In this document: piece by piece, positions 1 to 64,000 of the stretch
How positions within the stretch are numbered: the stretch's first letter is position 1
Layout: every line of letters begins with the position of its first letter
Source: Polaromonas sp. 39-63-25
GTDB lineage: Bacteria; Pseudomonadota; Gammaproteobacteria; Burkholderiales; Burkholderiaceae_C
Assembly: GCF_002278925.1 (NCBI RefSeq)
Contig: NZ_NCJH01000007.1
Location: 62,001 to 126,000, forward strand
Length of the DNA: 64,000 nt
Direction: 5' to 3'
Translations under genes and position numbers: made by a program
The notes under the pieces: model-generated
Database searches by the model: none
Seen by the model: only the letters and a program-made list of their open reading frames with translations
What the model was told of the DNA's origin: nothing

Positions 1-125
1 TGCGCGAGTTTGCGGCACAACAAGGTATTGCGGAAAACGCGGCGCTGGACCAGGGAATGCAGGCAAAATCGGCCGAGTTCCGCGAGGGCGGCAGCGAAAT
101 CTACATCCCCATCCAGAAACTCTGA
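1..125 (+). CDS. thiC: Phosphomethylpyrimidine synthase ThiC, C-terminal end (partial)
   Basis: Only the last 40 codons are in the window; the gene begins upstream. The tail resembles the ThiC C-terminus (REFAAQQG, then KSAEF, then GGSEIYIP). ThiC is the radical-SAM enzyme that makes the HMP pyrimidine of thiamine from aminoimidazole ribotide. The stop codon lies 35 bp before thiO, so it is probably the first gene of a thiC-thiO-thiS-thiG-thiE operon. Any TPP riboswitch would lie upstream, outside the window. The identification rests on the short tail plus its thi neighbours. Confidence 0.85.
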
Positions 126-160
126 GCGTCTGGGCGCACGCAAAAAAGGCGGACATCATC

Positions 161-1237
161 ATGCACATCGGCATCGCAGGCGCAGGCCTGCTCGGGCGGC
201 TGCTGGCCTTCGAACTGAGCCGGGCCGGCCATTCGGTCGAGGTCTTTGACCCTGCGCCCGGCCCACAGGCGCCCGTCTTCGGCCCGGGCACGGCGCCCTA
301 TGCGGCAGGCTGGACCGCCGCCGGCATGCTCAGCCCCACGGCCGAACTGGAGGCGGCCGACGAACACGTGTTCGCGCTCGGCTTGCGTTCGCTGGATCTG
401 TGGCCGGCCATCGTGGCTGACCTGGGCGTGCCGGTGGAACTGCACCGGCGCGGCAGCCTGCTGCTGGCACACCGCGGCGACGAAGGCGCGGCGCACCGCG
501 TGGTGGACCTGCTGCAGCACAAGGCGCCGGCCGGTCACGCGCCGCAGCGGCTCGACGCTGCAGCACTGCGAGAGCTTGAACCCGACGTCCACGGCGTGGC
601 GCACGCCTGGCTGCTGCCGCATGAGGGACAGATCCATACCGTGCAGGCCATGGAGGCCCTGGCCCATGCCGCCACAGCGGCGGGTGCGCGCTGGCACTGG
701 GGCGTGGCCGCAAGCCAGCTGCAGGCCGGCGAGATCCACACACCGCAAGGGGTCAGCCGGTTCGACTGCGTGTTCGATGTGCGCGGCACCGGGGCGCGCC
801 CCGACCCGGCCGGCGTTGCACCCAACGACGGCTTCACGCCGCAGGTCCGCGGCGTGCGCGGAGAAATCATCTGGCTGCATGCGCCCGGCGTGGCACTGCA
901 GCGGCCGGTGCGCCTGCTGCACCCGCGGCACCGGGTCTACCTGGTGCCGCGTGAAGGCGGCCACATCGTCGTCGGCGCCAGCGAAATCGAAAGCGAGGAC
1001 CGCTCGCCGATCTCGCTGCGCAGCACGGTCGAACTGCTGGCTGCGGCGCACAGCATCATTCCGGAACTGGCTGAAGCGCGTATTGTTCATACCGAAACGA
1101 ATTTGCGCCCTGCCCTGCCCGACAATCTGCCACGCGTCGACCAAAGCCCCGGGCTGGTCCGCATCAACGGCCTGTTCCGCCACGGCTGGCTGATTGCGCC
1201 GGCGCTGGTCGAACAAACGCTCAAGGACCTGGCATGA
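161..1237 (+). CDS. thiO: FAD-dependent glycine oxidase ThiO
   Basis: This 358-residue protein is a DAO-type flavoenzyme. The N-terminus carries the dinucleotide-binding GxGxxG motif (GAGLLG, residues 7-12), and the C-terminal part has the family's LRPALPDNLP segment. ThiO oxidises glycine to dehydroglycine (iminoacetate), the C2-N unit of the thiazole ring, in aerobes that lack ThiH. The ATG start has an AAGGCGG-like ribosome site and gives the expected N-terminal Rossmann strand. Its stop overlaps the thiS start (ATGA), so the two are translationally coupled. The thi neighbours support ThiO over a generic amino-acid oxidase. Confidence 0.9.
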   Translation: MHIGIAGAGLLGRLLAFELSRAGHSVEVFDPAPGPQAPVFGPGTAPYAAGWTAAGMLSPTAELEAADEHVFALGLRSLDLWPAIVADLGVPVELHRRGSLLLAHRGDEGAAHRVVDLLQHKAPAGHAPQRLDAAALRELEPDVHGVAHAWLLPHEGQIHTVQAMEALAHAATAAGARWHWGVAASQLQAGEIHTPQGVSRFDCVFDVRGTGARPDPAGVAPNDGFTPQVRGVRGEIIWLHAPGVALQRPVRLLHPRHRVYLVPREGGHIVVGASEIESEDRSPISLRSTVELLAAAHSIIPELAEARIVHTETNLRPALPDNLPRVDQSPGLVRINGLFRHGWLIAPALVEQTLKDLA

Positions 1238-1443
1238 CATCCATCACCATCACCCTGAACGGCGAAACCCGTGAGCTGCCCGCAGGCAGCACGCTGGCCG
1301 ATGCCCTGGCGGCCGGCGGCCAGCCCGCGGCATCGTTCGCCAGCGCCGTCAACGGCGAGTTTGTGGCGCGCGACGCGCGCGCCCGCACCGTACTCGCAGA
1401 CGGCGACGCCGTTTTTACCTTTCAAGCCATCACGGGAGGCTAG
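1234..1443 (+). CDS. thiS: Sulfur carrier protein ThiS
   Basis: This is a 69-residue beta-grasp protein ending in the diagnostic Gly-Gly (FQAITGG). The terminal glycine is adenylated and then thiocarboxylated so that ThiS can hand sulfur to ThiG. Its start overlaps the thiO stop, and thiG follows 7 bp after its stop. The adenylating partner (ThiF/MoeB) is not in this operon; a candidate lies at 15471-16226. Confidence 0.93.
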
Positions 1444-1450
1444 CCACGCC

Positions 1451-2233
1451 ATGACATTTCGCATTGCAGATACAGAACTGAACAGCCGCTTTTTCCTCGG
1501 CACCGCCAGCTACCCCTCACCGCAGGTCCTGCAGGACGCGATTGCCGCCTCCGGCGCCGAGGTCGTGACCGTCGGCCTCAAGCGCCAGATGGCGGCCGGC
1601 GGCGCGGGCACACAAAACGATTTTTATAAGATGATCCGGGCCAGTGGTGCCCGCCTGCTGCCCAACACCGCCGGCTGCCGCAGCGCACGCGAAGCCATCA
1701 CCCTGTCGCAGATGGCACGCGAGCTGTTCGGCACCCACTGGATCAAGCTCGAAGTGGTCGGCGACGAACACACGCTGCAGCCCGACCCGTTTGAACTGGT
1801 GACGGCGGCAACTGAACTGGTGCGCGATGGTTTTGAAGTGTTCCCCTACTGCACCGACGACCTCGTCAGCTGCCAGCGCCTGCTCGACGCCGGCTGCCGT
1901 ATCCTGATGCCCTGGGGCGCACCCATTGGCTCGGGCCAGGGTCTGGTCAACCCCTACGCGCTGCGCACGTTGCGCGCCCGCCTGCCCGGTGTGCCGCTGA
2001 TCGTGGATGCCGGCATCGGCTCGCCAGCCGACGCGGTGCAGGCCATGGAACTCGGCTACGACGCCGTGCTGCTCAACTCGGCCGTGGCCCATGCGCGCGA
2101 CCCGGTGCAGATGGCACGCGCCTTCAAGCTCGGCATCGAGTCCGGGCGCCTGGCCTACAAGGCCGGCATCATGGCCCAGCAGGACATGGCGGTCGCTTCC
2201 ACACCGGTGACAGGCCGGCCCTTCATCCTGTGA
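1451..2233 (+). CDS. thiG: Thiazole synthase ThiG
   Basis: This 260-residue TIM-barrel enzyme forms thiazole phosphate from deoxyxylulose phosphate, dehydroglycine and ThiS thiocarboxylate. The family lysine that forms the imine with the sugar phosphate is in the IKLEVVGDE segment, and the phosphate-binding [11 protein letters not shown] loop follows. The ATG at 1451 is chosen because [10 protein letters not shown] is the usual ThiG N-terminus. The reading frame stays open upstream through thiS, but that stretch is not ThiG-like. The end overlaps the GTG start of thiE by 4 bp. Confidence 0.93.
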
Positions 2234-3453
2234 GCGCCGCCAACACCCCGTCGGTCTGGACCTTTGCCGGCAACGCGAAGGACATACAAGCGCTGCTGGC
2301 CGGCAGCGCGCGGGACCTCCCGCGTCCCGCCCTGCTCTGCCTGGATCGCAGGGAAGCCGCCACCTTGCTCGGCACGGCTGCACTGAACAACCCCGAGGCC
2401 GTGACACAGGCCGCAGCCCGTTTGCGCGCCGCCGTTAGCGAGGCGGTCGTGATCACCGGCGACGAAGCCGACTATGCCGACACGCCGCAGGCCAGCGGCT
2501 GGCTTGAGCTGCCGGACGGTGCCGCGCCGCCGCTCACCGTCCCCGGTGCCGACGCCGTGTTCACCGCCAGCGCGGCCGCGGCCCTGGCACAGGGTTTCGT
2601 CGCGATGGAAGCCATCATCCTGGCACGCATGGCGACAGCAGATGCACTGCGACAACAGGCCCTGACAGGCCTGTTGCAGCCGCGTCCTGATTTTGCAGGG
2701 CTTAGCAGCAACCTGCCGCACTTCAGCCTGCCCCGGCCCACGACCGTCAGCGGGTTTGCCGCACTCAGCGACCCGGACCTGGGACTGTATGCCGTGGTCG
2801 ACAGCGCCGCCTGGGTAACCCGCGTCGTTGCTGCCGGCGTGCGCACGGTTCAGCTGCGCATCAAGGACGCGGAAGGTGAGCAACACCGCGCGATGGTGCG
2901 CAAGGAAATTCGCCAAAGCATTCGCGCAGCCACCGCAGCCGGCGCCCAGCTTTTTATCAACGACCACTGGCAGCTCGCCATCGAGGAAGGCGCGTACGGC
3001 GTGCACCTGGGGCAGGAAGACCTGCACGTGGCCGACCTGGCTGCGATCAAACAAGCCGGCTTGCGGCTGGGCATCAGCACCCATGCTTACTGGGAAGTCT
3101 GCCGCGCCTGGGCACTGCGGCCCAGCTACATCGCCTGCGGGCCGATTCACCCCACCCAGGCCAAGGCCATGCCCTGGATACCGCAGGGCAACAACAACCT
3201 GGCCTACTGGTGCGCCCTGCTGCCCCTGCCGGTCGTCGGCATTGCCGGCATGGACGTGGCGCGGACCGAACAGGCCGCGCGGGCCGGCGCCGCCGGTGTG
3301 GCGGTGATCAGTGCCATCACCGCAGCGGCCTCACCGGAAACGGCCATCGCACAGTTGCAGGAGGCCGTGCTGCGTGGCCGGGCGAGTCCCCCCGTCACGG
3401 CGCCCCTGTTTCCCAAACCCACACTTTCACTCACGCCTTCACCCACGGTTTAA
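2230..3453 (+). CDS. thiE: Thiamine-phosphate synthase ThiE with an extra N-terminal domain
   Basis: This is a 407-residue protein with a GTG start overlapping the thiG stop. Residues from about 185 to 385 form the ThiE barrel that joins HMP-PP and thiazole phosphate; visible motifs are [20 protein letters not shown] and [11 protein letters not shown] usual ThiE is about 210 residues, so roughly 175 residues are extra at the N-terminus. That part resembles the C-terminal half of a ThiD/ribokinase-fold kinase ([12 protein letters not shown]; then [17 protein letters not shown]) but lacks the GTGD catalytic loop. ThiE activity is well supported. The role of the N-terminal part is unknown. The last 30 residues are proline- and serine-rich and probably disordered. 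Confidence 0.88.
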
Positions 3454-3467
3454 GGGCTTGAGACTCC

Positions 3468-3848
3468 ATGCAACGTACCCTTCTCGCCGGAAAAATCCAC
3501 CGCGCCACCGTCACCCAGTGCGAACTGCATTACGAGGGTTCCTGTGCCATCGACGACGACTTGCTGGAAGCCTCGGGCATTGCCGAGTTCGAACAGATCC
3601 ACATCTGGAACATCAACAACGGCGCGCGTTTTGTGACCTACGCGATGCGCGCCCAGCGCGGCAGCGGCACTATTTCCGTCAACGGTTCGGCAGCGCGCCA
3701 GGCCGCCGTCGGTGACCTGATCATCATTGCAGCTTTTGGCCAGTTGCCGGCAGACCAGGTGGCCAGCTTCCAGCCTAAACTGGTGTTTGTCGACAGCGCC
3801 AACCGCATCCGGGAAGAGCGCTCCACCATTGCAGTACAAGGCATCTGA
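3468..3848 (+). CDS. panD: Aspartate 1-decarboxylase PanD
   Basis: The 126-residue length matches the family. PanD is a pyruvoyl enzyme that makes beta-alanine for pantothenate. It is produced as a proenzyme that cleaves itself between Gly24 and Ser25, visible here in the YEGSCAID segment, with Ser25 becoming the pyruvoyl group. The start is 14 bp after the thiE stop, which suggests read-through from the thiamine operon into pantothenate genes. panB and panC follow after bioB. Confidence 0.95.
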
Positions 3849-3913
3849 TCCGGCCGCACCACCCTCCCGATCAAACCCGGGGTCAAACGACTCTCACCTC
3901 CAGGAGCCACGAC

Positions 3914-4930
3914 ATGTCCAGCGTTTTTGAACAACCCGTCACCCTGCATCGCCCGCGCCAGAGCGTCCCGGCCAGCTCCGAGGCCCGCTGGAGCGTGGAT
4001 GCCATCGAAGCACTGTTCGACCTGCCTTTTCCCGAGCTGATGCACCAGGCACAAACCGTGCACCGTGAAAACTTTGATCCAACGCGCATTGAATTTGCCA
4101 CACTGCTGTCGGTCAAGACAGGTGGCTGCCCGGAAGACTGCAACTACTGCCCGCAGGCGGCACGCTTCGACACCGGCGTGGAGGCCACCAAACTGATGGA
4201 GCCGCATGAGGTAAAGCTGGCGGCGCAACGCGCCAAGGATGCCGGTGCCACGCGCTTTTGCATGGGTGCGGCCTGGCGCGCGCCCAAAGACCGCGACATT
4301 GAAAAAGTGGCCGAGCTGGTGCGCACGGTCAAGGCCCTCGGGCTGGAAACCTGCGCGACGCTGGGCATGCTGGAAGACGGCCATGCGCAAACACTGCAAA
4401 ACGCCGGCCTCGACTACTACAACCACAACCTCGACAGCGCGCCTGATTTTTACGGTGACATCATCACCACGCGCGACTACCAGGACCGGCTCGACACGCT
4501 GGCACGTGTGCGCGATGCCGGCGTCAAGGTTTGCTGCGGCGGCATCGTCGGCATGGGCGAAACCCGGCGCCAGCGCGCTGGCCTGGTGGCCGAGCTGGCC
4601 AACCTGTCGCCCTACCCCGAGTCGGTGCCGGTCAACAACCTGGTGAAGGTCGAAGGCACACCGCTGGCCGATCAGGAGGATCTGGACCCGTTTGAATTCG
4701 TACGCACGATTGCCGTTGCGCGCATCACCATGCCCAAAGCACGTGTGCGCCTGTCGGCCGGCCGCCAGCAAATGGGTGATGCGGTGCAGGCCCTGTGTTT
4801 CCTCGCCGGTGCCAACTCCATCTTTTACGGCGACAAGCTGCTGACCACCGGCAATCCCGACACCGACGCCGATGTGGCTTTGCTGGAGCGCCTGGGCATG
4901 ACACGTTCTGCACCGGACACAAAACCATGA
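3914..4930 (+). CDS. bioB: Biotin synthase BioB
   Basis: This 338-residue radical-SAM enzyme inserts sulfur into dethiobiotin. The CxxxCxxC motif that ligates the SAM cluster is at Cys72, Cys76 and Cys79, and the [2Fe-2S] ligands lie in the later conserved barrel strands. A clear CAGGAG ribosome site precedes the ATG. The gene sits inside a pantothenate cluster, away from any bioA, bioF or bioD in this window, and its stop overlaps the panB start (ATGA). Confidence 0.95.
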
Positions 4931-5823
4931 CGCAGGCACCCGCCCATCCACCGGCCGCAGGCAGCACCAGCCCCTACGGCACGCTGCCCGCCGCGCCGCC
5001 CCCGGCGGTACGCAAACCCGTCAGCCTGCCGCGCCTGCGCGAGATGCATGCGCAGGGCGAAAAAATCACCATGCTGACCGCCTACGACGCCACCTTTGCC
5101 GCCGTGGCCGACGCGGCCGGCGTCGAATGCCTGCTGGTCGGCGATTCGCTGGGCATGGTCTGCCAGGGCCTGTCCAGCACCGTGGGGGTGACGCTGGAAA
5201 CCATGCGCTACCACACCGAATGTGTGGCCCGTGGCCTGCGCCGCGCCCAGGCCACCGCCTGGCTGATTGGCGACCTGCCTTTTGGCAGCTACCACGAGTC
5301 GAAAGAGCAGGCACTGCGCAGCGCCGTGGTGTTGATGCAGGCCGGCGCCCACATGGTCAAGCTCGAAGGCGGCGGCTGGACCACCGAGACCGTGCATTTC
5401 CTGGTCGAGCGCGGCATTCCGGTCTGCGCCCACCTGGGCCTGACGCCGCAAACCGTGCATGCCCTGGGCGGCTACCGGGTGCAGGGCCGGGGCGACGAGG
5501 CCGCCGCCACCTTGACCAGCCAGGCGCACGCGCTGCAGGACGCTGGTGCGTCCATGCTGGTGCTCGAGATGGTGCCGGCGGCCCTCTCCGCAGCGCTGAC
5601 AAAGGAACTCACCCATTGCGCGACCATAGGCATAGGCGCCGGTGTGGGCACCGCCGGCCAGGTACTGGTGCTGCACGACATGCTGGGCATGAACCTCGGC
5701 AAAATGCCGAAGTTCGTGCACAACTTCATGGCCGAAGCCCACAGCGTGCAGGGCGCGATGCAAGCCTATGTGCAGGCGGTCAAGCAGCAGCGTTTTCCGG
5801 TCGATGCGCTGCACGCCTGGTGA
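4927..5823 (+). CDS. panB: 3-methyl-2-oxobutanoate hydroxymethyltransferase PanB
   Basis: The 298-residue protein makes ketopantoate from ketoisovalerate and methylene-tetrahydrofolate. The conserved metal-binding segment VGDSLGMV and the substrate-binding KLEGG segment are present, followed by the family C-terminus with KFVHNFM. I place the start at the ATG overlapping the bioB stop. This leaves a proline/alanine-rich leader of about 27 residues before the [10 protein letters not shown] core. The frame is open upstream, but that stretch lies in bioB. It is translationally coupled to bioB and followed by a repeat and panC. Confidence 0.93.
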
Positions 5824-5831
5824 AGATATGA

Positions 5832-5917
5832 CCCCCACGCTTGTCACTCCGTGTACTACGCTGCCCCCCGAGGGGGCCGCTGCGCCTGCGGCCCGGCGAA
5901 GCCGGTTCCGCGGCCCC
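5832..5917 (+). repeat. GC-rich dispersed repeat, copy 1 (panB-panC spacer)
   Basis: An 86-bp GC-rich element that shares a perfect 31-bp core (5861-5891) with the reverse complement of 36558-36588. Looser similarity continues on both sides: CCCCCACG at one end and CGCGGCCCC or similar at the other. It holds short complementary arms, such as CCCCC with GGGGG around 5864-5875. It separates panB from panC, which are otherwise one operon. Confidence 0.75.
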
Positions 5918-5988
5918 GGCTGGTCTGAATTCGGAACCCCACGCTTGTATAGTTCGCCTCTTTTGAACTGCAATCCCACATAGCACGC

Positions 5989-6837
5989 ATGAAAATCGTC
6001 CACACCATCCCCGACCTGCGCGCCGCGCTGGCGCCTTTCCAGCACCCGGCTTTTGTGGCCACCATGGGCAACCTGCACGACGGCCACATTGCGCTGGTGA
6101 ACCAGGCCAAACCGCTGGGCGACGTGACGGTGGCCAGCATTTTCGTGAACCGCCTGCAGTTTGCGCCGCACGAAGATTTCGACACCTATCCCCGCACTTG
6201 GGAAGCCGACTGCGAGAAACTGCAGGCCGCCGGCTGCGATGTGCTGTTTGCGCCGCGGGAGCACGACCTCTATCCCGAGCCGCAGACCTACAAGGTGCAT
6301 CCGCCGGCCGAACTGGCCGACATCCTCGAAGGGCATTTCCGCCCCGGCTTTTTTGTCGGTGTCAGCACCGTGGTGATGAAGCTGTTTTCCTGCGTGTTTG
6401 CCGGCAAGTCCGGGGGCACCGCGCTGTTCGGCAAAAAAGACTACCAGCAGGTCATGATCATCCGGCGCATGGTGCAGCAGTTTGCCCTGCCGATAGCGAT
6501 CGTCCCCGGTGAAACCCTGCGCGCCGCGGACGGCCTGGCGCTGTCCTCGCGCAACGGCTATCTGGATGCCGCGCAGCGTGCCGAAGCCGTGTATCTGTCC
6601 AGGGCCTTGAAGGCGCTGGGCGAGGCCGCCAGGGCGCAAGGTCTGGACACGCTCGATGTCCTGGAAGCCCAGGCGATGCAGGCCCTGAGCGCGCGCGGCT
6701 GGGCCCCCGACTACCTGACCGTGCGCCGTCGCACCGACCTGTTGCCGCCCGGAAGCAGCGAGGCAGCGGAGCCGCTGGTGGTGCTGGGCGCGGCCAGACT
6801 GGGCACCACGCGGCTGATTGACAACCTGGAAATCTGA
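5989..6837 (+). CDS. panC: Pantoate-beta-alanine ligase PanC
   Basis: This 282-residue enzyme condenses pantoate and beta-alanine with ATP in the last step to pantothenate. The HIGH-type nucleotide motif MGNLHDGH is at residues 26-33, and the family FGKKDYQQ and LSSRN segments are present. Length is normal. The 165-bp gap from panB contains a dispersed repeat, so a separate promoter or reduced read-through is possible. Confidence 0.95.
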
Positions 6838-6863
6838 GTTGAGGTCAGTCCGCTTCTTTTAAG

Positions 6864-6919
6864 AGAAAAATGCCTCCGCCCCAATAGACACGAGCGCAAG
6901 CAGCTATCTATTCAGGAGC
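6864..6919 (-). repeat. GCT-N11-AGC dispersed repeat, copy I
   Basis: Minus-strand copy of the 56-bp family. GCT and AGC are separated by exactly 11 bases (6903-6919), followed by 7 bases and a second arm pair GCTC / GGGG with a 9-base loop, then a GGAGG-like and T-rich tail. It lies between the convergent ends of panC and the yqjK-like gene, where it could act as a transcription barrier. Confidence 0.8.
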
Positions 6920-6963
6920 ATCAAAGGCCCGGTGAACGCGCACGCTGCCGCGCAGGCGCAAGA

Positions 6964-7338
6964 TCAGGAGGCAGGCGGTGGATCGCCCTCGTCTGCCGGC
7001 CCGGTCGCAGGCGGGCGCTGATCTGCCAGCCACTGGTAACCCTTCCACACCAGCAGGGCCGAACCCGCACCGAGCAAGGCGTAACGCAGCAGCGGCCGGC
7101 GCGCGCCGGCCAGCACCAGCGACAACACCGGGGTGAGCAGGGGCGCACGCTTGAGCAGGCCCAGCGCCAGCGGCAAGCCTTTACCGAACACCCCTCCCGG
7201 GATACCGCCTTTGAACATCGTCACCGACTGCCGCGCCGCACCGAGAGCCTGGACCAGTTCGGCGCGCTCCGTTGCCGAGCGCATCAACAGCAACTGCTTT
7301 CTCAGCGCCCGCTGGCTCTGGGGGGTGGCGTTATCCAT
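6964..7338 (-). CDS. YqjK-like small membrane protein
   Basis: This is a 124-residue protein starting MDNATPQSQRAL. It has a basic N-terminal half and one or two hydrophobic stretches near the C-terminus (LLTPVLSLVLAG; YALLGAGSALLV), then a proline-rich tail. It overlaps the end of the YqjE-like gene by 8 bp. Position and make-up match the third gene of the E. coli yqjD-yqjE-yqjK set, but sequence identity is not obvious, so the name is a position-based inference. Function is unknown. Confidence 0.7.
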   Translation of the reverse strand: MDNATPQSQRALRKQLLLMRSATERAELVQALGAARQSVTMFKGGIPGGVFGKGLPLALGLLKRAPLLTPVLSLVLAGARRPLLRYALLGAGSALLVWKGYQWLADQRPPATGPADEGDPPPAS

Positions 7339-7774
7339 GGGGGTCTCTGCCCTGCGGCATGGCGCTGGTCGCGGCGGCTTGCAGGGCATTGCGGTCCTGC
7401 GCCATTTCGGCAAAGGTGGCCTGCAGGAAGGGCGGCCGCGTGGCCAGCGTGCGCTGCACGCGCCACCAGAACCAGCCGCCCAGGCCCAGGTACACCGCCG
7501 CAAAAAACGCCAGCACTGCAACACGCTGCGCAGGGTCCACGGCCAGCACCACCATCAAGGTGACCATCAGGACGCCGACCAGACCGAACACGAGCAGGCC
7601 CAGCAGGCTCAGCAACAGGCCGATCAGCCGCTGCAACTCTTCCTCGAGCTCGACGCCTGCCAGCGCCACGCGCGTGTGCGCCATGGACAGCGCCGTCAGG
7701 CCCAGCTGGCGCAGCGATGCGAACAGGCGCGGCGGCTGGGGGCCGTCCGGACGGTCATGAGAGGGTGTGTTCAT
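7331..7774 (-). CDS. Phage-holin-superfamily (YqjE/DUF1469-like) membrane protein
   Basis: This 147-residue protein has an amphipathic N-terminal region (LGLTALSMAHTRVALAGVELEEE) and two strong membrane spans (LLLSLLGLLVFGLVGVLMV; VAVLAFFAAVYLGLGGWFWW). That is the pattern of YqjE/holin-like proteins, which sit beside YqjD in the inner membrane. An in-frame GTG five codons upstream (7789) is an alternative start; neither start has a strong ribosome site. It is co-directional with the yqjD-like gene (46 bp) and overlaps the yqjK-like gene. Confidence 0.78.
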   Translation of the reverse strand: MNTPSHDRPDGPQPPRLFASLRQLGLTALSMAHTRVALAGVELEEELQRLIGLLLSLLGLLVFGLVGVLMVTLMVVLAVDPAQRVAVLAFFAAVYLGLGGWFWWRVQRTLATRPPFLQATFAEMAQDRNALQAAATSAMPQGRDPHG

Positions 7775-7820
7775 GGCAACAACAGGCACACCGGCACGCC
7801 GGTGCTTCCCGCCATGGCAA

Positions 7821-8126
7821 TCATGACCTGCGGTTGACCAGCAGGCCGATCAGGAAACCGGCCGCGGCGGCGATGCCGACAGCCCTCCACGGGTTGGCAT
7901 GGACATACTCGTCCGTGACCTTGGCCGCCTCCTTGCCCTTGAGCAGCGCCGCCTCCTGCAAGCCGGTCAGTTTTTCGGTGGCGAGCTTGAGCTTGCCCGC
8001 AGCTTTTTCACGCAGCGCGGCCGCCGTCTCGCCGGTGGCGGCGGTGGCGGCCTTGAGCAGATCCTCCACGTCGGTGAGGACCACTTTCATGTCGGTGATC
8101 AGTTTGTCTTTGCTGGTGGTGTCCAT
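7821..8126 (-). CDS. YqjD/ElaB family (DUF883) membrane-anchored protein
   Basis: This 101-residue protein is made of a long charged helix (residues 1-75, rich in Lys, Glu and Ala) and a C-terminal glycine-rich span (AVGIAAAAGFLIGLLVNRRS). Both are hallmarks of DUF883. E. coli YqjD is an inner-membrane, stationary-phase protein that binds ribosomes; whether this homologue does so is inference. A GGGAGC ribosome site precedes the ATG. It is the first gene of the local trio. A second DUF883-like gene lies at 21626-22027. Confidence 0.85.
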   Translation of the reverse strand: MDTTSKDKLITDMKVVLTDVEDLLKAATAATGETAAALREKAAGKLKLATEKLTGLQEAALLKGKEAAKVTDEYVHANPWRAVGIAAAAGFLIGLLVNRRS

Positions 8127-8308
8127 GGCATGCTCCCAAGTGCGGTGGTAAAAAATCAGGCATCGCGTGAGCCCAAGACCAGTTTAGTCCCATCCGGAAG
8201 CCGCAGGCTGCGCACAGGTTGAAACCTGCCGGGGCCTTGATTCACCGCAATAATGCGGACTGCCCAAATCCGGCAAGCCCCTCTGACCCACCCACCCGCG
8301 AGCCCGCC

Positions 8309-8665
8309 ATGGACCCCACCCTCCTGACCCCCTTGTTCACCCTGCTGGGCACGCTCGTAGGCGGCCTGGTGACCTTTGCCGTGAACCGGCAGCAGTTCAA
8401 GCACCAGATCCAGGCGCTGCAGCAGCAGTACCGGACCGAGTTCATGGCCGAGGAAACCGCGCGCCATTTCCTGAGCCACAAAAGCTTCACCGACCGGTCC
8501 TTCGAGGTGCTCAAAAAACACCTGGGCGGTTTCGACGACGACGAACTGCGCAAGATCCTGGTGCGCGCCGGAGCGGTGCGAACCTATCGCGACGACGACA
8601 GCGAGTGGTGGTACCTGCTGTCGCGCATGAGCGAGCGGATTGAGAAGATGCAGCAAAAGGGCTGA
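8309..8665 (+). CDS. Hypothetical membrane-anchored protein
   Basis: I do not recognise this 118-residue protein. It starts MDPTLLTPLF, has one N-terminal membrane helix (LFTLLGTLVGGLVTFAVN), then a charged, mainly helical cytoplasmic part with a coiled-coil look (residues 25-60). The C-terminal segment (LRKILVRAGAVRTY) may be a small helical DNA- or protein-binding fold. The ATG at 8309 is chosen because the membrane helix begins there; the 30 upstream in-frame codons look non-coding. It stands alone between the yqj-like trio and the IS110 element. Confidence 0.7.
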   Translation: MDPTLLTPLFTLLGTLVGGLVTFAVNRQQFKHQIQALQQQYRTEFMAEETARHFLSHKSFTDRSFEVLKKHLGGFDDDELRKILVRAGAVRTYRDDDSEWWYLLSRMSERIEKMQQKG

Positions 8666-8729
8666 CCTCTGCGTTGCGGCATCACGCTGCGTTCCTGATT
8701 CGCGCTGGACAGCAGGAGCGACTCCCCAC

Positions 8730-9897
<1,168 letters not shown>

Positions 9898-9975
9898 CCC
9901 GCTGGGCGATGGAGGGGGACTTCATTTGGCCGCGTGTGCTGCTCCCGCGTGCAAACATAACGGCCGCTCGACGCT

Positions 9976-10002
9976 GACATGACGCGCTTTGCGCGTCATG
10001 TC
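9976..10002. repeat. Perfect 12-bp hairpin downstream of the IS110 gene
   Basis: GACATGACGCGC (9976-9987), a TTT loop, and its exact complement (9991-10002). It lies in 551 bp without a gene between the transposase and gpsA (9874-10424). No T-run follows, so it looks like a REP-type palindrome rather than a terminator. The sequence is self-complementary, so strand is undefined. Confidence 0.75.
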
Positions 10003-10189
10003 TCCCCGCACCCGAACCCGAACCCGCAATTTTCCCCCACCCGTCGGGCTGGGCCGAGGAGCGCAGCCGAAAGCGGATCAGGGCGAGCGATTGTCTGAGC
10101 GCAGCGAGTTCGAGCTCGACCCCGCTTTCGGTGAGCACCGCAGGGTGCCCGCAGCGGAGCGGAGGGACCCAGACCATCGGGTCGCCTTT

Positions 10190-10245
10190 TCTTTGGTGAC
10201 TTTCTTTTGGCGACGCAAAAGAAAGTTACTTGCCGCCGGGCAACC
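10190..10245. repeat. Dispersed repeat with ACTTTCTTTT inverted pair
   Basis: Inverted arms ACTTTCTTTT (10199-10208) and AAAAGAAAGT (10217-10226) with an 8-base loop, flanked by CCTTTTCTTTGG on the left and TTACTTGCCGCC on the right. From memory, this motif recurs in intergenic regions of many Burkholderiales. The 9,900-10,340 stretch around it holds GC-rich repeat-like blocks and no convincing gene; a short ORF across it (9989-10276) appears to be repeat sequence read as protein. Confidence 0.65.
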
Positions 10246-10343
10246 CCCGGCTTGCTGGCAAGCTACCGCACTTTGAACAACGCGGGGGACAGCAAGCATG
10301 AATCGTGGATTAAGTCCGGGAGGACAAGCCACAGAAAACATTT

Positions 10344-10399
10344 GCTACAAATTCAATAGCTTCCTGCGCCCGTCGATTAAGGGCTGGAGCCATAAAACA
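10344..10399 (+). repeat. GCT-N11-AGC dispersed repeat, copy A
   Basis: A model copy: GCT (10344), 11 bases, AGC (10358-10360), TTCCTGC, GCCC (10368-10371), a 9-base loop, GGGC (10381-10384), then TGGAG and an A-rich tail. It is intergenic, 25 bp past the gpsA stop and in antisense orientation to gpsA. Confidence 0.85.
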
Positions 10400-10424
10400 C
10401 CATCAACCGGGCCCGCAACAGCCG

Positions 10425-11483
10425 CTAACGCAGCTCGGCCGCCGGATCCCGTCCCATCAGCGCCGCCACCGCCTCAGCCGGCTTCACCTGCCCGTCCAGC
10501 AAGGCCACCACCGCTTCGGAAATCGGCATCTCGACACCAAGCCCCTGCGCCCGCTGCACCACCGTGCGGGCGCAGTACACCCCTTCGGCCACATGGCCCA
10601 GCGAGGCGACGGCCTGCTGCAGGCTCTGGCCCTGGGCCAGCAGCAGGCCGACCTTGCGGTTGCGGCTGAGGTCACCGGTGGCCGTCAGCACCAGATCGCC
10701 CAGGCCCGACAGGCCGGTGAAGGTTTCGGCCCGCGCCCCCAGGGCCAGGCCCAGGCGCGTCATTTCGGCCAGGCCGCGCGTGACCAGCGCGGCGCGGGCA
10801 TTGAGCCCGAGGTTCAGCCCGTCGCACAGGCCGGTCGCAATCGCCAGCACATTCTTGACGGCGCCGCCGACTTCCACGCCGACGATGTCGTCGTTCGCGT
10901 AGATGCGCAGGGTCGGGCTGTGGAAGGCCGCCACCAGCGCGTCGCGCACTTCGGCGTGTTCGCTGGCGGCCACCAGCGCGGTCGGTTGGCCGCACGCCAC
11001 TTCCTGTGCAAAACTCGGGCCGCTGAGCGCGCCCGCTCTCAAATTAATAGCTACCTGCGCCCGTATTTCATGGGCCAGGAGCCCAAAAGGCTTGAAGGAT
11101 GAGGAGATGGATGGAACGGCCGGAAGAGCCGGAAGTGGCGCCTCAAACCCCTTGCACAACCAGGCCACCGGCACGCGAATCTGCTGCATGCGCTGCAACA
11201 TGCCGCGCAGGGCCGCGATCGGGGTGGCGATGACGATCAGGTCCTGCTGCGCCAGCACGGCATCCAGCGAAGCATCGGAGCCGCCCGCCAGCAGCAGGGC
11301 ATCGGGTAAGGCGATGCCGGGCAGGTAGCGTGTGTTGATCCGCTGCGCCTGCATCGCCGCCAGCTGTGCGGCGTCACGCGCCCACAAGGTGACCTGATGC
11401 CGCGCAGAGGTGCCGCCAGCATTGGCCGCGCTGATGGCCAGCGCCGTGCCCCAGGCACCGGCGCCAATGACGGCAATTTTCAT
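10425..11483 (-). CDS. gpsA: NAD(P)H-dependent glycerol-3-phosphate dehydrogenase GpsA with a repeat-derived insertion
   Basis: This 352-residue enzyme reduces dihydroxyacetone phosphate to sn-glycerol-3-phosphate for phospholipid synthesis. Visible features are the Rossmann motif GAGAWG (7-12), the CKGFE segment (Lys111), LSGPSFA (153-159), the catalytic-lysine segment GGAVKN, and the C-terminal helical domain. E. coli GpsA has 339 residues. Here residues about 117-150, between CKGFE and LSGPSF, are longer than usual, and residues 131-150 are encoded by a dispersed repeat copy (11035-11090). The frame is intact and all catalytic motifs are kept, so it should be functional. It is the last gene of a rhodanese-grxC-secB-gpsA run. 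Confidence 0.93.
11035..11090 (+). repeat. GCT-N11-AGC dispersed repeat, copy F (inside gpsA)
   Basis: GCT (11035), 11 bases, AGC (11049-11051), 7 bases, GCCC (11059-11062), 9 bases, GGGC (11072-11075), then CAGGAG and an A-rich tail. It lies antisense within gpsA and encodes about 20 residues (roughly 131-150, starting [10 protein letters not shown]). The match to the intergenic copies is as good as between those copies. Confidence 0.82.
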
Positions 11484-11525
11484 GGGAATGAAAAGGCCAG
11501 GGGCAATGCCAGTACCACCGCGTCC

Positions 11526-11993
11526 TTAAACGATGATCTGCGGGGCTTCCTGGGCCGCCGAGGCTGCCGCGGCCTGTTGCTGCTCGAACATGGCCTGGAA
11601 GTTGATCTCCGCCAGGTTGACGGGCGGGAAACCGCCGCGCTGGATCACGTCGGCCACATTGCCGCGCAGGTAGGGGTACACGATCTGCGGGCAGGCAATG
11701 CCCAGCACCGCGTTGAGCTGCTCGGCCGCCATGTTGCGGATCTCAAAAATGCCGGCCTGCTTGGCCTCGACCATGAACACGGTCTTGTCTTCGATCTTGG
11801 TGTGCACCGTGGCGGTCACGCTGACTTCGTAGAGGCCGTCGGCGATCGGGGCCGCCTCGACGCCGAGCTGGATATCGACCGCAGGCTGCTCCTGGTTGAG
11901 CAGGATTTCGGGAGAATTGGGTTGCTCCAGGGACACGTCCTTGAGGTAAACGCGCTGGATCTGGAACACGGGGTCAAGGTTGGCTTCGGCCAT
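11526..11993 (-). CDS. secB: Protein-export chaperone SecB
   Basis: This is a 155-residue cytosolic tetrameric chaperone that holds preproteins unfolded and delivers them to SecA. The family segments [31 protein letters not shown] and [10 protein letters not shown] are easy to see. I use the ATG at 11993 ([10 protein letters not shown]), because the 17 upstream in-frame residues are not SecB-like. The C-terminus is alanine- and glutamine-rich. It lies 42 bp upstream of gpsA and downstream of grxC, a common order in this group. Confidence 0.95.
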
Positions 11994-12119
11994 GGTGGTC
12001 TTTCGGATTGCTTGAAAAATGAAAGCCCGCTGGACAACAGGCATGGGACATTATCCCCGTTCGGATAACCGGCCCCGGACAGCGCGCGGCCCGGGTGGTG
12101 CGAGCGGCCGCCTGTGCGT

Positions 12120-12377
12120 TCAGCCGGCCAGCAGGGGCAACAGGCCGCCACGGCCGTCCAGCGCCATCAGGTCGTCGCAGCCACCCACATGGGTCTGGCC
12201 GATGAAGATCTGGGGCACGGTCCGGCGACCGGTGATTTCCATCATTTTCTGGCGCTCGTCCGGTTGCAGGTCGACGCGTATTTCCTCGATCTCGGCCACA
12301 CCACGCTGCTTGAGCAATTGCTTGGCCTGAATGCAGTAGGGGCAGGAGGCGGTCAGGTATATCTTCACAGGGGACAT
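12120..12377 (-). CDS. grxC: Glutaredoxin 3 (dithiol)
   Basis: This 85-residue thioredoxin-fold protein has the CPYC active site at residues 12-15 and the glutathione-binding TVPQIFI and GGCDD segments. It reduces protein and mixed disulfides with glutathione. The ATG at 12377 has a CGGAGA ribosome site; the longer frame adds 18 residues unlike glutaredoxins. It sits between a membrane-anchored rhodanese and secB. Confidence 0.93.
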   Translation of the reverse strand: MSPVKIYLTASCPYCIQAKQLLKQRGVAEIEEIRVDLQPDERQKMMEITGRRTVPQIFIGQTHVGGCDDLMALDGRGGLLPLLAG

Positions 12378-12417
12378 CGAAAATCTCCGGGTCGGGTCAA
12401 TGGGCAGTGGCAGGTTT

Positions 12418-12828
12418 TCAGGCCTTCTCAATGGGAAGGTTAGCCTCTTTCCACGATTTCAGCCCGCCCGACAGGCATTGGGCCTGCTCGTAGCCGAGCT
12501 TTTTGGCGATGGCCACCGCCCGGTTGGCGCGCGCGCCGGAGGCACACACCAGAATCAGGGGGAGTGCCTTGTTTTTCACGGTGGCGGGCAGTTTTTCCTC
12601 GAATTGTCCCAGCGGCAGGTTTTTGGCACCGGCAACGTGGCCCGCGGCGAATTCCGGAGCCTCACAGACATCGATGACCACGGCCTTCTCACGGTTGATC
12701 AGCTGCACGGCGCCGGCGGCGCTGAGCGAACCGGCTGCCATGCCGCTGGAAATCAGGGGCCAGAGCAGCATTCCGCCGGATGCCAGCGCAATGGCGATCA
12801 GCATCCAGTTGTCGATGAAAAATTTCAC
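12418..12828 (-). CDS. Membrane-anchored rhodanese-like sulfurtransferase
   Basis: This 136-residue protein has an N-terminal membrane helix ([19 protein letters not shown]) and one rhodanese domain from about residue 40. The active-site loop is CASGAR, with the cysteine as sulfur carrier. The GTG start at 12828 is chosen because AAGGA sits just upstream and the anchor begins there. It heads the minus-strand run rhodanese-grxC-secB-gpsA. The natural sulfur acceptor is unknown. Confidence 0.87.
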
Positions 12829-13012
12829 TGTAAGTCCTTCTTGGGTTTTGCAATTAAGGAGTGATTTTAGAATGCAGGGAGCGCTGCCGGCTTTCCCCTG
12901 GGCTTTCCCGGATGCCTGCCGCAGTCTTTGCCCGCCTTTCTGGACACTTTTTTCGCCTCGGGCACCCTGCCGGGGCCCGCCCCTTTTCAACTTCACGAAG
13001 CTGCCTCACACC

Positions 13013-13756
13013 ATGTACAAACTTGTGCTCATCCGCCACGGCGAATCAACCTGGAACCTGGACAACCGCTTCACCGGCTGGACCGACGTGGACCTGACCG
13101 CCACCGGCGTGCAGCAGGCCGTCAACGCCGGCCGGCTGCTCAAGAACGAGGGTTACGACTTCGACCTGGCCTACACCAGCGTGCTCAAACGCGCCACGCG
13201 CACCCTGTGGCACACGCTCGACGAGATGGACCGCACCTGGTTGCCGGTGGTTCACAGCTGGCGCCTCAACGAGCGCCACTATGGCGCCCTGCAGGGCCTG
13301 AACAAGGCGGAGACTGCCAAAAAATATGGCGACGAGCAGGTCCTGATCTGGCGCCGCAGCTACGACACGCCGCCGCCGCCGCTGGAGCCGAACGACCCGC
13401 GCTGCGAACGTGACGACCCGCGCTACGCCAGGTTGAAGCCCGGCGAGGTACCGCTGACCGAATGCCTGAAAGACACGGTGGCCCGGGTGCTGCCTTTCTG
13501 GAACGAGTCCATGGTGCCGGCCATCCTGGCTGGCAAACGCATTGTGGTGGCGGCACACGGCAACTCGATACGCGCGCTGGTGAAGTACCTCGACAACATT
13601 GCCGACAAGGACATCGTCGGACTGAACATTCCCAACGGCATTCCGCTGGTGTACGAACTCGATGCCAGTCTGAATCCGCTGCGCCACTATTACCTGGGCG
13701 ACAGCGAGGCCATTGCCAAAGCCGAGGCGGCGGTTGCCGCCCAAGGCAAGGCCTGA
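13013..13756 (+). CDS. gpmA: 2,3-bisphosphoglycerate-dependent phosphoglycerate mutase
   Basis: This 247-residue glycolytic enzyme interconverts 3- and 2-phosphoglycerate. The catalytic RHGES motif starts at residue 8 (His9), with the ERHYGALQG segment and the second catalytic histidine in AHGNS. The ATG at 13013 gives the standard [10 protein letters not shown] start; the frame is open upstream but not mutase-like. It is transcribed divergently from the rhodanese gene, and 184 bp between them can hold both promoters. Confidence 0.95.
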
Positions 13757-13874
13757 GTACCCGGACCGCTGACGGCGCCCTGCTGGCGCCCCTGTGTCAA
13801 CGCGAGGTAAAGGTGGCCCGTTTCTGAAACATTCCGGCACGCTGGCACCCGAGTGGCGTCGACTGCGGGAACTG

Positions 13875-13905
13875 TTGGCAAGGGCCTTTCTCCAAGGTGT
13901 ATATT
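13875..13905 (+). promoter_or_regulatory. Possible sigma-70 promoter for ctpA
   Basis: TTGGCA (13875-13880) and TATATT (13900-13905), separated by 19 bp, which is longer than ideal. They lie about 50 bp before the ctpA start in a locally AT-richer stretch. Prediction from sequence only. Confidence 0.35.
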
Positions 13906-13955
13906 GTTTCGAATTCTGTGACAACTGCCCCAAAATCGGGCAAATGAAGGTGTTT

Positions 13956-15392
13956 ATGGGTCAGAAACTCAAGATAGCAGGCTGGATTTCCTTCGGCGCG
14001 GTCGCCGGTGCGCTGACGACCGTGCAACTGCAGGCGGTTGCGCGGGGCGGACTCACGCCGCTGCCGCTGGAAGAACTGCAGCAGCTGGCCGCCGTGTTCG
14101 GCATGGTCAAAACCGACTACGTGGAGCCTGTTGACGAGAAAAAACTCATCACCGACGCGATCTCGGGCATGGTTGCCAGCCTGGACCCGCATTCGGTCTA
14201 CTTCGACAAGAAGTCCTTCAAGGAATTCCGGGAGGGAACGAGCGGCCGCTTCGTCGGCGTCGGCATCGAGATTTCGCAGGAAGACGGGCTGGTCAAGGTG
14301 GTCTCGCCGATCGAAGGCTCGCCCGCCGACCGCGCCGGCCTCAAGCCCAATGACCTGATCACCAAAATCGACGACACCGCGGTCAAGGGCCTGAGCCTGA
14401 ACGAAGCGGTCAAGAAAATGCGCGGCGAACCGCGGACCAAGGTCACGCTGATGATCTTCCGCAAGGACGAAAACCGCACCTTCCCGGTGACCATCACACG
14501 CGAGGAAATCCGCACGCAGTCGGTGCGCAGCAAGGTCATCGAGCCCGGTTATGCGTGGATCCGCCTGAGCCAGTTCCAGGAACGCACGGTCGATGATTTC
14601 GTCGTCAAGCTCGAACAGATCTACAAGCAGGAGCCCAACCTCAAGGGGCTGGTGCTGGACCTGCGCAACGACCCGGGCGGCCTGCTGGACGCCGCCGTCG
14701 CCGTGTCGGCCGCCTTCCTGCCCGAGAACGTCACCGTGGTGACGACCAACGGGCAACTGGCTGAAAGCAAGTTCACCTACAAGGCTTCTCCCGAGTTCTA
14801 CCAGCGCCGCAATGCCGCCGATCCGCTCAAGCGCCTGCCCGCGGCCGTGAAGAACGTGCCGCTGGTGGTGCTGGTCAACGAAGGCTCGGCATCGGCCAGT
14901 GAAATTGTCGCCGGCGCGCTGCAGGACTACAAGCGCGCCACCATCATGGGGAACCAGACCTTCGGCAAGGGCTCGGTGCAGACCGTCCGGCCGCTGGGTC
15001 CCGACACCGGCCTGAAACTCACCACCGCGCGTTATTTCACGCCCAGCGGCAAGTCGATCCAGGCCAAGGGCATCGTGCCCGACGTGATGGTGGACGAAAC
15101 GCTGGAAGGCAGTCCGTTTGCGGCCCTGCGCACGCGTGAAGCCGACCTGGAAAAACACCTCGCCAGCGGCCAGGGTGCCGAAGTGAAAGACCCAGGCCGT
15201 GAAAAAGCCCGCGAGGAAGCGCTCAAGCGCCTGGAAGAAGAGTCCAGGAAGAGCCCCGAACAGCGCCGCCCACCCGAGTTCGGCAGCGACAAGGACTTCC
15301 AGCTCGCGCAGGCCATCAACCAGCTCAAGGGCCGGCCTGTAATGATCAGCAAGACCATGGTCGAGCGCAAGGAAGAGAAAAAGGAAAACTGA
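13956..15392 (+). CDS. ctpA: Carboxy-terminal processing protease CtpA (S41 family)
   Basis: This 478-residue periplasmic serine protease is made of an N-terminal signal/anchor (residues 5-28), a helical region, a PDZ domain (GIEISQEDGLVKVV to about residue 180) and the S41 catalytic domain. The catalytic serine lies in SASASE (residues 311-316), and the lysine in the following TFGKGSVQT. The last 60 residues are charged and coiled. I use the ATG at 13956, which follows GAAGGTG; another ATG four codons upstream is possible. The family trims C-termini of envelope proteins. It is followed by moeB/thiF. Confidence 0.92.
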   Translation: MGQKLKIAGWISFGAVAGALTTVQLQAVARGGLTPLPLEELQQLAAVFGMVKTDYVEPVDEKKLITDAISGMVASLDPHSVYFDKKSFKEFREGTSGRFVGVGIEISQEDGLVKVVSPIEGSPADRAGLKPNDLITKIDDTAVKGLSLNEAVKKMRGEPRTKVTLMIFRKDENRTFPVTITREEIRTQSVRSKVIEPGYAWIRLSQFQERTVDDFVVKLEQIYKQEPNLKGLVLDLRNDPGGLLDAAVAVSAAFLPENVTVVTTNGQLAESKFTYKASPEFYQRRNAADPLKRLPAAVKNVPLVVLVNEGSASASEIVAGALQDYKRATIMGNQTFGKGSVQTVRPLGPDTGLKLTTARYFTPSGKSIQAKGIVPDVMVDETLEGSPFAALRTREADLEKHLASGQGAEVKDPGREKAREEALKRLEEESRKSPEQRRPPEFGSDKDFQLAQAINQLKGRPVMISKTMVERKEEKKEN

Positions 15393-15470
15393 CCGTGTCT
15401 GCCCGCCAGGGTGCTGGTCCGGACGGGCCGGCAGCCTGGTTGCCCCGCACTGCCCGGGTCACGTCCGCCC

Positions 15471-16226
15471 ATGAACGACACCCAGCTGCTGCGTTATTCC
15501 CGCCACATCCTGCTCGACGAACTGGGCGTGGAAGGCCAGAACACCCTGCTGTCGTCGCGTGCGCTCATTGTGGGCGCTGGCGGCCTGGGCTCACCGGTTG
15601 CGCTTTATCTGGGCAGCGCCGGGGTCGGGCGCATCACCGTGGTGGATGACGATCCGGTCGACGCCACCAACCTGCAGCGGCAAATCGCCCACACGCTGGC
15701 ACGTGTCGGCCAGTACAAGGCGCACTCCGTGCAACAGGCCGTCGCCGCCATCAATCCGGACGTCGAGGTCACTGCCGTCACCACGCGCGCCGACGCTGCC
15801 GTGCTCGAAGAACACGTCCAGCAGGCCGACGTGGTGCTGGACTGCACCGACAACTTTGCCACGCGCCAGGCGATCAACCGAGCCTGCGTGAAACACCGCA
15901 AACCACTGGTATCCGGTGCGGCCATCCGCTTCGATGGCCAGGTGACGGTCTACGACCCGCGCCAGAGCACCTCACCGTGTTATGCCTGTGTCTTTCCGCC
16001 GACGGAGACCGTGCAGGAGGCCCAGTGCGCCACCATGGGCGTGTTTGCCCCGCTGGTGGGCATTGTCGGCACGGTGCAGGCGGCCGAAGCGCTCAAGCTG
16101 CTGTGCGGCATTGGCCAGGCACTCACGGGGCGGCTGTTGATGCTCGACGCACGCAACATGGACTGGCATCACGTGCGGGTCGCACGCCATCCCTCCTGTC
16201 CGGTGTGCGGCGGCGCGTCGGCCTGA
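15471..16226 (+). CDS. moeB: Adenylyltransferase MoeB/ThiF (E1-like)
   Basis: This 251-residue protein has the E1-like nucleotide fold. The ATP loop is GAGGLGSP near residue 38, then DDDPVDATNLQRQ, and zinc-binding cysteines in CYAC and CPVC. It adenylates the C-terminal glycine of MoaD and/or ThiS. No separate thiF appears in the thi operon, so it may serve both molybdopterin and thiamine synthesis; that is inference. The ATG at 15471 begins the normal MNDTQLLRYSRH N-terminus. Confidence 0.9.
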   Translation: MNDTQLLRYSRHILLDELGVEGQNTLLSSRALIVGAGGLGSPVALYLGSAGVGRITVVDDDPVDATNLQRQIAHTLARVGQYKAHSVQQAVAAINPDVEVTAVTTRADAAVLEEHVQQADVVLDCTDNFATRQAINRACVKHRKPLVSGAAIRFDGQVTVYDPRQSTSPCYACVFPPTETVQEAQCATMGVFAPLVGIVGTVQAAEALKLLCGIGQALTGRLLMLDARNMDWHHVRVARHPSCPVCGGASA

Positions 16227-16254
16227 ACGCCGGGCGCCCCTGAGGCGCCACGGC

Positions 16255-18297
16255 CTATTTGGCCGCCGAGCTGGCCGCCGCGGGCTTGTCCGGCGGCTTC
16301 ACCGGACTGGCCACTGCCAGCACCCGTTCGCAGTCGGCATCTTTGCCAGGTCCGGTTTCCACCGTGGCGGCCAACGCGAGCAAGGGATTGATCGCGCCGA
16401 GCAGCAGTGCAATGCCGGCCCGGCCCGCCAGCGCCGCCTTGTCGGGGCCGGCCGCCGGCCGGGCAAACGTGCCGGTGATTTTCAAGGGAGAGCGCAGGCT
16501 CAGGATGCTCTGGTCCTTGGGCTGCGGGTACAGCACCAGGTCCAGCGTTTCATCGGTCAGGCTGATCTGGCCCGTGCCGTTGATCAGCGTGTCGGAGGTG
16601 TCCAGCAGGATGGCCCGGCTGGTCATCAGGCCCTGCTTGACATCAAATGCCGCGGCAGCGCAACGCAGGGTGACATTGCGGTCGCCGCTGGCCAGAAACT
16701 TGATGATCTCGCCGCCGTCCAGCCCCATGAACTCGAGCAGGATGTTGCTGACCTGGCCCCGGCCCATCAGCAGGGCCACGCTACCGGAGGACGAGCCCAG
16801 AACCTGCGCGCCGGAGTTGCCGCGGCCGGTCAGGTCGATCCGCCCGTTGAGCTTGCCCAGGCTGCCTTCGGTGCGTTCGATGCGCGGAAACAGCTGGTTC
16901 AGCTGCAGCGTGCGAGCTTCGAGTCTGGCCTGCACCAGCGCGGGTTTGCTGTTGGCGTCGATACGGACTAGGCCGGCCAGCCGTCCACCGGCAACCCCCA
17001 TGTCCAGCGGATCGAGCTGCAACACGCCGTCCTTGAGCAGAATGCGCGCGTCAAAGCGATCCAGCGGAAAGGCGCCGGCGTTCTTGACATCCACCACCTT
17101 GTAGTTGACGTCGGCATTCATGGTTTTGAGCCGCTCGAAATCCAGTGTCGCCGTCGGCAACACCTTGCCGGCCGCCTGCACCTGCTTGGCGGCCGAGGAA
17201 GGCTTGCCTTTGGCAACGGTTTTGGTCGTTGCGCGTGAAGCACCTGTCGGCACACCAATCAGCGGGCCCAGGTCCTCGAAATCGAGCGATCTGGACTGCA
17301 CCTTGCCCGACAGCAGGGCCAGCTGGCCCGAGCGGTCGTAGGTGAGATCGCCCGACAGGTCGGATTTGCCCAGACGCCCCTGGATGGCGGCCACCTTCCA
17401 CACGGCCCCCTGCTTGCCGAGGTGGCCGCGCAGGGCATAGGTGGGGGTATCCGGCAAAACGACGCCCAGCAGGTTGTAGAGGTCGGCCAGCGTGCGGCCC
17501 TTGAGGTCGAAATTGGCATCCAGGCCGTCGAGCGACGCCAGATTGCCGATGCTGCCCCTGGCTTGCAGCGTTGTACGGCCTGCACTGGCATTGACGTCCA
17601 TCGGAAACGGGTTGATCTGGGTGTCGCTGAGTTGCAGCACACTGCCAGCGCGCCCCTGGGCCGAAAAGACCTCTTTTTTCCAGGTACCACGCGCCTTGAA
17701 GCTCAGCGGCATGTCGCGGGCCGCCGCCGTTGTTCCGGCTTCGGCCTCACTCGCTGCGACCATGCCAAACTCGGTTTTGATGTCGGCCCCCTGCGCTTCG
17801 GCCAGATAATTGAGTACGCCCTGGTCCACCAGCAGCTGGCCAACAAGCGGCACGGTAGAGGCATCGGACGTGTCCTTGCCCAATGCCCAGGTGCGCCGGC
17901 CATCCGGCTGGATTTGCAGTCCCAGCACCGGCTGGCTCAGGCTGACGCGCGGGAGTTCAACCCGTCCGCGCAGCAAGGGCCAGAACCGGATGTCGAACTC
18001 GGCGGACTCGGCCTTGACCAGGTACGGGTCGCGCGCCCAGTCGGGGTTGGCGAAGGTGATGCCATCGGCCTTGACCGTGATGGTGCGCCCCAGCTGCACG
18101 TCCAGCCGCCGGGTGATTTCGAACGGGCGCCCGGTCTGGTCACTGACGTAGCGGTTCACCGGCCCGCGCAACCAGTCCCACGGAAAAAAAACAATCACCA
18201 GAATCAGGACCGCCAGAACCAGTGCCGCGCCCGCCACGAGCCGACCCCATGTTGGGAGGAGGCGAAGGCGGGAGACGGTGGAAGCGACACGGGTCAT
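16255..18297 (-). CDS. AsmA-family protein
   Basis: This 680-residue protein has an N-terminal membrane anchor (LVAGAALVLAVLILVIVFFPW), an AsmA domain with the GRPFEI and FANPDWARDPYL signature, a long beta-rich middle and an AsmA C-terminal domain (about 480-640: QVLGSSSG, GDRNVTLRCAA). AsmA-like proteins bridge the inner and outer membranes and are implicated in lipid transport or outer-membrane assembly. The lysine-rich low-complexity linker near residue 360 is unusual but probably only a spacer. It is convergent with moeB, with a 28-bp gap. The specific role is unknown. Confidence 0.85.
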   Translation of the reverse strand: MTRVASTVSRLRLLPTWGRLVAGAALVLAVLILVIVFFPWDWLRGPVNRYVSDQTGRPFEITRRLDVQLGRTITVKADGITFANPDWARDPYLVKAESAEFDIRFWPLLRGRVELPRVSLSQPVLGLQIQPDGRRTWALGKDTSDASTVPLVGQLLVDQGVLNYLAEAQGADIKTEFGMVAASEAEAGTTAAARDMPLSFKARGTWKKEVFSAQGRAGSVLQLSDTQINPFPMDVNASAGRTTLQARGSIGNLASLDGLDANFDLKGRTLADLYNLLGVVLPDTPTYALRGHLGKQGAVWKVAAIQGRLGKSDLSGDLTYDRSGQLALLSGKVQSRSLDFEDLGPLIGVPTGASRATTKTVAKGKPSSAAKQVQAAGKVLPTATLDFERLKTMNADVNYKVVDVKNAGAFPLDRFDARILLKDGVLQLDPLDMGVAGGRLAGLVRIDANSKPALVQARLEARTLQLNQLFPRIERTEGSLGKLNGRIDLTGRGNSGAQVLGSSSGSVALLMGRGQVSNILLEFMGLDGGEIIKFLASGDRNVTLRCAAAAFDVKQGLMTSRAILLDTSDTLINGTGQISLTDETLDLVLYPQPKDQSILSLRSPLKITGTFARPAAGPDKAALAGRAGIALLLGAINPLLALAATVETGPGKDADCERVLAVASPVKPPDKPAAASSAAK

Positions 18298-18478
18298 GGG
18301 GGCGGCCTGCGATTCTTGATTTGGGAAGACCGGGAGAGGCCCGACACCTGCAAGTGGTTGGCACCGCGCTGTGAAAGCGAAGGGGAAATCAGCTGACAGT
18401 GAAGTATCTGCCGGTAACCGCCTTCACACCGTGGGCCACAGCCATCGATGACTGTCAGTGCCTGCCTACAGTTGCATC

Positions 18479-18494
18479 GTAGGAAACTTCCTAC
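18479..18494. promoter_or_regulatory. Inverted repeat, possible response-regulator operator
   Basis: GTAGGAA, AC, TTCCTAC form a 7-bp inverted repeat. A further CCTAC lies about 15 bp upstream. The site is in the 339-bp gene-free stretch 18298-18636, upstream of the receiver gene. LuxR/NarL-type regulators such as BvgA bind inverted heptads of similar make-up, so autoregulation by the neighbouring LuxR-type regulator is plausible but unproven. I see nothing else certain in this stretch. Confidence 0.45.
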
Positions 18495-18636
18495 AAACCA
18501 AGCACGCTCACCCTGTCAGAATCGGTCTGAAGACATGGATACATTAGTTAACAGATAGATCGGTGTGCGGCCAACAGCCGTTGTAACCGTTTGAAAAATG
18601 CCGCGGTCAAGGATGGCAGACCGGGATTGAAGCTCA

Positions 18637-19035
18637 GTGGGACTAAAAACTTATATCGTCGAAGACAACGCCACCATCCGCGACAACCTCCTGGCTACGC
18701 TCGAAGAGCTGGCCGGTATTGACGCAGTGGGTACGGCGGAGACAGAAAATGAAGGCAAGGCCTGGCTGCTGGCAAACGGTCAGCAATGGGACCTGGCGAT
18801 CGTGGACCTGTTTCTCAAACAGGGAAGCGGACTGGGCGTTCTCGAAGCCTGCCGCAACCGCCAGGTGCATCAAAAAGTCATCGTGCTGAGCAATTACGCG
18901 ACGGCCGACATCCGCAAGCGCTGCGCCCAGCTCGGCGTGGACGCGGTCTTCGACAAATCCAACGAGATCGACGCACTGATCGACTATTGCATCGAGCAGT
19001 GCAGGTCGATCCATGCCGGCCAGCCCCAGAAATAG
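18637..19035 (+). CDS. Stand-alone receiver-domain response regulator
   Basis: This 132-residue protein is a receiver domain with no output domain. The acidic pocket (Glu9, Asp10), phosphoacceptor Asp57 (IVDLFL), Ser85 and Lys107 (FDKS) are all present, so it should be phosphorylated. The GTG start at 18637 is the only sensible start, because an in-frame stop lies just upstream. It converges on the LuxR-type regulator gene, with 23 bp between stops. It may be a phosphate sink or relay for the CHASE3 kinase at 19823. Confidence 0.85.
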   Translation: MGLKTYIVEDNATIRDNLLATLEELAGIDAVGTAETENEGKAWLLANGQQWDLAIVDLFLKQGSGLGVLEACRNRQVHQKVIVLSNYATADIRKRCAQLGVDAVFDKSNEIDALIDYCIEQCRSIHAGQPQK

Positions 19036-19058
19036 GGCCGGCGGCTTGCGGCAGGCGC

Positions 19059-19691
19059 TCAGTCAATCAGCTTGTTCTTGAGGGCGTAATACGTCAGGTC
19101 GCTGTTGGACGCGAGACTCATTTTCTCCATCACGCGGGTCCGGTAGGTGCTGACCGTTTTGACACTCAGGGACAGCGCCTTGGCAATGTCGCCCGCGGTT
19201 TCGCCCTTGGCAAGCTTGAGGAACACCTGGAACTCGCGCTCGGAAAGCTGCTCGTGAGGCGTGGCATCGTTTTTCCGGTTCAGCTGCTGCGCCAGCAACT
19301 CGGCCACTGCCGGCGTGATGTAGCGTTTCCCGAGCGAAATCACGCGGATCGCATTGACGATCTCCATCGGATCACACTCCTTGTTCAGGTAGCCGCTGGC
19401 GCCCTGGCGAATCAGGTTGACCGCATAGTGCTCTTCCGGATACCCGCTGAGAATCAGGATGCCGACATCGGGGGCCTTGGCGCGGATCATGGCCAGGGCA
19501 TCGATTCCGCTCTGGCCAGGCATGGACAGGTCCATGACCAGAATGTCCAGCTCGACATTTCGCACCAGGTCAATGGCCTCGCGGCCACTGGCGGCTTCAC
19601 CGACAACCCTGAAATCGACCTGATCCGAAAAGAACTGCTTGAGCCCGGAGCGCACGATGGCATGGTCATCCACAATTCCGATTTTGATCAT
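19059..19691 (-). CDS. LuxR/NarL-family response regulator
   Basis: This 210-residue protein has an N-terminal receiver (Asp8 and Asp9, phosphoacceptor Asp54 in VMDLSMPG, Lys104) and a C-terminal LuxR-type helix-turn-helix (LSEREFQVF, then DIAKALSLSVKTVSTY). It is divergent from the CHASE3 kinase at 19823, with 131 bp between them, and is its likely partner because HisKA_3 kinases normally pair with NarL-type regulators. Likely targets are itself and the envelope-stress genes downstream, which is inference. Confidence 0.92.
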   Translation of the reverse strand: MIKIGIVDDHAIVRSGLKQFFSDQVDFRVVGEAASGREAIDLVRNVELDILVMDLSMPGQSGIDALAMIRAKAPDVGILILSGYPEEHYAVNLIRQGASGYLNKECDPMEIVNAIRVISLGKRYITPAVAELLAQQLNRKNDATPHEQLSEREFQVFLKLAKGETAGDIAKALSLSVKTVSTYRTRVMEKMSLASNSDLTYYALKNKLID

Positions 19692-19822
19692 TTCATGTCC
19701 TCTTGGTTAGGCTGACATCGCCAAACGGCACAATGCAGCAACACGGCCTCGCGCAATTGCGGGCTTCTGTCTTCAGTAGCGATTATTCACGAATTATTGA
19801 TCCATGCCGAACGGAGATCAGG

Positions 19823-21163
19823 ATGAGATGGTTTGCAATCCCCAAAATGGCAATCAGCCTGCCGCTGGCGGTGCTGGCAGCGGTCGTTCTGATTTCCATC
19901 AACGAAGCGGGTTTTCGCCTGTCCACCCAGGCCGTTACCCGCATTGAGCAGTCTCAGGCTACCCGTGGGGCCGTCCATCTGCTGCTGCAGCAGATGCTGG
20001 ATGCCGAGACCGGGCAGCGCGGCTACCTGCTGACCGGCGATCCCAAATACCTGGAACCTTACGACGCGGCAACCGCCGCCCTCAACCACACCCTGGACAC
20101 CCTGCGCGGACACTACACCGCCTATCCCGCGGAGCTGGCGGAGTTTGGCCTGCTGTCGCGCAGCGTGTCGCGCAAGCTGGCGGAGATGGACCTCAGCGTA
20201 CGCATGCGCAAGCAGGGCAACGAGGAAGCCTGGAAGTTTGTGCTGACCACCGACGTGGGCATGGACCAGATGAACGCCATCCGCAGCCAGATCGTCAAGC
20301 TGATCCAGGCCAGCAACAGCAAGATGGGCACAGCCCAGGCCCAGATCACCCGGTCGTTGCAGTTGTCACGCATCGGCATCGCCCTGATCGCTCTGGCCGG
20401 GCTGCTGGCGTTTTACATGTATCTGCGGCAAACCGGGGCCCTGCTGGACGCCGGCAGGCGCGAACAGGAAGCACTGCAGCGCGAACGCGACCAGCTGGAC
20501 AAGGAAGTGCGCGATCGCACGGCCACGCTGGCCGAGCTGGCCACCCACCTGCAGCAGGTGCGGGAAGATGAGCGTGGCCACCTGGCACGTGAACTGCACG
20601 ACGAACTGGGCGCCCTGCTGACGGCAGCCAAACTCGATGTGGCACGCATCAAATCGCGGCTCGGGGTCATGTCACCGGAAGCGGCCGAACGCATGCAGCA
20701 CCTGATCGAGACGCTCAACAGCGGCATTGCCCTGAAGCGCCGCATTGTGGAGGACTTGCGGCCCTCGTCGCTGTCGCACCTGGGGCTGGTCGCCTCCCTC
20801 GAAATCCTGGCGCGCGAATTCGAAGACCGGTCCGGCCTGAGCATCATCACCGACCTGGAGACGGTGGAGCTCGGCGGCTCCGCACAACTCACGATCTATC
20901 GGCTGGTGCAGGAGTCGCTGACCAACATGGGCAAATACGCCGATGCAAAACAGGCCGAAATCAGCCTGCATGATTTTGACGGCTACATCATGGTCGAGGT
21001 GCGGGACGACGGCAACGGCTTCGACACCACGCAAATCAAGGGATCGAGCCACGGGCTGGCCGGCATGCAGCACCGGGTCGAAGCGGCCGGCGGACGCCTG
21101 ACCGTGGCCTCCAGTCCCGGCCAGGGCACACGCATCTCCGCAGTGTTGCCCAAATCGCTTTAA
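19823..21163 (+). CDS. CHASE3-domain sensor histidine kinase (NarL/DegS type)
   Basis: This 446-residue kinase has a first membrane span (residues 8-26), a periplasmic CHASE3 domain (about 30-165, with TGQRGYLLTGD), a second span (IALIALAGLLAFYMYL, about residue 190), a short coiled coil, HisKA_3 with the phosphoacceptor His259 in RELHDELG, and a HATPase domain (DDGNGFD, SHGLAGM). The ATG at 19823 follows GGAGATCAGG; 40 upstream in-frame residues do not look like part of the protein. CHASE3 is an extracytoplasmic sensor domain of unknown ligand. It heads toward the envelope-stress genes at 21394-23271. Confidence 0.92.
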   Translation: MRWFAIPKMAISLPLAVLAAVVLISINEAGFRLSTQAVTRIEQSQATRGAVHLLLQQMLDAETGQRGYLLTGDPKYLEPYDAATAALNHTLDTLRGHYTAYPAELAEFGLLSRSVSRKLAEMDLSVRMRKQGNEEAWKFVLTTDVGMDQMNAIRSQIVKLIQASNSKMGTAQAQITRSLQLSRIGIALIALAGLLAFYMYLRQTGALLDAGRREQEALQRERDQLDKEVRDRTATLAELATHLQQVREDERGHLARELHDELGALLTAAKLDVARIKSRLGVMSPEAAERMQHLIETLNSGIALKRRIVEDLRPSSLSHLGLVASLEILAREFEDRSGLSIITDLETVELGGSAQLTIYRLVQESLTNMGKYADAKQAEISLHDFDGYIMVEVRDDGNGFDTTQIKGSSHGLAGMQHRVEAAGGRLTVASSPGQGTRISAVLPKSL

Positions 21164-21393
21164 GCGCCGGCGTTCCCGATGGCGGGGCCACAACAACAAA
21201 CCCCGGCCCGGGCCCAGCCACATGCGCAGAAGCGCCTATCGGCAGCGTCCTACACGGCATGTTCATGCCAGCCGACAAGGGCATCCGGCACTCACCGATG
21301 AATGGATGGGGCTTCGACGTTTAACCTTGCTACAGGTGTTTCATTTGCGAGCGCCACGTACATCATGGGGCGCGCCCCTGCAAGGAGATCGAC

Positions 21394-21558
21394 ATGCTGC
21401 ACTATTCCGTTGTTTTCCTCGTGATCGCTCTGATTGCAGCCGTGTTCGGTTTCGGTGGCATTGCCGCCGGTGCCGTCGAGATTGCCAAGATCCTCTTTTT
21501 CATCTTTGCCATCATGGCCGTGATCAGCTTCGTGGTCGGCCTGATGAAAAGAAAGTGA
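21394..21558 (+). CDS. DUF1328 small membrane protein
   Basis: This 54-residue protein is almost wholly hydrophobic, with two predicted spans ([25 protein letters not shown] would be split around the glycines; then [17 protein letters not shown]) and a basic MKRK end. This matches the DUF1328/YtjA family. AAGGAGA lies just before the ATG. Function is unknown; homologues often sit with CsbD- and BON-type stress genes, as here. The 230 bp before it (21164-21393) show no gene. Confidence 0.85.
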
Positions 21559-21625
21559 ATTCCCATCTCCCGGTCCAGGCGCAGATTGCGCCGGATCTGT
21601 CTTTTTCCATTTCCCAAGGAACCCC

Positions 21626-22027
21626 ATGAAAAACCCGCTCTCCAGCCACCCCCAAGCCCAAGACACGCTGTCGGGTGCACGTCATATGTCCGAGCAGATG
21701 CTCAACGGTGCCGAGAGGGCCATGGACAGCACCCGCAGCCTGGCCAACGACACGCTGGACCGCGCCGAGGACAAGGTTCGACATTTGCGCGGCAGCATCG
21801 ACCCGCTGGTCGACAAGCTGGCCACCCAGGCGCAGAAACTGGCACGCCAGAGCCTGGACATGGCCTCGGAGGCCAGCGACCGCGCGCAGCGTTCCATGCA
21901 CCGCTATGCGGACGCAACGACACGTTATGTGTCCAATGAGCCGGTGAAGTCCGTCCTGATCGCCGCTGCGGTGGGCGCCGCCGTCGCCTTGCTGGTGGCC
22001 TCGACCGTGCATCGCGACAAGCGCTGA
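21626..22027 (+). CDS. DUF883/ElaB-like membrane-anchored protein (second copy)
   Basis: This 133-residue protein has a long amphipathic, charged helix (about residues 20-105) followed by a C-terminal hydrophobic anchor (SVLIAAAVGAAVALLVASTV) and a basic tail. That is the YqjD/ElaB layout, as in the protein at 7821-8126. AAGGAA precedes the ATG. It is the first of three genes that repeat the order of the 6964-8126 set. A ribosome- or membrane-associated stress role is inferred from YqjD. Confidence 0.75.
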   Translation: MKNPLSSHPQAQDTLSGARHMSEQMLNGAERAMDSTRSLANDTLDRAEDKVRHLRGSIDPLVDKLATQAQKLARQSLDMASEASDRAQRSMHRYADATTRYVSNEPVKSVLIAAAVGAAVALLVASTVHRDKR

Positions 22028-22068
22028 TTTTCGCGGCTTCGCCCCCTCTTCACGACCACTGAGGCTTC

Positions 22069-22434
22069 ATGCTGCATCCGCTGTTTTCCATTCTCGTGCG
22101 ACGGCCCGACCTGGTGGTTGATCACCTGTCGGCCTATGGCGCCCTGGTCCACGAGGAAGCCTCGGAAGCCGGGTCGGAACTGCTTCAGCGCGGGCTGGCG
22201 TGGGGTCTGGTCATCCTGTGTGCCGGCGTGTTTTTGACGCTGGCCGGTGTGGCCCTGATGCTGGGCGTGTTGTTGAACCAGTTTCACTGGGTGCTGGTTG
22301 CCATTCCGGCGGTCATGCTGGTGCTGCTTCTGGCCGCCTTCAGCAAGGCGCGGCAGCCCCTGGCCGCGACCCGTTTTGACGAACTCAAGGCCCAGCTGGA
22401 CCGCGATGCGCAGGCATTGCGCGCAGCAGCCTGA
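22069..22434 (+). CDS. Holin-superfamily (YqjE-like) membrane protein (second copy)
   Basis: This 121-residue protein has an amphipathic N-terminal helix (LSAYGALVHEEASEAGSELL interrupted around Glu) and two membrane spans (GLVILCAGVFLTLAGVALML; WVLVAIPAVMLVLLLAAF), then a charged C-terminal helix. The layout matches the YqjE/DUF1469-like protein at 7331-7774. It lies 41 bp after the DUF883-like gene and 5 bp before the next gene, so the three are probably co-transcribed. Confidence 0.75.
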   Translation: MLHPLFSILVRRPDLVVDHLSAYGALVHEEASEAGSELLQRGLAWGLVILCAGVFLTLAGVALMLGVLLNQFHWVLVAIPAVMLVLLLAAFSKARQPLAATRFDELKAQLDRDAQALRAAA

Positions 22435-22439
22435 CCCCG

Positions 22440-22862
22440 ATGATGAACGACAACACCGTGCTTTCTCCCCGCGAACGCCTGGACAAGAGCCGGCAGGCAA
22501 TTGTTCGCCAGATGGGGCATGACAACGCCACGGCGGTCGAGCATGGCGGCAGCGACACCGAAATTGATGCGTCGGCCAGCACCTGGTCGCTCGTCAAACA
22601 GACGGCCTCATCGTGGTGGCATGGCCACCCGGCCAGCCTGGCTCTGGATTTTGCCCGACCGAGGATGCAGCGTTTTGCCCAGGAGCAGCCCCTGAAGCTG
22701 CTGGCCATTTCTGCGGGCATGGGCGCAGCGGCCGTGTTGCTGCGTCCCTGGCGTCTGATATCGCTGACCGGCCTCGTGCTCGCGGCTCTGAAGTCGTCCG
22801 AGGTCACCGGCCTGGCCAGCTCCCTGCTGGCCTCCGGCACCCGGAACGACCGCTTTCGATGA
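22440..22862 (+). CDS. Hypothetical protein with C-terminal membrane helices
   Basis: I do not recognise this 140-residue protein by sequence. It has a charged N-terminal part starting SPRERLDKSRQAIVRQM, a tryptophan-rich middle (SWWHGHP) and two hydrophobic stretches (LLAISAGMGAAAVLL; LISLTGLVLAALK). By position it is the counterpart of the YqjK-like gene in the first set. A second ATG directly follows the first. Function is unknown. Confidence 0.7.
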   Translation: MMNDNTVLSPRERLDKSRQAIVRQMGHDNATAVEHGGSDTEIDASASTWSLVKQTASSWWHGHPASLALDFARPRMQRFAQEQPLKLLAISAGMGAAAVLLRPWRLISLTGLVLAALKSSEVTGLASSLLASGTRNDRFR

Positions 22863-22956
22863 ATTCCATTCGCAAACCGACCGGCGTGGTGCCGTCAGTC
22901 GGCCAGCTTCTCAACTCTCAGCACCAAAACATATTTATAAACTTCAAGGAAACACC

Positions 22957-23271
22957 ATGAAATACGCTCGCGCAATTGCATTCGCCGCCCTGGCCGGCAT
23001 CACCATCATCAGCGCTGGTTGCGCAGTTACCCGCGGTCAGGAAACTGCCGGCTCTTACATCGACGATGCCGCCATCACCACCGCTGTGAAGGCCAAGTTT
23101 GCTTCGGACAAAACGGTTGCCGCCACCGCCATCAGCGTGGAAACGCTGAACGGCACGGTCCAGCTTTCCGGCTTTGCCAAATCGGCCGCTGAAAAAGCCC
23201 AGGCTGAGGCCATTGCACGCGGCACCAAGAACGTCCGCGCTGTGCGCAACGACATCGTCGTTCGTCCTTGA
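22957..23271 (+). CDS. BON-domain lipoprotein
   Basis: This 104-residue protein has a signal peptide and a lipobox-like SAGC (Cys22), then a single BON domain with the usual pattern (IDDAAITTAVKAKF, ISVETLNGTVQLSG, VRAVRNDIVV). BON domains bind phospholipid or membrane surfaces; OsmY-type BON proteins are osmotic-stress proteins. A clear AAGGAA precedes the ATG. A strong terminator follows at 23319. Confidence 0.88.
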   Translation: MKYARAIAFAALAGITIISAGCAVTRGQETAGSYIDDAAITTAVKAKFASDKTVAATAISVETLNGTVQLSGFAKSAAEKAQAEAIARGTKNVRAVRNDIVVRP

Positions 23272-23318
23272 ACTAGCCACTATGGGGTAACACAGGCCGG
23301 CCCTGCCAGCCTGTCAAC

Positions 23319-23346
23319 GGGGTCCGGTTGTCTGCAACCGGACCCC
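23319..23346 (+). terminator. Strong stem-loop terminator after the BON gene
   Basis: Perfect 12-bp stem, GGGGTCCGGTTG with its complement, and a TCTG loop, followed by GCTTTGCCTT. It lies 48 bp after the BON lipoprotein stop, in the 243-bp convergent gap (23272-23514) before the next BON gene. The T-run is short, so it could also act as a bidirectional barrier. Confidence 0.75.
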
Positions 23347-23514
23347 GCTTTGCCTTGTGGGGATCCATGCGCGATGCGCTGCCAGTTGGTCGACGCACCC
23401 TGAGCGCAGAGGGTCACGGCCCGGCGCCCCCGCTTCCAGCAAACGCCCATAAAAAAGTCACTGGCCCGCCACCCGAAGGCGCGCGCCAGTGACCGGCTTG
23501 GGCGGAAGAGTGAA

Positions 23515-23970
23515 TTAACCGGGTGTGACCACCAGCTGGTTATTCACCGACGTCACGCCTTTGACCTGCCTGGCGATGTCTGCGGCCTTGTCTTTCGCTA
23601 CAGCGCTGGGCGCCGGGCCGTTGAGCGTCACCACGCCATCCTTGGTGTCGACATTGATCTTGATCGCGCTCAGATCCGGGTCCTTGGCCAGTCCAGTGGA
23701 GACGGTCGCCGTGATGGTCACGTCGTCTATTTTTTCACCCATGGTGGTGCTGGCCTGGCTGCCCGTGGCTTGCGCGTCCTTGGATGCTTCCTTCATGGTG
23801 TTGCCGGCATCCTTGGCCGCCTGCTCGGTCTTGGCGATGCCGGAGTCGATCGACTGGCCGACGGTCTTGCCGTCATCCGCCTTGTTGCAGGCCGTCAGCG
23901 CCAGCAGCACGGCAGCGGAATACGCCAGCGCCAGAAGCGGGCGCCGCGCGTGAAGAGGGGTCGGGTTCAT
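23515..23970 (-). CDS. BON-domain lipoprotein (second)
   Basis: This 151-residue protein has a signal peptide with a good lipobox (LTAC, Cys27), a helical linker rich in Lys, Ala and Glu (about 35-75, resembling a stress-type coiled region) and a C-terminal BON domain (VTITATVSTGLAKDPDLSAI; GVVTLNG; VTSVNNQLVV). I choose the ATG at 23970, which has an AGGAG site; the longer frame adds 11 residues. It is convergent with the first BON gene and downstream of csbD on the same strand. Confidence 0.87.
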   Translation of the reverse strand: MNPTPLHARRPLLALAYSAAVLLALTACNKADDGKTVGQSIDSGIAKTEQAAKDAGNTMKEASKDAQATGSQASTTMGEKIDDVTITATVSTGLAKDPDLSAIKINVDTKDGVVTLNGPAPSAVAKDKAADIARQVKGVTSVNNQLVVTPG

Positions 23971-24012
23971 GATGGCTCTCCTGGTGTGGGATGAGATTCG
24001 CAAGCGGTGCGT

Positions 24013-24210
24013 TCAGATCTTGTCGATCAGTTTTTTGGCGTCGTCCTTGACGCTTTCCTTGGCGTCGCCGTAACCCGCCTGGGTTTTGCCCTTGACCTGG
24101 TCCGCCAGACCTTCGGCCTCCAGCTTTTCATTGCCAACCACGCGGCCAGCCACTTCCTTGGCTTTGCCCGCAGCCTGGTCCACACGGCCTTCGACTTGAT
24201 GCTTGTTCAT
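24013..24210 (-). CDS. CsbD-family stress protein
   Basis: This is a 65-residue hydrophilic protein with the CsbD pattern (MNKHQVEGRVDQAAGKAKEV, then KLEAEGLADQVKGK, then YGDAKE). CsbD-like proteins are induced in general stress in many bacteria; their biochemical role is unknown. The ATG at 24210 has an AAGGAAGAAG site. The longer open frame to 24354 looks non-coding. It is 42 bp upstream of the second BON lipoprotein gene. Confidence 0.9.
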   Translation of the reverse strand: MNKHQVEGRVDQAAGKAKEVAGRVVGNEKLEAEGLADQVKGKTQAGYGDAKESVKDDAKKLIDKI

Positions 24211-24350
24211 GGTGCTTCTTCCTTTGAAAATGGGGTGCGGCCCGCCTGGATGGCGAGCACATCCCCACTGTAGGCAGGCCGGTTGGGGCGGCCCGTCAGC
24301 GCCTGCGGAATTTTTTGTAGGACGGCAGGCATTCACTGCGCAGCGGCACG

Positions 24351-24836
24351 TCAAGGGTGGCAGGCGCCGTGCTGTTTGCGGAAAAGGCGGGGCGGCAGCG
24401 CCTGCGGATCGGCAAACAGCCCACGCTGCGCCGACCGGGCCTGCGCCTGCAACTTCAGGTAGGGCCCGCCCTCACGCCCATACCGGTCCGACCAGGCATG
24501 GCCTTGCGCGACCATCCAGCCGGCCATGTCTTCCCCACCCAGATGCACGGTCGCCACGGCGCGGCCGTAGTCGTCATGACGGTGCGTTCTCACGACCACC
24601 GTGCGGCGCGCCACGCGGCTGGCCAGCGCTGCACGCGCGGCACGGCCGCCGGCCTGGCAGATCTCGGGTGCATCGATGCCGGCCACGCGCAGCTTCACCG
24701 GCTTGCCGCCTCCGGCGGGCCGGACCCACAGGGTGTCTCCGTCGGTGACCCGAGTGACTTTCATGCTCTCCGCCCATGCAGGATGGGCGGAAGCGGCTAT
24801 CAAAAATATAGCAATCTTGAACGCGGTCATGGTCAT
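24351..24836 (-). CDS. Secreted thermonuclease-like (SNase) protein
   Basis: This 161-residue protein has a signal peptide (to about residue 22, AWAES) and one staphylococcal-nuclease OB-fold domain. Catalytic-type residues are visible in VTDGDTLWV, LRVAGIDAPE and DDYGRAVATV. It probably cleaves DNA or RNA outside the cytoplasm. Its ATG overlaps the stop of the DUF429 gene (TGA/ATG). Part of the signal peptide is encoded by a half copy of the dispersed repeat. Confidence 0.87.
   Translation of the reverse strand: MTMTAFKIAIFLIAASAHPAWAESMKVTRVTDGDTLWVRPAGGGKPVKLRVAGIDAPEICQAGGRAARAALASRVARRTVVVRTHRHDDYGRAVATVHLGGEDMAGWMVAQGHAWSDRYGREGGPYLKLQAQARSAQRGLFADPQALPPRLFRKQHGACHP
24796..24812 (+). 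repeat. Possible half copy of the GCT-N11-AGC repeat (copy K)
   Basis: GCT, exactly 11 bases (AT-rich, as in other copies), AGC; the second half of the element is missing. It lies antisense inside the signal-peptide codons of the nuclease gene. A 6-base match with fixed spacing can occur by chance. Confidence 0.3.
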
Positions 24837-25666
24837 GCAGTAACGATCCAGCCCTCAATCGGGTCGACATCACTGGGCAGGCCGTAACGCGCGACGCCCT
24901 GCGCATGCTGCGCTTGGGCCCACGCGGCCTGCATCAGGCAGAGCGCCGCGTCCAGACTGTCACCGCTGGCGTCGTCGACCAGGGTGTCACGCTGCGCGTG
25001 GCTGAGCTTCAGGCGCAGGCCGAGCCGGGTCTGGCCCATTTCCAGCGCGGTGATCAGGTCCTTGCGCGCGATCAGCCGGTCCGGCGTCTGCTTGAGCCGG
25101 TCATCACTTTTGTAGGATCGCCGGCCCAGCACCTCGCGCGCGAGAAGCCCCGGGTAGGCTTCGAGCGCAACGCGCGACAGGTCGCCCGCGTGCAGGCCCG
25201 GCAGGTGAACGCCCGCTGCCAGCAACTGCGGCACACCCGCGTGAAGCATGAAGGCCACCGGCGGATTGATCCATTTCATGGACGGGCTGGAACCGGCGGG
25301 AATATCGGTGGCGCGGTGCGCAAACTTGCCGCCCACAGGACGCGCCGCGCAGAAGGCCGCAAAAGTCTGACGGATCTCTTCCCGGCTGAGGCTGGCGTAG
25401 TGGGCCATCAGTTCCGTCCAAGTGCCCGGCCAGCCGAGATGCTCGACCAGCTCGCGCGGCAGGCCGAAGGGAAAGTCGAACGCACCCAGCCACGCGCGCG
25501 GCTGGTTCAGCCAGTCGCCGAAGGCGTCCAGCGACGCAATATGCTCCAGGCCGGTCAGCAACACGCGCCCGCCGGAAAGTGATCCGCTGGCCAGGACAAT
25601 CGGCTTGCGGCGCGTCGGGCTGCTGGAGAAATCGCAGCCGATCAGCAGGGGCAGGGTCTGAGGCAT
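24833..25666 (-). CDS. DUF429 family protein (predicted RNase-H-like fold)
   Basis: This 277-residue protein begins with the DUF429 signature (LLIGCDFSSSP) and has the conserved GAFDFPFGLPREL, EAYPGLLAR and DSLDAALCLMQAAW segments. The acidic residues in IGCDF, DFPFG and DSLDA look like an RNase-H-type metal site. No activity is established for the family. It shares a 4-bp overlap with the nuclease and lies 12 bp after the EamA gene, so the three may be one transcript. Confidence 0.82.
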   Translation of the reverse strand: MPQTLPLLIGCDFSSSPTRRKPIVLASGSLSGGRVLLTGLEHIASLDAFGDWLNQPRAWLGAFDFPFGLPRELVEHLGWPGTWTELMAHYASLSREEIRQTFAAFCAARPVGGKFAHRATDIPAGSSPSMKWINPPVAFMLHAGVPQLLAAGVHLPGLHAGDLSRVALEAYPGLLAREVLGRRSYKSDDRLKQTPDRLIARKDLITALEMGQTRLGLRLKLSHAQRDTLVDDASGDSLDAALCLMQAAWAQAQHAQGVARYGLPSDVDPIEGWIVTA

Positions 25667-25678
25667 GGCCGCTTCCGT

Positions 25679-26560
25679 TCAGCCCAGGGCGAGCGCGGTC
25701 ACGCCCGCGGCAATCAGGCCGGCGCCCAGCAGGCGCTGCAGGCGGTCGCCCTCGCCGAGCAAGTGCCCGCCGATCAGCGCGGCGAACAGCATGGAGACTT
25801 CCCGCGCCGGTGCCACATGCGACAGCGGCGCCACCTGCATCGCATACAGCACCAGCACGTAGGAGACCGGGCTGATAGCGCCAACCAACAGCGCGTACCT
25901 CCATTGCTCGCGCCACAGCCGCGCCGCCGCCGGCCTGTCGCGCAGGACCACCGGTGCCAGCAGCGCCAGCCGCACGAAATTGCCCAGGTAGTCGAGCAGG
26001 ATGGGCGACATCAGCATGAACTTGACCGCATAACCGTCCACCACGGTGTAGCTGGCGATGAAAGCCCCGGTGAGCAGGCCGTACAGCATGCCCTTGTGCA
26101 CGCGGCGGCGCTGGGCGGGATCCTGCGCGGCACGCAGCAGGCCGGGCCCGCCGGCAATCAGGAACACACCAACCACCACACCAACAATGCCTGTCAGCCC
26201 CAGCGCCGAGATCTGTTCGCCCAACAGGGTGATCGCCACCAGCGAGGACAGCAGCGGCCCGGAGCCGCGTGCCAGCGGATAGACCACCGTCAGATCGGCC
26301 TTGCGGTAGCCGCGCAGCAGGATCACGTAATACAGCACATGCAACACACCGCTGACGGCGATAAAGACCCATTCGCGCCAGCCCCAGCCGGGAATCACGC
26401 CCCAGGCGGCCCATGCACCGACCGGCGCCCAGACCAGCATCAAGGTCACGCTGGTAAAAAAGGCGAAACGGGCGTCGCCGCCGGCTTTTTTGGCCGCAAT
26501 GTTCCAGCTGGCGTGAATCAGGCCGGCAAGCAGGACCAGGGCAAAAGCGGACAGCGGCAT
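25679..26560 (-). CDS. EamA-type (DMT superfamily) exporter
   Basis: This 293-residue inner-membrane protein has about ten hydrophobic spans in two EamA repeats. The first contains GLIHASWNIAAK and LARGSGPLLSSLVAI near residues 10 and 80. The second contains VLVLYAMQVAPLSHVAPAREVSMLFAALIGG split around residue 235. DMT carriers export small metabolites such as amino acids. The substrate cannot be read from the sequence. Confidence 0.88.
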   Translation of the reverse strand: MPLSAFALVLLAGLIHASWNIAAKKAGGDARFAFFTSVTLMLVWAPVGAWAAWGVIPGWGWREWVFIAVSGVLHVLYYVILLRGYRKADLTVVYPLARGSGPLLSSLVAITLLGEQISALGLTGIVGVVVGVFLIAGGPGLLRAAQDPAQRRRVHKGMLYGLLTGAFIASYTVVDGYAVKFMLMSPILLDYLGNFVRLALLAPVVLRDRPAAARLWREQWRYALLVGAISPVSYVLVLYAMQVAPLSHVAPAREVSMLFAALIGGHLLGEGDRLQRLLGAGLIAAGVTALALG

Positions 26561-26624
26561 GACGCAAGCGGCCGGCGGCGCGCATGAACGCCGTGCGCCC
26601 GCGCAGCCGCCTGGCCAGGAGAAC

Positions 26625-27050
26625 TCAGACCTTGCCGCAGATGGAGGCGGTGGCCATCAGGTCTTCCAGCAAGGCCAGCGACACCTTGCCCGACACCGAA
26701 TAAGGGTCGAGCTCGGCCTTCTCGGAGTATTTGAGCAGGATGGAGGTGTTGATGCGCTCGACATTGACCTGGCCCATGGTCCAGCCGCCAAAACGCCGCT
26801 CGGAGATTTCCTCGTAATGCAGCAGCACCACGTCCTTGTGGCGCGGATCTTTCTGGATGTGGCCGTAGAGGTCGCTGATCTGCATGCGTCCGCCTTCGAG
26901 GGCCTGCAGGAAAATGCCGCCGCCGTAGCAGAGGATGCCGGTGATGCCCATGGCCGGGTTGTGGCTGCGCGACTGCGCAAGAATGGATTCGGTGAGATCG
27001 CTGGAGCCGGGGTTGACCGAGCGGCTGGCGTAAAGAAGGCGTACCAACAT
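26625..27050 (-). CDS. BLUF-domain blue-light photoreceptor
   Basis: This 141-residue protein is mostly a single BLUF domain (1-95) that binds FAD. All four signalling residues known from AppA are present: Tyr7 (LLYASR), Asn31 (SHNPAMGITG), Gln49 (GIFLQALEG) and Trp90 (RRFGGWTMG). The remaining 45 residues are helical, with no recognisable output domain, so it should act by protein-protein contact (short BLUF type). It starts 9 bp after the folE stop on the same strand, so it is very likely co-transcribed with folE. The partner is unknown. Confidence 0.93.
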   Translation of the reverse strand: MLVRLLYASRSVNPGSSDLTESILAQSRSHNPAMGITGILCYGGGIFLQALEGGRMQISDLYGHIQKDPRHKDVVLLHYEEISERRFGGWTMGQVNVERINTSILLKYSEKAELDPYSVSGKVSLALLEDLMATASICGKV

Positions 27051-27059
27051 CGTGTGTCC

Positions 27060-27791
27060 TTAGCTGCTGCTCTTTTTCGGGATGAGTGACAAAAATTCGC
27101 GGCGCAGGTTCGGGTCCTTGAGGAAGACCCCGCGCATGACGGAATTGATCATCTTGCTGTCCAGGTCCTTCACACCGCGCCAGCCCATGCAGTAGTGACT
27201 GGCCTCCATGACGATGGCCAGGCCGTCAGGCCGGGTTTTTTCCTGGATCAGGTCGGCCAGCTGCACCACCGCCTCTTCCTGGATCTGCGGGCGGCCCATG
27301 ATCCACTCCGCCAGGCGCGCGTATTTGGACAGGCCGATGACGTTGGTGTGTTCGTTGGGCATCACGCCTATCCAGAGCTGCCCGATCACCGGGCAGAAAT
27401 GGTGCGAGCAGGCACTGCGCACCGTGATCGGACCGACAATGATCAGTTCGTTGAGGTGCTCGGCATTGGGAAATTCGGTGACAGTGGGGCCGGCCACATA
27501 ACGGCCCTTGAACACCTCGTTGAGGTACATCTTGGCCACGCGGCGCGCGGTGTTGTTGGTGTTGTGGTCGCGCTCGGTGTCGATCACCAGGCTGTCCAGC
27601 ACGCCCTGCATCTTGCCTTCCACCTCGTCCAGCAGCTTTTCCAGTTCACCCGGCTCGATGAAGGCGGCAATGTTGTCGTTGGCATTGAAGCGTTTTTTCG
27701 CCAGGGCGAGGCGTTCGCGGATCTTGACGGAGACCGGCGTGCCTTCGTCAAGAAGGGCGGGGGAATCAGGCGTATTGGATTTCATAAGCAT
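27060..27791 (-). CDS. folE: GTP cyclohydrolase I (type IA)
   Basis: This 243-residue enzyme converts GTP to dihydroneopterin triphosphate, the first step to folate and pterins. Zinc ligands are visible in CSHHFCPV and in the cysteine of HYCMGWRGV; GLSKYARL and GRPQIQEE are family segments. The N-terminal extension of about 30 residues is variable. A second ATG two codons in is also possible. Downstream is the BLUF gene. The enzyme acting on its product, NudB, is encoded nearby at 29266. Confidence 0.93.
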   Translation of the reverse strand: MLMKSNTPDSPALLDEGTPVSVKIRERLALAKKRFNANDNIAAFIEPGELEKLLDEVEGKMQGVLDSLVIDTERDHNTNNTARRVAKMYLNEVFKGRYVAGPTVTEFPNAEHLNELIIVGPITVRSACSHHFCPVIGQLWIGVMPNEHTNVIGLSKYARLAEWIMGRPQIQEEAVVQLADLIQEKTRPDGLAIVMEASHYCMGWRGVKDLDSKMINSVMRGVFLKDPNLRREFLSLIPKKSSS

Positions 27792-27842
27792 GGCCAGATG
27801 TTACCAGTCTGCCCCAAAACGGCCATGCCCCTTTTTTACAAG

Positions 27843-27898
27843 GGTTTTAGGCCTCCAGCCCTTGATGGACGTGCGCTGACAGCTATGAATTAAGGAGC
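27843..27898 (-). repeat. GCT-N11-AGC dispersed repeat, copy C
   Basis: Minus-strand copy: GCT, 11 bases, AGC (27882-27898), 7 bases, GCAC, 9 bases, GGGC, TGGAGG and an A-rich tail. It lies between the clsB stop and the folE start, in the direction of transcription. The folE promoter must share this 159-bp gap. Confidence 0.82.
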
Positions 27899-27950
27899 GT
27901 TTTAGCACCTGCCGGGGAGGAGCCCCGTCAGCAGGCGAATCGGCACGGGC

Positions 27951-29189
27951 TCAATAACGCTGACCGGCGATCAGCAGGGCCAGGCGCATCAGGGCGTAGG
28001 CGATGTAGTCCAGCGCCCGCTGGCGCCACGGCCGGCGGCTGTAAATGTCCGGATCCAGCCGCACGCCGCTGGCCGTCATGGCCAGCACCAGGCGCTCGCG
28101 CAAGGCCTGCGCAAAGCCGGGGTCCTGCACCACCACGTTGGCCTCGCGCGCCAGCAGCAGGCTCAGGGGATCGAGGTTGGACGAGCCGACAGTGGCCCAG
28201 CGCCCGTCGATCACCGCCACCTTGGCGTGCAGGAAACCGGCGTCGTATTCATGGATCTCCACACCCGCCGCCAGCAGCGCGCCATACACCGGCCGCGCCG
28301 CATGGTATTGCATGAAGTATTCGTAGCGGCCCTGCAGCAGAAGGCTGACCTTGACGCCGCGCCTTGAAGCCCGGATCAGGGCTCGGCGCAACTTCCCGCC
28401 CGGCACGAAGTAGGCATTGGCAATGATGATCTCGTCGTGCGCCTTGCCAATGGCCTTGCGGTAGGCGCGTTCGATGGTGCGGCGATTGAGCAGGTTGTCG
28501 CGCAGCAGCAGGCCCGCGGTGTCGCTGCGCCCACGCGTCGGGCGAAAGGAGGCGCCGTGACCCAGCCCGGCGGACCGGCCACCGTAACCGGCAGCCTTGA
28601 CAGCCTCCCAGGCGGCGAGCAGGTGGCGCTGGCGCGCGCTGTAGCCGGCCTCCACACGCCACCAGAGCAGCGCCATGGCGTCGGAGGCTTCCACCGCCAG
28701 CGGCCCGATGAGCGCCACGGCAAAGTCGAAACGCGGTTCCGTCAGCGGCCCGTGGTTGGGGTCGTAAAAATCGTCCAGGATATTGATGCCGCCGCAAAAC
28801 ACGATGTGTTCATCAACCACACACAGCTTGCGGTGCAGGCGGCGCCAGCGCTCGGGAACCAACAGCCCCAGCGCAGCAAACCGGCCGCGGCCCAGCGGCG
28901 CGTAAAAGCGCCATTGCACCCCGGCCTGGTCGAACTTCTCATGCCATTCAGGAGAAATGCGGTCGGTGCCTACGCCGTCGACCAGCACCTGAACCAGCAC
29001 ACCGCGGCGCGCCGCGCGCACCAGCGCTTCGGCGACGTCCGCCCCCTGCCCATGGACGTCGAAGATATAGGTTTCCAGCTGCACCCAGGCCGTGCCCGCG
29101 TCGATCGCCTGCACCAGCGCCGGGAACAGCGCCTGCCCGCCCTGCAGCAATTGCAGCGCCTGCGGATCCTGGTTTTGAAGTGTGGGCAT
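27951..29189 (-). CDS. clsB: Cardiolipin synthase B (phospholipase D family)
   Basis: This 412-residue protein has two PLD domains, each with an HKD motif: HRKLCVVDEHIVFCGGIN (about residue 120) and HAKVAVIDGRWATVGSSN (about 325). ClsB-type enzymes join phosphatidylglycerol with another phospholipid head group to make cardiolipin. There is no N-terminal transmembrane pair, which fits ClsB rather than ClsA. The C-terminus is basic with a hydrophobic end. Confidence 0.9.
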   Translation of the reverse strand: MPTLQNQDPQALQLLQGGQALFPALVQAIDAGTAWVQLETYIFDVHGQGADVAEALVRAARRGVLVQVLVDGVGTDRISPEWHEKFDQAGVQWRFYAPLGRGRFAALGLLVPERWRRLHRKLCVVDEHIVFCGGINILDDFYDPNHGPLTEPRFDFAVALIGPLAVEASDAMALLWWRVEAGYSARQRHLLAAWEAVKAAGYGGRSAGLGHGASFRPTRGRSDTAGLLLRDNLLNRRTIERAYRKAIGKAHDEIIIANAYFVPGGKLRRALIRASRRGVKVSLLLQGRYEYFMQYHAARPVYGALLAAGVEIHEYDAGFLHAKVAVIDGRWATVGSSNLDPLSLLLAREANVVVQDPGFAQALRERLVLAMTASGVRLDPDIYSRRPWRQRALDYIAYALMRLALLIAGQRY

Positions 29190-29265
29190 GGTTCAGGGCT
29201 TGTGCAGGGAGCGGACCATGTCGGGCGGCGCCGGCGCGATGCCGCGCCGGGCAGGCAACAGCCCT

Positions 29266-29712
29266 TTACCCCGCAAATTGTGGCAGCATCAGCACGGCCT
29301 CTGCGTTGGAGGGGGAAAAGCACCGGTCCGCCGCTTCCCGGTAAGGCAGCCACTCCCAGGCACGGTGTTCGCGGGGGCTGAGCGTGACCGGCGTGACCGG
29401 CGGCACACACAGGCTGAAGACATGTTCGGTGTTGCGTGTCACGCCGGGCGCGTAACGATGCCGCCAGACCGGGTAGATCTCGTAGACGTTGGCCAGCGCC
29501 CAGTCCCGGAAATCTTCCGGCCGCACTGAAATGCCGGTTTCTTCCATCACTTCACGCGCGGCGGTCTGCGCCAGGGGCTCCTCCACGGCGTCCATGGAGC
29601 CGGTGACACTTTGCCAGAAACCGGGCTGGTCGGCCCGTTCGATCAACAGCACCTCCAGCGCCGGCGTGTGAATGACGACCAGCACCGACTCGGGAATCTT
29701 GAAGGAAGTCAT
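29266..29712 (-). CDS. nudB: Dihydroneopterin triphosphate diphosphatase NudB
   Basis: This 148-residue Nudix hydrolase has a Nudix box beginning GSMDAVEEPLAQTA, then REVMEETGI, and the NudB-type N-terminus (FKIPESVLVVIHT). It removes pyrophosphate from dihydroneopterin triphosphate, the product of FolE. I use the ATG at 29712 because the upstream residues are not part of the fold. It lies between aspS and clsB, as in related betaproteobacteria. Confidence 0.9.
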   Translation of the reverse strand: MTSFKIPESVLVVIHTPALEVLLIERADQPGFWQSVTGSMDAVEEPLAQTAAREVMEETGISVRPEDFRDWALANVYEIYPVWRHRYAPGVTRNTEHVFSLCVPPVTPVTLSPREHRAWEWLPYREAADRCFSPSNAEAVLMLPQFAG

Positions 29713-29803
29713 GGCCTGGGTCCTCTTCTGTCCGGACAGGTAGCGATGCGCGGGAGCTGAGCCGCTCCCGCCGAGCACCGTGCAAATGGCCTGTTTTCAC
29801 AAG

Positions 29804-29859
29804 ACAAATTGGTCTCCAGCTCAATAAACACGGACGCCAGCAGCTATCAATATCGCAGC
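29804..29859 (-). repeat. GCT-N11-AGC dispersed repeat, copy H
   Basis: Minus-strand copy: GCT, 11 bases, AGC (29843-29859), 7 bases, GTCC, 9 bases, GAGC, TGGAG and a T/A-rich tail. It lies in the 164-bp gap between aspS and nudB, in the direction of both genes. Confidence 0.8.
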
Positions 29860-29876
29860 ACGCCGCTGCACCGGCA

Positions 29877-31676
29877 TCAGGCCGGCTGCGGATTGCGCAG
29901 GCGGATGTGCAACTCGCGCAGCTGCTTCTCGTCGACCGGGCTGGGTGCATGCGTGAGCAGGCACTGCGCGCGCTGGGTCTTGGGGAAGGCAATCACGTCA
30001 CGGATGGACTCGGCGCCCGTCATCATGGTCACGATGCGGTCCAGGCCGAAGGCCAGGCCACCGTGCGGCGGCGCGCCGTACTGCAACGCATCGAGCAGGA
30101 AGCCGAACTTCTCCTGCGCTTCCTCCGGCCCGATTTTCAGCGCACTGAAGACCTTGCTCTGCACCTCGGCGCGGTGGATACGCACCGAACCGCCGCCCAG
30201 CTCCCAGCCGTTGAGCACCATGTCGTAGGCCTTGGCGATACATTTGCCGGGATCGGTGTCCATCCAGTCCTCATGGCCATCCTTGGGCGCCGTGAAGGGG
30301 TGGTGCACCGCGCTCCAGCGCTGGCCGTCCTCGTCGAATTCGAACATCGGAAAGTCCACCACCCACAGCGGTTTCCAGCCGGCGGTGAAGATGCCGGTCT
30401 TCTTGCCGAAGGCGCTCAGGCCGATCTTCAGGCGCAGGGCGCCTATGCTGTCGTTGACCACCTTGGCCTTGTCGGCGCCGAAGAAGATGATGTCGCCGTT
30501 CTGCGCACCGGTGCGCTTGAGGATCTCGGCCACCGCTGCGTCATGGATGTTCTTGACGATGGGGCTTTGCAAGCCGTCGCGGCCCTTGGTGACGTCGTTG
30601 ACCTTGATCCACGCCAGGCCCTTGGCACCGTAAATCTTGACAAACTCGGTGTAGCCGTCGATCTCGCCGCGGCTCATCTCGGAGCCGCCCGGCACGCGCA
30701 GGGCCACCACGCGGCCGCCTGGTGTCGTGGCCGGCGCGCTGAAGACCTTGAAGTCCACATCGGCCATCACGTCGGTCAGCTCGGTGAACTCCAGGTTGAC
30801 GCGCAAGTCGGGCTTGTCGGAGCCGAAGCGGTGCATGGCGTCGGCATAAGCCATGACAGGAAACTCGCCGAGGTCGGTGGCCAGCACGGTCTTGAAGATG
30901 TTGCTGATCATGCCCTGGAACAGGTCGCGGATGTCCTGCTCGCCCATGAAGGACGTCTCGATATCGATCTGCGTGAATTCCGGCTGGCGGTCGGCGCGCA
31001 GGTCTTCGTCGCGGAAGCACTTGGTGATCTGGTAGTAACGGTCGAAACCGGCCACCATCAGCAGCTGCTTGAAGAGCTGCGGACTCTGCGGCAGCGCAAA
31101 AAACATGCCTTCGTTGACGCGGCTGGGCACCAGGTAGTCGCGCGCGCCTTCCGGCGTGCTCTTGGTGAGCATGGGCGTTTCGATGTCGATGAAGCCGTTG
31201 GCATCAAGGAACTTGCGCGTTTCCATGGCCACGCGGTAACGCAGCATCAGGTTGTTCTGCATGTAGGGGCGGCGCAGGTCCAGCACACGGTGCGTGAGGC
31301 GGGTGGTCTCCGACAGGTTGTCGTCGTCGAGCTGGAAGGGCGGTGTCACGCTGGGGTTGAGCACGATCAGTTCGTGGCACAACACTTCAATCTTGCCGCT
31401 TTTCAGCGCGTCGTTGACCGTGCCGTCCGGGCGGGCGCGCACCAGGCCCTTGATCTGCACGCAGAACTCGTTGCGCACGCCTTCGGCCGTGGTGAACATG
31501 TCGGCGCGGTCGGGATCACACACCACCTGCACATACCCCTCGCGGTCGCGCAGGTCGATGAAAATCACGCCGCCGTGGTCGCGCCGGCGATTGACCCAGC
31601 CGCACAGGCTCACAGTCTGACCCATCAGGGCTTCGGTCACCAGACCGCAATAGTGGGAACGCATTTGGGAGGTCAT
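29877..31676 (-). CDS. aspS: Aspartyl-tRNA synthetase
   Basis: This 599-residue class II synthetase has an N-terminal OB-fold anticodon-binding domain ([19 protein letters not shown] split at residue 30), the catalytic domain with motif 2 ([18 protein letters not shown]), the bacterial GAD insertion (about 290-420) and motif 3 (GLAFGLDRI). The length is normal. The ATG at 31676 ([11 protein letters not shown]) is chosen; the second methionine four residues later is also possible. The enzyme may be discriminating or not; tRNA-Asn charging cannot be judged from this alone. Confidence 0.95.
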
Positions 31677-31725
31677 AGATATATCGCTTGTACTGGTGGA
31701 CGCTTGCACGCCCTGGAAGAAAAGA

Positions 31726-32349
31726 TTATTTCGGTTTGTAGCTGGCGGGGCTGCCGGGCACCACCACACCCATGGAAATCACATAGGTCAAGGCTTCGTC
31801 AACACTCATTTTGAGTTCAATGCAGTCGACCCTGGGGAGCATGATGAAATAGCCGCCAGTAGGGTTGGGCGTCGTCGGGACATACACGCTCAGGTAGTCC
31901 CCCTGCAAATGGTTGGCCACATCGCCGCCCGGCATGCCGGTCTGGAACGCGATGGTCCAGACACCTTCGCGCGGCCACTGCACCAGCAAGGCCTTGCGAA
32001 ACGCATTGCCGTTTTCCGAGAACAGGGTGTCGGAGACCTGCTTGACGCTGGAATAAATGGACCGGACGATGGGGATGCGGCTAAGCAGGGCATCCCACCA
32101 GCTGACCAGCTTCTTGCCGAGAAAATTGGTCGCCAACGCACCTATCGACAGCACGATGGCCAGCGCCAGCAGAACGCCAAAACCCGGAATGTGAAAACCC
32201 AGCAGTTTGTCGGGATGCCAGTCACCGGGAAGAATTTGCAGCGTCTGGTCCAGCGTGCCAATGATCCAGTTGAGCAGCCAGACGGTGACCGCCAGCGGCA
32301 CCAGGACCAGCAACCCGGCCAGCAACCATCGGCGTATCGCGCCCATCAA
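31726..32349 (-). CDS. DUF502 family membrane protein
   Basis: This 207-residue protein has two N-terminal membrane spans ([40 protein letters not shown]) and the conserved DUF502 segments [14 protein letters not shown] and [13 protein letters not shown]. The function is unknown. Its ATG overlaps the stop of the fmdB-like gene, and aspS follows 49 bp downstream, a common trio in Burkholderiales. Confidence 0.88.
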
Positions 32350-32693
32350 CTCGCCTTGGTTGGACCGGAAGCCGCCGGCGCCGGCGCGGGAGCAGCCGCG
32401 GGGGCAGCGGCTGTTTTCCCTGTCGGCTCGGCGGGCTTGCTGTCTGCAGCAGCAGCAGCAGCAGCAGGGGCTTCGCCGCCGCTGACGGGCGGAACCGCGG
32501 TGGGACCGCCGCCGCCGCGAAAATCAGTCACGTACCAGCCCGAACCCTTGAGCTGGAAGCCGGCCGCGGTGAGCTGCTTCTTGAAAGCGGGCGCGCCGCA
32601 CTGGGGGCAGTCGGTCAGCGGGGCATCGGACATTTTTTGCAAAACGTCCTTGGTATGCCCGCAGGACTCGCATTTGTAAGCGTAGATTGGCAT
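32346..32693 (-). CDS. FmdB-family zinc-ribbon protein
   Basis: This 115-residue protein has a zinc ribbon (CESCGH, Cys8 and Cys11; CPQCG, Cys29 and Cys32) followed by a GSGWYVTDF segment. From about residue 70 it is an alanine/proline-rich low-complexity tail. The tail contains seven alanines encoded by a pure trinucleotide run. FmdB-like proteins are putative regulators of unknown target. The start has a good initiation context and the zinc ribbon starts at once (MPIYAYKCESCG). Confidence 0.88.
   Translation of the reverse strand: MPIYAYKCESCGHTKDVLQKMSDAPLTDCPQCGAPAFKKQLTAAGFQLKGSGWYVTDFRGGGGPTAVPPVSGGEAPAAAAAAADSKPAEPTGKTAAAPAAAPAPAPAASGPTKAS
32446..32467 (-). repeat. GCA trinucleotide tract inside the fmdB-like gene
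   Basis: Seven GCA units plus one G on the + strand, read as alanine codons on the minus strand. Slippage would change the alanine count without breaking the frame. Confidence 0.8.
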
Positions 32694-32835
32694 GGTTTCA
32701 GAGGTTTTGTCAGAGGGGTGCTGTCCCGAAGTGACCCTCAGGATGCAAAACCTTCAATTATAGGCGCTACGGCTTTCTGAAGCCGGCACCCGCAACCCGC
32801 CCGGGATGGGCGCCTGGCGCCGCTGGCGGCGCCGG

Positions 32836-34281
32836 TCAGCCTTCGGTGGACAGCCGGTGGTGGCTGCCCCGGCTGTTCTCTATCGTCTGCGGCGTCAGCG
32901 ACCCCACCAGCATGCCCAGCGTCGCGGCCAATACACCCGCCAGCTGGGCAGGGAATTGTTCCCCCAAGGTACTGAAGGTAAACAGCAGCCAGGTCGCGAT
33001 GCCACAAACCACCGAGAAAATGGCGCCCTGGGTGCTGGCCTTTTTCCAGTACAGCCCAAAGACCAGCGGCACAAAAGCGCCGACCAGGGGCACCTGGTAG
33101 GCGCCCGACACCATGTCGTAAATCGAGGTGCCCTGCATGAAGATGGCGTAACCCAGTACCAGGGCACTGAAAATCAGCACCGTGGTCCGCATCAGCTTGA
33201 GTTCGCGTTTGTCGCTCATGCGCGGTTTGAACTGGCGCCAGATGTTCTCCACAAAGGTCACGCTGGGCGCCAGCAGGGTCGCCGACGCGGTGGACTTGAT
33301 GGCCGACAGCAGCGCACCAAAAAACAGCACCTGCATGATGAAGGGCATTTTTTCGAGCACGAGCATGGGCAGGATTTTCTGCGGGTCTTCCTTGAGCAGC
33401 AGGGCCGTCTGCTCGGGCATGATGATCAGCGCACTGGCCACCAGAAACATCGGGACAAAGGCAAACAGGATGTAGAAGATGCCGCCAATAACCGGCCCCT
33501 TGGTCGCCGCGCTCTGGCTGTTGGCCGACATCACGCGCTGGAACACGCCCTGCTGCGGAATCGAGCCGAACATCATCGTGATGGCCGCGGCAAAGAAAAA
33601 CACCATGTCCCTGAAGTTCGGTTCCGGCCAGAACCTGAACAGGTCCTGGCTGGTGGCCAGGGCGATGACCTTGTCCGCGCCGCCGGCGAGGTTGCCGGCA
33701 AAAATGGCCAGCACGGCCAGGCCGGCAACCAGTACGATCATCTGGATGAAGTCGGTCACAGCCACCGACCACATGCCGCCGAACAGGGTGTAGGCCAGCA
33801 CCGAGGCCGTGCCGATGACCATGCCGGCGGTTGTGCTGATGGCGCCGCCCGACAGGAGGTTGAACACCAGCCCGAGCGCGGTGATCTGGGCGGCCACCCA
33901 GCCGAGGTAGCTGATCATGATGATGATGGAGCACACTACTTCGATGGTGCGACCGTAACGCTCGCGGTAGTAGTCGCTGATGGTCAGCAGGGACATCTTG
34001 TAGAGCTTGCCCGCAAAAAACAGGCCCACCAGGATCAGGCAGGTGCCGGCACCGAAGGGGTCCTCCACCACGCCGTTCAGCCCGCTTTCGACGAACTTGG
34101 CCGGGATGCCCAGCACGGTTTCAGAGCCGAACCAGGTCGCAAACGTCGTTGTCACGATCATGATCAGCGGCAGATTCCGGCCGGCGATCGCATAGTCGGC
34201 GGTGTTTTTGACCCGCCTGGCGGCGTACAGGCCGATGATGATGGTGATCAGAAGATAGACAAAAACCAGGGTCAAGAGCAC
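32836..34281 (-). CDS. Sodium:solute symporter (SSS family)
   Basis: This 481-residue inner-membrane carrier has about 12-13 spans. The family signature GGMWSVAVTDFIQM is at about residue 165, and the sodium-site region includes STASATLLAPSVT. The substrate (for example an organic acid, proline or a polyol) cannot be read from sequence. It stands alone between fmdB and ubiB, with no linked regulator. Confidence 0.88.
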   Translation of the reverse strand: MLLTLVFVYLLITIIIGLYAARRVKNTADYAIAGRNLPLIMIVTTTFATWFGSETVLGIPAKFVESGLNGVVEDPFGAGTCLILVGLFFAGKLYKMSLLTISDYYRERYGRTIEVVCSIIIMISYLGWVAAQITALGLVFNLLSGGAISTTAGMVIGTASVLAYTLFGGMWSVAVTDFIQMIVLVAGLAVLAIFAGNLAGGADKVIALATSQDLFRFWPEPNFRDMVFFFAAAITMMFGSIPQQGVFQRVMSANSQSAATKGPVIGGIFYILFAFVPMFLVASALIIMPEQTALLLKEDPQKILPMLVLEKMPFIMQVLFFGALLSAIKSTASATLLAPSVTFVENIWRQFKPRMSDKRELKLMRTTVLIFSALVLGYAIFMQGTSIYDMVSGAYQVPLVGAFVPLVFGLYWKKASTQGAIFSVVCGIATWLLFTFSTLGEQFPAQLAGVLAATLGMLVGSLTPQTIENSRGSHHRLSTEG

Positions 34282-34325
34282 GGCGATCTCCTCAGGAATG
34301 CGTGATTATCACCAGATTTTCCGGC

Positions 34326-35879
34326 TTAAAAAAGCCGGATTTTCAGCACTATTTGCATGGCCAGCAGGCCCAAAGCAAAACCCAGACCACCATAAATCAG
34401 GCTTTGCAGCAGCTTGTTGGTGCGCCTCTGCTCCTGCAGCAGCTCCTGAAGCTCCCGACGGTTTCCGCCGCTTTGGCCCTTGAGGTATTGTTGCAACAGG
34501 CGCGGCAGGCCGGGCAACAGCTTGGCGTAGGTCGGCGCCTCGGCCTTGAGTTGCTCCAGCAGTTTTTCCGGCCCGACCTGCTCGAGCATCCAGGTCTCCA
34601 GAAAAGGTTTGGCCGTACTCCACAGGTCCAGCTCGGGGTCCAGCTCCCGGCCCAGGCCTTCGATGTTGAGCAGGGTTTTCTGCAGCAGCACCAGCTGCGG
34701 CTGGATCTCCACATGAAAACGGCGCGAGGTCTGGAACAGCCGCATCAGCACCATGCCCAGCGAGATTTCCTTCAGCGGGCGATCAAAGTAGGGTTCACAG
34801 ACGGAACGGATGGCCGATTCCAGCTCATCCACCCGCGTCTGCGGCGGCACCCAGCCGGATTCGAGATGCAGCTCGGCCACCCGTTTGTAGTCGCGCCGGA
34901 AAAAGGCACTGAAATTCTGCGCCAGGTATTCCTTGTCGACCTCGGTGAGCGTGCCCACAATGCCGAAGTCCAGCGAAATGTAGCGTCCGAAGGTCGCTGG
35001 GTCCAGGCTGACCTGGATGTTGCCGGGGTGCATGTCGGCGTGAAAAAAACCGTCCCGGAAGACCTGGGTGAAAAAGATGGTGACGCCGTCGCGCGCCAGC
35101 TTTTTCATGTCCACCCCGGCGTCCCGCAGGCGCTGCACCTGGCTGATGGGCACGCCGTCCATGCGCTGCATGACCATCACGTTCGGCATGCAGAAATCCC
35201 AGACCATTTCCGGAATCAGCACCAGGTTCAGGTCCTGCATGTTGCGACGCAGCTGGGCCGCATTGGCGGCTTCGCGCAGCAGGTCGAGCTCGTCATGCAG
35301 GTACTTGTCGAATTCGCCCACCACCTCACGCGGCTTCAGGCGTTTGCCGTCGGTCGACAGGCTGTCGACCCAGCCGGCCATCATGTGCATCAGGGCCAGG
35401 TCTTTTTCGATCGCGGGCAGCATGTTGGGACGCAGCACCTTGACCGCCACCTCCCGGCCACCAGGCAGCGTGGCAAAGTGCACCTGCGCAATCGAGGCGC
35501 TGGCCACGGGCTGGCGCTCGAAGGTTTCGAAGATGGCGGCTATCGGTCGGCCGAAGGCTTTTTCAATGATGGCAATGGCCACATCCGGGTCGAACGGCGG
35601 GACCCGGTCCTGCAGGCGGGCCAGTTCGTTGGCGATGTCCAGCGGCAGCAGGTCGCGGCGGGTTGACATGACCTGGCCGAACTTGACAAAAATCGGGCCC
35701 AGACTTTCAAGGGCTTCGCGCAGGCGCTCGCCGCGGGGCGCTTTCAGGTTCCGGCCGACCGAAACAATACGCGTCAGCATCCGGACCCAAGGCCTGCTGA
35801 AACTGGAAAGCACCAGTTCGTCGAGGCCGAAGCGCAACACCGTCCAGACGATGAAAACGCCCCTGAAAAGGCGGCTCAT
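34326..35879 (-). CDS. ubiB: Ubiquinone biosynthesis accessory kinase-like protein UbiB
   Basis: This 517-residue protein of the ABC1/ADCK family has the KxGQ motif in FVKFGQVMS, an alanine-rich nucleotide loop (ASASIAQVH) and HADMHPGNI and DFG segments (SLDFGIVG). Two C-terminal membrane helices anchor it (about 495-515). UbiB is an unorthodox kinase/ATPase needed for coenzyme Q synthesis. Its ATG overlaps the ubiJ stop, so translation is coupled. ubiE lies nearby on the same strand. Confidence 0.95.
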
Positions 35880-36457
35880 GCGGCAGCTTTCGGGGGCTCC
35901 GTCGCCGGCGGCACACCGGGTTGCACCGGGGAAGAGGACGAAAACGGCCGCGGCGCCTGGGCCAGAAACTGCTGCAAGCCCGTCAAGCCCTGGCGCGCCG
36001 CGCTGGCCAGCGTATGCGCCGGCACGTCGCCGATCAGGCGCGAAAGGTCTTCCTCCACATCCCAGCGCAGGTTGTCCGCCAGCCAGCCGAGTTCGGCGGC
36101 AAGCTGGACATCGCCTTCAATTTTGACCGGCGGAGCCTTGCCGGCGAGCACCGACTGCAACACCACCGCTGGCGACTCGTCGGCGACGGCCAGCAGCAGA
36201 TCCGGCTTGGCGCCGGGCTGGGCCCGGTCCACCAGCCCGGCCGGCGTGATGACCAGATCCAGCGCGAACGGGCCCCAGCGCACGTGAACCACGCTGCCCT
36301 TTTTACGCAGGAGGCGGTTTTGCGCCTCTTTTTCCTGCATCAGCACATGGTTCAGGAAAAGGACCAGCTTCTGCTGCCCTTCATCAACCGCCCAGGCGGG
36401 AGGCTGAAAACGGGTGGCCAGGGACTGCAGAAAAGAAAAAGGGGACGTGGTATTCAT
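35876..36457 (-). CDS. ubiJ: Ubiquinone biosynthesis accessory factor UbiJ
   Basis: This 193-residue protein has an SCP2-like lipid-binding N-terminal domain ([39 protein letters not shown]) and a variable proline-rich C-terminus. UbiJ binds ubiquinone intermediates in the Ubi complex together with UbiK. It overlaps ubiB by 4 bp. A strong stem-loop lies 28 bp upstream of its start. Confidence 0.87.
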
Positions 36458-36485
36458 ACGTCCCCGATTTTGCAGCAGATTGAAG

Positions 36486-36519
36486 AAGTCCCTCCATCGC
36501 GTCAGCGATGGAGGGACTT
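36486..36519 (-). terminator. Perfect 15-bp stem-loop between the Tim44-like gene and ubiJ
   Basis: AAGTCCCTCCATCGC (36486-36500), GTCA loop, and its exact complement (36505-36519). It lies downstream of the Tim44-like gene and upstream of ubiJ on the minus strand. The right arm is near-identical to 9906-9922 at the IS110 right side, so this may also be a REP-type element used as a terminator. Confidence 0.65.
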
Positions 36520-36531
36520 TAAAGTTCAGTA

Positions 36532-36618
36532 GGGGCCGCGGGTCTGGCTTTGCCAGCCCGCAGGCGCAGCGGCCCCCTCGGGGGGCAGGGAGTTACGCGA
36601 AGCGAACGACCGTGGGGG
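36532..36618 (-). repeat. GC-rich dispersed repeat, copy 2
   Basis: Reverse-orientation copy of the element at 5832-5917; bases 36558-36588 match 5861-5891 perfectly on the opposite strand. It begins right after the Tim44-like stop codon and, with the neighbouring hairpin, fills the 162-bp gap 36458-36619. Confidence 0.75.
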
Positions 36619-36619
36619 C

Positions 36620-37573
36620 TTATTGAAGCGCTTGTACGCCAGCAACAAGCCAGCCACCACCGTTGCGCGGCTTGGTCATGTTCCACACTTCGCGGAAGGG
36701 GCTCGGGCCCGCCGAGGCGTCTTCACGGATCATGCCGGAGAACTCCACACTGGCCATGTAGACGTCGCTGAGCTCTTCAATGCCCAGCAGCTGGGCATCG
36801 AGCATGACCACGTCGGTCTTGTTGGCCACGCCGCCGGTGTGCGATTCACGGTCGGCCAGCTGCGTCTTGATCTGCTCGAGCATCTCGTCGGTCATCATGG
36901 CGCGCAGGCTGTTGACATCGGAACGGTCCCAGGCGTCCTGCAGGGTCACGAAGTTGGCCTTGCAGGCCTTGAGGAAACCTTCGGCATCAAAACCGGCTGG
37001 TACACCCCAGGACTGCGAACCGCCGAGGGCGGAACCGATCATCGAGCCGCCGCCCGCGGCAGTTCCGGCGCCCGCCTTGGTGGCATCAAACGCCATGCTG
37101 CTGCGCTCCCAGGGCCGGGCCGAGGCGTCGTTACCGACGTTTTCCGGGCTGTAGTTGCGCGGCGTGGTGGCGTTACCCGCCCCCTGCATGGCATAGGGCG
37201 TCGCACCCTGCCCGGTATTGCCCTTGAGCTTGCGCATGATGAAACCGACGACCACCATCACCAGCATAGCGAGCAGGGCAAACATGATGATCTGCCCAAA
37301 TGCGCCGCCCAGACCGAGCGAAGAGGCCAGCCAGGCCAGACCCAGGCCTGCGGCCAGACCACCCAGCATCGCGCCCCAGGGCTTCCTGGGCGCTGCCGCA
37401 GCGGCCCCGGTGTTGGCCGGCGCGGCCGGTGGGGTGGCCTGGCGCTGCGTCACATTGGACGACTGACGGCCGAACGACCCCCCGCCGCCCATGCGTTTGG
37501 CTTCCGCAGGCGCATACGCCAGGAGCATGGTGGTGGCCAGGACAGCCGCCAGAATCGCAGACCAAATTTTCAT
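36620..37573 (-). CDS. Tim44-like domain protein
   Basis: This 317-residue protein has a signal sequence or first span (to about residue 26), a glycine- and alanine-rich stretch, and two close membrane helices (MLGGLAAGLGLAWLAS; IIMFALLAMLVMVVVGFIM). The C-terminal Tim44-like domain runs from about 195 (FLKACKANFVTLQDAWDRSD) to the end. Bacterial Tim44-domain proteins are of uncertain role. The ATG at 37573 has GAGGAAAC upstream. It ends just before a GC-rich repeat. Confidence 0.87.
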   Translation of the reverse strand: MKIWSAILAAVLATTMLLAYAPAEAKRMGGGGSFGRQSSNVTQRQATPPAAPANTGAAAAAPRKPWGAMLGGLAAGLGLAWLASSLGLGGAFGQIIMFALLAMLVMVVVGFIMRKLKGNTGQGATPYAMQGAGNATTPRNYSPENVGNDASARPWERSSMAFDATKAGAGTAAGGGSMIGSALGGSQSWGVPAGFDAEGFLKACKANFVTLQDAWDRSDVNSLRAMMTDEMLEQIKTQLADRESHTGGVANKTDVVMLDAQLLGIEELSDVYMASVEFSGMIREDASAGPSPFREVWNMTKPRNGGGWLVAGVQALQ

Positions 37574-37596
37574 ACCGTTTCCTCTAAATAAATATC

Positions 37597-38328
37597 TCAA
37601 CACTTGATTCCAACATGTAATGCCACTACCCCGCCGGTGAGGTTGTGATAGTCCACATGGCCGAAACCACCTTTATGCATCAGGGCTTTTAGTTCTTCCT
37701 GGCTGGGATGCATGCGGATGGACTCCGCCAGATAGCGGTAACTCGAGTCGTCGTTGGCCACCAGCTTGCCCAGACGGGGCAATACCTTGAAGGAATACCA
37801 GTCGTAGGCCTTTTCCAGCGGCTTGGCAATTTTGGAGAACTCCAGCACCAGCAGCTTGCCGCCCGGCTTGAGCACGCGGTTCATCTCCTTGAGCGCCTCG
37901 TCCTTGTGGGTCATGTTGCGCAAACCGAAAGCTACCGTCACCAGGTCAAAACTTGCGTCAGGAAAAGGCAAATGCTCGGCATCACACACTGCGGTCGGAA
38001 GAATTTTTCCGGCGTCGAGCATCCGGTTGCGGCCTTCGCGCAGCATGGCTTCATTGATATCGGTGTGCACCACGCAGCCGGTGCTGCCGACTTTTGGGGC
38101 GAACGCCAGGGCCAGGTCGCCGGTGCCTCCAGCGATGTCCAGCACACACTGGCCTTCCCGGACATCGGCCACCATCACGGTGTAGGCCTTCCAGACCCGG
38201 TGCAGGCCCATGGACATCAGGTCGTTCATGACGTCGTATTTCGGCGCCACGGAATCGAACACGCCACGCACGCGGCGCGCCTTGTCTTTTTCGTCAACCG
38301 ACTCGAATCCGAAATGGGTGCTGCTCAT
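37597..38328 (-). CDS. ubiE: Ubiquinone/menaquinone C-methyltransferase UbiE
   Basis: This 243-residue SAM-dependent methyltransferase carries motif I ([13 protein letters not shown]) and the UbiE signatures [17 protein letters not shown] and [18 protein letters not shown]. It methylates the benzoquinol ring in ubiquinone synthesis. It lies 23 bp upstream of the Tim44-like gene and near ubiJ-ubiB, forming a loose quinone-synthesis group. Confidence 0.95.
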
Positions 38329-38406
38329 AAGGTAATGCTAGGGGTGAATGCCGGCAATTCAAGCGACAACCCTGCCCCTGATTGGGGCATTGCCGGGGAT
38401 TTATGT

Positions 38407-38462
38407 TGAAAAACAACAGCTGCGCCCACATACCGGGCGTCGTCAGCTATAAAAAGAATAGC
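38407..38462 (-). repeat. GCT-N11-AGC dispersed repeat, copy J
   Basis: Minus-strand copy: GCT, 11 T-rich bases, AGC (38446-38462), 7 bases, GCCC, a 7-base loop (two shorter than in other copies), GGGC, then a T-rich tail. It is intergenic, between the DUF971 gene and ubiE, in the direction of transcription. Confidence 0.75.
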
Positions 38463-38488
38463 GAGCGAGGGTTTGCCCGCATCAACCA

Positions 38489-38902
38489 TCAATGGCTGCC
38501 GCAGGCATGGCCGCCTGCGACGACCATGGGCGCATCGCGCTGCATGCCGGCCGCCTCCAGACGCTGCAGGTAGTCGGTCCACAAACGGGCCTGCTCCGAC
38601 CCCAGGAAGTGAAGGTAGTCCCAGGAAAAAATGCCGCTCTCATGGCCGTCGGAAAACACCGGTTTGACGGCGTAGTTGCCGATGGGTTCGAGTTCGACCA
38701 GAGTGACCTCGCGTTTGCCGGTCTGCAGCACCTCCTGGCCGGGGCCGTGGCCCTGGACTTCGGCCGAGGGCGAATAAACGCGCATCAGTTCGAACGGAAT
38801 CTTGAACTCGCTGCCGTCCGAAAACGCAATCTCGAGCATCCGCGACTGCGCGTGCACGGTCAGCGCGGTGGGGGTGGGGGTGTCGGGGGTCAGGCCTGCC
38901 AT
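38489..38902 (-). CDS. DUF971 domain protein
   Basis: This 137-residue protein has the DUF971 (gamma-butyrobetaine-hydroxylase N-terminal-like) fold pattern: LEIAFSDGSEFKIPFELMRV split at residue 35, PIGNYAVKPVFSDGHESGI and WDYLHFLG. Similar domains occur in Fe-S handling and hydroxylase proteins; no function is assigned. The ATG at 38902 follows GAAGGAAAAG. A histidine- and cysteine-containing tail (AGGHACGSH) could bind metal. It lies 19 bp after the large FAD/Fe-S gene and may be co-transcribed with it. Confidence 0.85.
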   Translation of the reverse strand: MAGLTPDTPTPTALTVHAQSRMLEIAFSDGSEFKIPFELMRVYSPSAEVQGHGPGQEVLQTGKREVTLVELEPIGNYAVKPVFSDGHESGIFSWDYLHFLGSEQARLWTDYLQRLEAAGMQRDAPMVVAGGHACGSH

Positions 38903-38921
38903 GAACTTTTCCTTCGGTGAA

Positions 38922-41900
38922 TCAGACCAGCACGCGTTCGATGCCGCCGTTGTTGGCCGCTTCGACATAAGCGGGCAGCCACTCCTTGCCCAGGATCTGG
39001 TTGGCCATTTCCACCACGATGTAGTCGGCCTCGAGCAAGCCGTTTTGCAGGTCGTCGCCGTACCGGGTCAGGCCCTGCAGGCAGCTCGGGCAGCTGGTCA
39101 GTATCTTGACGTTGCCGGTGCCGGCCACGGCGCCGCTGGCGCGCAATTTGGCCTCGTCCTTGCGCAACTCTTCTTCCTTGCGAAAGCGGATCTGCGTGGA
39201 GATGTCCGGTCGCGTCACGCCCAGCGTACCCGACTCGCCGCAGCAGCGCTCGGACTTGAGCACCTGGTCGCCGAGCAGGGCCTTGACGGTTTTCATCGGT
39301 TCCTGCAGCTTCATCGGGCTGTGGCAGGGGTCGTGGTAGAGGTAACCCTGGCCCGGCTGGTCGGTGCGCAGGGTGATGCCTTTTTCGAGCAGGTACTCGT
39401 GGATGTCGATGATGCGGCAGCCCGGGAAAATCTTGTCGAACTCATACCCCTGCAGCTGGTCGTAACAGGTGCCGCAGCTCACCACCACGGTTTTGATATC
39501 GAGGTAGTTCAGCGTGTTGGCCACGCGGTGGAACAGCACCCGGTTGTCGGTGATGATTTTCTCGGCCTTGTCGAACTGGCCGCTGCCGCGCTGCGGGTAA
39601 CCGCAGCACAGGTAACCGGGCGGCAGCACGGTCTGCACGCCGGCATGCCAGAGCATGGCCTGGGTCGCGAGGCCGACCTGCGAAAACAGGCGCTCCGAGC
39701 CGCAACCGGGGAAATAAAACACCGCCTCGGTCTCGGCCGTCGTGCTGGCGGGATTGCGGATGATGGGGACGTAGTCCTTGTCCTCGATGTCCAGCAGCGC
39801 GCGCGCGGTTTTCTTGGGCAGGCCGCCCGGCATCTTCTTGTTGATGAAGTGGATCACCTGCTCCTTGACCGGCGCCGGACCGACCGTCGCGCGCGGCCTG
39901 GCCGTCTGTTTGCGCGCCAGGCGCTTGAGCAGCTCGTTGGCCATGCGCTGGGCCCTGAAGCCGACGTCCACCATCGCGCTGCGCATGAACTTGATGGTCT
40001 GCGGGCTGGTCGCGTTGAGGAAAAACATGGCCGCCGCATTGCCGGGACGGAAGGACTTCTGGCCCATCTTGCGCAGCAGGTTGCGCATGTTCATGGACAC
40101 CTCGCCGAAGTCGATGTCCACCGGGCAGGGGCTCAGGCACTTGTGGCAAACCGTGCAGTGGTCGGCCACGTCCTCGAACTCTTCCCAGTGCTTGATGCTG
40201 ATGCCGCGCCGCGTCTGCTCTTCGTACAGAAAGGCCTCGACCAGCAGCGAGGTCGCCAGGATCTTGTTGCGCGGGCTGTACAGCAGGTTGGCGCGCGGCA
40301 CGTGGGTGGCACAGACAGGTTTGCATTTGCCGCAGCGCAGGCAGTCCTTGACGCTGTCGGCAATGGCGCCGATGTCGGACTGCTGCATGATCAGCGACTC
40401 GTGGCCCATCAGGCCGAAGCTCGGCGTGTAGGCGTTGGTCAAATCTGCGAACAGGCTCTCCGGTGTGAAGTTATCAGTCTTTTTGGCCTCCAGCCCAATA
40501 CCGGCGGGCGCAAGCAGCTCCTGATTTCGTAGCAACTTGCCCTTGTTGAAGCGGCCCTCGGGGTCCACCCTGCCCTTGTAGTCAGCGAATGGCTGCAGCT
40601 CCGCGTCTGTCAGAAACTCCAGCTTGGTGATGCCGATGCCGTGTTCGCCGGAAATCACGCCGTCCAGCGAACGCGCCAGCACCATGATGCGCGCGACCGC
40701 TTCATGCGCCGCCTGCAGCATCTCGTAGTCGTCGCTGTTGACCGGCAGGTTGGTGTGCACATTGCCGTCGCCGGCATGCATGTGCAGCGCGGCCCAGACC
40801 CGGCCCTTGAGCACCTGCTTGTGGATGGCGCTGCATTCGGCCAGGATGGGCGCAAAAGCGGCGCCGGAAAAAATCGCCTGCAGCGGCGCGCGCAGCTGGG
40901 TTTTCCAGCTGGCACGGAGCGAATGGTCCTGCAACTGCGGAAACAGCGTGTCCACATCGCGCAGCCAGCCCGACCACAGGGCACGCACATCGGCAATCAG
41001 CGCCACGGCCTGGCCGACACGGTCTTCCAGCAGCTCGGCCGAGGGAATCTCGCCGGCGTCGTCCGACTTGCCCAGGGGCAGCTTGCCCTTGAGGAAAAAA
41101 GCTTCCAGCGCATCGCACAATTTGACCTTGTTGGCCAGGCTCAGTTCGATGTTGATGCGTTCGATGCCGTCGGTGTATTCGGCCATGCGCGGCAGCGGAA
41201 TCACCACGTCTTCGTTGATCTTGAAAGCGTTGGTGTGGCGCGAAATGGCGGCGGTGCGCTTGCGGTCCAGCCAGAATTTCTTGCGCGCGTCCGGGCTGAT
41301 GGCGATGAAACCCTCGCCGCGGCGCGAGTTGGCGATACGCACCACTTCCGAGGTGGCGCGTGCCACCACGTCGGCATCGTCGCCGGCGATGTCGCCGAAC
41401 AGCACCATCTTGGGCAGGCCGCCATGGGTTTTGGACTTGGTGGCATAACCGACCGCCTTCAGGTAGCGGTCGTCCAGGTGTTCCAGGCCGGCCAGGATGG
41501 CGCCGCCGCGCTTTTGCTCGGCGAACATGAAGTCCTTGATCTCGACGATGCTCGGCACCGCGTCCTTGGCATTGCCGAAAAACTCCAGGCAAACGGTGCG
41601 GGTGTGCGCCGGCATGCGGTGCACGATCCAGCGCGCGCTGGTGATCAGGCCGTCGCAGCCCTCCTTCTGGATGCCGGGCAGGCCGCTCAAAAACTTGTCG
41701 GTCACGTCCTTGCCCAGGCCCTCCTTGCGGAAGGTCTTGCCGGGGATGTCGAGGCGTTCGGTGCGCACGGGCGTCTTGCCATCGGCCTCGAAATATTTCA
41801 GCTCGAAGCTGGCCATCTCGGCGTCGTGGATCTTGCCGAGGTTGTGGTTCAGGCGGGTGACTTCCAGCCACTGCGCCTCGGGCGTCACCATGCGCCAGGA

Positions 41901-42875
41901 TGAGAGATTGTCCAGCGCCGTGCCCCAAAGCACGGCCTTCTTGCCGCCGGCATTCATCGCGATGTTGCCGCCTATGCAGGAGGCTTCGGCCGAGGTCGGA
42001 TCGACCGCAAAGACGTACCCGCCGCGTTCGGCCGCATCGGCCACGCGCTGCGTGACCACGCCGGCTTCGGTCCAGACGGTGGCCACGGGCTGGTCCAAGC
42101 CGGGCAGCGCCACCTGCTCGACCTCCGTCATGGCCTCGAGTTTTTCGGTGTTGATGACGGCCGACTTCCAGCTCAGCGGAATCGCGCCGCCGGTGTAGCC
42201 GGTGCCGCCGCCGCGCGGAATGATCGTCAGCCCGAGCTCGATGCAGCCCTTGACCAGGCCGGCCATCTCGACTTCGGTGTCCGGTGTCAGCACCACAAAC
42301 GGGTATTCGACGCGCCAGTCGGTGGCATCGGTCACATGCGAAACGCGTGACAGGCCGTCGAACTTGATGTTGTCCTTGAGCGTGAACTTGCCCAGCCTGC
42401 GCGCGGTCTGGCGGCGCAGGTCGGCCATCTCCTCGAACGAGGTGGAAAAACGGCTGACTGCCGCGCGCGCGGTTGCGAGCAGCTCGCCCACAATGGCGTC
42501 GCGCTGGCTGTCCGCCTCGGGTGTGCGGCGTTTTTCGACCTCGGAGAGACGGTGCTGCAGGGCCTCGACCAGCATCCTGCGGCGCTTGGGGTTGTCCAGC
42601 AGGTCATCCTGCAGATAGGGGTTGCGCTGCACCACCCAGACATCGCCGAGCACCTCATACAACATGCGGGCCGAACGGCCGGTGCGGCGCTCGTCGCGCA
42701 GCAGGTTCAGCAGGTCCCAGGCCCGTTCGCCGAGCAGGCGGATCACAACTTCGCGGTCGGAAAACGATGTGTAGTTGTAGGGAATCTCGCGGATGCGGGC
42801 TTGCCCGGGCACCGCGTCGGGCGTCGCTTCGGTAGCGAAAACGTTCAGTTCTTGGAGGGTGTCAGGGGCGTTCAT
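38922..42875 (-). CDS. Giant FAD/[4Fe-4S] oxidoreductase (DUF3683, FAD-linked oxidase C, CCG domains)
   Basis: This 1317-residue protein of the D-lactate/glycolate-dehydrogenase superfamily has a DUF3683-like N-terminus (about 1-160), an FAD-binding domain ([13 protein letters not shown] near 210), FAD-oxidase C-terminal region to about 780, two [4Fe-4S] motifs ([11 protein letters not shown] near 842; [12 protein letters not shown] near 903) and two CCG cysteine-rich domains (FPGCGSE near 1060; HDPCHSP and CCGESG near 1190). It probably oxidises a D-2-hydroxyacid and passes electrons to quinone; the substrate is not known. Residues about 781-800 come from a dispersed repeat inserted in the linker. 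The ATG at 42875 is chosen over an upstream in-frame start. Confidence 0.9.
40478..40533 (-). repeat. GCT-N11-AGC dispersed repeat, copy G (inside the FAD/Fe-S gene)
   Basis: Minus-strand copy: GCT (40531-40533), 11 bases, AGC (40517-40519), 7 bases, GCCC, 9 bases, GGGC (40493-40509), TGGAGG and an A-rich tail. It is in the sense orientation within the oxidoreductase gene, encodes part of [16 protein letters not shown] and keeps the frame. Confidence 0.85.
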
Positions 42876-42992
42876 CGTGGGGGAAATTCCGCCGCGCTCA
42901 GCGGCCGTGCGTGCTGTGGGCCTAATGTTACCGCAGTGCCACATTTGTTCCGGGCTCGCCCTGACCCTCGTGGAAACCCGCTTGTAGGCGCA

Positions 42993-43032
42993 GTGTCAAA
43001 TGGCTTAAATCCAACTGTCATAAATCTTTTTT
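42993..43032 (+). promoter_or_regulatory. PHO-box-like PhoB operator upstream of ugpB
   Basis: Four 7-mers at 11-bp steps: GTGTCAA (42993), CTTAAAT (43004), CTGTCAT (43015) and CTTTTTT (43026), with the 4-base spacers typical of PHO boxes. CTGTCAT matches the E. coli consensus exactly. It lies 48 bp before the ugpB start. ugp genes are PhoB-controlled in E. coli, which supports the call; direct binding is inferred. The rest of the 204-bp gap shows nothing certain. Confidence 0.6.
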
Positions 43033-43079
43033 AGACTAACGGTTCATTGTTTGTTCATCCGTTCCAATCAGGAGTTGTA

Positions 43080-44390
43080 ATGAAAAAAAGCCTCACCGCG
43101 ATCACTTTGGCCGCGTGCGCCTTGGTCGCACCCGCCATCGGCCACGCGCAAACCGAAATTCAGTGGTGGCACTCGATGACCGGTGGCCTCAACGACTGGG
43201 TCATGGACCTCGCCGACGGCTTCAACAAGAGCCAGAAGGAATACAAGATCGTGCCGACCTACAAGGGCACCTACGACGAAACCATGCCGGCAGCCGTTGC
43301 CGCCTTCCGCGCCGGCAACGCGCCCCACATCCTGCAAGTGTTCGAAGTGGGCACCGCCACCATGATGGCCGCCAAGGGCGCCGTGGTGCCCGTGGGCAAG
43401 GTACTGAGCGATGCCGGCTACAAGTTTGATCCCAAGGCCTATATCCCTGCCGTGGTGGGTTACTACACCGCACCCAGCGGTCAAATGCTGAGTTTCCCGT
43501 TCAACAGCTCGACCACCGTCTTCAATTACAACAAGGACCTGTTCAAAAAAGCCGGCCTTGACCCCAACAAGCCGCCGGCCACCTGGCCTGAAGTCGTGCT
43601 GGCGGCGGCCAAGCTGAAGGCAGCTGGCGTGAACTGTCCGTTCACCACCAGCTGGCAGGGCTGGACCCAGCTGGAGAGCTTCTCCACCTGGCACAACGTC
43701 GAATTTGCGACCAAAGGCAACGGCTTCGGCGGCACCAGCGCCCGACTGGTCACCAACAGCCCGCTGCACGTGCGTCACATCGAGAACCTGTCCAACATGG
43801 CCAAACAGGGCCTGTTTGTCTACCGCGGCCGCGGCAACAAGGCCGACGCACCGTTCTATTCGGGCGAATGCGCCATGGCCACGGCCTCGGCATCAACCTA
43901 CGCCAGCATCAAGAAAAACGCCAAATTCGACTTCGGTATCGCGCCACTACCCTACTACCCCGATGTGGCAGGCGCGCCGCAGAACACCGTGATCGGTGGC
44001 GCCTCGCTGTGGGTCATGGGCGGCAAAAAACCGGCTGAGTACAAGGGCGTGGCCGAGTTCTTCCACTACCTGACCAGTGCCGAGATCCAGTCGAAGAGCC
44101 ACCAGCGCACCGGCTACTTGCCGATCACCCTGGCTGCATTTGACATGACCGAAAAGTCAGGTTTCTACAAGCAAAATCCCGGCACCGACGTGGCTGTCAA
44201 CCAGATGATCCGCAAAACCACGGACAAGTCGCGCGGCATTCGCCTGGGCAACTTCATCCAGATCCGCGCCATCGAGGACGAAGAACTCGAGCAGGTCTGG
44301 GCTGGCAAGAAGACAGCCAAGGAAGCACTGGACGCCATCGTGAGCCGCGGCAACGAGCAACTCGAGCGTTTTCAGAAGGCCAACAAGTAA
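43080..44390 (+). CDS. ugpB: sn-glycerol-3-phosphate ABC transporter, periplasmic binding protein
   Basis: This 436-residue secreted protein has a signal peptide (cut near AIGHAQ, residue 23) and the mature start TEIQWWHSMTGGLND typical of UgpB. Family segments YKGTYDETMPAAVAAFRAG (about 60-80) and WHNVEFATKGNGFGG follow. It captures glycerol-3-phosphate or glycerophosphodiesters. The ATG at 43080 has an AGGAG site; the longer frame adds 11 residues. It is the first gene of ugpBAEC-ugpQ. Confidence 0.95.
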   Translation: MKKSLTAITLAACALVAPAIGHAQTEIQWWHSMTGGLNDWVMDLADGFNKSQKEYKIVPTYKGTYDETMPAAVAAFRAGNAPHILQVFEVGTATMMAAKGAVVPVGKVLSDAGYKFDPKAYIPAVVGYYTAPSGQMLSFPFNSSTTVFNYNKDLFKKAGLDPNKPPATWPEVVLAAAKLKAAGVNCPFTTSWQGWTQLESFSTWHNVEFATKGNGFGGTSARLVTNSPLHVRHIENLSNMAKQGLFVYRGRGNKADAPFYSGECAMATASASTYASIKKNAKFDFGIAPLPYYPDVAGAPQNTVIGGASLWVMGGKKPAEYKGVAEFFHYLTSAEIQSKSHQRTGYLPITLAAFDMTEKSGFYKQNPGTDVAVNQMIRKTTDKSRGIRLGNFIQIRAIEDEELEQVWAGKKTAKEALDAIVSRGNEQLERFQKANK

Positions 44391-44482
44391 CGCGTACGGA
44401 GTCGGGCGTGCTCAGGCACTAAACTCGCTGCTCCGATTGCCGCGCTCCAGCCCGGGGCGCGGCGTTTCCAGATTTAAATACT

Positions 44483-45370
44483 GTGGCTTCTGAAAAACGC
44501 GTTGTTTTCCGTTCGGCATGGCTGCCCTGGGTGTTGTTGACGCCCCAAGTCGCGGTCATCGCCATCTTCTTTTTCTGGCCGGCCGCCCAGGCCCTGTTGC
44601 AATCGTTCCAGCAATCTGACGCTTTCGGCCTGTCCACCGAATGGGTGGGGCTCAAGAACTTCACCAACCTGCTGCACGACCCAACCTACCTCGCCTCGTT
44701 CAAGATCACTGCCATCTTCTCGGTGCTGGTGGCGGGCCTGGGGATTGGGTTGTCGCTGGTACTGGCTGTGTTTGCCGACAGGGTGGTCAAGGGAACGGGG
44801 ATCTACCGCACCCTGCTGATCTGGCCCTACGCCGTCGCACCCGCTGTGGCGGGGGTGTTGTGGCTGTTCATGTTTGCGCCATCCATTGGCATTGTGTCGT
44901 TCGCGCTGCGCAAGCTGGGCATCGACTGGAACAGCCTACTCAACAGCAACCACGCCATGACGCTGATCGTGGTGGCGGCGGTGTGGAAGCAGATCTCCTA
45001 CAACTTCCTGTTTTTCCTGGCCGGATTGCAGAGTATTCCCAAATCGCTGATCGAGGCCGCTGCCATTGACGGCGCGGGTCCATGGCGCCGCTTCTGGTCG
45101 ATCCAGTTCCCGCTGCTGTCGCCCACCACGTTCTTTCTGTTCGTCATCAACATGGTCTACGCCTTCTTTGACACCTTCGCCATCGTGGACGCGGCAACCG
45201 AAGGCGGCCCCGGCCGGGATACCGCCATCCTCGTCTACAAGGTCTATTACGATGGCTTCAAGGCGCTCGACCTGGGTGGCTCGGCCGCGCAGTCGGTGGT
45301 GCTGATGTTCATCGTCATCATTCTGACCGTTATCCAGTTCCGGTTCGTCGAAAAGAAGGTGCAGTACTGA
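44483..45370 (+). CDS. ugpA: sn-glycerol-3-phosphate ABC transporter permease UgpA
   Basis: This 295-residue inner-membrane permease has six spans and the EAA loop ([20 protein letters not shown] split at residue 195) that docks to the ATPase. The GTG start at 44483 lacks a clear ribosome site. The 92-bp gap from ugpB includes a GC-rich stretch. The last base of its stop is the first base of the ugpE start. Confidence 0.93.
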
Positions 45371-46221
45371 TGGTCGAACGCAGCCCTTTCCTGCGCATCC
45401 TCGCGCACCTCGTACTGATCATCGGCGTGTTTGTCGTGGCGTTTCCGCTGTATGTGACCTTCGTCGCCTCCACCCAGACGGCCGACGAGATTTTGCAGGC
45501 ACCGATGTCCATGCTGCCCGGCTCGCACATGGTCGAAAACTACACCGCTGCGCTCAAAGGCACCGGCATGGGCGCGGCCTCGAATGCGCCGGTGGGCCGC
45601 ATGATGATGGTCAGCCTGATCACGGCACTGGTCATCGCGATCGGCAAAATCGTCATCTCGCTGCTGTCGGCGTTTGCCATCGTGTACTTCCGGTTTCCGT
45701 TTCGCATGTTCTTTTTCTGGGCCATTTTTGTCACGCTGATGCTGCCGGTGGAGGTACGCATCGGTCCGACCTACCAGGTGGTGTCCGACCTGGGCATGCT
45801 CAACACCTACGCCGGTCTGACCATCCCGTTGATTGCCTCGGCGACAGCCACCTTCCTGTTCAGACAGTTCTTTCTGACCGTGCCCGACGAACTGGTGGAA
45901 GCGGCACGCATGGACGGTGCCGGGCCATTACGCTTTTTCAAGGATGTGCTGGTGCCGCTGTCAACCACCAGCATTGCTGCGCTCTTCGTGATCCAGTTCA
46001 TCTACGGGTGGAACCAGTACCTGTGGCCTCTGCTTGTCACCACCAACGAAACCATGTACCCCGTGGTGATCGGCATCAAGCGCATGATCAGCGGTGGCGA
46101 TGCCGCCACCGACTGGAACATCGTCATGGCAACCGCCGTGCTGGCCATGATTCCGCCCGCACTGGTGGTCATGCTGATGCAACGCTGGTTCGTCAAGGGC
46201 CTGGTCGATACAGAAAAATAA
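45370..46221 (+). CDS. ugpE: sn-glycerol-3-phosphate ABC transporter permease UgpE
   Basis: This 283-residue second permease subunit has six spans and an EAA loop ([20 protein letters not shown] split at residue 180). The start overlaps the ugpA stop by one base (TGATG arrangement). It pairs with UgpA to form the channel; the ATPase UgpC is next, 14 bp downstream. Confidence 0.93.
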
Positions 46222-46235
46222 GACGGAAACAGAAC

Positions 46236-47240
<1,005 letters not shown>

Positions 47241-47244
47241 CGCG

Positions 47245-47991
47245 GTGACCGGTTTGCCCGATTGGCCCTATCCGCGCTGGATCGCGCACCGCGGCGCCGG
47301 CAAGCTGGCGCCTGAAAACACGCTGGCAGCCTTCCGCCTGGGCGCGGCCCACGGCTACCGCATGTTCGAATGTGATGTGAAGCTCAGTGCCGACGGCGTG
47401 CCCTTCCTGATGCATGACGCCACGCTGGAACGCACCACCAGCGGCCGGGGCACTGGCGGCGAGCAGCCTTGGGAGGCGCTGTCGCGGCTCGACGCGGGCG
47501 GCTGGCACTCGCGCGCTTATGCCGGTGAGCCGCTGGCCAGCCTGGACAACGTCGCGCGGTATTGCCTGCGCAACGGCTATTTTCTGAACATCGAGATCAA
47601 GCCCACCCCGGGCGCGGAAGCGCATACCGGCACCGTCGTGGCCAACGCCGCGGCCCGCCTGTGGGAAGGTGCCGCCGTGCCGCCGCTGCTGACTTCTTTT
47701 CAGCCCGAGGCGCTGGAAGCCGCAAAAGCCGCACAACCGCAGCTGCCGCGCGGCCTGTTACTCGACAGTTTGTGGAAGGGCTGGCTGGAAACAGCGCTGA
47801 CGCTGGACTGCGCAGCGCTGGTCTGCAACCAGGCCCTGTGGGACAGCTCCACCGTGCTGCAGGCCAAAAGCGCCGGTTTTCGTTGCCTGAGTTACACCGT
47901 CAACGACGAATGGGCAGCCCAGCGCCTGCTCGATCTGGGGACCGACGGCATCATCACCGACCGGATCGACCTGTTCGCCCCCGACGCCTGA
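47245..47991 (+). CDS. ugpQ: Glycerophosphodiester phosphodiesterase UgpQ
   Basis: This 248-residue TIM-barrel enzyme has the catalytic IAHRGAGKLAPENTLAAF segment (His15 region), ECDVKLSADGVPFLMHD and the glutamate in NIEIKP. It cleaves glycerophosphodiesters into glycerol-3-phosphate and an alcohol. No signal peptide is seen, so it acts on imported diesters in the cytoplasm. The GTG start at 47245 is 4 bp after the ugpC stop; the frame is open further upstream inside ugpC. Confidence 0.92.
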   Translation: MTGLPDWPYPRWIAHRGAGKLAPENTLAAFRLGAAHGYRMFECDVKLSADGVPFLMHDATLERTTSGRGTGGEQPWEALSRLDAGGWHSRAYAGEPLASLDNVARYCLRNGYFLNIEIKPTPGAEAHTGTVVANAAARLWEGAAVPPLLTSFQPEALEAAKAAQPQLPRGLLLDSLWKGWLETALTLDCAALVCNQALWDSSTVLQAKSAGFRCLSYTVNDEWAAQRLLDLGTDGIITDRIDLFAPDA

Positions 47992-48000
47992 GCAGGGCGT

Positions 48001-48291
48001 TCAGGCTTTCCAGCCACGCAGCAACACCCACTGGCAGGTCGCCGCACCCACGGCCAGCAGGGCATAACTGGCCATCTTGCCGTCGCGGCCAAAAATGACC
48101 AGGCCGGCCACCAACAAGGTCAGGGACGCTACAAAAACAATAGCTATCTGCGCAGACAGGGAAAGGGTCAGAGGACTTTTTGATCTGAGAATTCGGGCAA
48201 AGGCACGGGCCGCCAGCACCACGAACAGCGCCACAAAGGCGGCCGGAGCCATGAAATTGAGCAGCTGGTTGATCAGGTTGAGTGCAGTCAT
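48001..48291 (-). CDS. Small membrane protein containing a dispersed repeat
   Basis: I do not recognise this 96-residue protein. It has three hydrophobic stretches: AAFVALFVVLAARAFA (about 17-32), IAIVFVASLTLLVAGLVIF (about 49-68) and ASYALLAVGAATCQWVLL. A copy of the dispersed repeat (48128-48182) encodes the loop and the start of the second span. The frame is intact. It is convergent with ugpQ, 9 bp apart, and divergent from hemA. It resembles small Burkholderiales membrane proteins of unknown role. Confidence 0.68.
   Translation of the reverse strand: MTALNLINQLLNFMAPAAFVALFVVLAARAFARILRSKSPLTLSLSAQIAIVFVASLTLLVAGLVIFGRDGKMASYALLAVGAATCQWVLLRGWKA
48128..48182 (+). repeat. GCT-N11-AGC dispersed repeat, copy E (inside a small membrane-protein gene)
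   Basis: GCT (48128), 11 bases, AGC (48142-48144), TATCTGC, then a degenerate second arm (GCAG / GGGT) and a T-rich tail. It is antisense in the 96-residue ORF and keeps it in frame. The second hairpin is weak, so this is an older or partial copy. Confidence 0.65.
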
Positions 48292-48430
48292 GCCGGTGGC
48301 GGATTGAAGGGATTCAGGCGGGAATCATCGAAAGGAGCCGGGCGCGCCATCTGCCCCCCGGCTTGCCCTGTATCAAGGGCATTGAAAGAATGTCCGCGTC
48401 GGACCATCCCTTCAATTTTATAATCGGGCC

Positions 48431-49711
48431 ATGTCAGTCTGGACCTTGGGGATCAACCATACCACCGCACCGCTCGATTTGCGCGGCCGGTTTGCGTTCG
48501 CCATCGACCAGATCGAGCCCACTTTGAGGGGCTTGCGCGAGTCCCTGGCGCGCCAGCCCGAGGCCACGCTGCTGTCGACCTGCAACCGCACCGAGATCTA
48601 TTGCGCCGGCGACAAGTCCGACCTCGAGCACACGCTCGAATGGCTGGCGCACCGCGGCGGCGTCTCGCCGGCCCTGCTGCGCTCCCACGCCTACACCCTG
48701 GAAAACGACCATGCCGCGCGCCATGCCTTTCGCGTCGCCAGCGGGCTGGACTCCATGGTGCTGGGCGAGCCGCAGATCCTGGGCCAGATGAAGGACGCGG
48801 TTCGCGCCGCCGAAGACGCCGGCGCCATGGGCACCACGCTGCACCAGCTGTTCCAGCGCTCCTTTGCGGTCGCCAAGGAAGTCCGCACAAGCACCGAGAT
48901 CGGCGCGCACAGCATCAGCCTGGCGGCCGCGTCGGTCCGGCTGGCCGGCCAGCTGTTCGAGGATCTGGGCGACATCAAGGTCCTGTTTGTCGGCGCGGGC
49001 GAGATGATCGACCTGGCCGCTACCCACTTTGCCGCCAAAAACCCGAAAGCCATGACGGTGGCCAACCGCACCTTGGAGCGCGGCGAAAAGCTCGCCGGAC
49101 GCTTCGGCGCCGAGGTCATGCGCCTGGCCGACCTGCCTGGCCGTCTGCATGAGTTCGACGCGGTGATCAGCTGCACCGCCAGCACCCTGCCCATCATCGG
49201 CCTGGGCGCGGTCGAGCGCGCCGTCAAGCTGCGCAAGCACCGCCCGATGTTCATGGTCGATCTGGCCGTGCCGCGCGACATCGAGCCGGAAGTCAAGGAA
49301 CTGCCGGACATCTACCTCTACACCGTCGACGACTTGGCGCATGTGGTGCAGGCCGGCAAGGACAGCCGGCAGGCCGCAGTGGCCGAGGCCGAAGTCATCA
49401 TTGACGCCGGTGTGCAGAACTTCATGCACTGGCTGGACCAGCGGCGCACCGTGCCGCTGATCCAGCAGCTCAACGCCCAGACCGACGAATGGCGTGCGCT
49501 GGAAATCGCCCGTGCCAAAAAACTGCTGGCCAAAGGCGAGCCTGTGGATGCGGTCCTCGAGGCGCTGTCGCGCGGGCTGACGCAGAAAATGCTGCACGGC
49601 GCACTCGCCGAGCTGCATGCCGGCAGTGCGGACACCCGCGAAGCGACGGCTCAAACCGTCTCCCGGCTGTTTTTGCGCGGCAACCTGCCAAGGGAACAGA
49701 AAGAGCGTTAG
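48431..49711 (+). CDS. hemA: Glutamyl-tRNA reductase HemA
   Basis: This 426-residue enzyme reduces glutamyl-tRNA to glutamate-1-semialdehyde, the first committed step to haem. The catalytic cysteine is in [11 protein letters not shown] (about residue 50). The NADPH domain has [10 protein letters not shown], and the C-terminal dimerisation helices follow. A perfect TATAAT (48419-48424) sits only 6 bp before the ATG, without a convincing -35. prfA and prmC follow on the same strand. Confidence 0.95.
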
Positions 49712-49809
49712 CGTCACTGTCGCGCGAACCACAGCCCGTGCATCGGGCTGAACGCGGGGCCGGGTTACCGGCCGCCTGTCTCCTGAACGTTTTTGCTCCC
49801 GGCCTTTCA

Positions 49810-50928
49810 ATGAAACCCTTTCTCCGCCAGACACTTGACCGCCAGATTTTCCGGCTGCACGAGCTTGACGCACTGCTGTCGGCCGCCGACGTGGTCAGCA
49901 ACATGGAGCGTTTTCGCAACCTGACGCGTGAACATGCCGAGGCCAGCATCGTGGTCACGCAGTACCAGCAACTGACGGCGCGCGAGGCTGATCTGGCCAG
50001 TGCGCAGGCCATGCTGGCCGAGGCGAAAGACGACCCCGAGATGGCGGCCATGGCCGAAGAAGAGATCACGGCCGCGCAGGCCGACATTGCCCGGCTGGAC
50101 GAAGCCCTGCAGCTGATGCTGATCCCCAAGGACCCGGACGATGCGCGCCCGGCGTTCATCGAGATCCGGGCCGGCGCCGGCGGCGATGAATCCGCGCTGT
50201 TCGCCGCCGACCTGTTTCGCATGTACACGCGTTACGCCGAACGCAAGCGCTGGACCGTCGAGATCATCAGCGAGTCGGTCAGCGAGCTCGGCGGCTACAA
50301 GGAAGTGGTGCTGCGCCTGGACGGCCCGCCTGATGCCTTGGGCGTCGGTGTTTACGGCAAGCTGCGTTTCGAGTCGGGCGGCCACCGCGTGCAGCGCGTG
50401 CCGGCGACCGAAACCCAGGGCCGCATCCACACCAGTGCCTGCACGGTCGCGGTGCTGCCCGAGCCCGACGAGGCGGTGGCCATCCAGATCAATCCGGCCG
50501 ACCTGCGGATCGACACCTACCGCGCCAGCGGTGCGGGCGGGCAGCACATCAACAAGACCGACTCGGCGGTGCGTATCACCCACCTGCCGACCGGCATCGT
50601 GGCCGAGTGCCAGGAGGGCCGCAGCCAGCACGGCAACAAGGCCCAAGCGCTGAAGGTGCTGACCGCCCGCATCCATGAAAAAGACCGTTCCGAACGCGCC
50701 GCCAAGGATGCGGCCATGCGCAAGGGCCTGATCGGAAGTGGCGATCGAAGCGACCGGATCCGGACCTACAACTTCCCACAGGGGCGGCTGACCGACCACC
50801 GCATCAACCTGACGCTGTACAAGCTGCTGTCCATCATGGAAGGCGACATGGACGACGTGGTCACCGCCCTGCAGGTCGCACGCGGCGCCGAACTGCTGGC
50901 CGACCTGGAAACCTCGTCCAATGGCTAA
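49810..50928 (+). CDS. prfA: Peptide chain release factor 1
   Basis: This 372-residue protein has the GGQ catalytic motif ([10 protein letters not shown], about residue 240) and an upstream stop-codon recognition region. E. coli RF1 has 360 residues. The ATG at 49810 gives the normal start, [12 protein letters not shown]; the frame is open upstream within hemA but not RF1-like. RF1 reads UAA and UAG. Its GGQ glutamine is methylated by PrmC, encoded next. Confidence 0.95.
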
Positions 50929-50952
50929 TGGTTGATGGCTGAATTTTTAATG

Positions 50953-51008
50953 CCAAATTGGCCTTCAGCCCTTGATCAATGGGCGTCACCAGCTCCTGTT
51001 TTCATAGC
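50953..51008 (-). repeat. GCT-N11-AGC dispersed repeat, copy D
   Basis: Minus-strand copy: GCT, 11 bases, AGC (50992-51008), 7 bases, GCCC, 9 bases, GGGC, TGAAGG and a T/A-rich tail. It fills most of the 88-bp prfA-prmC gap and ends 8 bp before the GTG start of prmC, so it would be part of that leader and overlap the ribosome-binding region. Confidence 0.83.
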
Positions 51009-51016
51009 AGTGCACC

Positions 51017-51907
51017 GTGACTGAATCCCTTCCCAAAAACACCCTCACCTGCGCGCAGGCGCTGACAGCCGCCCGCGGACTCGGGCTGGAGCGGCTGGAC
51101 GCCCAGCTGCTGCTGCTGCACGCACTCGGCAAACCCGGTACTGACCGCGCCTGGCTGCTCACCCATGACACAACCCCTTTGCCGGCAGAGGCAACGCAGT
51201 GTTTCCGCGAACTCAGCCTGCGCCGCGCTGGCGGTGAGCCGCTGGCCTACCTCGTCGGCAGCAAGGAGTTTTTCGGCCTGGAACTGCAGGTGGATGGCCG
51301 CGTGCTGGTGCCGCGTCCGGACACGGAAACCCTGGTGGAATGGGCCCTGCAACAACTGGCCCAGACGGACATGCCGGCGTCCGCCCGGGTGCTCGACCTG
51401 GGCACCGGCAGCGGCGCGATTGCCCTGGCGCTGAAGAAAACCCGGCCGGCGCTCGACGTCACGGCGGTGGATGCCAGCAGCGATGCGCTGGCGGTGGCGG
51501 CTGCCAACGCAGGGCAGCACCAGTTGCCGGTCCATTTCCTCCAGGGCAACTGGTTCGAAAATGTAAGTGCCCGCTTTCACCTGATTGTCAGCAACCCGCC
51601 TTATGTGGCCGATGCCGATCCGCATTTGCCCGCCTTGCGCCACGAGCCCCCGCAGGCACTGACGGCCGGAAAAGACGGCCTGGACGATCTCCGGCGGATC
51701 ATCGAACAGGCGCCTGCCTACCTGCAGCCGCAAGGCTGGCTGCTGCTCGAGCACGGCTACGACCAGGCCCGGGCGGTGTGCGAGCTGCTCCGGCAGCGGG
51801 GCTTTGGCGATGTGCAAAGCCGGGCCGACCTGGCGGGCATCCCCCGCTGCTCGGGAGGGCGCTGGCCCGACCCTGCTCCGGGCACCGGCAGCCAAACGGC
51901 GGGATAA
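51017..51907 (+). CDS. prmC: Release-factor glutamine N5-methyltransferase
   Basis: This 296-residue SAM enzyme methylates the GGQ glutamine of RF1 and RF2. It has an N-terminal helical domain (to about 85), motif I LDLGTGSGAIAL and the NPPY motif (SNPPYVAD, about residue 195). The GTG start at 51017 has no clear ribosome site because a dispersed repeat lies just upstream. The C-terminal last 20 residues look non-homologous. Confidence 0.92.
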   Translation: MTESLPKNTLTCAQALTAARGLGLERLDAQLLLLHALGKPGTDRAWLLTHDTTPLPAEATQCFRELSLRRAGGEPLAYLVGSKEFFGLELQVDGRVLVPRPDTETLVEWALQQLAQTDMPASARVLDLGTGSGAIALALKKTRPALDVTAVDASSDALAVAAANAGQHQLPVHFLQGNWFENVSARFHLIVSNPPYVADADPHLPALRHEPPQALTAGKDGLDDLRRIIEQAPAYLQPQGWLLLEHGYDQARAVCELLRQRGFGDVQSRADLAGIPRCSGGRWPDPAPGTGSQTAG

Positions 51908-52005
51908 TCACCCATTGATTTACCGCGTCCGACATCCATTTATTTGAACAAGGCAAAGGCCGGCTTTCCTTCGGCCACCCAACACTTCCATCCAAAGGAC
52001 CCCTC

Positions 52006-52326
52006 ATGAACGATACCCAGCAACGCATTGACCAGATCGTCAAGTCCAGTGAGGTTGTGCTTTTCATGAAAGGCACGGCCCAGTTCCCCATGTGTGGGTT
52101 TTCCGGACGCGCGATCCAGGTGCTCAAAGCCTGCGGCGTGACCAAGCCCGCCACCGTGAATGTGCTCGAGGACGAAGAGATCCGCCACGGCATCAAGGAA
52201 TACAGCAACTGGCCGACCATTCCCCAGCTGTATGTCAAAGGCGAATTTGTCGGCGGCTCGGACATCATGATGGAGATGTACCAGAGCGGCGAGTTGCAGC
52301 AGGTGCTGGGCACACCCGCCGAATAA
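52006..52326 (+). CDS. grxD: Monothiol glutaredoxin GrxD
   Basis: This 106-residue protein has the CGFS active site (about residues 30-33: FPMCGFSGRA) and glutathione-binding WPTIPQLYVKGEFVGGSDI (split at residue 75). Monothiol glutaredoxins carry and transfer [2Fe-2S] clusters. It lies 98 bp after prmC, a conserved neighbour in this group. AAAGGA precedes the ATG. Confidence 0.94.
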   Translation: MNDTQQRIDQIVKSSEVVLFMKGTAQFPMCGFSGRAIQVLKACGVTKPATVNVLEDEEIRHGIKEYSNWPTIPQLYVKGEFVGGSDIMMEMYQSGELQQVLGTPAE

Positions 52327-52399
52327 AACCCTTCCCGGACCTTCCCGCAGGCCTGCCCGTCACCGGCAGGTCGTGGAGCTCTCAGGTCTGACGCCCTTT

Positions 52400-52645
52400 T
52401 TACTGGGTATACCCTTCACACGCCCCCGCATTGACACGGCCCTTGCACTCGCGCTTGAGCCTTGCAGAGCGCTCCCTGGCGGTTTCCTGCGAGCCGGGCA
52501 TGAACTTGACGCTTTTTCCCGGTGGGGCACTGGCCTTTTTCTGGGCCTTCTTGCTGGCCGCCAGGCTGGGCCCAGCCGAGAAGCCAAGCAGCAGGGCCGC
52601 CGCCAACACGGCCGCCGAGCGGCGTGCCAATAGTGCTTGAATCAT
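52400..52645 (-). CDS. Small secreted hypothetical protein
   Basis: This 81-residue protein has a clear signal peptide ([20 protein letters not shown], cut after about residue 30) and a basic, lysine- and arginine-rich mature part with two cysteines (RECKGRVNAGACEGY) that could form a disulfide. I do not recognise a family. AGGAGAGGG precedes its ATG. It is convergent with grxD and probably monocistronic. Confidence 0.72.
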   Translation of the reverse strand: MIQALLARRSAAVLAAALLLGFSAGPSLAASKKAQKKASAPPGKSVKFMPGSQETARERSARLKRECKGRVNAGACEGYTQ

Positions 52646-52714
52646 GTCCCTCTCCTCCTCGTTGACCGACGGCCTGCCATTTGCAGTCCTGCCGTTTTTA
52701 CACGATGACAGGCC

Positions 52715-52921
52715 CTATTGCAATCTGGCGTCGCCGTAGACCTGGTCATCCGGCGGCGCATCGGCTGGCAAGCGAAAACCCTCGCTGGCCCAGGCGCCCA
52801 GATCGATATTTTTGCAACGCTCGCTGCAAAAAGGCCTGAAACGGTTTTCCTGCGCGTAAATGCTGGGGCCGCCGCAGGTGGGGCAGACCACTGTTTTGGG
52901 TGGGGGCTGGTCTGGATTCAT
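52715..52921 (-). CDS. yacG: DNA gyrase inhibitor YacG (zinc-finger protein)
   Basis: This is a 68-residue zinc protein with the CPTCGG and [14 protein letters not shown] motifs that define YacG. In E. coli it binds GyrB and blocks gyrase. It lies at the end of the pilB-pilC-pilD-coaE-zapD-yacG group, a conserved order in beta- and gammaproteobacteria. Confidence 0.93.
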
Positions 52922-52976
52922 GGTCGCAAGTTCAAACTCAAAATCAGGGGTCAGGATCGGCGTCCACGGACCGGCC

Positions 52977-53732
52977 TCAGGAACAAAGTGTCAATTCGAA
53001 GGCGGCGTCGTCGGTACAGGGGTGTAGCCGGTCGTCACTTTCGTGGCGCATGAGGCGCACGGAAACCATCAGGCGGTTGCCGCTGATCTCCGGAATCAAC
53101 CCCAGGCTGGGGTCGATCAGCAGGCGCAGAAGCTGGAAGGTACGTCCCTGCGGCAGGGTTTGCTGGTACTGCCCGCCCGACGCCACGACTTTTTGCGGCA
53201 GACCGGAGTCGCGTAGCAGCTTGAGCAACATCCGGACCGACTCGGCCAGCGGCACCAGTGTGGCAATCCAACGCTGCAAGTCCTGTTGCCGCAGGTGTGT
53301 TTCAAAGTGCTGCCAGGCGAAATAAGCCGGCAGATCGAATTCACAGGTTCCCCCGGGGATGCCGATGCGGCTGCGAATGCTCATGAGCCAGTCGTTTTCA
53401 GTCAGGGACTGCCCCGCTTTTCCGGGCAGGCTGTTCAAAGCCGCAAAACACCCATCCAACTGTCCGGTGACCTCGTCGAGCACCGCCTCGGAAATCGCCG
53501 GGTTGCCGCGGTAGCCGTTGAGCGTGTGTTTCTGCCGATCCAGGTCCTTGAGTACATCCGTTTTCAGGTCGGCACGGGCCGCCACGTCCATGATTTCGAA
53601 AATCGTCGTGATGGCGTAATGGTGGTCAGTCGGATGTTCGCGCGCGGCCAGTTCGCCCAAGCGGTGAAACAGATGCTCAAGTCGCAAATAGGTACGAATG
53701 CGTTCGTTGAAGGGATACTCGTAAAGGATCAC
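52977..53732 (-). CDS. zapD: Cell-division protein ZapD
   Basis: This 251-residue protein has the ZapD signature start ([21 protein letters not shown] split at residue 12) and [22 protein letters not shown]. ZapD bundles FtsZ filaments at the division ring. It lies 38 bp downstream of coaE on the same strand. Confidence 0.94.
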
Positions 53733-53770
53733 TGCGATATATCTTTTTCAGCGGGTTGGTGGTCCATCCA

Positions 53771-54370
53771 TCATAGCCCGAAGCGCTGCGACAGTTGCCG
53801 TACCATGACCGCCAGCGCGGCCAGCGACAGGGGCGCGTCGTTGTAAATGCAGATGTCGGCGGCGGCGAGCCGCTGGTCGCGGCTGGCCTGCCCGGCCATG
53901 ACGCGTTCTACCGCTTCACGCGTCCATCCGTTGCGTGCCATCACCCGGCTGACCTGGGTTGCCTCGCTGCAGTCCACCACCAGCACCTGGTCTACACGCT
54001 GGCGCCAGCGCCCTGACTCGACCAGCAGGGGAACATCAAATACGATACAGGCGCTGGCGGCCTGAGCTGCCTGGCGGGCGGTTTCTTCGCCGACCAGCGG
54101 ATGCACAATGGCCTCCAGCTGCTTTTTTGCCCCGGCATCCGCAAAAACCAGCTCGCGCATCGCGTCGCGGTTCAAGCCGCCTTCCGGTGTGATGAACCGG
54201 GCACCAAACTGCCTGGCAAGCCCGTCCATGGCGGCGCCCCCCGGTGCCGTGACCTGACGCGAGATGGCATCGGAGTCAATCACCGCGGCGCCCCAGTCGG
54301 CCAGCATCGCGGCAACCGTGCTTTTTCCGCTGCCAATGCCACCCGTCAAGCCAACGCGCAACGCCCGCAT
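53771..54370 (-). CDS. coaE: Dephospho-CoA kinase
   Basis: This 199-residue P-loop kinase has Walker A in GLTGGIGSGKST (residues 7-18), DSDAISRQV and VFDVPLLVESG. It makes CoA from dephospho-CoA, the final step of the pathway begun by the pan genes at the start of this window. The ATG at 54370 is 4 bp after the pilD stop; the in-frame upstream residues are not CoaE-like. Confidence 0.94.
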   Translation of the reverse strand: MRALRVGLTGGIGSGKSTVAAMLADWGAAVIDSDAISRQVTAPGGAAMDGLARQFGARFITPEGGLNRDAMRELVFADAGAKKQLEAIVHPLVGEETARQAAQAASACIVFDVPLLVESGRWRQRVDQVLVVDCSEATQVSRVMARNGWTREAVERVMAGQASRDQRLAAADICIYNDAPLSLAALAVMVRQLSQRFGL

Positions 54371-54374
54371 CCGG

Positions 54375-55235
54375 CTACAGCCCGATGAAGCGCAGGATGG
54401 ACTGGGGGCCAAACACCATGGCCGTCAGCCCCGCACCTGCCAGGAAAGGGCCAAAGGGCACATACCCTCCTTCGCGCAAGCCGCTGGAGAACTTCAACGC
54501 AATGCCGACCAGGGCACCAATCACCGACGCCATCAGGATCATCGGCACCAGCGCGCTCCAGCCGAACCAGGCCCCCAAGGCCGCAAAAAGCTTGAAGTCC
54601 CCGTAACCCATGCCTTCCTTGCCGGTCACCAGCTTGAAAGCCCAGTACACCAGCCACAAGGACAGATAACCGGCCACCGTGCCCCACAGGGCATCGGTGA
54701 GCTGCACCGCCGGGTTCCAGCCCAGCGCGGCGACGATCAAGCCGGCCCACAGCAGCGGCAGGGTGACGTCGTCGGGCAACAGCGTGGTATCCCAGTCAAT
54801 CAGCGCCAGTGCCAGCAAGGTGGCGGCAAAACCGCTCCAGGCCAGGCCGGTGGCGGTCAAGCCCCAGCGCCAGGCGCAAAAAAAGAACAAGGCGCCCGTG
54901 ACCGCTTCCACCAGCGGATAGCGCCATCCGAACTTCGTCCCGCAGACAGAACATTTTCCCTTCAGGAAAAGGTAACTCAGGAGGGGGATGTTCTCGTACC
55001 ATGCAATCATATGGCCGCAGTTGGAGCAGCGGGAGCGGGGCACCATCAAATTGAATTTTTCGGTGCCGTCCACAGCCTTGCCGGCAAGCTCGGCACATTC
55101 GGCCGCCCACTGCCGCTCCATCATTTTCGGCAAGCGGTAAATGACCACATTGAGGAAGCTGCCGACCAGCAGCCCCAGGATACCTGCCAGCGCGGCGTTG
55201 AGTTCGGCAGGCAAACCGAGCGCGAGCCCGGGCAT
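54375..55235 (-). CDS. pilD: Prepilin peptidase / N-methyltransferase PilD
   Basis: This 286-residue polytopic membrane enzyme cleaves and N-methylates type IV prepilins. It has the N-terminal methyltransferase-associated domain with two CxxC pairs (CSNCGH; CSVCG), then the peptidase aspartates in IDWDT and GYGDFKLFA. About eight spans are predicted. Its start overlaps the pilC stop (1 bp), so the pil genes are translationally coupled. Confidence 0.94.
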   Translation of the reverse strand: MPGLALGLPAELNAALAGILGLLVGSFLNVVIYRLPKMMERQWAAECAELAGKAVDGTEKFNLMVPRSRCSNCGHMIAWYENIPLLSYLFLKGKCSVCGTKFGWRYPLVEAVTGALFFFCAWRWGLTATGLAWSGFAATLLALALIDWDTTLLPDDVTLPLLWAGLIVAALGWNPAVQLTDALWGTVAGYLSLWLVYWAFKLVTGKEGMGYGDFKLFAALGAWFGWSALVPMILMASVIGALVGIALKFSSGLREGGYVPFGPFLAGAGLTAMVFGPQSILRFIGL

Positions 55236-56452
55236 CAGACCACTTGGCCCAGTTTGAAGATCGGCAGGTACATGGACACCACGATCCCGCCGATCAGGCC
55301 ACCCAGGAACACGATGATGATGGGCTCCATCAGGCTAGACAGGCCCGCCACCATCTCATCGACCTCGGCCTCATAAAAATCTGCCGCTTTGCCAAGCATG
55401 TGATCCACAGAGCCAGACTCCTCGCCGATGGCGCACATCTGCAGCACCATGGTCGGAAACAGGTTGGCATTACCCATGGCCGCCGTCAGGCTGGTGCCGG
55501 TCGAGACTTCCTGCTGGATCTTCCGGGTGGCGTCCTCGTAAAGGGAATTGCCGGAGGCGCCGCCCACCGAGTCCAGCGCCTCGACCAACGGCACGCCGGC
55601 AGCGAACATGGTCGACAGCGTACGCGTCCAGCGGGCGATGCAGGACTTTTCGATCAGGGCGCCAAACACCGGCATTTTCAGCAGGAGCCGATCCATGAAT
55701 CGCTGCACTTTTTCGTTGCGCTTCCAGGCCTGCATGAAAAAGTAAATCCCCCCCCCTACGCTGCCAAAAATAAGCCACCAGTACGCCACGAAAAACTCGC
55801 TGATGGCCATCACAAACAGTGTCGGGGCCGGCAGATCCGCGCCGAAAGAGGAGAACACCTCCTTGAACGCGGGGATCACGAAAATCATGATCACCGCAAC
55901 CACCACAAAAGCCACCACCACCACCGAGGTCGGGTACATCAGTGCCGACTTGATTTTCGACTTGATGGCCTCGGTTTTTTCCATATAGACGGCAAGGCGA
56001 TCGAGCAACTGCTCCAGGATACCGGCGGCCTCGCCGGCTTCCACCAGGTTGCAATACAGCGCATTGAAGTACAACGGGTATTTTCGAAAGGCGGCGCTCA
56101 AGGACGTGCCGGTTTCCACATCAGTCCGGACGTCATTGAGCAATTTGGTCACGCTGGCATTGGCGTTACCGCGTCCGACAATGTCAAAAGCCTGCAGAAG
56201 CGGCACACCGGCCTTCATCATGGTGGCCAGCTGACGCGTGAAGATGGCGATATCCCGGGGCTTGATGGACTTGCCCGAACGCATACTGCGCTTCTTGATC
56301 TTGGTCGCCAGGACACCCTGACGGCGCAAGGAGGCCTTGACCTGGTTTTCACCGACCGCGCGGGTTTCGCCCCTCACCTGCTTGCCATTGCGATCCTTGC
56401 CCTCCCACTCGAAGACAAATTCCTTGATGTCTCTGGATGCTGCAGTTGCCAT
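55235..56452 (-). CDS. pilC: Type IV pilus inner-membrane platform protein PilC
   Basis: This 405-residue protein has two T2SF domains (about 75-195 and 275-395), three membrane spans and the cytoplasmic KPRDIAIFTRQLATMMKAG motif (split at residue 50). It forms the base through which pilins are added by PilB. It lies 83 bp downstream of pilB and is coupled to pilD. Confidence 0.94.
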   Translation of the reverse strand: MATAASRDIKEFVFEWEGKDRNGKQVRGETRAVGENQVKASLRRQGVLATKIKKRSMRSGKSIKPRDIAIFTRQLATMMKAGVPLLQAFDIVGRGNANASVTKLLNDVRTDVETGTSLSAAFRKYPLYFNALYCNLVEAGEAAGILEQLLDRLAVYMEKTEAIKSKIKSALMYPTSVVVVAFVVVAVIMIFVIPAFKEVFSSFGADLPAPTLFVMAISEFFVAYWWLIFGSVGGGIYFFMQAWKRNEKVQRFMDRLLLKMPVFGALIEKSCIARWTRTLSTMFAAGVPLVEALDSVGGASGNSLYEDATRKIQQEVSTGTSLTAAMGNANLFPTMVLQMCAIGEESGSVDHMLGKAADFYEAEVDEMVAGLSSLMEPIIIVFLGGLIGGIVVSMYLPIFKLGQVV

Positions 56453-56535
56453 GGTGCCTTCTTCAGTAGGAAAGTGATGATGGGGACTCGAAATGTCCAG
56501 CGACGCGACAAACCCGCTTGTTGAGGGGCAAGGGC

Positions 56536-58272
56536 TTAAACATTGGTGCAGGCCAGAATTTCTTCGAGTGAGGTCATGCCGAGTTTGACCTTGTGCAGAC
56601 CTGCTCCGCGCAGGCTTTTGACACCTTCGCTTTCTGCCTGCGCAGCGATTTCGAGTGCGCTGCCATCACGCAGGATGATCCGCTGGAGTTCCTCGGTGAT
56701 GGGCATGACCTGGTAAACCCCCACCCGGCCCTTGTAACCGTTGTTGCACATGGAGCAGCCCACCGGCCGGTAAGGCGTCCAGGTGCCATCCACATCATCC
56801 TCCTTGAAACCCGCGTCCAGCAAGGTCTCGCGCGGAATGTCAGCGGGGGCCTTGCAATTGGGGCAAAGGCGCCGCGCCAGGCGCTGGGCCGTGATCAGGA
56901 TGACGCTCGAGGCGATGTTGAAGGGGGCAATGCCCATGTTGCGCAGCCGCGTCAGCGTGGCCGGCGCATCGTTGGTATGCAAGGTGGATAACACCAGGTG
57001 GCCGGTCTGGGCGGCCTTGATGGAGATTTCGGCCGTTTCCAGATCGCGGATCTCGCCGACCATGATGATGTCCGGGTCCTGTCGCAAAAACGCCTTCAGG
57101 GCCACGGAAAACGTCAGGCCAGCCTTGTCGTTCATGCTGACCTGGTTGACGCCAGGCAGGTTGATCTCGGCCGGGTCCTCTGCCGTGGCGATGTTCACGC
57201 CCGGCTTGTTCAGGATATTCAGGCAGGTGTACAGGGACACGGTTTTGCCGGAACCGGTGGGGCCGGTCACCAGCACCATGCCGTAGGGACGCTGCACGGC
57301 GTTGAGCAGGCGCTCCTTTTCAACAGGCTCGTAACCCAGCGCATCAATGCCCAGTTTGGCGCTGCTCGGATCCAGGATACGGATCACGATTTTTTCACCG
57401 AACATCGTGGGCAGGGTGCTGACCCGGAAATCGATCACCCGGTCGGGCCCGATTTTCAGCTTCATCTTCCCGTCCTGGGGAATCCGCTTTTCCGAAATAT
57501 CCATTTTCGAGATGACCTTGATCCGCGAGGCCAGCTTTTCCTTGATCGCCACAGGCGGCGAGGCAATCTCGCGCAACTCGCCGTCGATGCGAAAGCGCAC
57601 CCGGTAGGTGTGCTCGTAAGGCTCGAAGTGCAGGTCCGAGGCCCGCATGCTGAACGCGTCGAGCAGCATCTTGTGCAGGAACTTGACAACCGGCGCGTCC
57701 TCGACTTCCGAAACACCGGTGTCGTTGCTGTCCGCGCTGGCCGCCTCCGCGGAGGACTCATCAAACTCAAAATCATCACCAATGATGCTGTCCATGGCTT
57801 CGGTCGCAGTGGTGGCAGACGCCTCCACCATCTTGGACAGCTTGTCGTACTCGGCAATGACCCAGTCCACGCCCATCTGGGTGGAAAACTTGATTTTTTC
57901 TGCGGCTTCCTGGTCGGACGGGTCGGCGGTCGCGACGATCAGGCGGTTGCTGCGCTTGCTCAGAACCACAATCCGGTAAGCCTGACAGATTTTGGTGTCC
58001 AGCAAACCCTTGGGCAAGCGCTGTGTATCTATCGCATTCAGATCAAGAAGGGGGGCCGCAAACGCGGTGGACATGGTGTGGGCGAGGTCCGACGGGGACA
58101 CCGCGCCGGAGCCGGTCAATTCGGCAATAAAGCTGGTACGCCCGCTCTGGGCCTTGCGAAAGATGTCCTCCGCGGCCTTCTGGCCCAGCTTGCCGGCAAT
58201 GACCAACGCCCTGCCCAAGCCGGGCAATGCCAGCGTGGCGGGTGCATTGCTTACAGAATCGACAGCTGCCAT
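56536..58272 (-). CDS. pilB: Type IV pilus assembly ATPase PilB
   Basis: This 578-residue hexameric ATPase drives pilus extension. It has an N-terminal GspE/MshEN domain (about 20-150), Walker A (GPTGSGKT), the Asp-box region (EDPAEI), Walker B (VGEIRDLETAE), and a four-cysteine zinc motif near the C-terminus (CPNC; CSMC). It has no pilT or pilA beside it here. A tRNA-Pro gene lies upstream. Confidence 0.95.
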   Translation of the reverse strand: MAAVDSVSNAPATLALPGLGRALVIAGKLGQKAAEDIFRKAQSGRTSFIAELTGSGAVSPSDLAHTMSTAFAAPLLDLNAIDTQRLPKGLLDTKICQAYRIVVLSKRSNRLIVATADPSDQEAAEKIKFSTQMGVDWVIAEYDKLSKMVEASATTATEAMDSIIGDDFEFDESSAEAASADSNDTGVSEVEDAPVVKFLHKMLLDAFSMRASDLHFEPYEHTYRVRFRIDGELREIASPPVAIKEKLASRIKVISKMDISEKRIPQDGKMKLKIGPDRVIDFRVSTLPTMFGEKIVIRILDPSSAKLGIDALGYEPVEKERLLNAVQRPYGMVLVTGPTGSGKTVSLYTCLNILNKPGVNIATAEDPAEINLPGVNQVSMNDKAGLTFSVALKAFLRQDPDIIMVGEIRDLETAEISIKAAQTGHLVLSTLHTNDAPATLTRLRNMGIAPFNIASSVILITAQRLARRLCPNCKAPADIPRETLLDAGFKEDDVDGTWTPYRPVGCSMCNNGYKGRVGVYQVMPITEELQRIILRDGSALEIAAQAESEGVKSLRGAGLHKVKLGMTSLEEILACTNV

Positions 58273-58428
58273 GGTTTTGAGAATCCAGCCCGAATTGATA
58301 AAATTGACATCATCGCCGATAGATCTGGCGGTGTAAATCTAAAAGCGTTCTGCCTTTGCTCCGGTGTTGGAACAAAGCAAAGTCAGACATCCGCGGACGG
58401 GATGCGGGGCTCGGAAGCGGACCATGAA

Positions 58429-58505
58429 TGGTCGGGGTGAGAGGATTCGAACCTCCGGCCTCTACGTCCCGAACGTAGCGCTCTACCAGGCTAAGCTACA
58501 CCCCG
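58429..58505 (-). tRNA. tRNA-Pro (anticodon CGG)
   Basis: A 77-nt cloverleaf on the minus strand. The acceptor stem pairs CGGGGTG with CACCCCG, the anticodon stem CTACG / CGTAG frames the loop TTCGGGA (anticodon CGG, codon CCG), and the T-loop TTCGAAT is intact. CCA is encoded (58429-58431). It lies between ispB and pilB; the 156-bp gap to pilB (58273-58428) holds no other gene. Confidence 0.95.
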
Positions 58506-58524
58506 AAAAATGCCGCCTCAGGCG

Positions 58525-59508
58525 TCAGGAACGACGCTGCAGCAGCTGAGAAGCCAATTGTAGCAAGGCCTCGCTGTAGGGGTTGACCCCCAGTGCCGCC
58601 AAGGCCTGGACAGCGCGTTGAGCCTCCGCGGCCGCTGCATCCCGGGTCGCCTGCAGGGCACCGGTCTTGCGGACGATCGCCACTATCTCGGCCAGCTGCC
58701 CCGTCCCGCCGGTCTCGATGGCCTGCCGGATGGTGGCCTGCTCGTCCGCGGTGCCGCGCTGCATGGCGATGATCAGCGGCAGGGTCGCCTTGCCCTCGCG
58801 CAGGTCGTCCCCTAGGTTTTTTCCCATTTCCTCGGCGTCGCCGTCATAGTCCAGCACATCGTCAATCACCTGGAAGGCGGTTCCCAGCGCCTGTCCGTAG
58901 TCGGCGCAGGCAAGCTCTATGTCAGCCGGCGCCTGCGCCAGCAATGCAGCCAGCCGGGCGCTCGCCTCGAACAACTTGGCGGTTTTGGAGCGAATCACGC
59001 GCAGATAGCCTTCTTCGGACAGACCGGCATCGTGCATGTTCATCAATTGCAGCACTTCGCCTTCGGCAATGATGTTGGTCGCCTCGGCCAGGGTTTGCAT
59101 GATGCGCATGTCGCCGGCATCGACCATCATCTGGAAGGCCCTGGAATAGAGGAAATCTCCCACCAGAACACTGGCCGGGTTACCAAATGAAGCGTTGGCG
59201 GTGGCCCGACCCCGGCGCAGGGCGGACTCGTCAACCACGTCATCGTGGAGCAAGGTCGCCGTATGTATGAATTCCACCACAGCGGCCAGATTGAAACGCT
59301 GCTCGCCGCGGTAACCCAAAGCACCGCACATCAGCAGCAGCAACGCAGGGCGCAGGCGCTTGCCACCGGCGGCGATGATGTACTGCGATACCTGGCTGAC
59401 CAGGGGCACTTCGGTGCTCAGGCGGCGCGCGATCACCGCGTCCATGGCTTGCATGTCGTCGGCAATCAGGGCCAGTGCGGCGGCGGTGCTAGAAGAATTT
59501 ACAGACAA
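58525..59508 (-). CDS. ispB: Octaprenyl-type polyprenyl diphosphate synthase
   Basis: This 327-residue all-helical enzyme has the first aspartate-rich motif LLHDDVVDES (about residue 90) and the second VIDDVLDYDGD, which bind Mg and allylic diphosphate. It makes the long isoprenoid tail of ubiquinone, matching the ubi genes elsewhere in the window. The 159-bp divergent gap to rplU holds the rplU promoter. Confidence 0.93.
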   Translation of the reverse strand: MSVNSSSTAAALALIADDMQAMDAVIARRLSTEVPLVSQVSQYIIAAGGKRLRPALLLLMCGALGYRGEQRFNLAAVVEFIHTATLLHDDVVDESALRRGRATANASFGNPASVLVGDFLYSRAFQMMVDAGDMRIMQTLAEATNIIAEGEVLQLMNMHDAGLSEEGYLRVIRSKTAKLFEASARLAALLAQAPADIELACADYGQALGTAFQVIDDVLDYDGDAEEMGKNLGDDLREGKATLPLIIAMQRGTADEQATIRQAIETGGTGQLAEIVAIVRKTGALQATRDAAAAEAQRAVQALAALGVNPYSEALLQLASQLLQRRS

Positions 59509-59590
59509 AACGGTCCAGACATGAGATTTCAGGAATTATAGAAAGCAAGCCCCCAGCCCGGCACACCCAGCGGCGCCGAATGGAAGTCCC

Positions 59591-59618
59591 GTGACAAATA
59601 ACGGCGCCGTGCTAGAAT
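59591..59618 (+). promoter_or_regulatory. Sigma-70 promoter for rplU-rpmA
   Basis: GTGACA (59591-59596) and TAGAAT (59613-59618) with a 16-bp spacer, 49 bp before the rplU start and within the divergent gap to ispB. Both boxes are close to consensus. Confidence 0.65.
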
Positions 59619-59667
59619 CTAGGGCTCTGTGGAAATCCGTCCGCAGAACTCACATACGAGGTCTCAC

Positions 59668-59979
59668 ATGTACGCGGTCATAAAAACCGGCGGCAAACAA
59701 TACAAAGTTGCCACTGGTGAAAAAATTAAAGTAGAACAGATTGCTGCGGACGTAGGCCAAGAGATCGTTATTGACCAGGTATTGGCTGTCGGAAGCGGCA
59801 GCACAATCACGGTTGGTACGCCCTTGGTGTCCGGCGCTACTGTTACGGTAACTGTCCTGTCTCACGGCAGGGGCGACAAAGTGCGCATTTTCAAAATGCG
59901 TAGGCGCAAGCACTACCAAAAACGTCAAGGTCACCGTCAGAACTTCACGGAACTGCAAATCGGCGCCATCGCCGGTTAA
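59668..59979 (+). CDS. rplU: Ribosomal protein L21
   Basis: This 103-residue protein has the normal L21 N-terminus ([14 protein letters not shown]) and the [16 protein letters not shown] signature region. It binds 23S rRNA. The ATG at 59668 is the family start; the frame is open a little upstream. rpmA follows after 28 bp, the classic L21-L27 pair. Confidence 0.97.
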
Positions 59980-60007
59980 GCAGCGACGCACCAAGGAGTA
60001 TTGAAAA

Positions 60008-60265
60008 ATGGCACAGAAAAAAGGCGGCGGCTCTACGCGAAACGGGCGGGATTCCAAGCCAAAGATGTTGGGCGTCAAGAAGTTTGGCGGCGAAGTGATC
60101 AACGCAGGCAGCATCATCGTGCGCCAGCGTGGCACCAAGTTCCATCCGGGCGTCAATGTCGGCATCGGCAAGGACCACACCCTGTTTGCACTGGTGGACG
60201 GTTCGGTATCGTTTGCTGTCAAGGGCTCGCTGAACAAGCACACCGTCAACGTGACCCCAGCGTAA
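60008..60265 (+). CDS. rpmA: Ribosomal protein L27
   Basis: The 85-residue protein has the L27 start [16 protein letters not shown] and the [20 protein letters not shown] signature (split at residue 35). The N-terminal tail reaches the peptidyl-transferase centre. There is no cleaved N-terminal extension of the Firmicutes type. A terminator follows at 60288. Confidence 0.97.
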
Positions 60266-60287
60266 GCTGATCACTTCGATGGCATCG

Positions 60288-60309
60288 AAGCCCCGCTTGG
60301 TCGGGGCTT
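60288..60309 (+). terminator. Rho-independent terminator after rpmA
   Basis: AAGCCCCG (60288-60295), a 6-base loop, CGGGGCTT (60302-60309), then TTGTTGTTTT. It ends the rplU-rpmA transcript before obgE. Confidence 0.85.
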
Positions 60310-60397
60310 TGTTGTTTTGGCCCCTCTTGTTTTCCAATCTTTGTAAACTACCTTCAGGACTCGGACAGCCCGTGCTGCCGGACACCCTTTAAAAATC

Positions 60398-61483
60398 ATG
60401 AAATTTGTTGACGAAGCCTATATTGACATCGCCGCTGGCGATGGCGGGAGTGGCTGCGTCTCCTTCCGCCATGAAAAGTACAAGGAGTTCGGTGGCCCCA
60501 ACGGCGGTGACGGCGGCCGCGGCGGGCATGTTTATGCCCTGGCGGACGTGAACCTGAACACCCTGGTCGATTTCCGGTTTTCGCGCCGCCACCACGCACG
60601 CAATGGCGAGCACGGCATGGGCTCGGACATGTTTGGCGCCAAGGGCGACGACATCATCCTCAAGATGCCGGTGGGCACGATCCTGACCGACGCCGAAACC
60701 GGCGAGGTTCTGTTTGAGCTGCTGGTGCCCGGCGAGGAAGTGCTGATCGCCAAGGGCGGCGACGGCGGCTTCGGCAACCTGCGCTTCAAGAGCTCGACCA
60801 ACCGGGCGCCGCGCAGCAAGACGCCAGGCTGGCCCGGTGAACACAAAAGCCTCAAGCTGGAACTGAAAGTCTTGGCCGATGTCGGTCTGCTGGGCATGCC
60901 CAATGCCGGCAAGTCCACCTTCATTTCGGCCATTTCCAACGCCAGGCCGCGTATTGCCGACTACCCGTTTACCACCCTGCACCCCAACCTCGGTGTAGTG
61001 CGGGTTGGCCCGGAACAGAGTTTTGTCGTTGCGGATTTGCCCGGCCTGATCGAGGGCGCCTCAGAAGGTGCCGGTCTGGGCCACCTGTTCCTGCGCCACC
61101 TGCAGCGCACCCGCCTGCTGCTGCACATCGTGGACATGGCGCCGTTTGATGACAGCGTGGATCCTGTGGCACAGGCCAAGGCCATTGTGGGGGAACTCAA
61201 GAAATACGATGAAGCGCTGTACAACAAGCCGCGCTGGCTCGTACTCAACAAGCTCGACATGGTGGATGCGGACAAGCGGGCCGCGCTGGTCAAGGACTTT
61301 GTCAAACGCTTCAAGTTCAAGGGCCCGGTCTTCGAGATCTCGGCCCTGACACGCGAGGGCTGCGAGCAGCTGGTCAAGACGATTTACCAGCACGTCAAGT
61401 CTGTGCAGAAAAGCGAGCAGGAACCTGAAGAGGTCGACCCGCGTTTTGCGGAGTTGCCGGCAGACCCGCCGGCAGCCGGCTGA
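60398..61483 (+). CDS. obgE: GTPase Obg/CgtA
   Basis: This 361-residue protein has the glycine-rich Obg fold (residues 1-158, [18 protein letters not shown]) and a G domain with GMPNAGKST (G1), DLPGLI (G3) and LNKLD (G4). It binds the 50S subunit and links ribosome assembly to stress. It follows the L21-L27 pair, the usual order. Confidence 0.96.
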
Positions 61484-61510
61484 AAACGCCTGCAGCCGCT
61501 CTTTTGCCGT

Positions 61511-61566
61511 GCTACATAAATAGTAGCTACTCGCGTCCAGCCACCAAGGGCTGGAGCACTAAAATG
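61511..61566 (+). repeat. GCT-N11-AGC dispersed repeat, copy B
   Basis: Here the first hairpin extends to 5 bp (GCTAC / GTAGC). After AGC (61525-61527) come 7 bases, GTCC, 9 bases, GGGC, TGGAG and an A-rich tail. It lies between obgE and proB in the direction of transcription, ending 8 bp before the proB start. Confidence 0.84.
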
Positions 61567-61574
61567 CCCTGAAC

Positions 61575-62711
61575 ATGCAGGAAAAACCAGTGTCCACCGT
61601 CCTCCTCAACGCCAGACGCATCGTCGTCAAGGTCGGCTCCAGCCTGGTCACCGATGAAGGCCGGGGACTGGACGCGCAGGCCATCGGCCAGTGGTGCCAG
61701 CAGCTCGCCGTGCTGGTCAAAAGCGGCCGTGAAGTCATCATGGTCAGCAGCGGCGCCATCGCCGAAGGCATGAAACGGCTGGGCTGGGCCACCCGCCCCA
61801 AGGCCATCCATGAGCTGCAGGCCGCTGCTGCCGTCGGCCAGATGGGGCTGGTGCAGGTGTACGAAAGCCAGCTGCGCGAAAACGGCGTCGGCAGTGCGCA
61901 GGTGCTGCTCACCCATGCCGACCTGGCTGATCGCGAACGGTATCTCAATGCGCGCTCCACCCTGCTGACCTTGCTGCAGCTCGGTGTGGTGCCGGTGATC
62001 AATGAAAACGACACCGTGGTCAACGACGAGATCAAGTTCGGCGACAACGACACCCTGGGCGCGCTGGTGGCCAATCTGGTGGACGCGGACGTGCTGGTCA
62101 TCCTGACGGACCAGAAGGGCCTGTACACCGCCGACCCGCGCAAGGATGCTTCTGCGCGTTTTGTCCATGAGGCCCAGGCCGGTGACCCGGCGCTGGAAGC
62201 CATGGCAGGCGGCGCCGGCTCCAGCATCGGCAAGGGCGGCATGATCACGAAAATCCTGGCGGCCAAACGCGCGGCCGGGTCCGGCGCCTCCACCGTGATT
62301 GCCTGGGGCCGCGAACCGAATGCCCTGATCCGCCTGACACAGGGCGAGGCCATTGGCACGCTGCTTGTTGCCCAGACGGGAAAGAACCAGGCCCGCAAGC
62401 AATGGATCGCCGACCATCTGCAGCTGCGTGGCGCCGTAACGGTGGACGCTGGCGCGGCCGTCAAGGTACGCGACGAGGGCAAAAGCCTGCTGCCCATCGG
62501 CATGACCACCGTGCAGGGCGAGTTTTCCCGCGGAGATGTGATTGCCATCCGCGACGGCGACGGCACCGAAGTTGCCCGGGGGCTGGCCAACTACTCCAGC
62601 GCCGAGGCCCGGCTGATCTGCCGCAAACCCTCTTCAGAATTTGAAAAGCTGCTCGGTTACACCGGTGAAGCCGAAATGATCCACCGGACCAACCTGGTGC
62701 TTACGGCCTGA
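61575..62711 (+). CDS. proB: Glutamate 5-kinase
   Basis: This 378-residue enzyme starts proline synthesis by phosphorylating glutamate. It has an amino-acid-kinase domain ([28 protein letters not shown]) and a C-terminal PUA domain (about 285-365). A second start, GTG or similar, a few codons in is possible. Its end overlaps the convergent CNP1-like gene by 11 bp. Confidence 0.95.
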
Positions 62712-63198
62712 GTCCCTGGGTTTTGAGCAGGCGGACCATTTCCTCGACCGAGGACGGGGGCGCAGAGTTGTTGCAGGCCCCGGCCTTGGCCAGTTGCAGC
62801 GCGTGCCGCGTCGATGCGCTGCCGAAAAGCGAGCGCCATTCCGGCTTGTCGACCTTGACCCAGGTGCCTTCCGGGGTGTAGCGGGCATAGGTCTTGAGCT
62901 CCCCGCTGATGCAGCGCAAGCCTTCATAAAACACATTGCGCGCACCGCTGGCGCTGCTGGCAACCATCACGTAGCGGACAATCCCGTCGTCCGAGATACG
63001 CAAGGTGGCCGGATCCACGCCAAAAACCAGCGAGGAACCCGCCACATCAAAAGTCAGAAGTTTTCGCGTGTCAAAAGCCGGTGGCGCTGGCACCTCGCCT
63101 TCTTTCCAGTCGAGGGGATCGGTGTTGATATTGGGCTGTGCCCAAGCCGCCAGGGAAAGGCCCAGCAAACATGCCGCACCCCAGGATTTAAATGTCAT
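62701..63198 (-). CDS. CNP1-like secreted protein
   Basis: This 165-residue protein has a signal peptide ([13 protein letters not shown]) and the CNP1-family pattern: [18 protein letters not shown] split at residue 35, [31 protein letters not shown] and [12 protein letters not shown]. The function is unknown; it is probably periplasmic. I use the ATG at 63198. It overlaps the end of the damaged rppH by 11 bp on the same strand and proB in convergent orientation. Confidence 0.87.
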
Positions 63199-63825
63199 GC
63201 TTGTCTTTTCTGGCAGCAGCCATGAAGCTGGTTTGGGGATCGGGCTCGAACGTTGCACCAGGAGGCAATTCGAAAGATGCACCTGGCAAGCCGGGCCCGC
63301 GCAGCCCCTGAAGACCGGGCTCGCCCGAACCGACATCGGCCGGATCGCGGTGGCGCATGCCGCCACGCAAATAGCGGTTCCGGTGGTCGGGCCGCGGCTC
63401 GAAGCGGTTGTCAAAACGCGGCACGAAACGCGACAGTTCGGTCAGCGCCATTTCATAGACGCCGCGCTTGAATTCCACAACGACGTCCAGCGGAACCCAG
63501 TAGTCGTTCCAGCGCCAGGCGTCGAACTCCGGATGGTCGGTTGCGCGCAGGTTCAAGTCCCAGTCGTGACCGACCAGCTGCAGGAGAAACCAGATCTGTT
63601 TCTGGCCTTTGTAATGTCCGCGCGCATCGCGGCGGATAAACCGGTCAGGCACCTCATAGCGCAACCAGTCACGGGTCCGGGCAAGCAATTGCACATGTTG
63701 CGGCATCAGCCCCACTTCTTCGTGCAGTTCGCGGAACATGGCCTGCTCGGGATTTTCGCCCCGATCAATGCCACCCTGCGGAAACTGCCACGAGTGGGTA
63801 CCCGAAAGCCGTCCCGGTCAAGCAT
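63188..63825 (-). pseudogene. rppH: RNA pyrophosphohydrolase RppH, disrupted by a short internal deletion
   Basis: From the ATG at 63823-63825 the frame reads MLDRDGFR, the normal RppH start, then shifts. The next conserved segment ([19 protein letters not shown], then REL, HEEVGL) is present in another frame. Compared with E. coli RppH, about 21 codons (PNVGI to the residue before THSW) are replaced by 2 bp, a net loss near 61 bp at about 63800. In the downstream frame a TGA precedes this region and no start codon is available until MFREL, which lacks the first half of the Nudix box. The rest (to 63188) looks normal. A true mutation or an assembly error is possible. Confidence 0.85.
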
Positions 63826-63938
63826 AATCAAACCTCAATTTTTTAAACTGAGTCCATTATGCACAGCAGAATGCTCAGAGCCAAGCGCACGCCGGGGCGG
63901 CAGTCCCAAAAACCTCACGAAGCCCGGAAAAACCATCC

Positions 63939-64000
63939 ATGAAAGCCTCCCAGTTCTTCATTTCCACCCTCAAGGAAGCGCCCGCTGACGCCGAGGTGGT
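63939..64000 (+). CDS. proS: Prolyl-tRNA synthetase, N-terminal start (partial)
   Basis: The first 20 codons (MKASQFFISTLKEAPADAEV) match the ProS N-terminus; the gene runs past the window. It is divergent from rppH with 113 bp between, which should hold both promoters. This position is the usual one in related species. Confidence 0.88.
   Translation, partial: MKASQFFISTLKEAPADAEV

Follow-up and report, generated by a model that had tools for sequence, protein, structure and literature searches.

What kind of element recurs, with strict spacing and in genes and spacers alike, through the 64-kb stretch of Polaromonas sp. 39-63-25 DNA analysed here (the window)? An earlier note on this DNA had described ten full copies and a half copy of a 56-bp dispersed repeat, and had taken its fixed spacing around a variable loop to suggest selection on a structure or a mobile unit.

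A 66-bp unit with a fixed frame

All ten full copies carry the pattern GCT-N11-AGCT-N4-R-CG, and the proposed strict family, with fixed spacing and constrained columns, was borne out. The unit is ~66 bp long rather than 56 bp, with A/T tracts in the tail (columns 51-54 and 61-63, ~10 bp apart) forming part of it. Its frame opens with a 17-bp palindrome (GCTAY-NN-WWW-NN-RTAGC). A lineage-specific 'dialect' block occupies columns 22-42 and is followed by AGGC--ATTT, with an A-rich tail behind it. The TpA step is avoided in the A/T tracts (12 observed vs 34 expected, and 5 vs 38). The motif holds ~54 bits of information; mean identity among the copies in this genome is only 52%, and the best 90 of them align gap-free, with no length variants.

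A 70-column position-weight matrix, run over 737 kb of this genome, detected 130 copies; the reversed sequence used as control stayed empty at every matrix threshold tried (6-20 bits). The family was also present in other Comamonadaceae records, as the earlier note had anticipated in proposing such a profile scan, and the genome-wide total is estimated at 600-850 copies. The short pattern alone gave 237+263 matches genome-wide compared with 60+55 in the reversed control, an over-representation on both strands of the kind looked for in a DNA uptake sequence (DUS) or uptake signal sequence (USS). Outside full elements, the half unit on its own (columns 1-26, 14 bits) had 38 matches, compared with 5 in the reversed control; the 38 could represent either degenerated copies or genuine half units.

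Copies in the window

The window contains 11 copies in total. The ten positions listed previously held, except that six of these copies lie on the minus strand and had been given by their low-coordinate ends, while the supposed half copy at 24796 proved to be a diverged full copy (24747..24813, minus strand, 39.2 bits). Between convergent genes lie the copies at 6854..6920 (minus, 62.4 bits), past the 3′ end of a pantoate ligase gene, and at 10343..10409 (plus, 64.2 bits), 15 bp beyond the 3′ end of gpsA and common to genome G004. The copy at 27833..27899 (minus, 68.2 bits) separates tandem genes, that at 29794..29860 (minus, 53.3 bits) is intergenic and closely follows the 3′ end of a class II aminoacyl-tRNA synthetase gene (29877-31769, minus), and that at 50943..51009 (minus, 67.7 bits) occupies most of an 88-bp intergenic region. 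Two further intergenic copies are located just upstream of genes, namely ubiE (37597-38328, minus; copy at 38397..38463, minus, 36.6 bits) and an amino-acid kinase/PUA gene (61575-62711; copy at 61510..61576, plus, 45.8 bits).

Within genes, the copy at 11034..11100 (plus, 52.9 bits) runs antisense to gpsA (10425-11483, minus), where it overwrites the native codons of a 17-residue stretch. The copy at 40468..40534 (minus, 65.4 bits) falls in an interdomain linker of a FAD-oxidase/Fe-S gene (38922-42944, minus), and the diverged copy at 24747..24813 codes for the hydrophobic stretch at the N terminus of a predicted SNase-family protein. Another copy, at 48127..48193 (plus, 58.3 bits), lies in a weak predicted ORF (48001-48291) without a Pfam match. 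The short pattern has one more match, at 24991, whose score does not qualify it as a copy.

Genomic distribution

Predicted genes contain 46 of the 130 copies; 21 of these are sense and 25 antisense, and their phase is strongly biased. Contig C18 carries 25 copies on the plus and 24 on the minus strand, at a spacing compatible with random, and its GC skew is negative along the whole contig. In the related genome G024, a single one of 213 strict copies lies outside the large contig, the probable chromosome; ~37-41 would be expected on the probable plasmids. In a recount of C18 starting at 87 kb (no G004 sequence covered the first 87 kb), DNA alignable to G004 held 27 copies in 191 kb and unalignable DNA 6 copies in ~62 kb; the two densities do not clearly differ, which counts against a DUS-like bias toward the core. 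Occurrence is patchy, with at least eight forced changes among 81 records and many lineages without the motif. A strict form also appears in 40 viral-contig stretches, where it may belong to host flanks or to true phage DNA.

Copies are conserved at orthologous sites, and most compared coding copies are written in place

Copies occur at orthologous places across genera, as is asked of DUS and USS. When this genome (G000) was compared with its relative G004, 30 of 60 copies were covered and all 30 aligned, with no empty site and no recent insertion found between the two; 27 were rescored, every one at 26.7 bits or more, the remaining three having indels and being left unscored. In the reverse comparison, all 33 covered copies (out of 54) were shared. 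Changes between the two genomes were concentrated in low-information columns (Spearman −0.63 between information and change rate by column, p = 4e-9). Columns 13-17 showed no change in 150 sites, compared with 0.225 changes per site in the low-information columns of intergenic copies. As a class, high-information columns changed at 0.085 per site, matching the rate in the 300-bp flanks, which are mostly coding (0.083); only some columns thus appear strongly held.

Seven of the ten coding copies compared overwrite native codons, with a length change of at most two residues. Changes amounted to 1, 2 and 7 residues for the three copies in PutA, and to 0, 1, 2 and 0 for those in UreF, PepN, XdhA and XdhB, respectively; a copy in PolA falls outside the segment aligned to solved structures and is therefore uninformative. 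The gpsA site forms a series over 20 genomes, with scores from −41 to +60 bits in a gap-free segment: G012 retains the native Pro with a GCTCC half-site, and G000 has GCTATT. The FAD-oxidase copy, present at the same site in 21 of 80 named records, stands opposite an 18-19 residue gap in two motif-free congeners and, judged from this alignment, looks inserted.

Lineage dialects and competence genes

The middle third of the unit takes six forms among eight genomes and is consistent within each genome, a dialect structure of the kind sought for DUS and USS. By eye, the FAD-oxidase copy matches its own genome's form in five records (L076, L099, L105, L112 and L119); in L084 and L085, the genome's dialect is not clearly followed.

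A minor pilin of the ComP_DUS family (PF16732) was found in 32 of 33 genomes and in none of 14 controls, several of the matches spanning only part of the profile, and ComEC in 30 of the 33. Both are encoded in this genome. Since motif-free genomes have them too, neither gene discriminates motif carriers, and they were dropped as candidates for that role; reading 11 ComP-like pilins revealed no pattern.

Candidate explanations

The hairpin arms described in the earlier note did not hold up. RNAalifold predicted 0 pairs on 90 copies, and arm covariation within eight genomes (copies de-duplicated across strands) was nowhere clear, with pairing close to column expectation; Acidovorax (17 copies) had a small inner-pair excess (0.71 vs 0.60 and 0.76 vs 0.66 expected), and R. 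ferrireducens (33 copies) an excess at one pair (0.67 vs 0.52 expected), with deficits elsewhere in the set. Because clear covariation was lacking, selection on a hairpin is not supported, and an RNA or ssDNA hairpin was rejected on these two results. That the copies are structured RNAs or bidirectional transcription terminators between genes would agree with their enrichment in convergent spacers (26 of 81 classed copies vs 13.3 expected) and depletion in divergent ones (6 of 81 vs 19.7; p = 2e-5), and with a middle block that is near-palindromic in the Acidovorax and R. ferrireducens forms. Against this, copies lie in predicted genes in both orientations, pairing is close to expectation, the mean fold z is only −0.7 to −1.4 (up to 60 copies per genome), and Rfam at its gathering threshold matched none of the window copies, a tRNA being the sole match in the window; we consider this explanation very improbable. 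Somewhat better placed, albeit still unlikely, is a non-autonomous mobile repeat (a MITE, a REP/RAYT-type or a Rickettsia-palindromic-element-like unit) that entered spacers and, in frame, genes, for the most part long ago. Where an intergenic copy is present, the spacer exceeds its counterpart in motif-free congeners by a median of 98 bp (control, 1 bp): the one at 29794..29860 measures 164 bp, where such congeners have 39 and 77 bp, that upstream of ubiE 160 bp vs a median of 72.5 bp among 54 records lacking the motif at this position, and that at 50943..51009 88 bp vs 34 bp or less in 27 of 29 such records, with presence and absence varying within Polaromonas records at the latter site. The FAD-oxidase gap, the phase preference of copies in genes and the viral-contig occurrences also fit mobility. 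The empty-site orthologues that the earlier note asked for were accordingly found for intergenic copies and the FAD-oxidase copy, but not for the seven coding copies that overwrite native codons in place, and this in-place codon series weakens the mobile reading. A simple mobile unit is further at odds with orthologous sites common to several genera, the uniform length of the best 90 copies, constraint on columns after arrival and the near-absence from the probable plasmids of G024. The sole transposase candidate sought, a Y1 (RAYT-type) gene, occurs in 24 of the 25 genus genomes, motif-bearing or not and whatever the copy number; this genome's own RAYT locus (L044) has no motif match, and 4 of 19 other RAYT loci do. 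With a Y1 family independent of copy number and an own RAYT gene unflanked by copies, the REP/RAYT reading was rejected.

Copies could also serve a chromosome-organising or nucleoid-associated protein complex as binding sites, its footprint being long and shape-sensitive; selection on chromosome structure would keep the copies, and evolution of the protein would shift the dialect. The duplex-level frame, with its palindrome and TpA-poor A/T tracts, is in line with this, as are the almost exclusive placement of G024 copies on the large contig, as opposed to the small ones, and the balanced strands and random-like spacing on C18 under uniformly negative GC skew. Yet hundreds of ~54-bit sites would each need individual selection, far above the ~13-14 bits that we estimate suffice for finding them, and both the patchy presence and the near-neutral change in some informative columns fit drive better; we regard this explanation as doubtful. 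Our preferred reading, to which we assign a probability of roughly 0.45, takes the unit for a double-stranded DNA address distributed over the whole genome, read by a protein and kept by selection or drive, most likely a DUS-like tag.

Under the address reading, a trans-acting protein would recognise the 66-bp frame, in part from the shape of the DNA, and selection or molecular drive would maintain the copies. DNA fragments with the local dialect might be preferentially taken up via type IV pili and recombined into the chromosome. Such uptake and recombination would spread good copies to homologous sites, leave plasmids motif-free and let dialects diverge. In favour of this reading stand the abundance of copies over an empty reversed control, their conservation between G000 and G004, the coding copies written in place, the dialects, the scarcity on the probable plasmids of G024, the rarity of TpA, the ComP_DUS and ComEC genes and the published behaviour of Neisseria DUS. 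Against it weigh the occurrence of both genes in motif-free genomes, the length of the motif and the low identity of its copies, the lack of a clear core bias, high-information columns that as a class change as fast as the flanks, the extra DNA that accompanies intergenic copies, the gap opposite the FAD-oxidase copy, the viral-contig stretches and the two records in which the FAD-oxidase copy does not clearly follow the dialect. Tentatively, Comamonadaceae may carry a third family of self-recognition (uptake-type) sequences, in addition to the DUS of Neisseria and the USS of Pasteurellaceae, 66 bp long, partly shape-read, split into lineage dialects, rewriting coding sequence in place and largely chromosomal. 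If real, it would be by far the longest known to us. A ~66-bp signal taking up roughly 1% of the chromosome would be imposed on proteins, GpsA and PutA among them; being lineage-specific, it could shape barriers to gene exchange across a large bacterial family of freshwater and soil habitats. It also offers a test case for molecular drive, since its sites number in the hundreds, its dialects are known, some lineages have the motif and others lack it, and cultivable strains exist.

Comparison with known systems

The unit resembles REP sequences with RAYT in its hundreds of short dispersed copies and the single Y1/RAYT gene of the genome, and differs from them in that a conserved hairpin was not found, a third of the copies lie in predicted genes, and the RAYT gene is unflanked and present regardless of copy number. 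Rickettsia palindromic elements are likewise repeats that stand in frame inside protein genes; they arrive by insertion, whereas most of the coding copies compared here replace native codons with little length change. Pasteurellaceae USS combine a core with A/T tracts about one helical turn apart, recalling the ~10-bp offset of the A/T tracts here, but their sequence is not known to be related and our motif adds a palindrome and a dialect block.

Further parallels are with the DUS. Neisseria DUS are described as occupying permissive core locations, being conserved, showing gains that face gaps and being absent from recently acquired genes (Treangen 2008, PMC2397512), and those of Neisseriaceae as occurring in dialects (Frye 2013, PMC3630211). 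With Neisseriaceae DUS the present unit shares a copy number in the hundreds, occurrence on both strands in genes as well as in spacers, conservation at orthologous positions, gains opposite gaps, lineage dialects and lineages without the motif, scarcity on the probable plasmids of at least one genome (G024), and a genome encoding a ComP-family minor pilin. Unlike the 10-12-mer DUS, it is a 66-bp composite frame (~54 bits) with degenerate copies, and its consensus differs from the DUS sequences quoted in the relevant part of Frye 2013 (PMC3630211).

The earlier note knew of no published name for the family, and our searches of the open-access literature found neither a name nor a paper describing the full element. 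Parts of it have been published, i.e., the spaced motif pairs ATAGCT(N)22CAAAAG of P. naphthalenivorans CJ2 and GCTTAT(N)5AAGCG of A. ebreus TPSY, which the relevant sections of Tong et al. 2017 (PMC5217627) report from two genomes, separately and unexplained, without the 66-bp extension, the dialects, the in-place origin or the absence from plasmids. The first corresponds to columns 13-46 of the element, its 125 copies in G024 being identical to the number given there (PMC5217627), and the second to columns 25-40. Judged by this correspondence, the two pairs are parts of one element, which joins observations hitherto kept apart.

Copies and anatomy of the repeat

The ten full copies that an earlier note had placed at window positions 6864, 10344, 11035, 27843, 29804, 38407, 40478, 48128, 50953 and 61511 were all recovered, each with GCT-N11-AGCT-N4-R-CG and six of them on the minus strand; the supposed half copy proved by matrix score to be a diverged full copy (24747-24813). 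A position-weight matrix of 70 columns, trained on the source genome, located 11 copies in the 64-kb window (36.6-68.2 bits), the diverged one included, 49 over the initial 340 kb of contig C18 and 130 in 737 kb overall (the window plus 35 stretches), with none in the reversed sequence at 6-20 bits. Genome-wide, the pattern GCT-N11-AGCT-N4-R-CG matched 500 times, as compared to 115 times in the reversed control, and matrix density and pattern counts together give roughly 600-850 copies per 4.83-Mb genome. Among the 130 copies, the best 90 can be aligned with no gaps. Since pairwise identity among the 130 averages 52% and reaches 82% at most, the copies are not recent duplicates.

The unit, ~66 bp long and carrying ~54 bits of information in total, opens with GCTAY-NN-WWW-NN-RTAGC-T (columns 1-18), followed by a middle block (columns 22-42; GCGCCCGTNNNNCAAGGGCT in the source genome), GGAGGCC (columns 43-49), a T or A tract (columns 51-54) and an A-rich end (columns 61-63). 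The earlier proposal of hairpins found no backing in a covariance check, with RNAalifold predicting no pairs and neither inverted repeat covarying clearly. Stem columns paired about as often as column composition predicts across eight genomes (slightly more in Acidovorax and, for one pair, in Rhodoferax ferrireducens; less elsewhere), and mean fold z-scores, at -0.7 to -1.4 with up to 60 copies taken from each genome, were weak. Mutual information peaked between adjacent columns. TpA steps were scarce both in the A/T triplet of columns 8-10 (12 of 118 copies; 34.2 expected) and in columns 51-54 (5 of 103; 37.6 expected), the pattern that a narrow-groove A-tract requirement gives, from which we infer recognition of duplex DNA shape.

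Genomic placement

Predicted genes contain 46 of the 130 copies (21 sense, 25 antisense), distributed over the six reading phases with a strong bias (17, 15, 5, 5, 3, 1; p=2e-5), the gene finder being crude and individual assignments possibly wrong. Among the 84 non-genic copies, 81 could be classed (three lie at stretch ends): convergent spacers were over-represented (26, 13.3 expected) and divergent ones under-represented (6, 19.7 expected; p=2e-5). Copies at window 24747-24813 and L012:6244-6310 encode hydrophobic, signal-peptide-like N-termini, one such being FKIAIFLIAASAHPAWA in an SNase-family protein.

Conservation of old copies between genomes

The comparison with G004, a congener whose GpsA is 94% identical, covered half of the 60 copies in the window and on C18; all 30 aligned and none faced an empty site, the other 30 lying where no G004 sequence aligned. 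Twenty-seven of the aligned copies scored 26.7-75.1 bits in G004, three with indels being excluded from rescoring. In the reverse direction, all 33 covered copies (54 in all) aligned. Changes were absent from columns 13-17 (0 of 150 comparisons), nearly so from columns 1-3 (1 of 90), and amounted to 0.225 per site in low-information columns of intergenic copies (correlation of change rate with information -0.63, p=4e-9). As a class, high-information columns changed at 0.085 per site, against 0.083 in the mostly coding 300-bp flanks. Because column rates differ and some informative columns (26 and 41-42) change at near-neutral rates, the frame is held strongly in part and weakly in part.

At the linker between FAD-oxidase domains (window 40468..40534, minus strand), the motif exceeded 14 bits in 21 of 80 named records, including Polaromonas, Rhodoferax, Acidovorax and Xylophilus; a single Hydrogenophaga record scored weakly (12 bits), and the remaining ones of that genus had no motif. 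No motif was found there in records named Variovorax or Limnohabitans, and it was also missing from one record each of Rhodoferax and Acidovorax and from some of Polaromonas, absence being possibly over-called with the source genome's own matrix and some short loci. On an 81-row tree, presence requires at least 11 changes, eight of them forced by well-supported branches, and clusters more than in all 500 shuffles. Polaromonas sp. JS666 (L065) has just 16 model matches genome-wide, and its FAD-oxidase site and that of L066 are degenerate (2.4 and -14.8 bits); both are apparently lineages losing the system, unless their dialect differs.

Coding copies and spacers

The antisense strand of a 52.9-bit copy (window 11034..11100, plus strand) encodes GpsA residues 128-150. 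Across 20 genomes including the source (five partial loci excluded, two genomes without a match), this segment is gapless, and changes of codon take its motif score anywhere between -41 and +60 bits. The native Pro became Ile (GCT ATT or ATC) in six genomes; other well-scoring genomes retain it via a GCTCC half-site (GCT CCT ... ATA GC). Directly upstream, GpsA length is variable, and a 17-residue gap relative to Coxiella GpsA extends over the initial residues of the copy.

The comparison took in ten of the 46 coding copies, picked for proteins with recognisable relatives. Against solved structures, protein length differed by 1, 2 and 7 residues at three PutA copies, 0 in UreF, 1 in PepN and 2 in XdhA. 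Five copies could be compared with G005 and G013, congeners lacking the motif, and here the differences were again 2 in XdhA, 0 in XdhB and GpsA, 5 plus an upstream gap in a fourth gene, and 18-19 at the FAD-oxidase copy. Differences thus stay within 2 residues in seven of ten, reach 5-7 in two and 18-19 in one, so most of the compared copies arose by substitution at the site; the FAD-oxidase copy looks inserted. The same linker carries another in-frame repeat, encoding SPLGRPEANQPPRGAATRE, in L122, L126 (slightly altered) and L141 (twice), a different family exploiting this permissive site.

Intergenic copies accompany extra DNA: with gene ends extrapolated from alignments, nine comparisons of seven spacers show a median excess of 98 bp, and 45 control spacers one of 1 bp (p=8e-5). 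The spacer at window 50943 measures 41-139 bp in 12 motif-bearing records and at most 34 bp in 27 of 29 without the motif, intermediate scores excluded; one of five control spacers was also longer in the source genome (162 bp, median 65). Longer spacers could reflect either gain of ready-made copies or trimming after motif loss. The earlier suggestion of a mobile unit with empty orthologous sites fared unevenly: shorter motif-free spacers and the FAD-oxidase gap agree with it, and the lack of empty sites among 30 in G004 and the seven of ten coding copies formed in place do not. In Neisseria, as excerpts of Treangen et al. (2008, PMC2397512) have it, gap-facing DNA uptake sequences (DUS) are attributed to recombination, and DUS are conserved through mutation-selection balance or drive.

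Other repeats were noticed as well. Spacers orthologous to window 50943 hold GC-rich palindromic repeats of CCCCGAGGGGG type in L072, where they precede the motif, and in L101, where the motif is absent. L017:3166-3280 and 1254-1304, adjoining motif copies, have many high-identity matches over 30-110 bp in G004 and G017, some forming inverted pairs, and are probably a separate dispersed repeat. The source genome has one Y1/RAYT-type transposase gene (C32:171163-171489, L044); the family occurs in 24 of 25 genus genomes irrespective of motif number.

Dialects and replicons

The stretches sampled from eight genomes, some picked where matches were listed, contain a copy every 2.9-6.1 kb (reversed control 0, or 2 in G045). 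These genomes largely agree at columns 1-18 and 43-54, the left arm being less pronounced in the record of R. ferrireducens. Six forms of the middle block occur: GCGCCC..GGGCT in the source genome, G004 and G014; GCGCTT..AAGCGCT in Acidovorax NO-1; GCGCA..GCGCTA in R. bucti; GCCCTT..AAGGGCT in R. ferrireducens A7; AGGCAATAAATACGCCGGCTA in G045; and GCGCA..TGCGCAA in G024. By eye, the dialect of the orthologous FAD-oxidase copy agrees with that of its genome in L076, L099, L105, L112 and L119; the match is not clear in L084 and L085.

G024 comprises one contig of 4,410,291 bp and eight smaller ones (~18% of the genome). It contains ATAGCT(N)22CAAAAG 125 times (59+66; control 2), matching the published count for P. 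naphthalenivorans CJ2. From this count and the replicon sizes we take G024 to be that strain and the smaller contigs its plasmids. These contigs hold one of 213 matches to a stricter pattern (reversed control 0), where ~37-41 were expected, and none of the ATAGCT(N)22CAAAAG matches listed. Against a reading of plasmid scarcity stand 40 viral-contig stretches (L238-L277; host flank or phage DNA) that match a strict 26-base motif form exactly.

Among the potential novel motifs that Tong et al. (2017, PMC5217627) give with no function are ATAGCT(N)22CAAAAG and GCTTAT(N)5AAGCG, and R. ferrireducens T118 is noted there as having the most motif pairs among the genomes scanned. Both pairs form part of this element, each in a different dialect; no publication joining them was found in the open-access literature.

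Comparison with known systems

Pure mobility does not write a motif through conserved codons, and an RNA element need not avoid TpA. What fits is a site in duplex DNA that a trans-acting protein reads and that is kept uniform within each lineage. The main rival explanation holds that the copies are sites of a chromosome-organising protein; on C18, they are split evenly between strands (25 plus, 24 minus) in a contig whose GC skew is negative in all 20-kb bins, and distances between copies agree with random placement (KS p=0.23).

Among known systems, DNA uptake sequences are the best match in behaviour. ComEC is encoded in 30 of 33 genomes and a ComP_DUS-family pilin in 32 of 33 (0 of 14 controls); motif-free genomes also encode both, so these genes establish only that the machinery is possible. 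The element differs from DUS in its 66-bp length and degeneracy, and C18 showed no clear core-genome bias: 27 copies lie in the 191 kb that align with G004 and 6 in the ~62 kb that do not. For these reasons, we stop short of calling it an uptake sequence and propose that it most likely works like one, sharing with DUS dialects, site-by-site conservation, loss in lineages, scarcity on the probable plasmids of one genome, and gains both in place and facing gaps.
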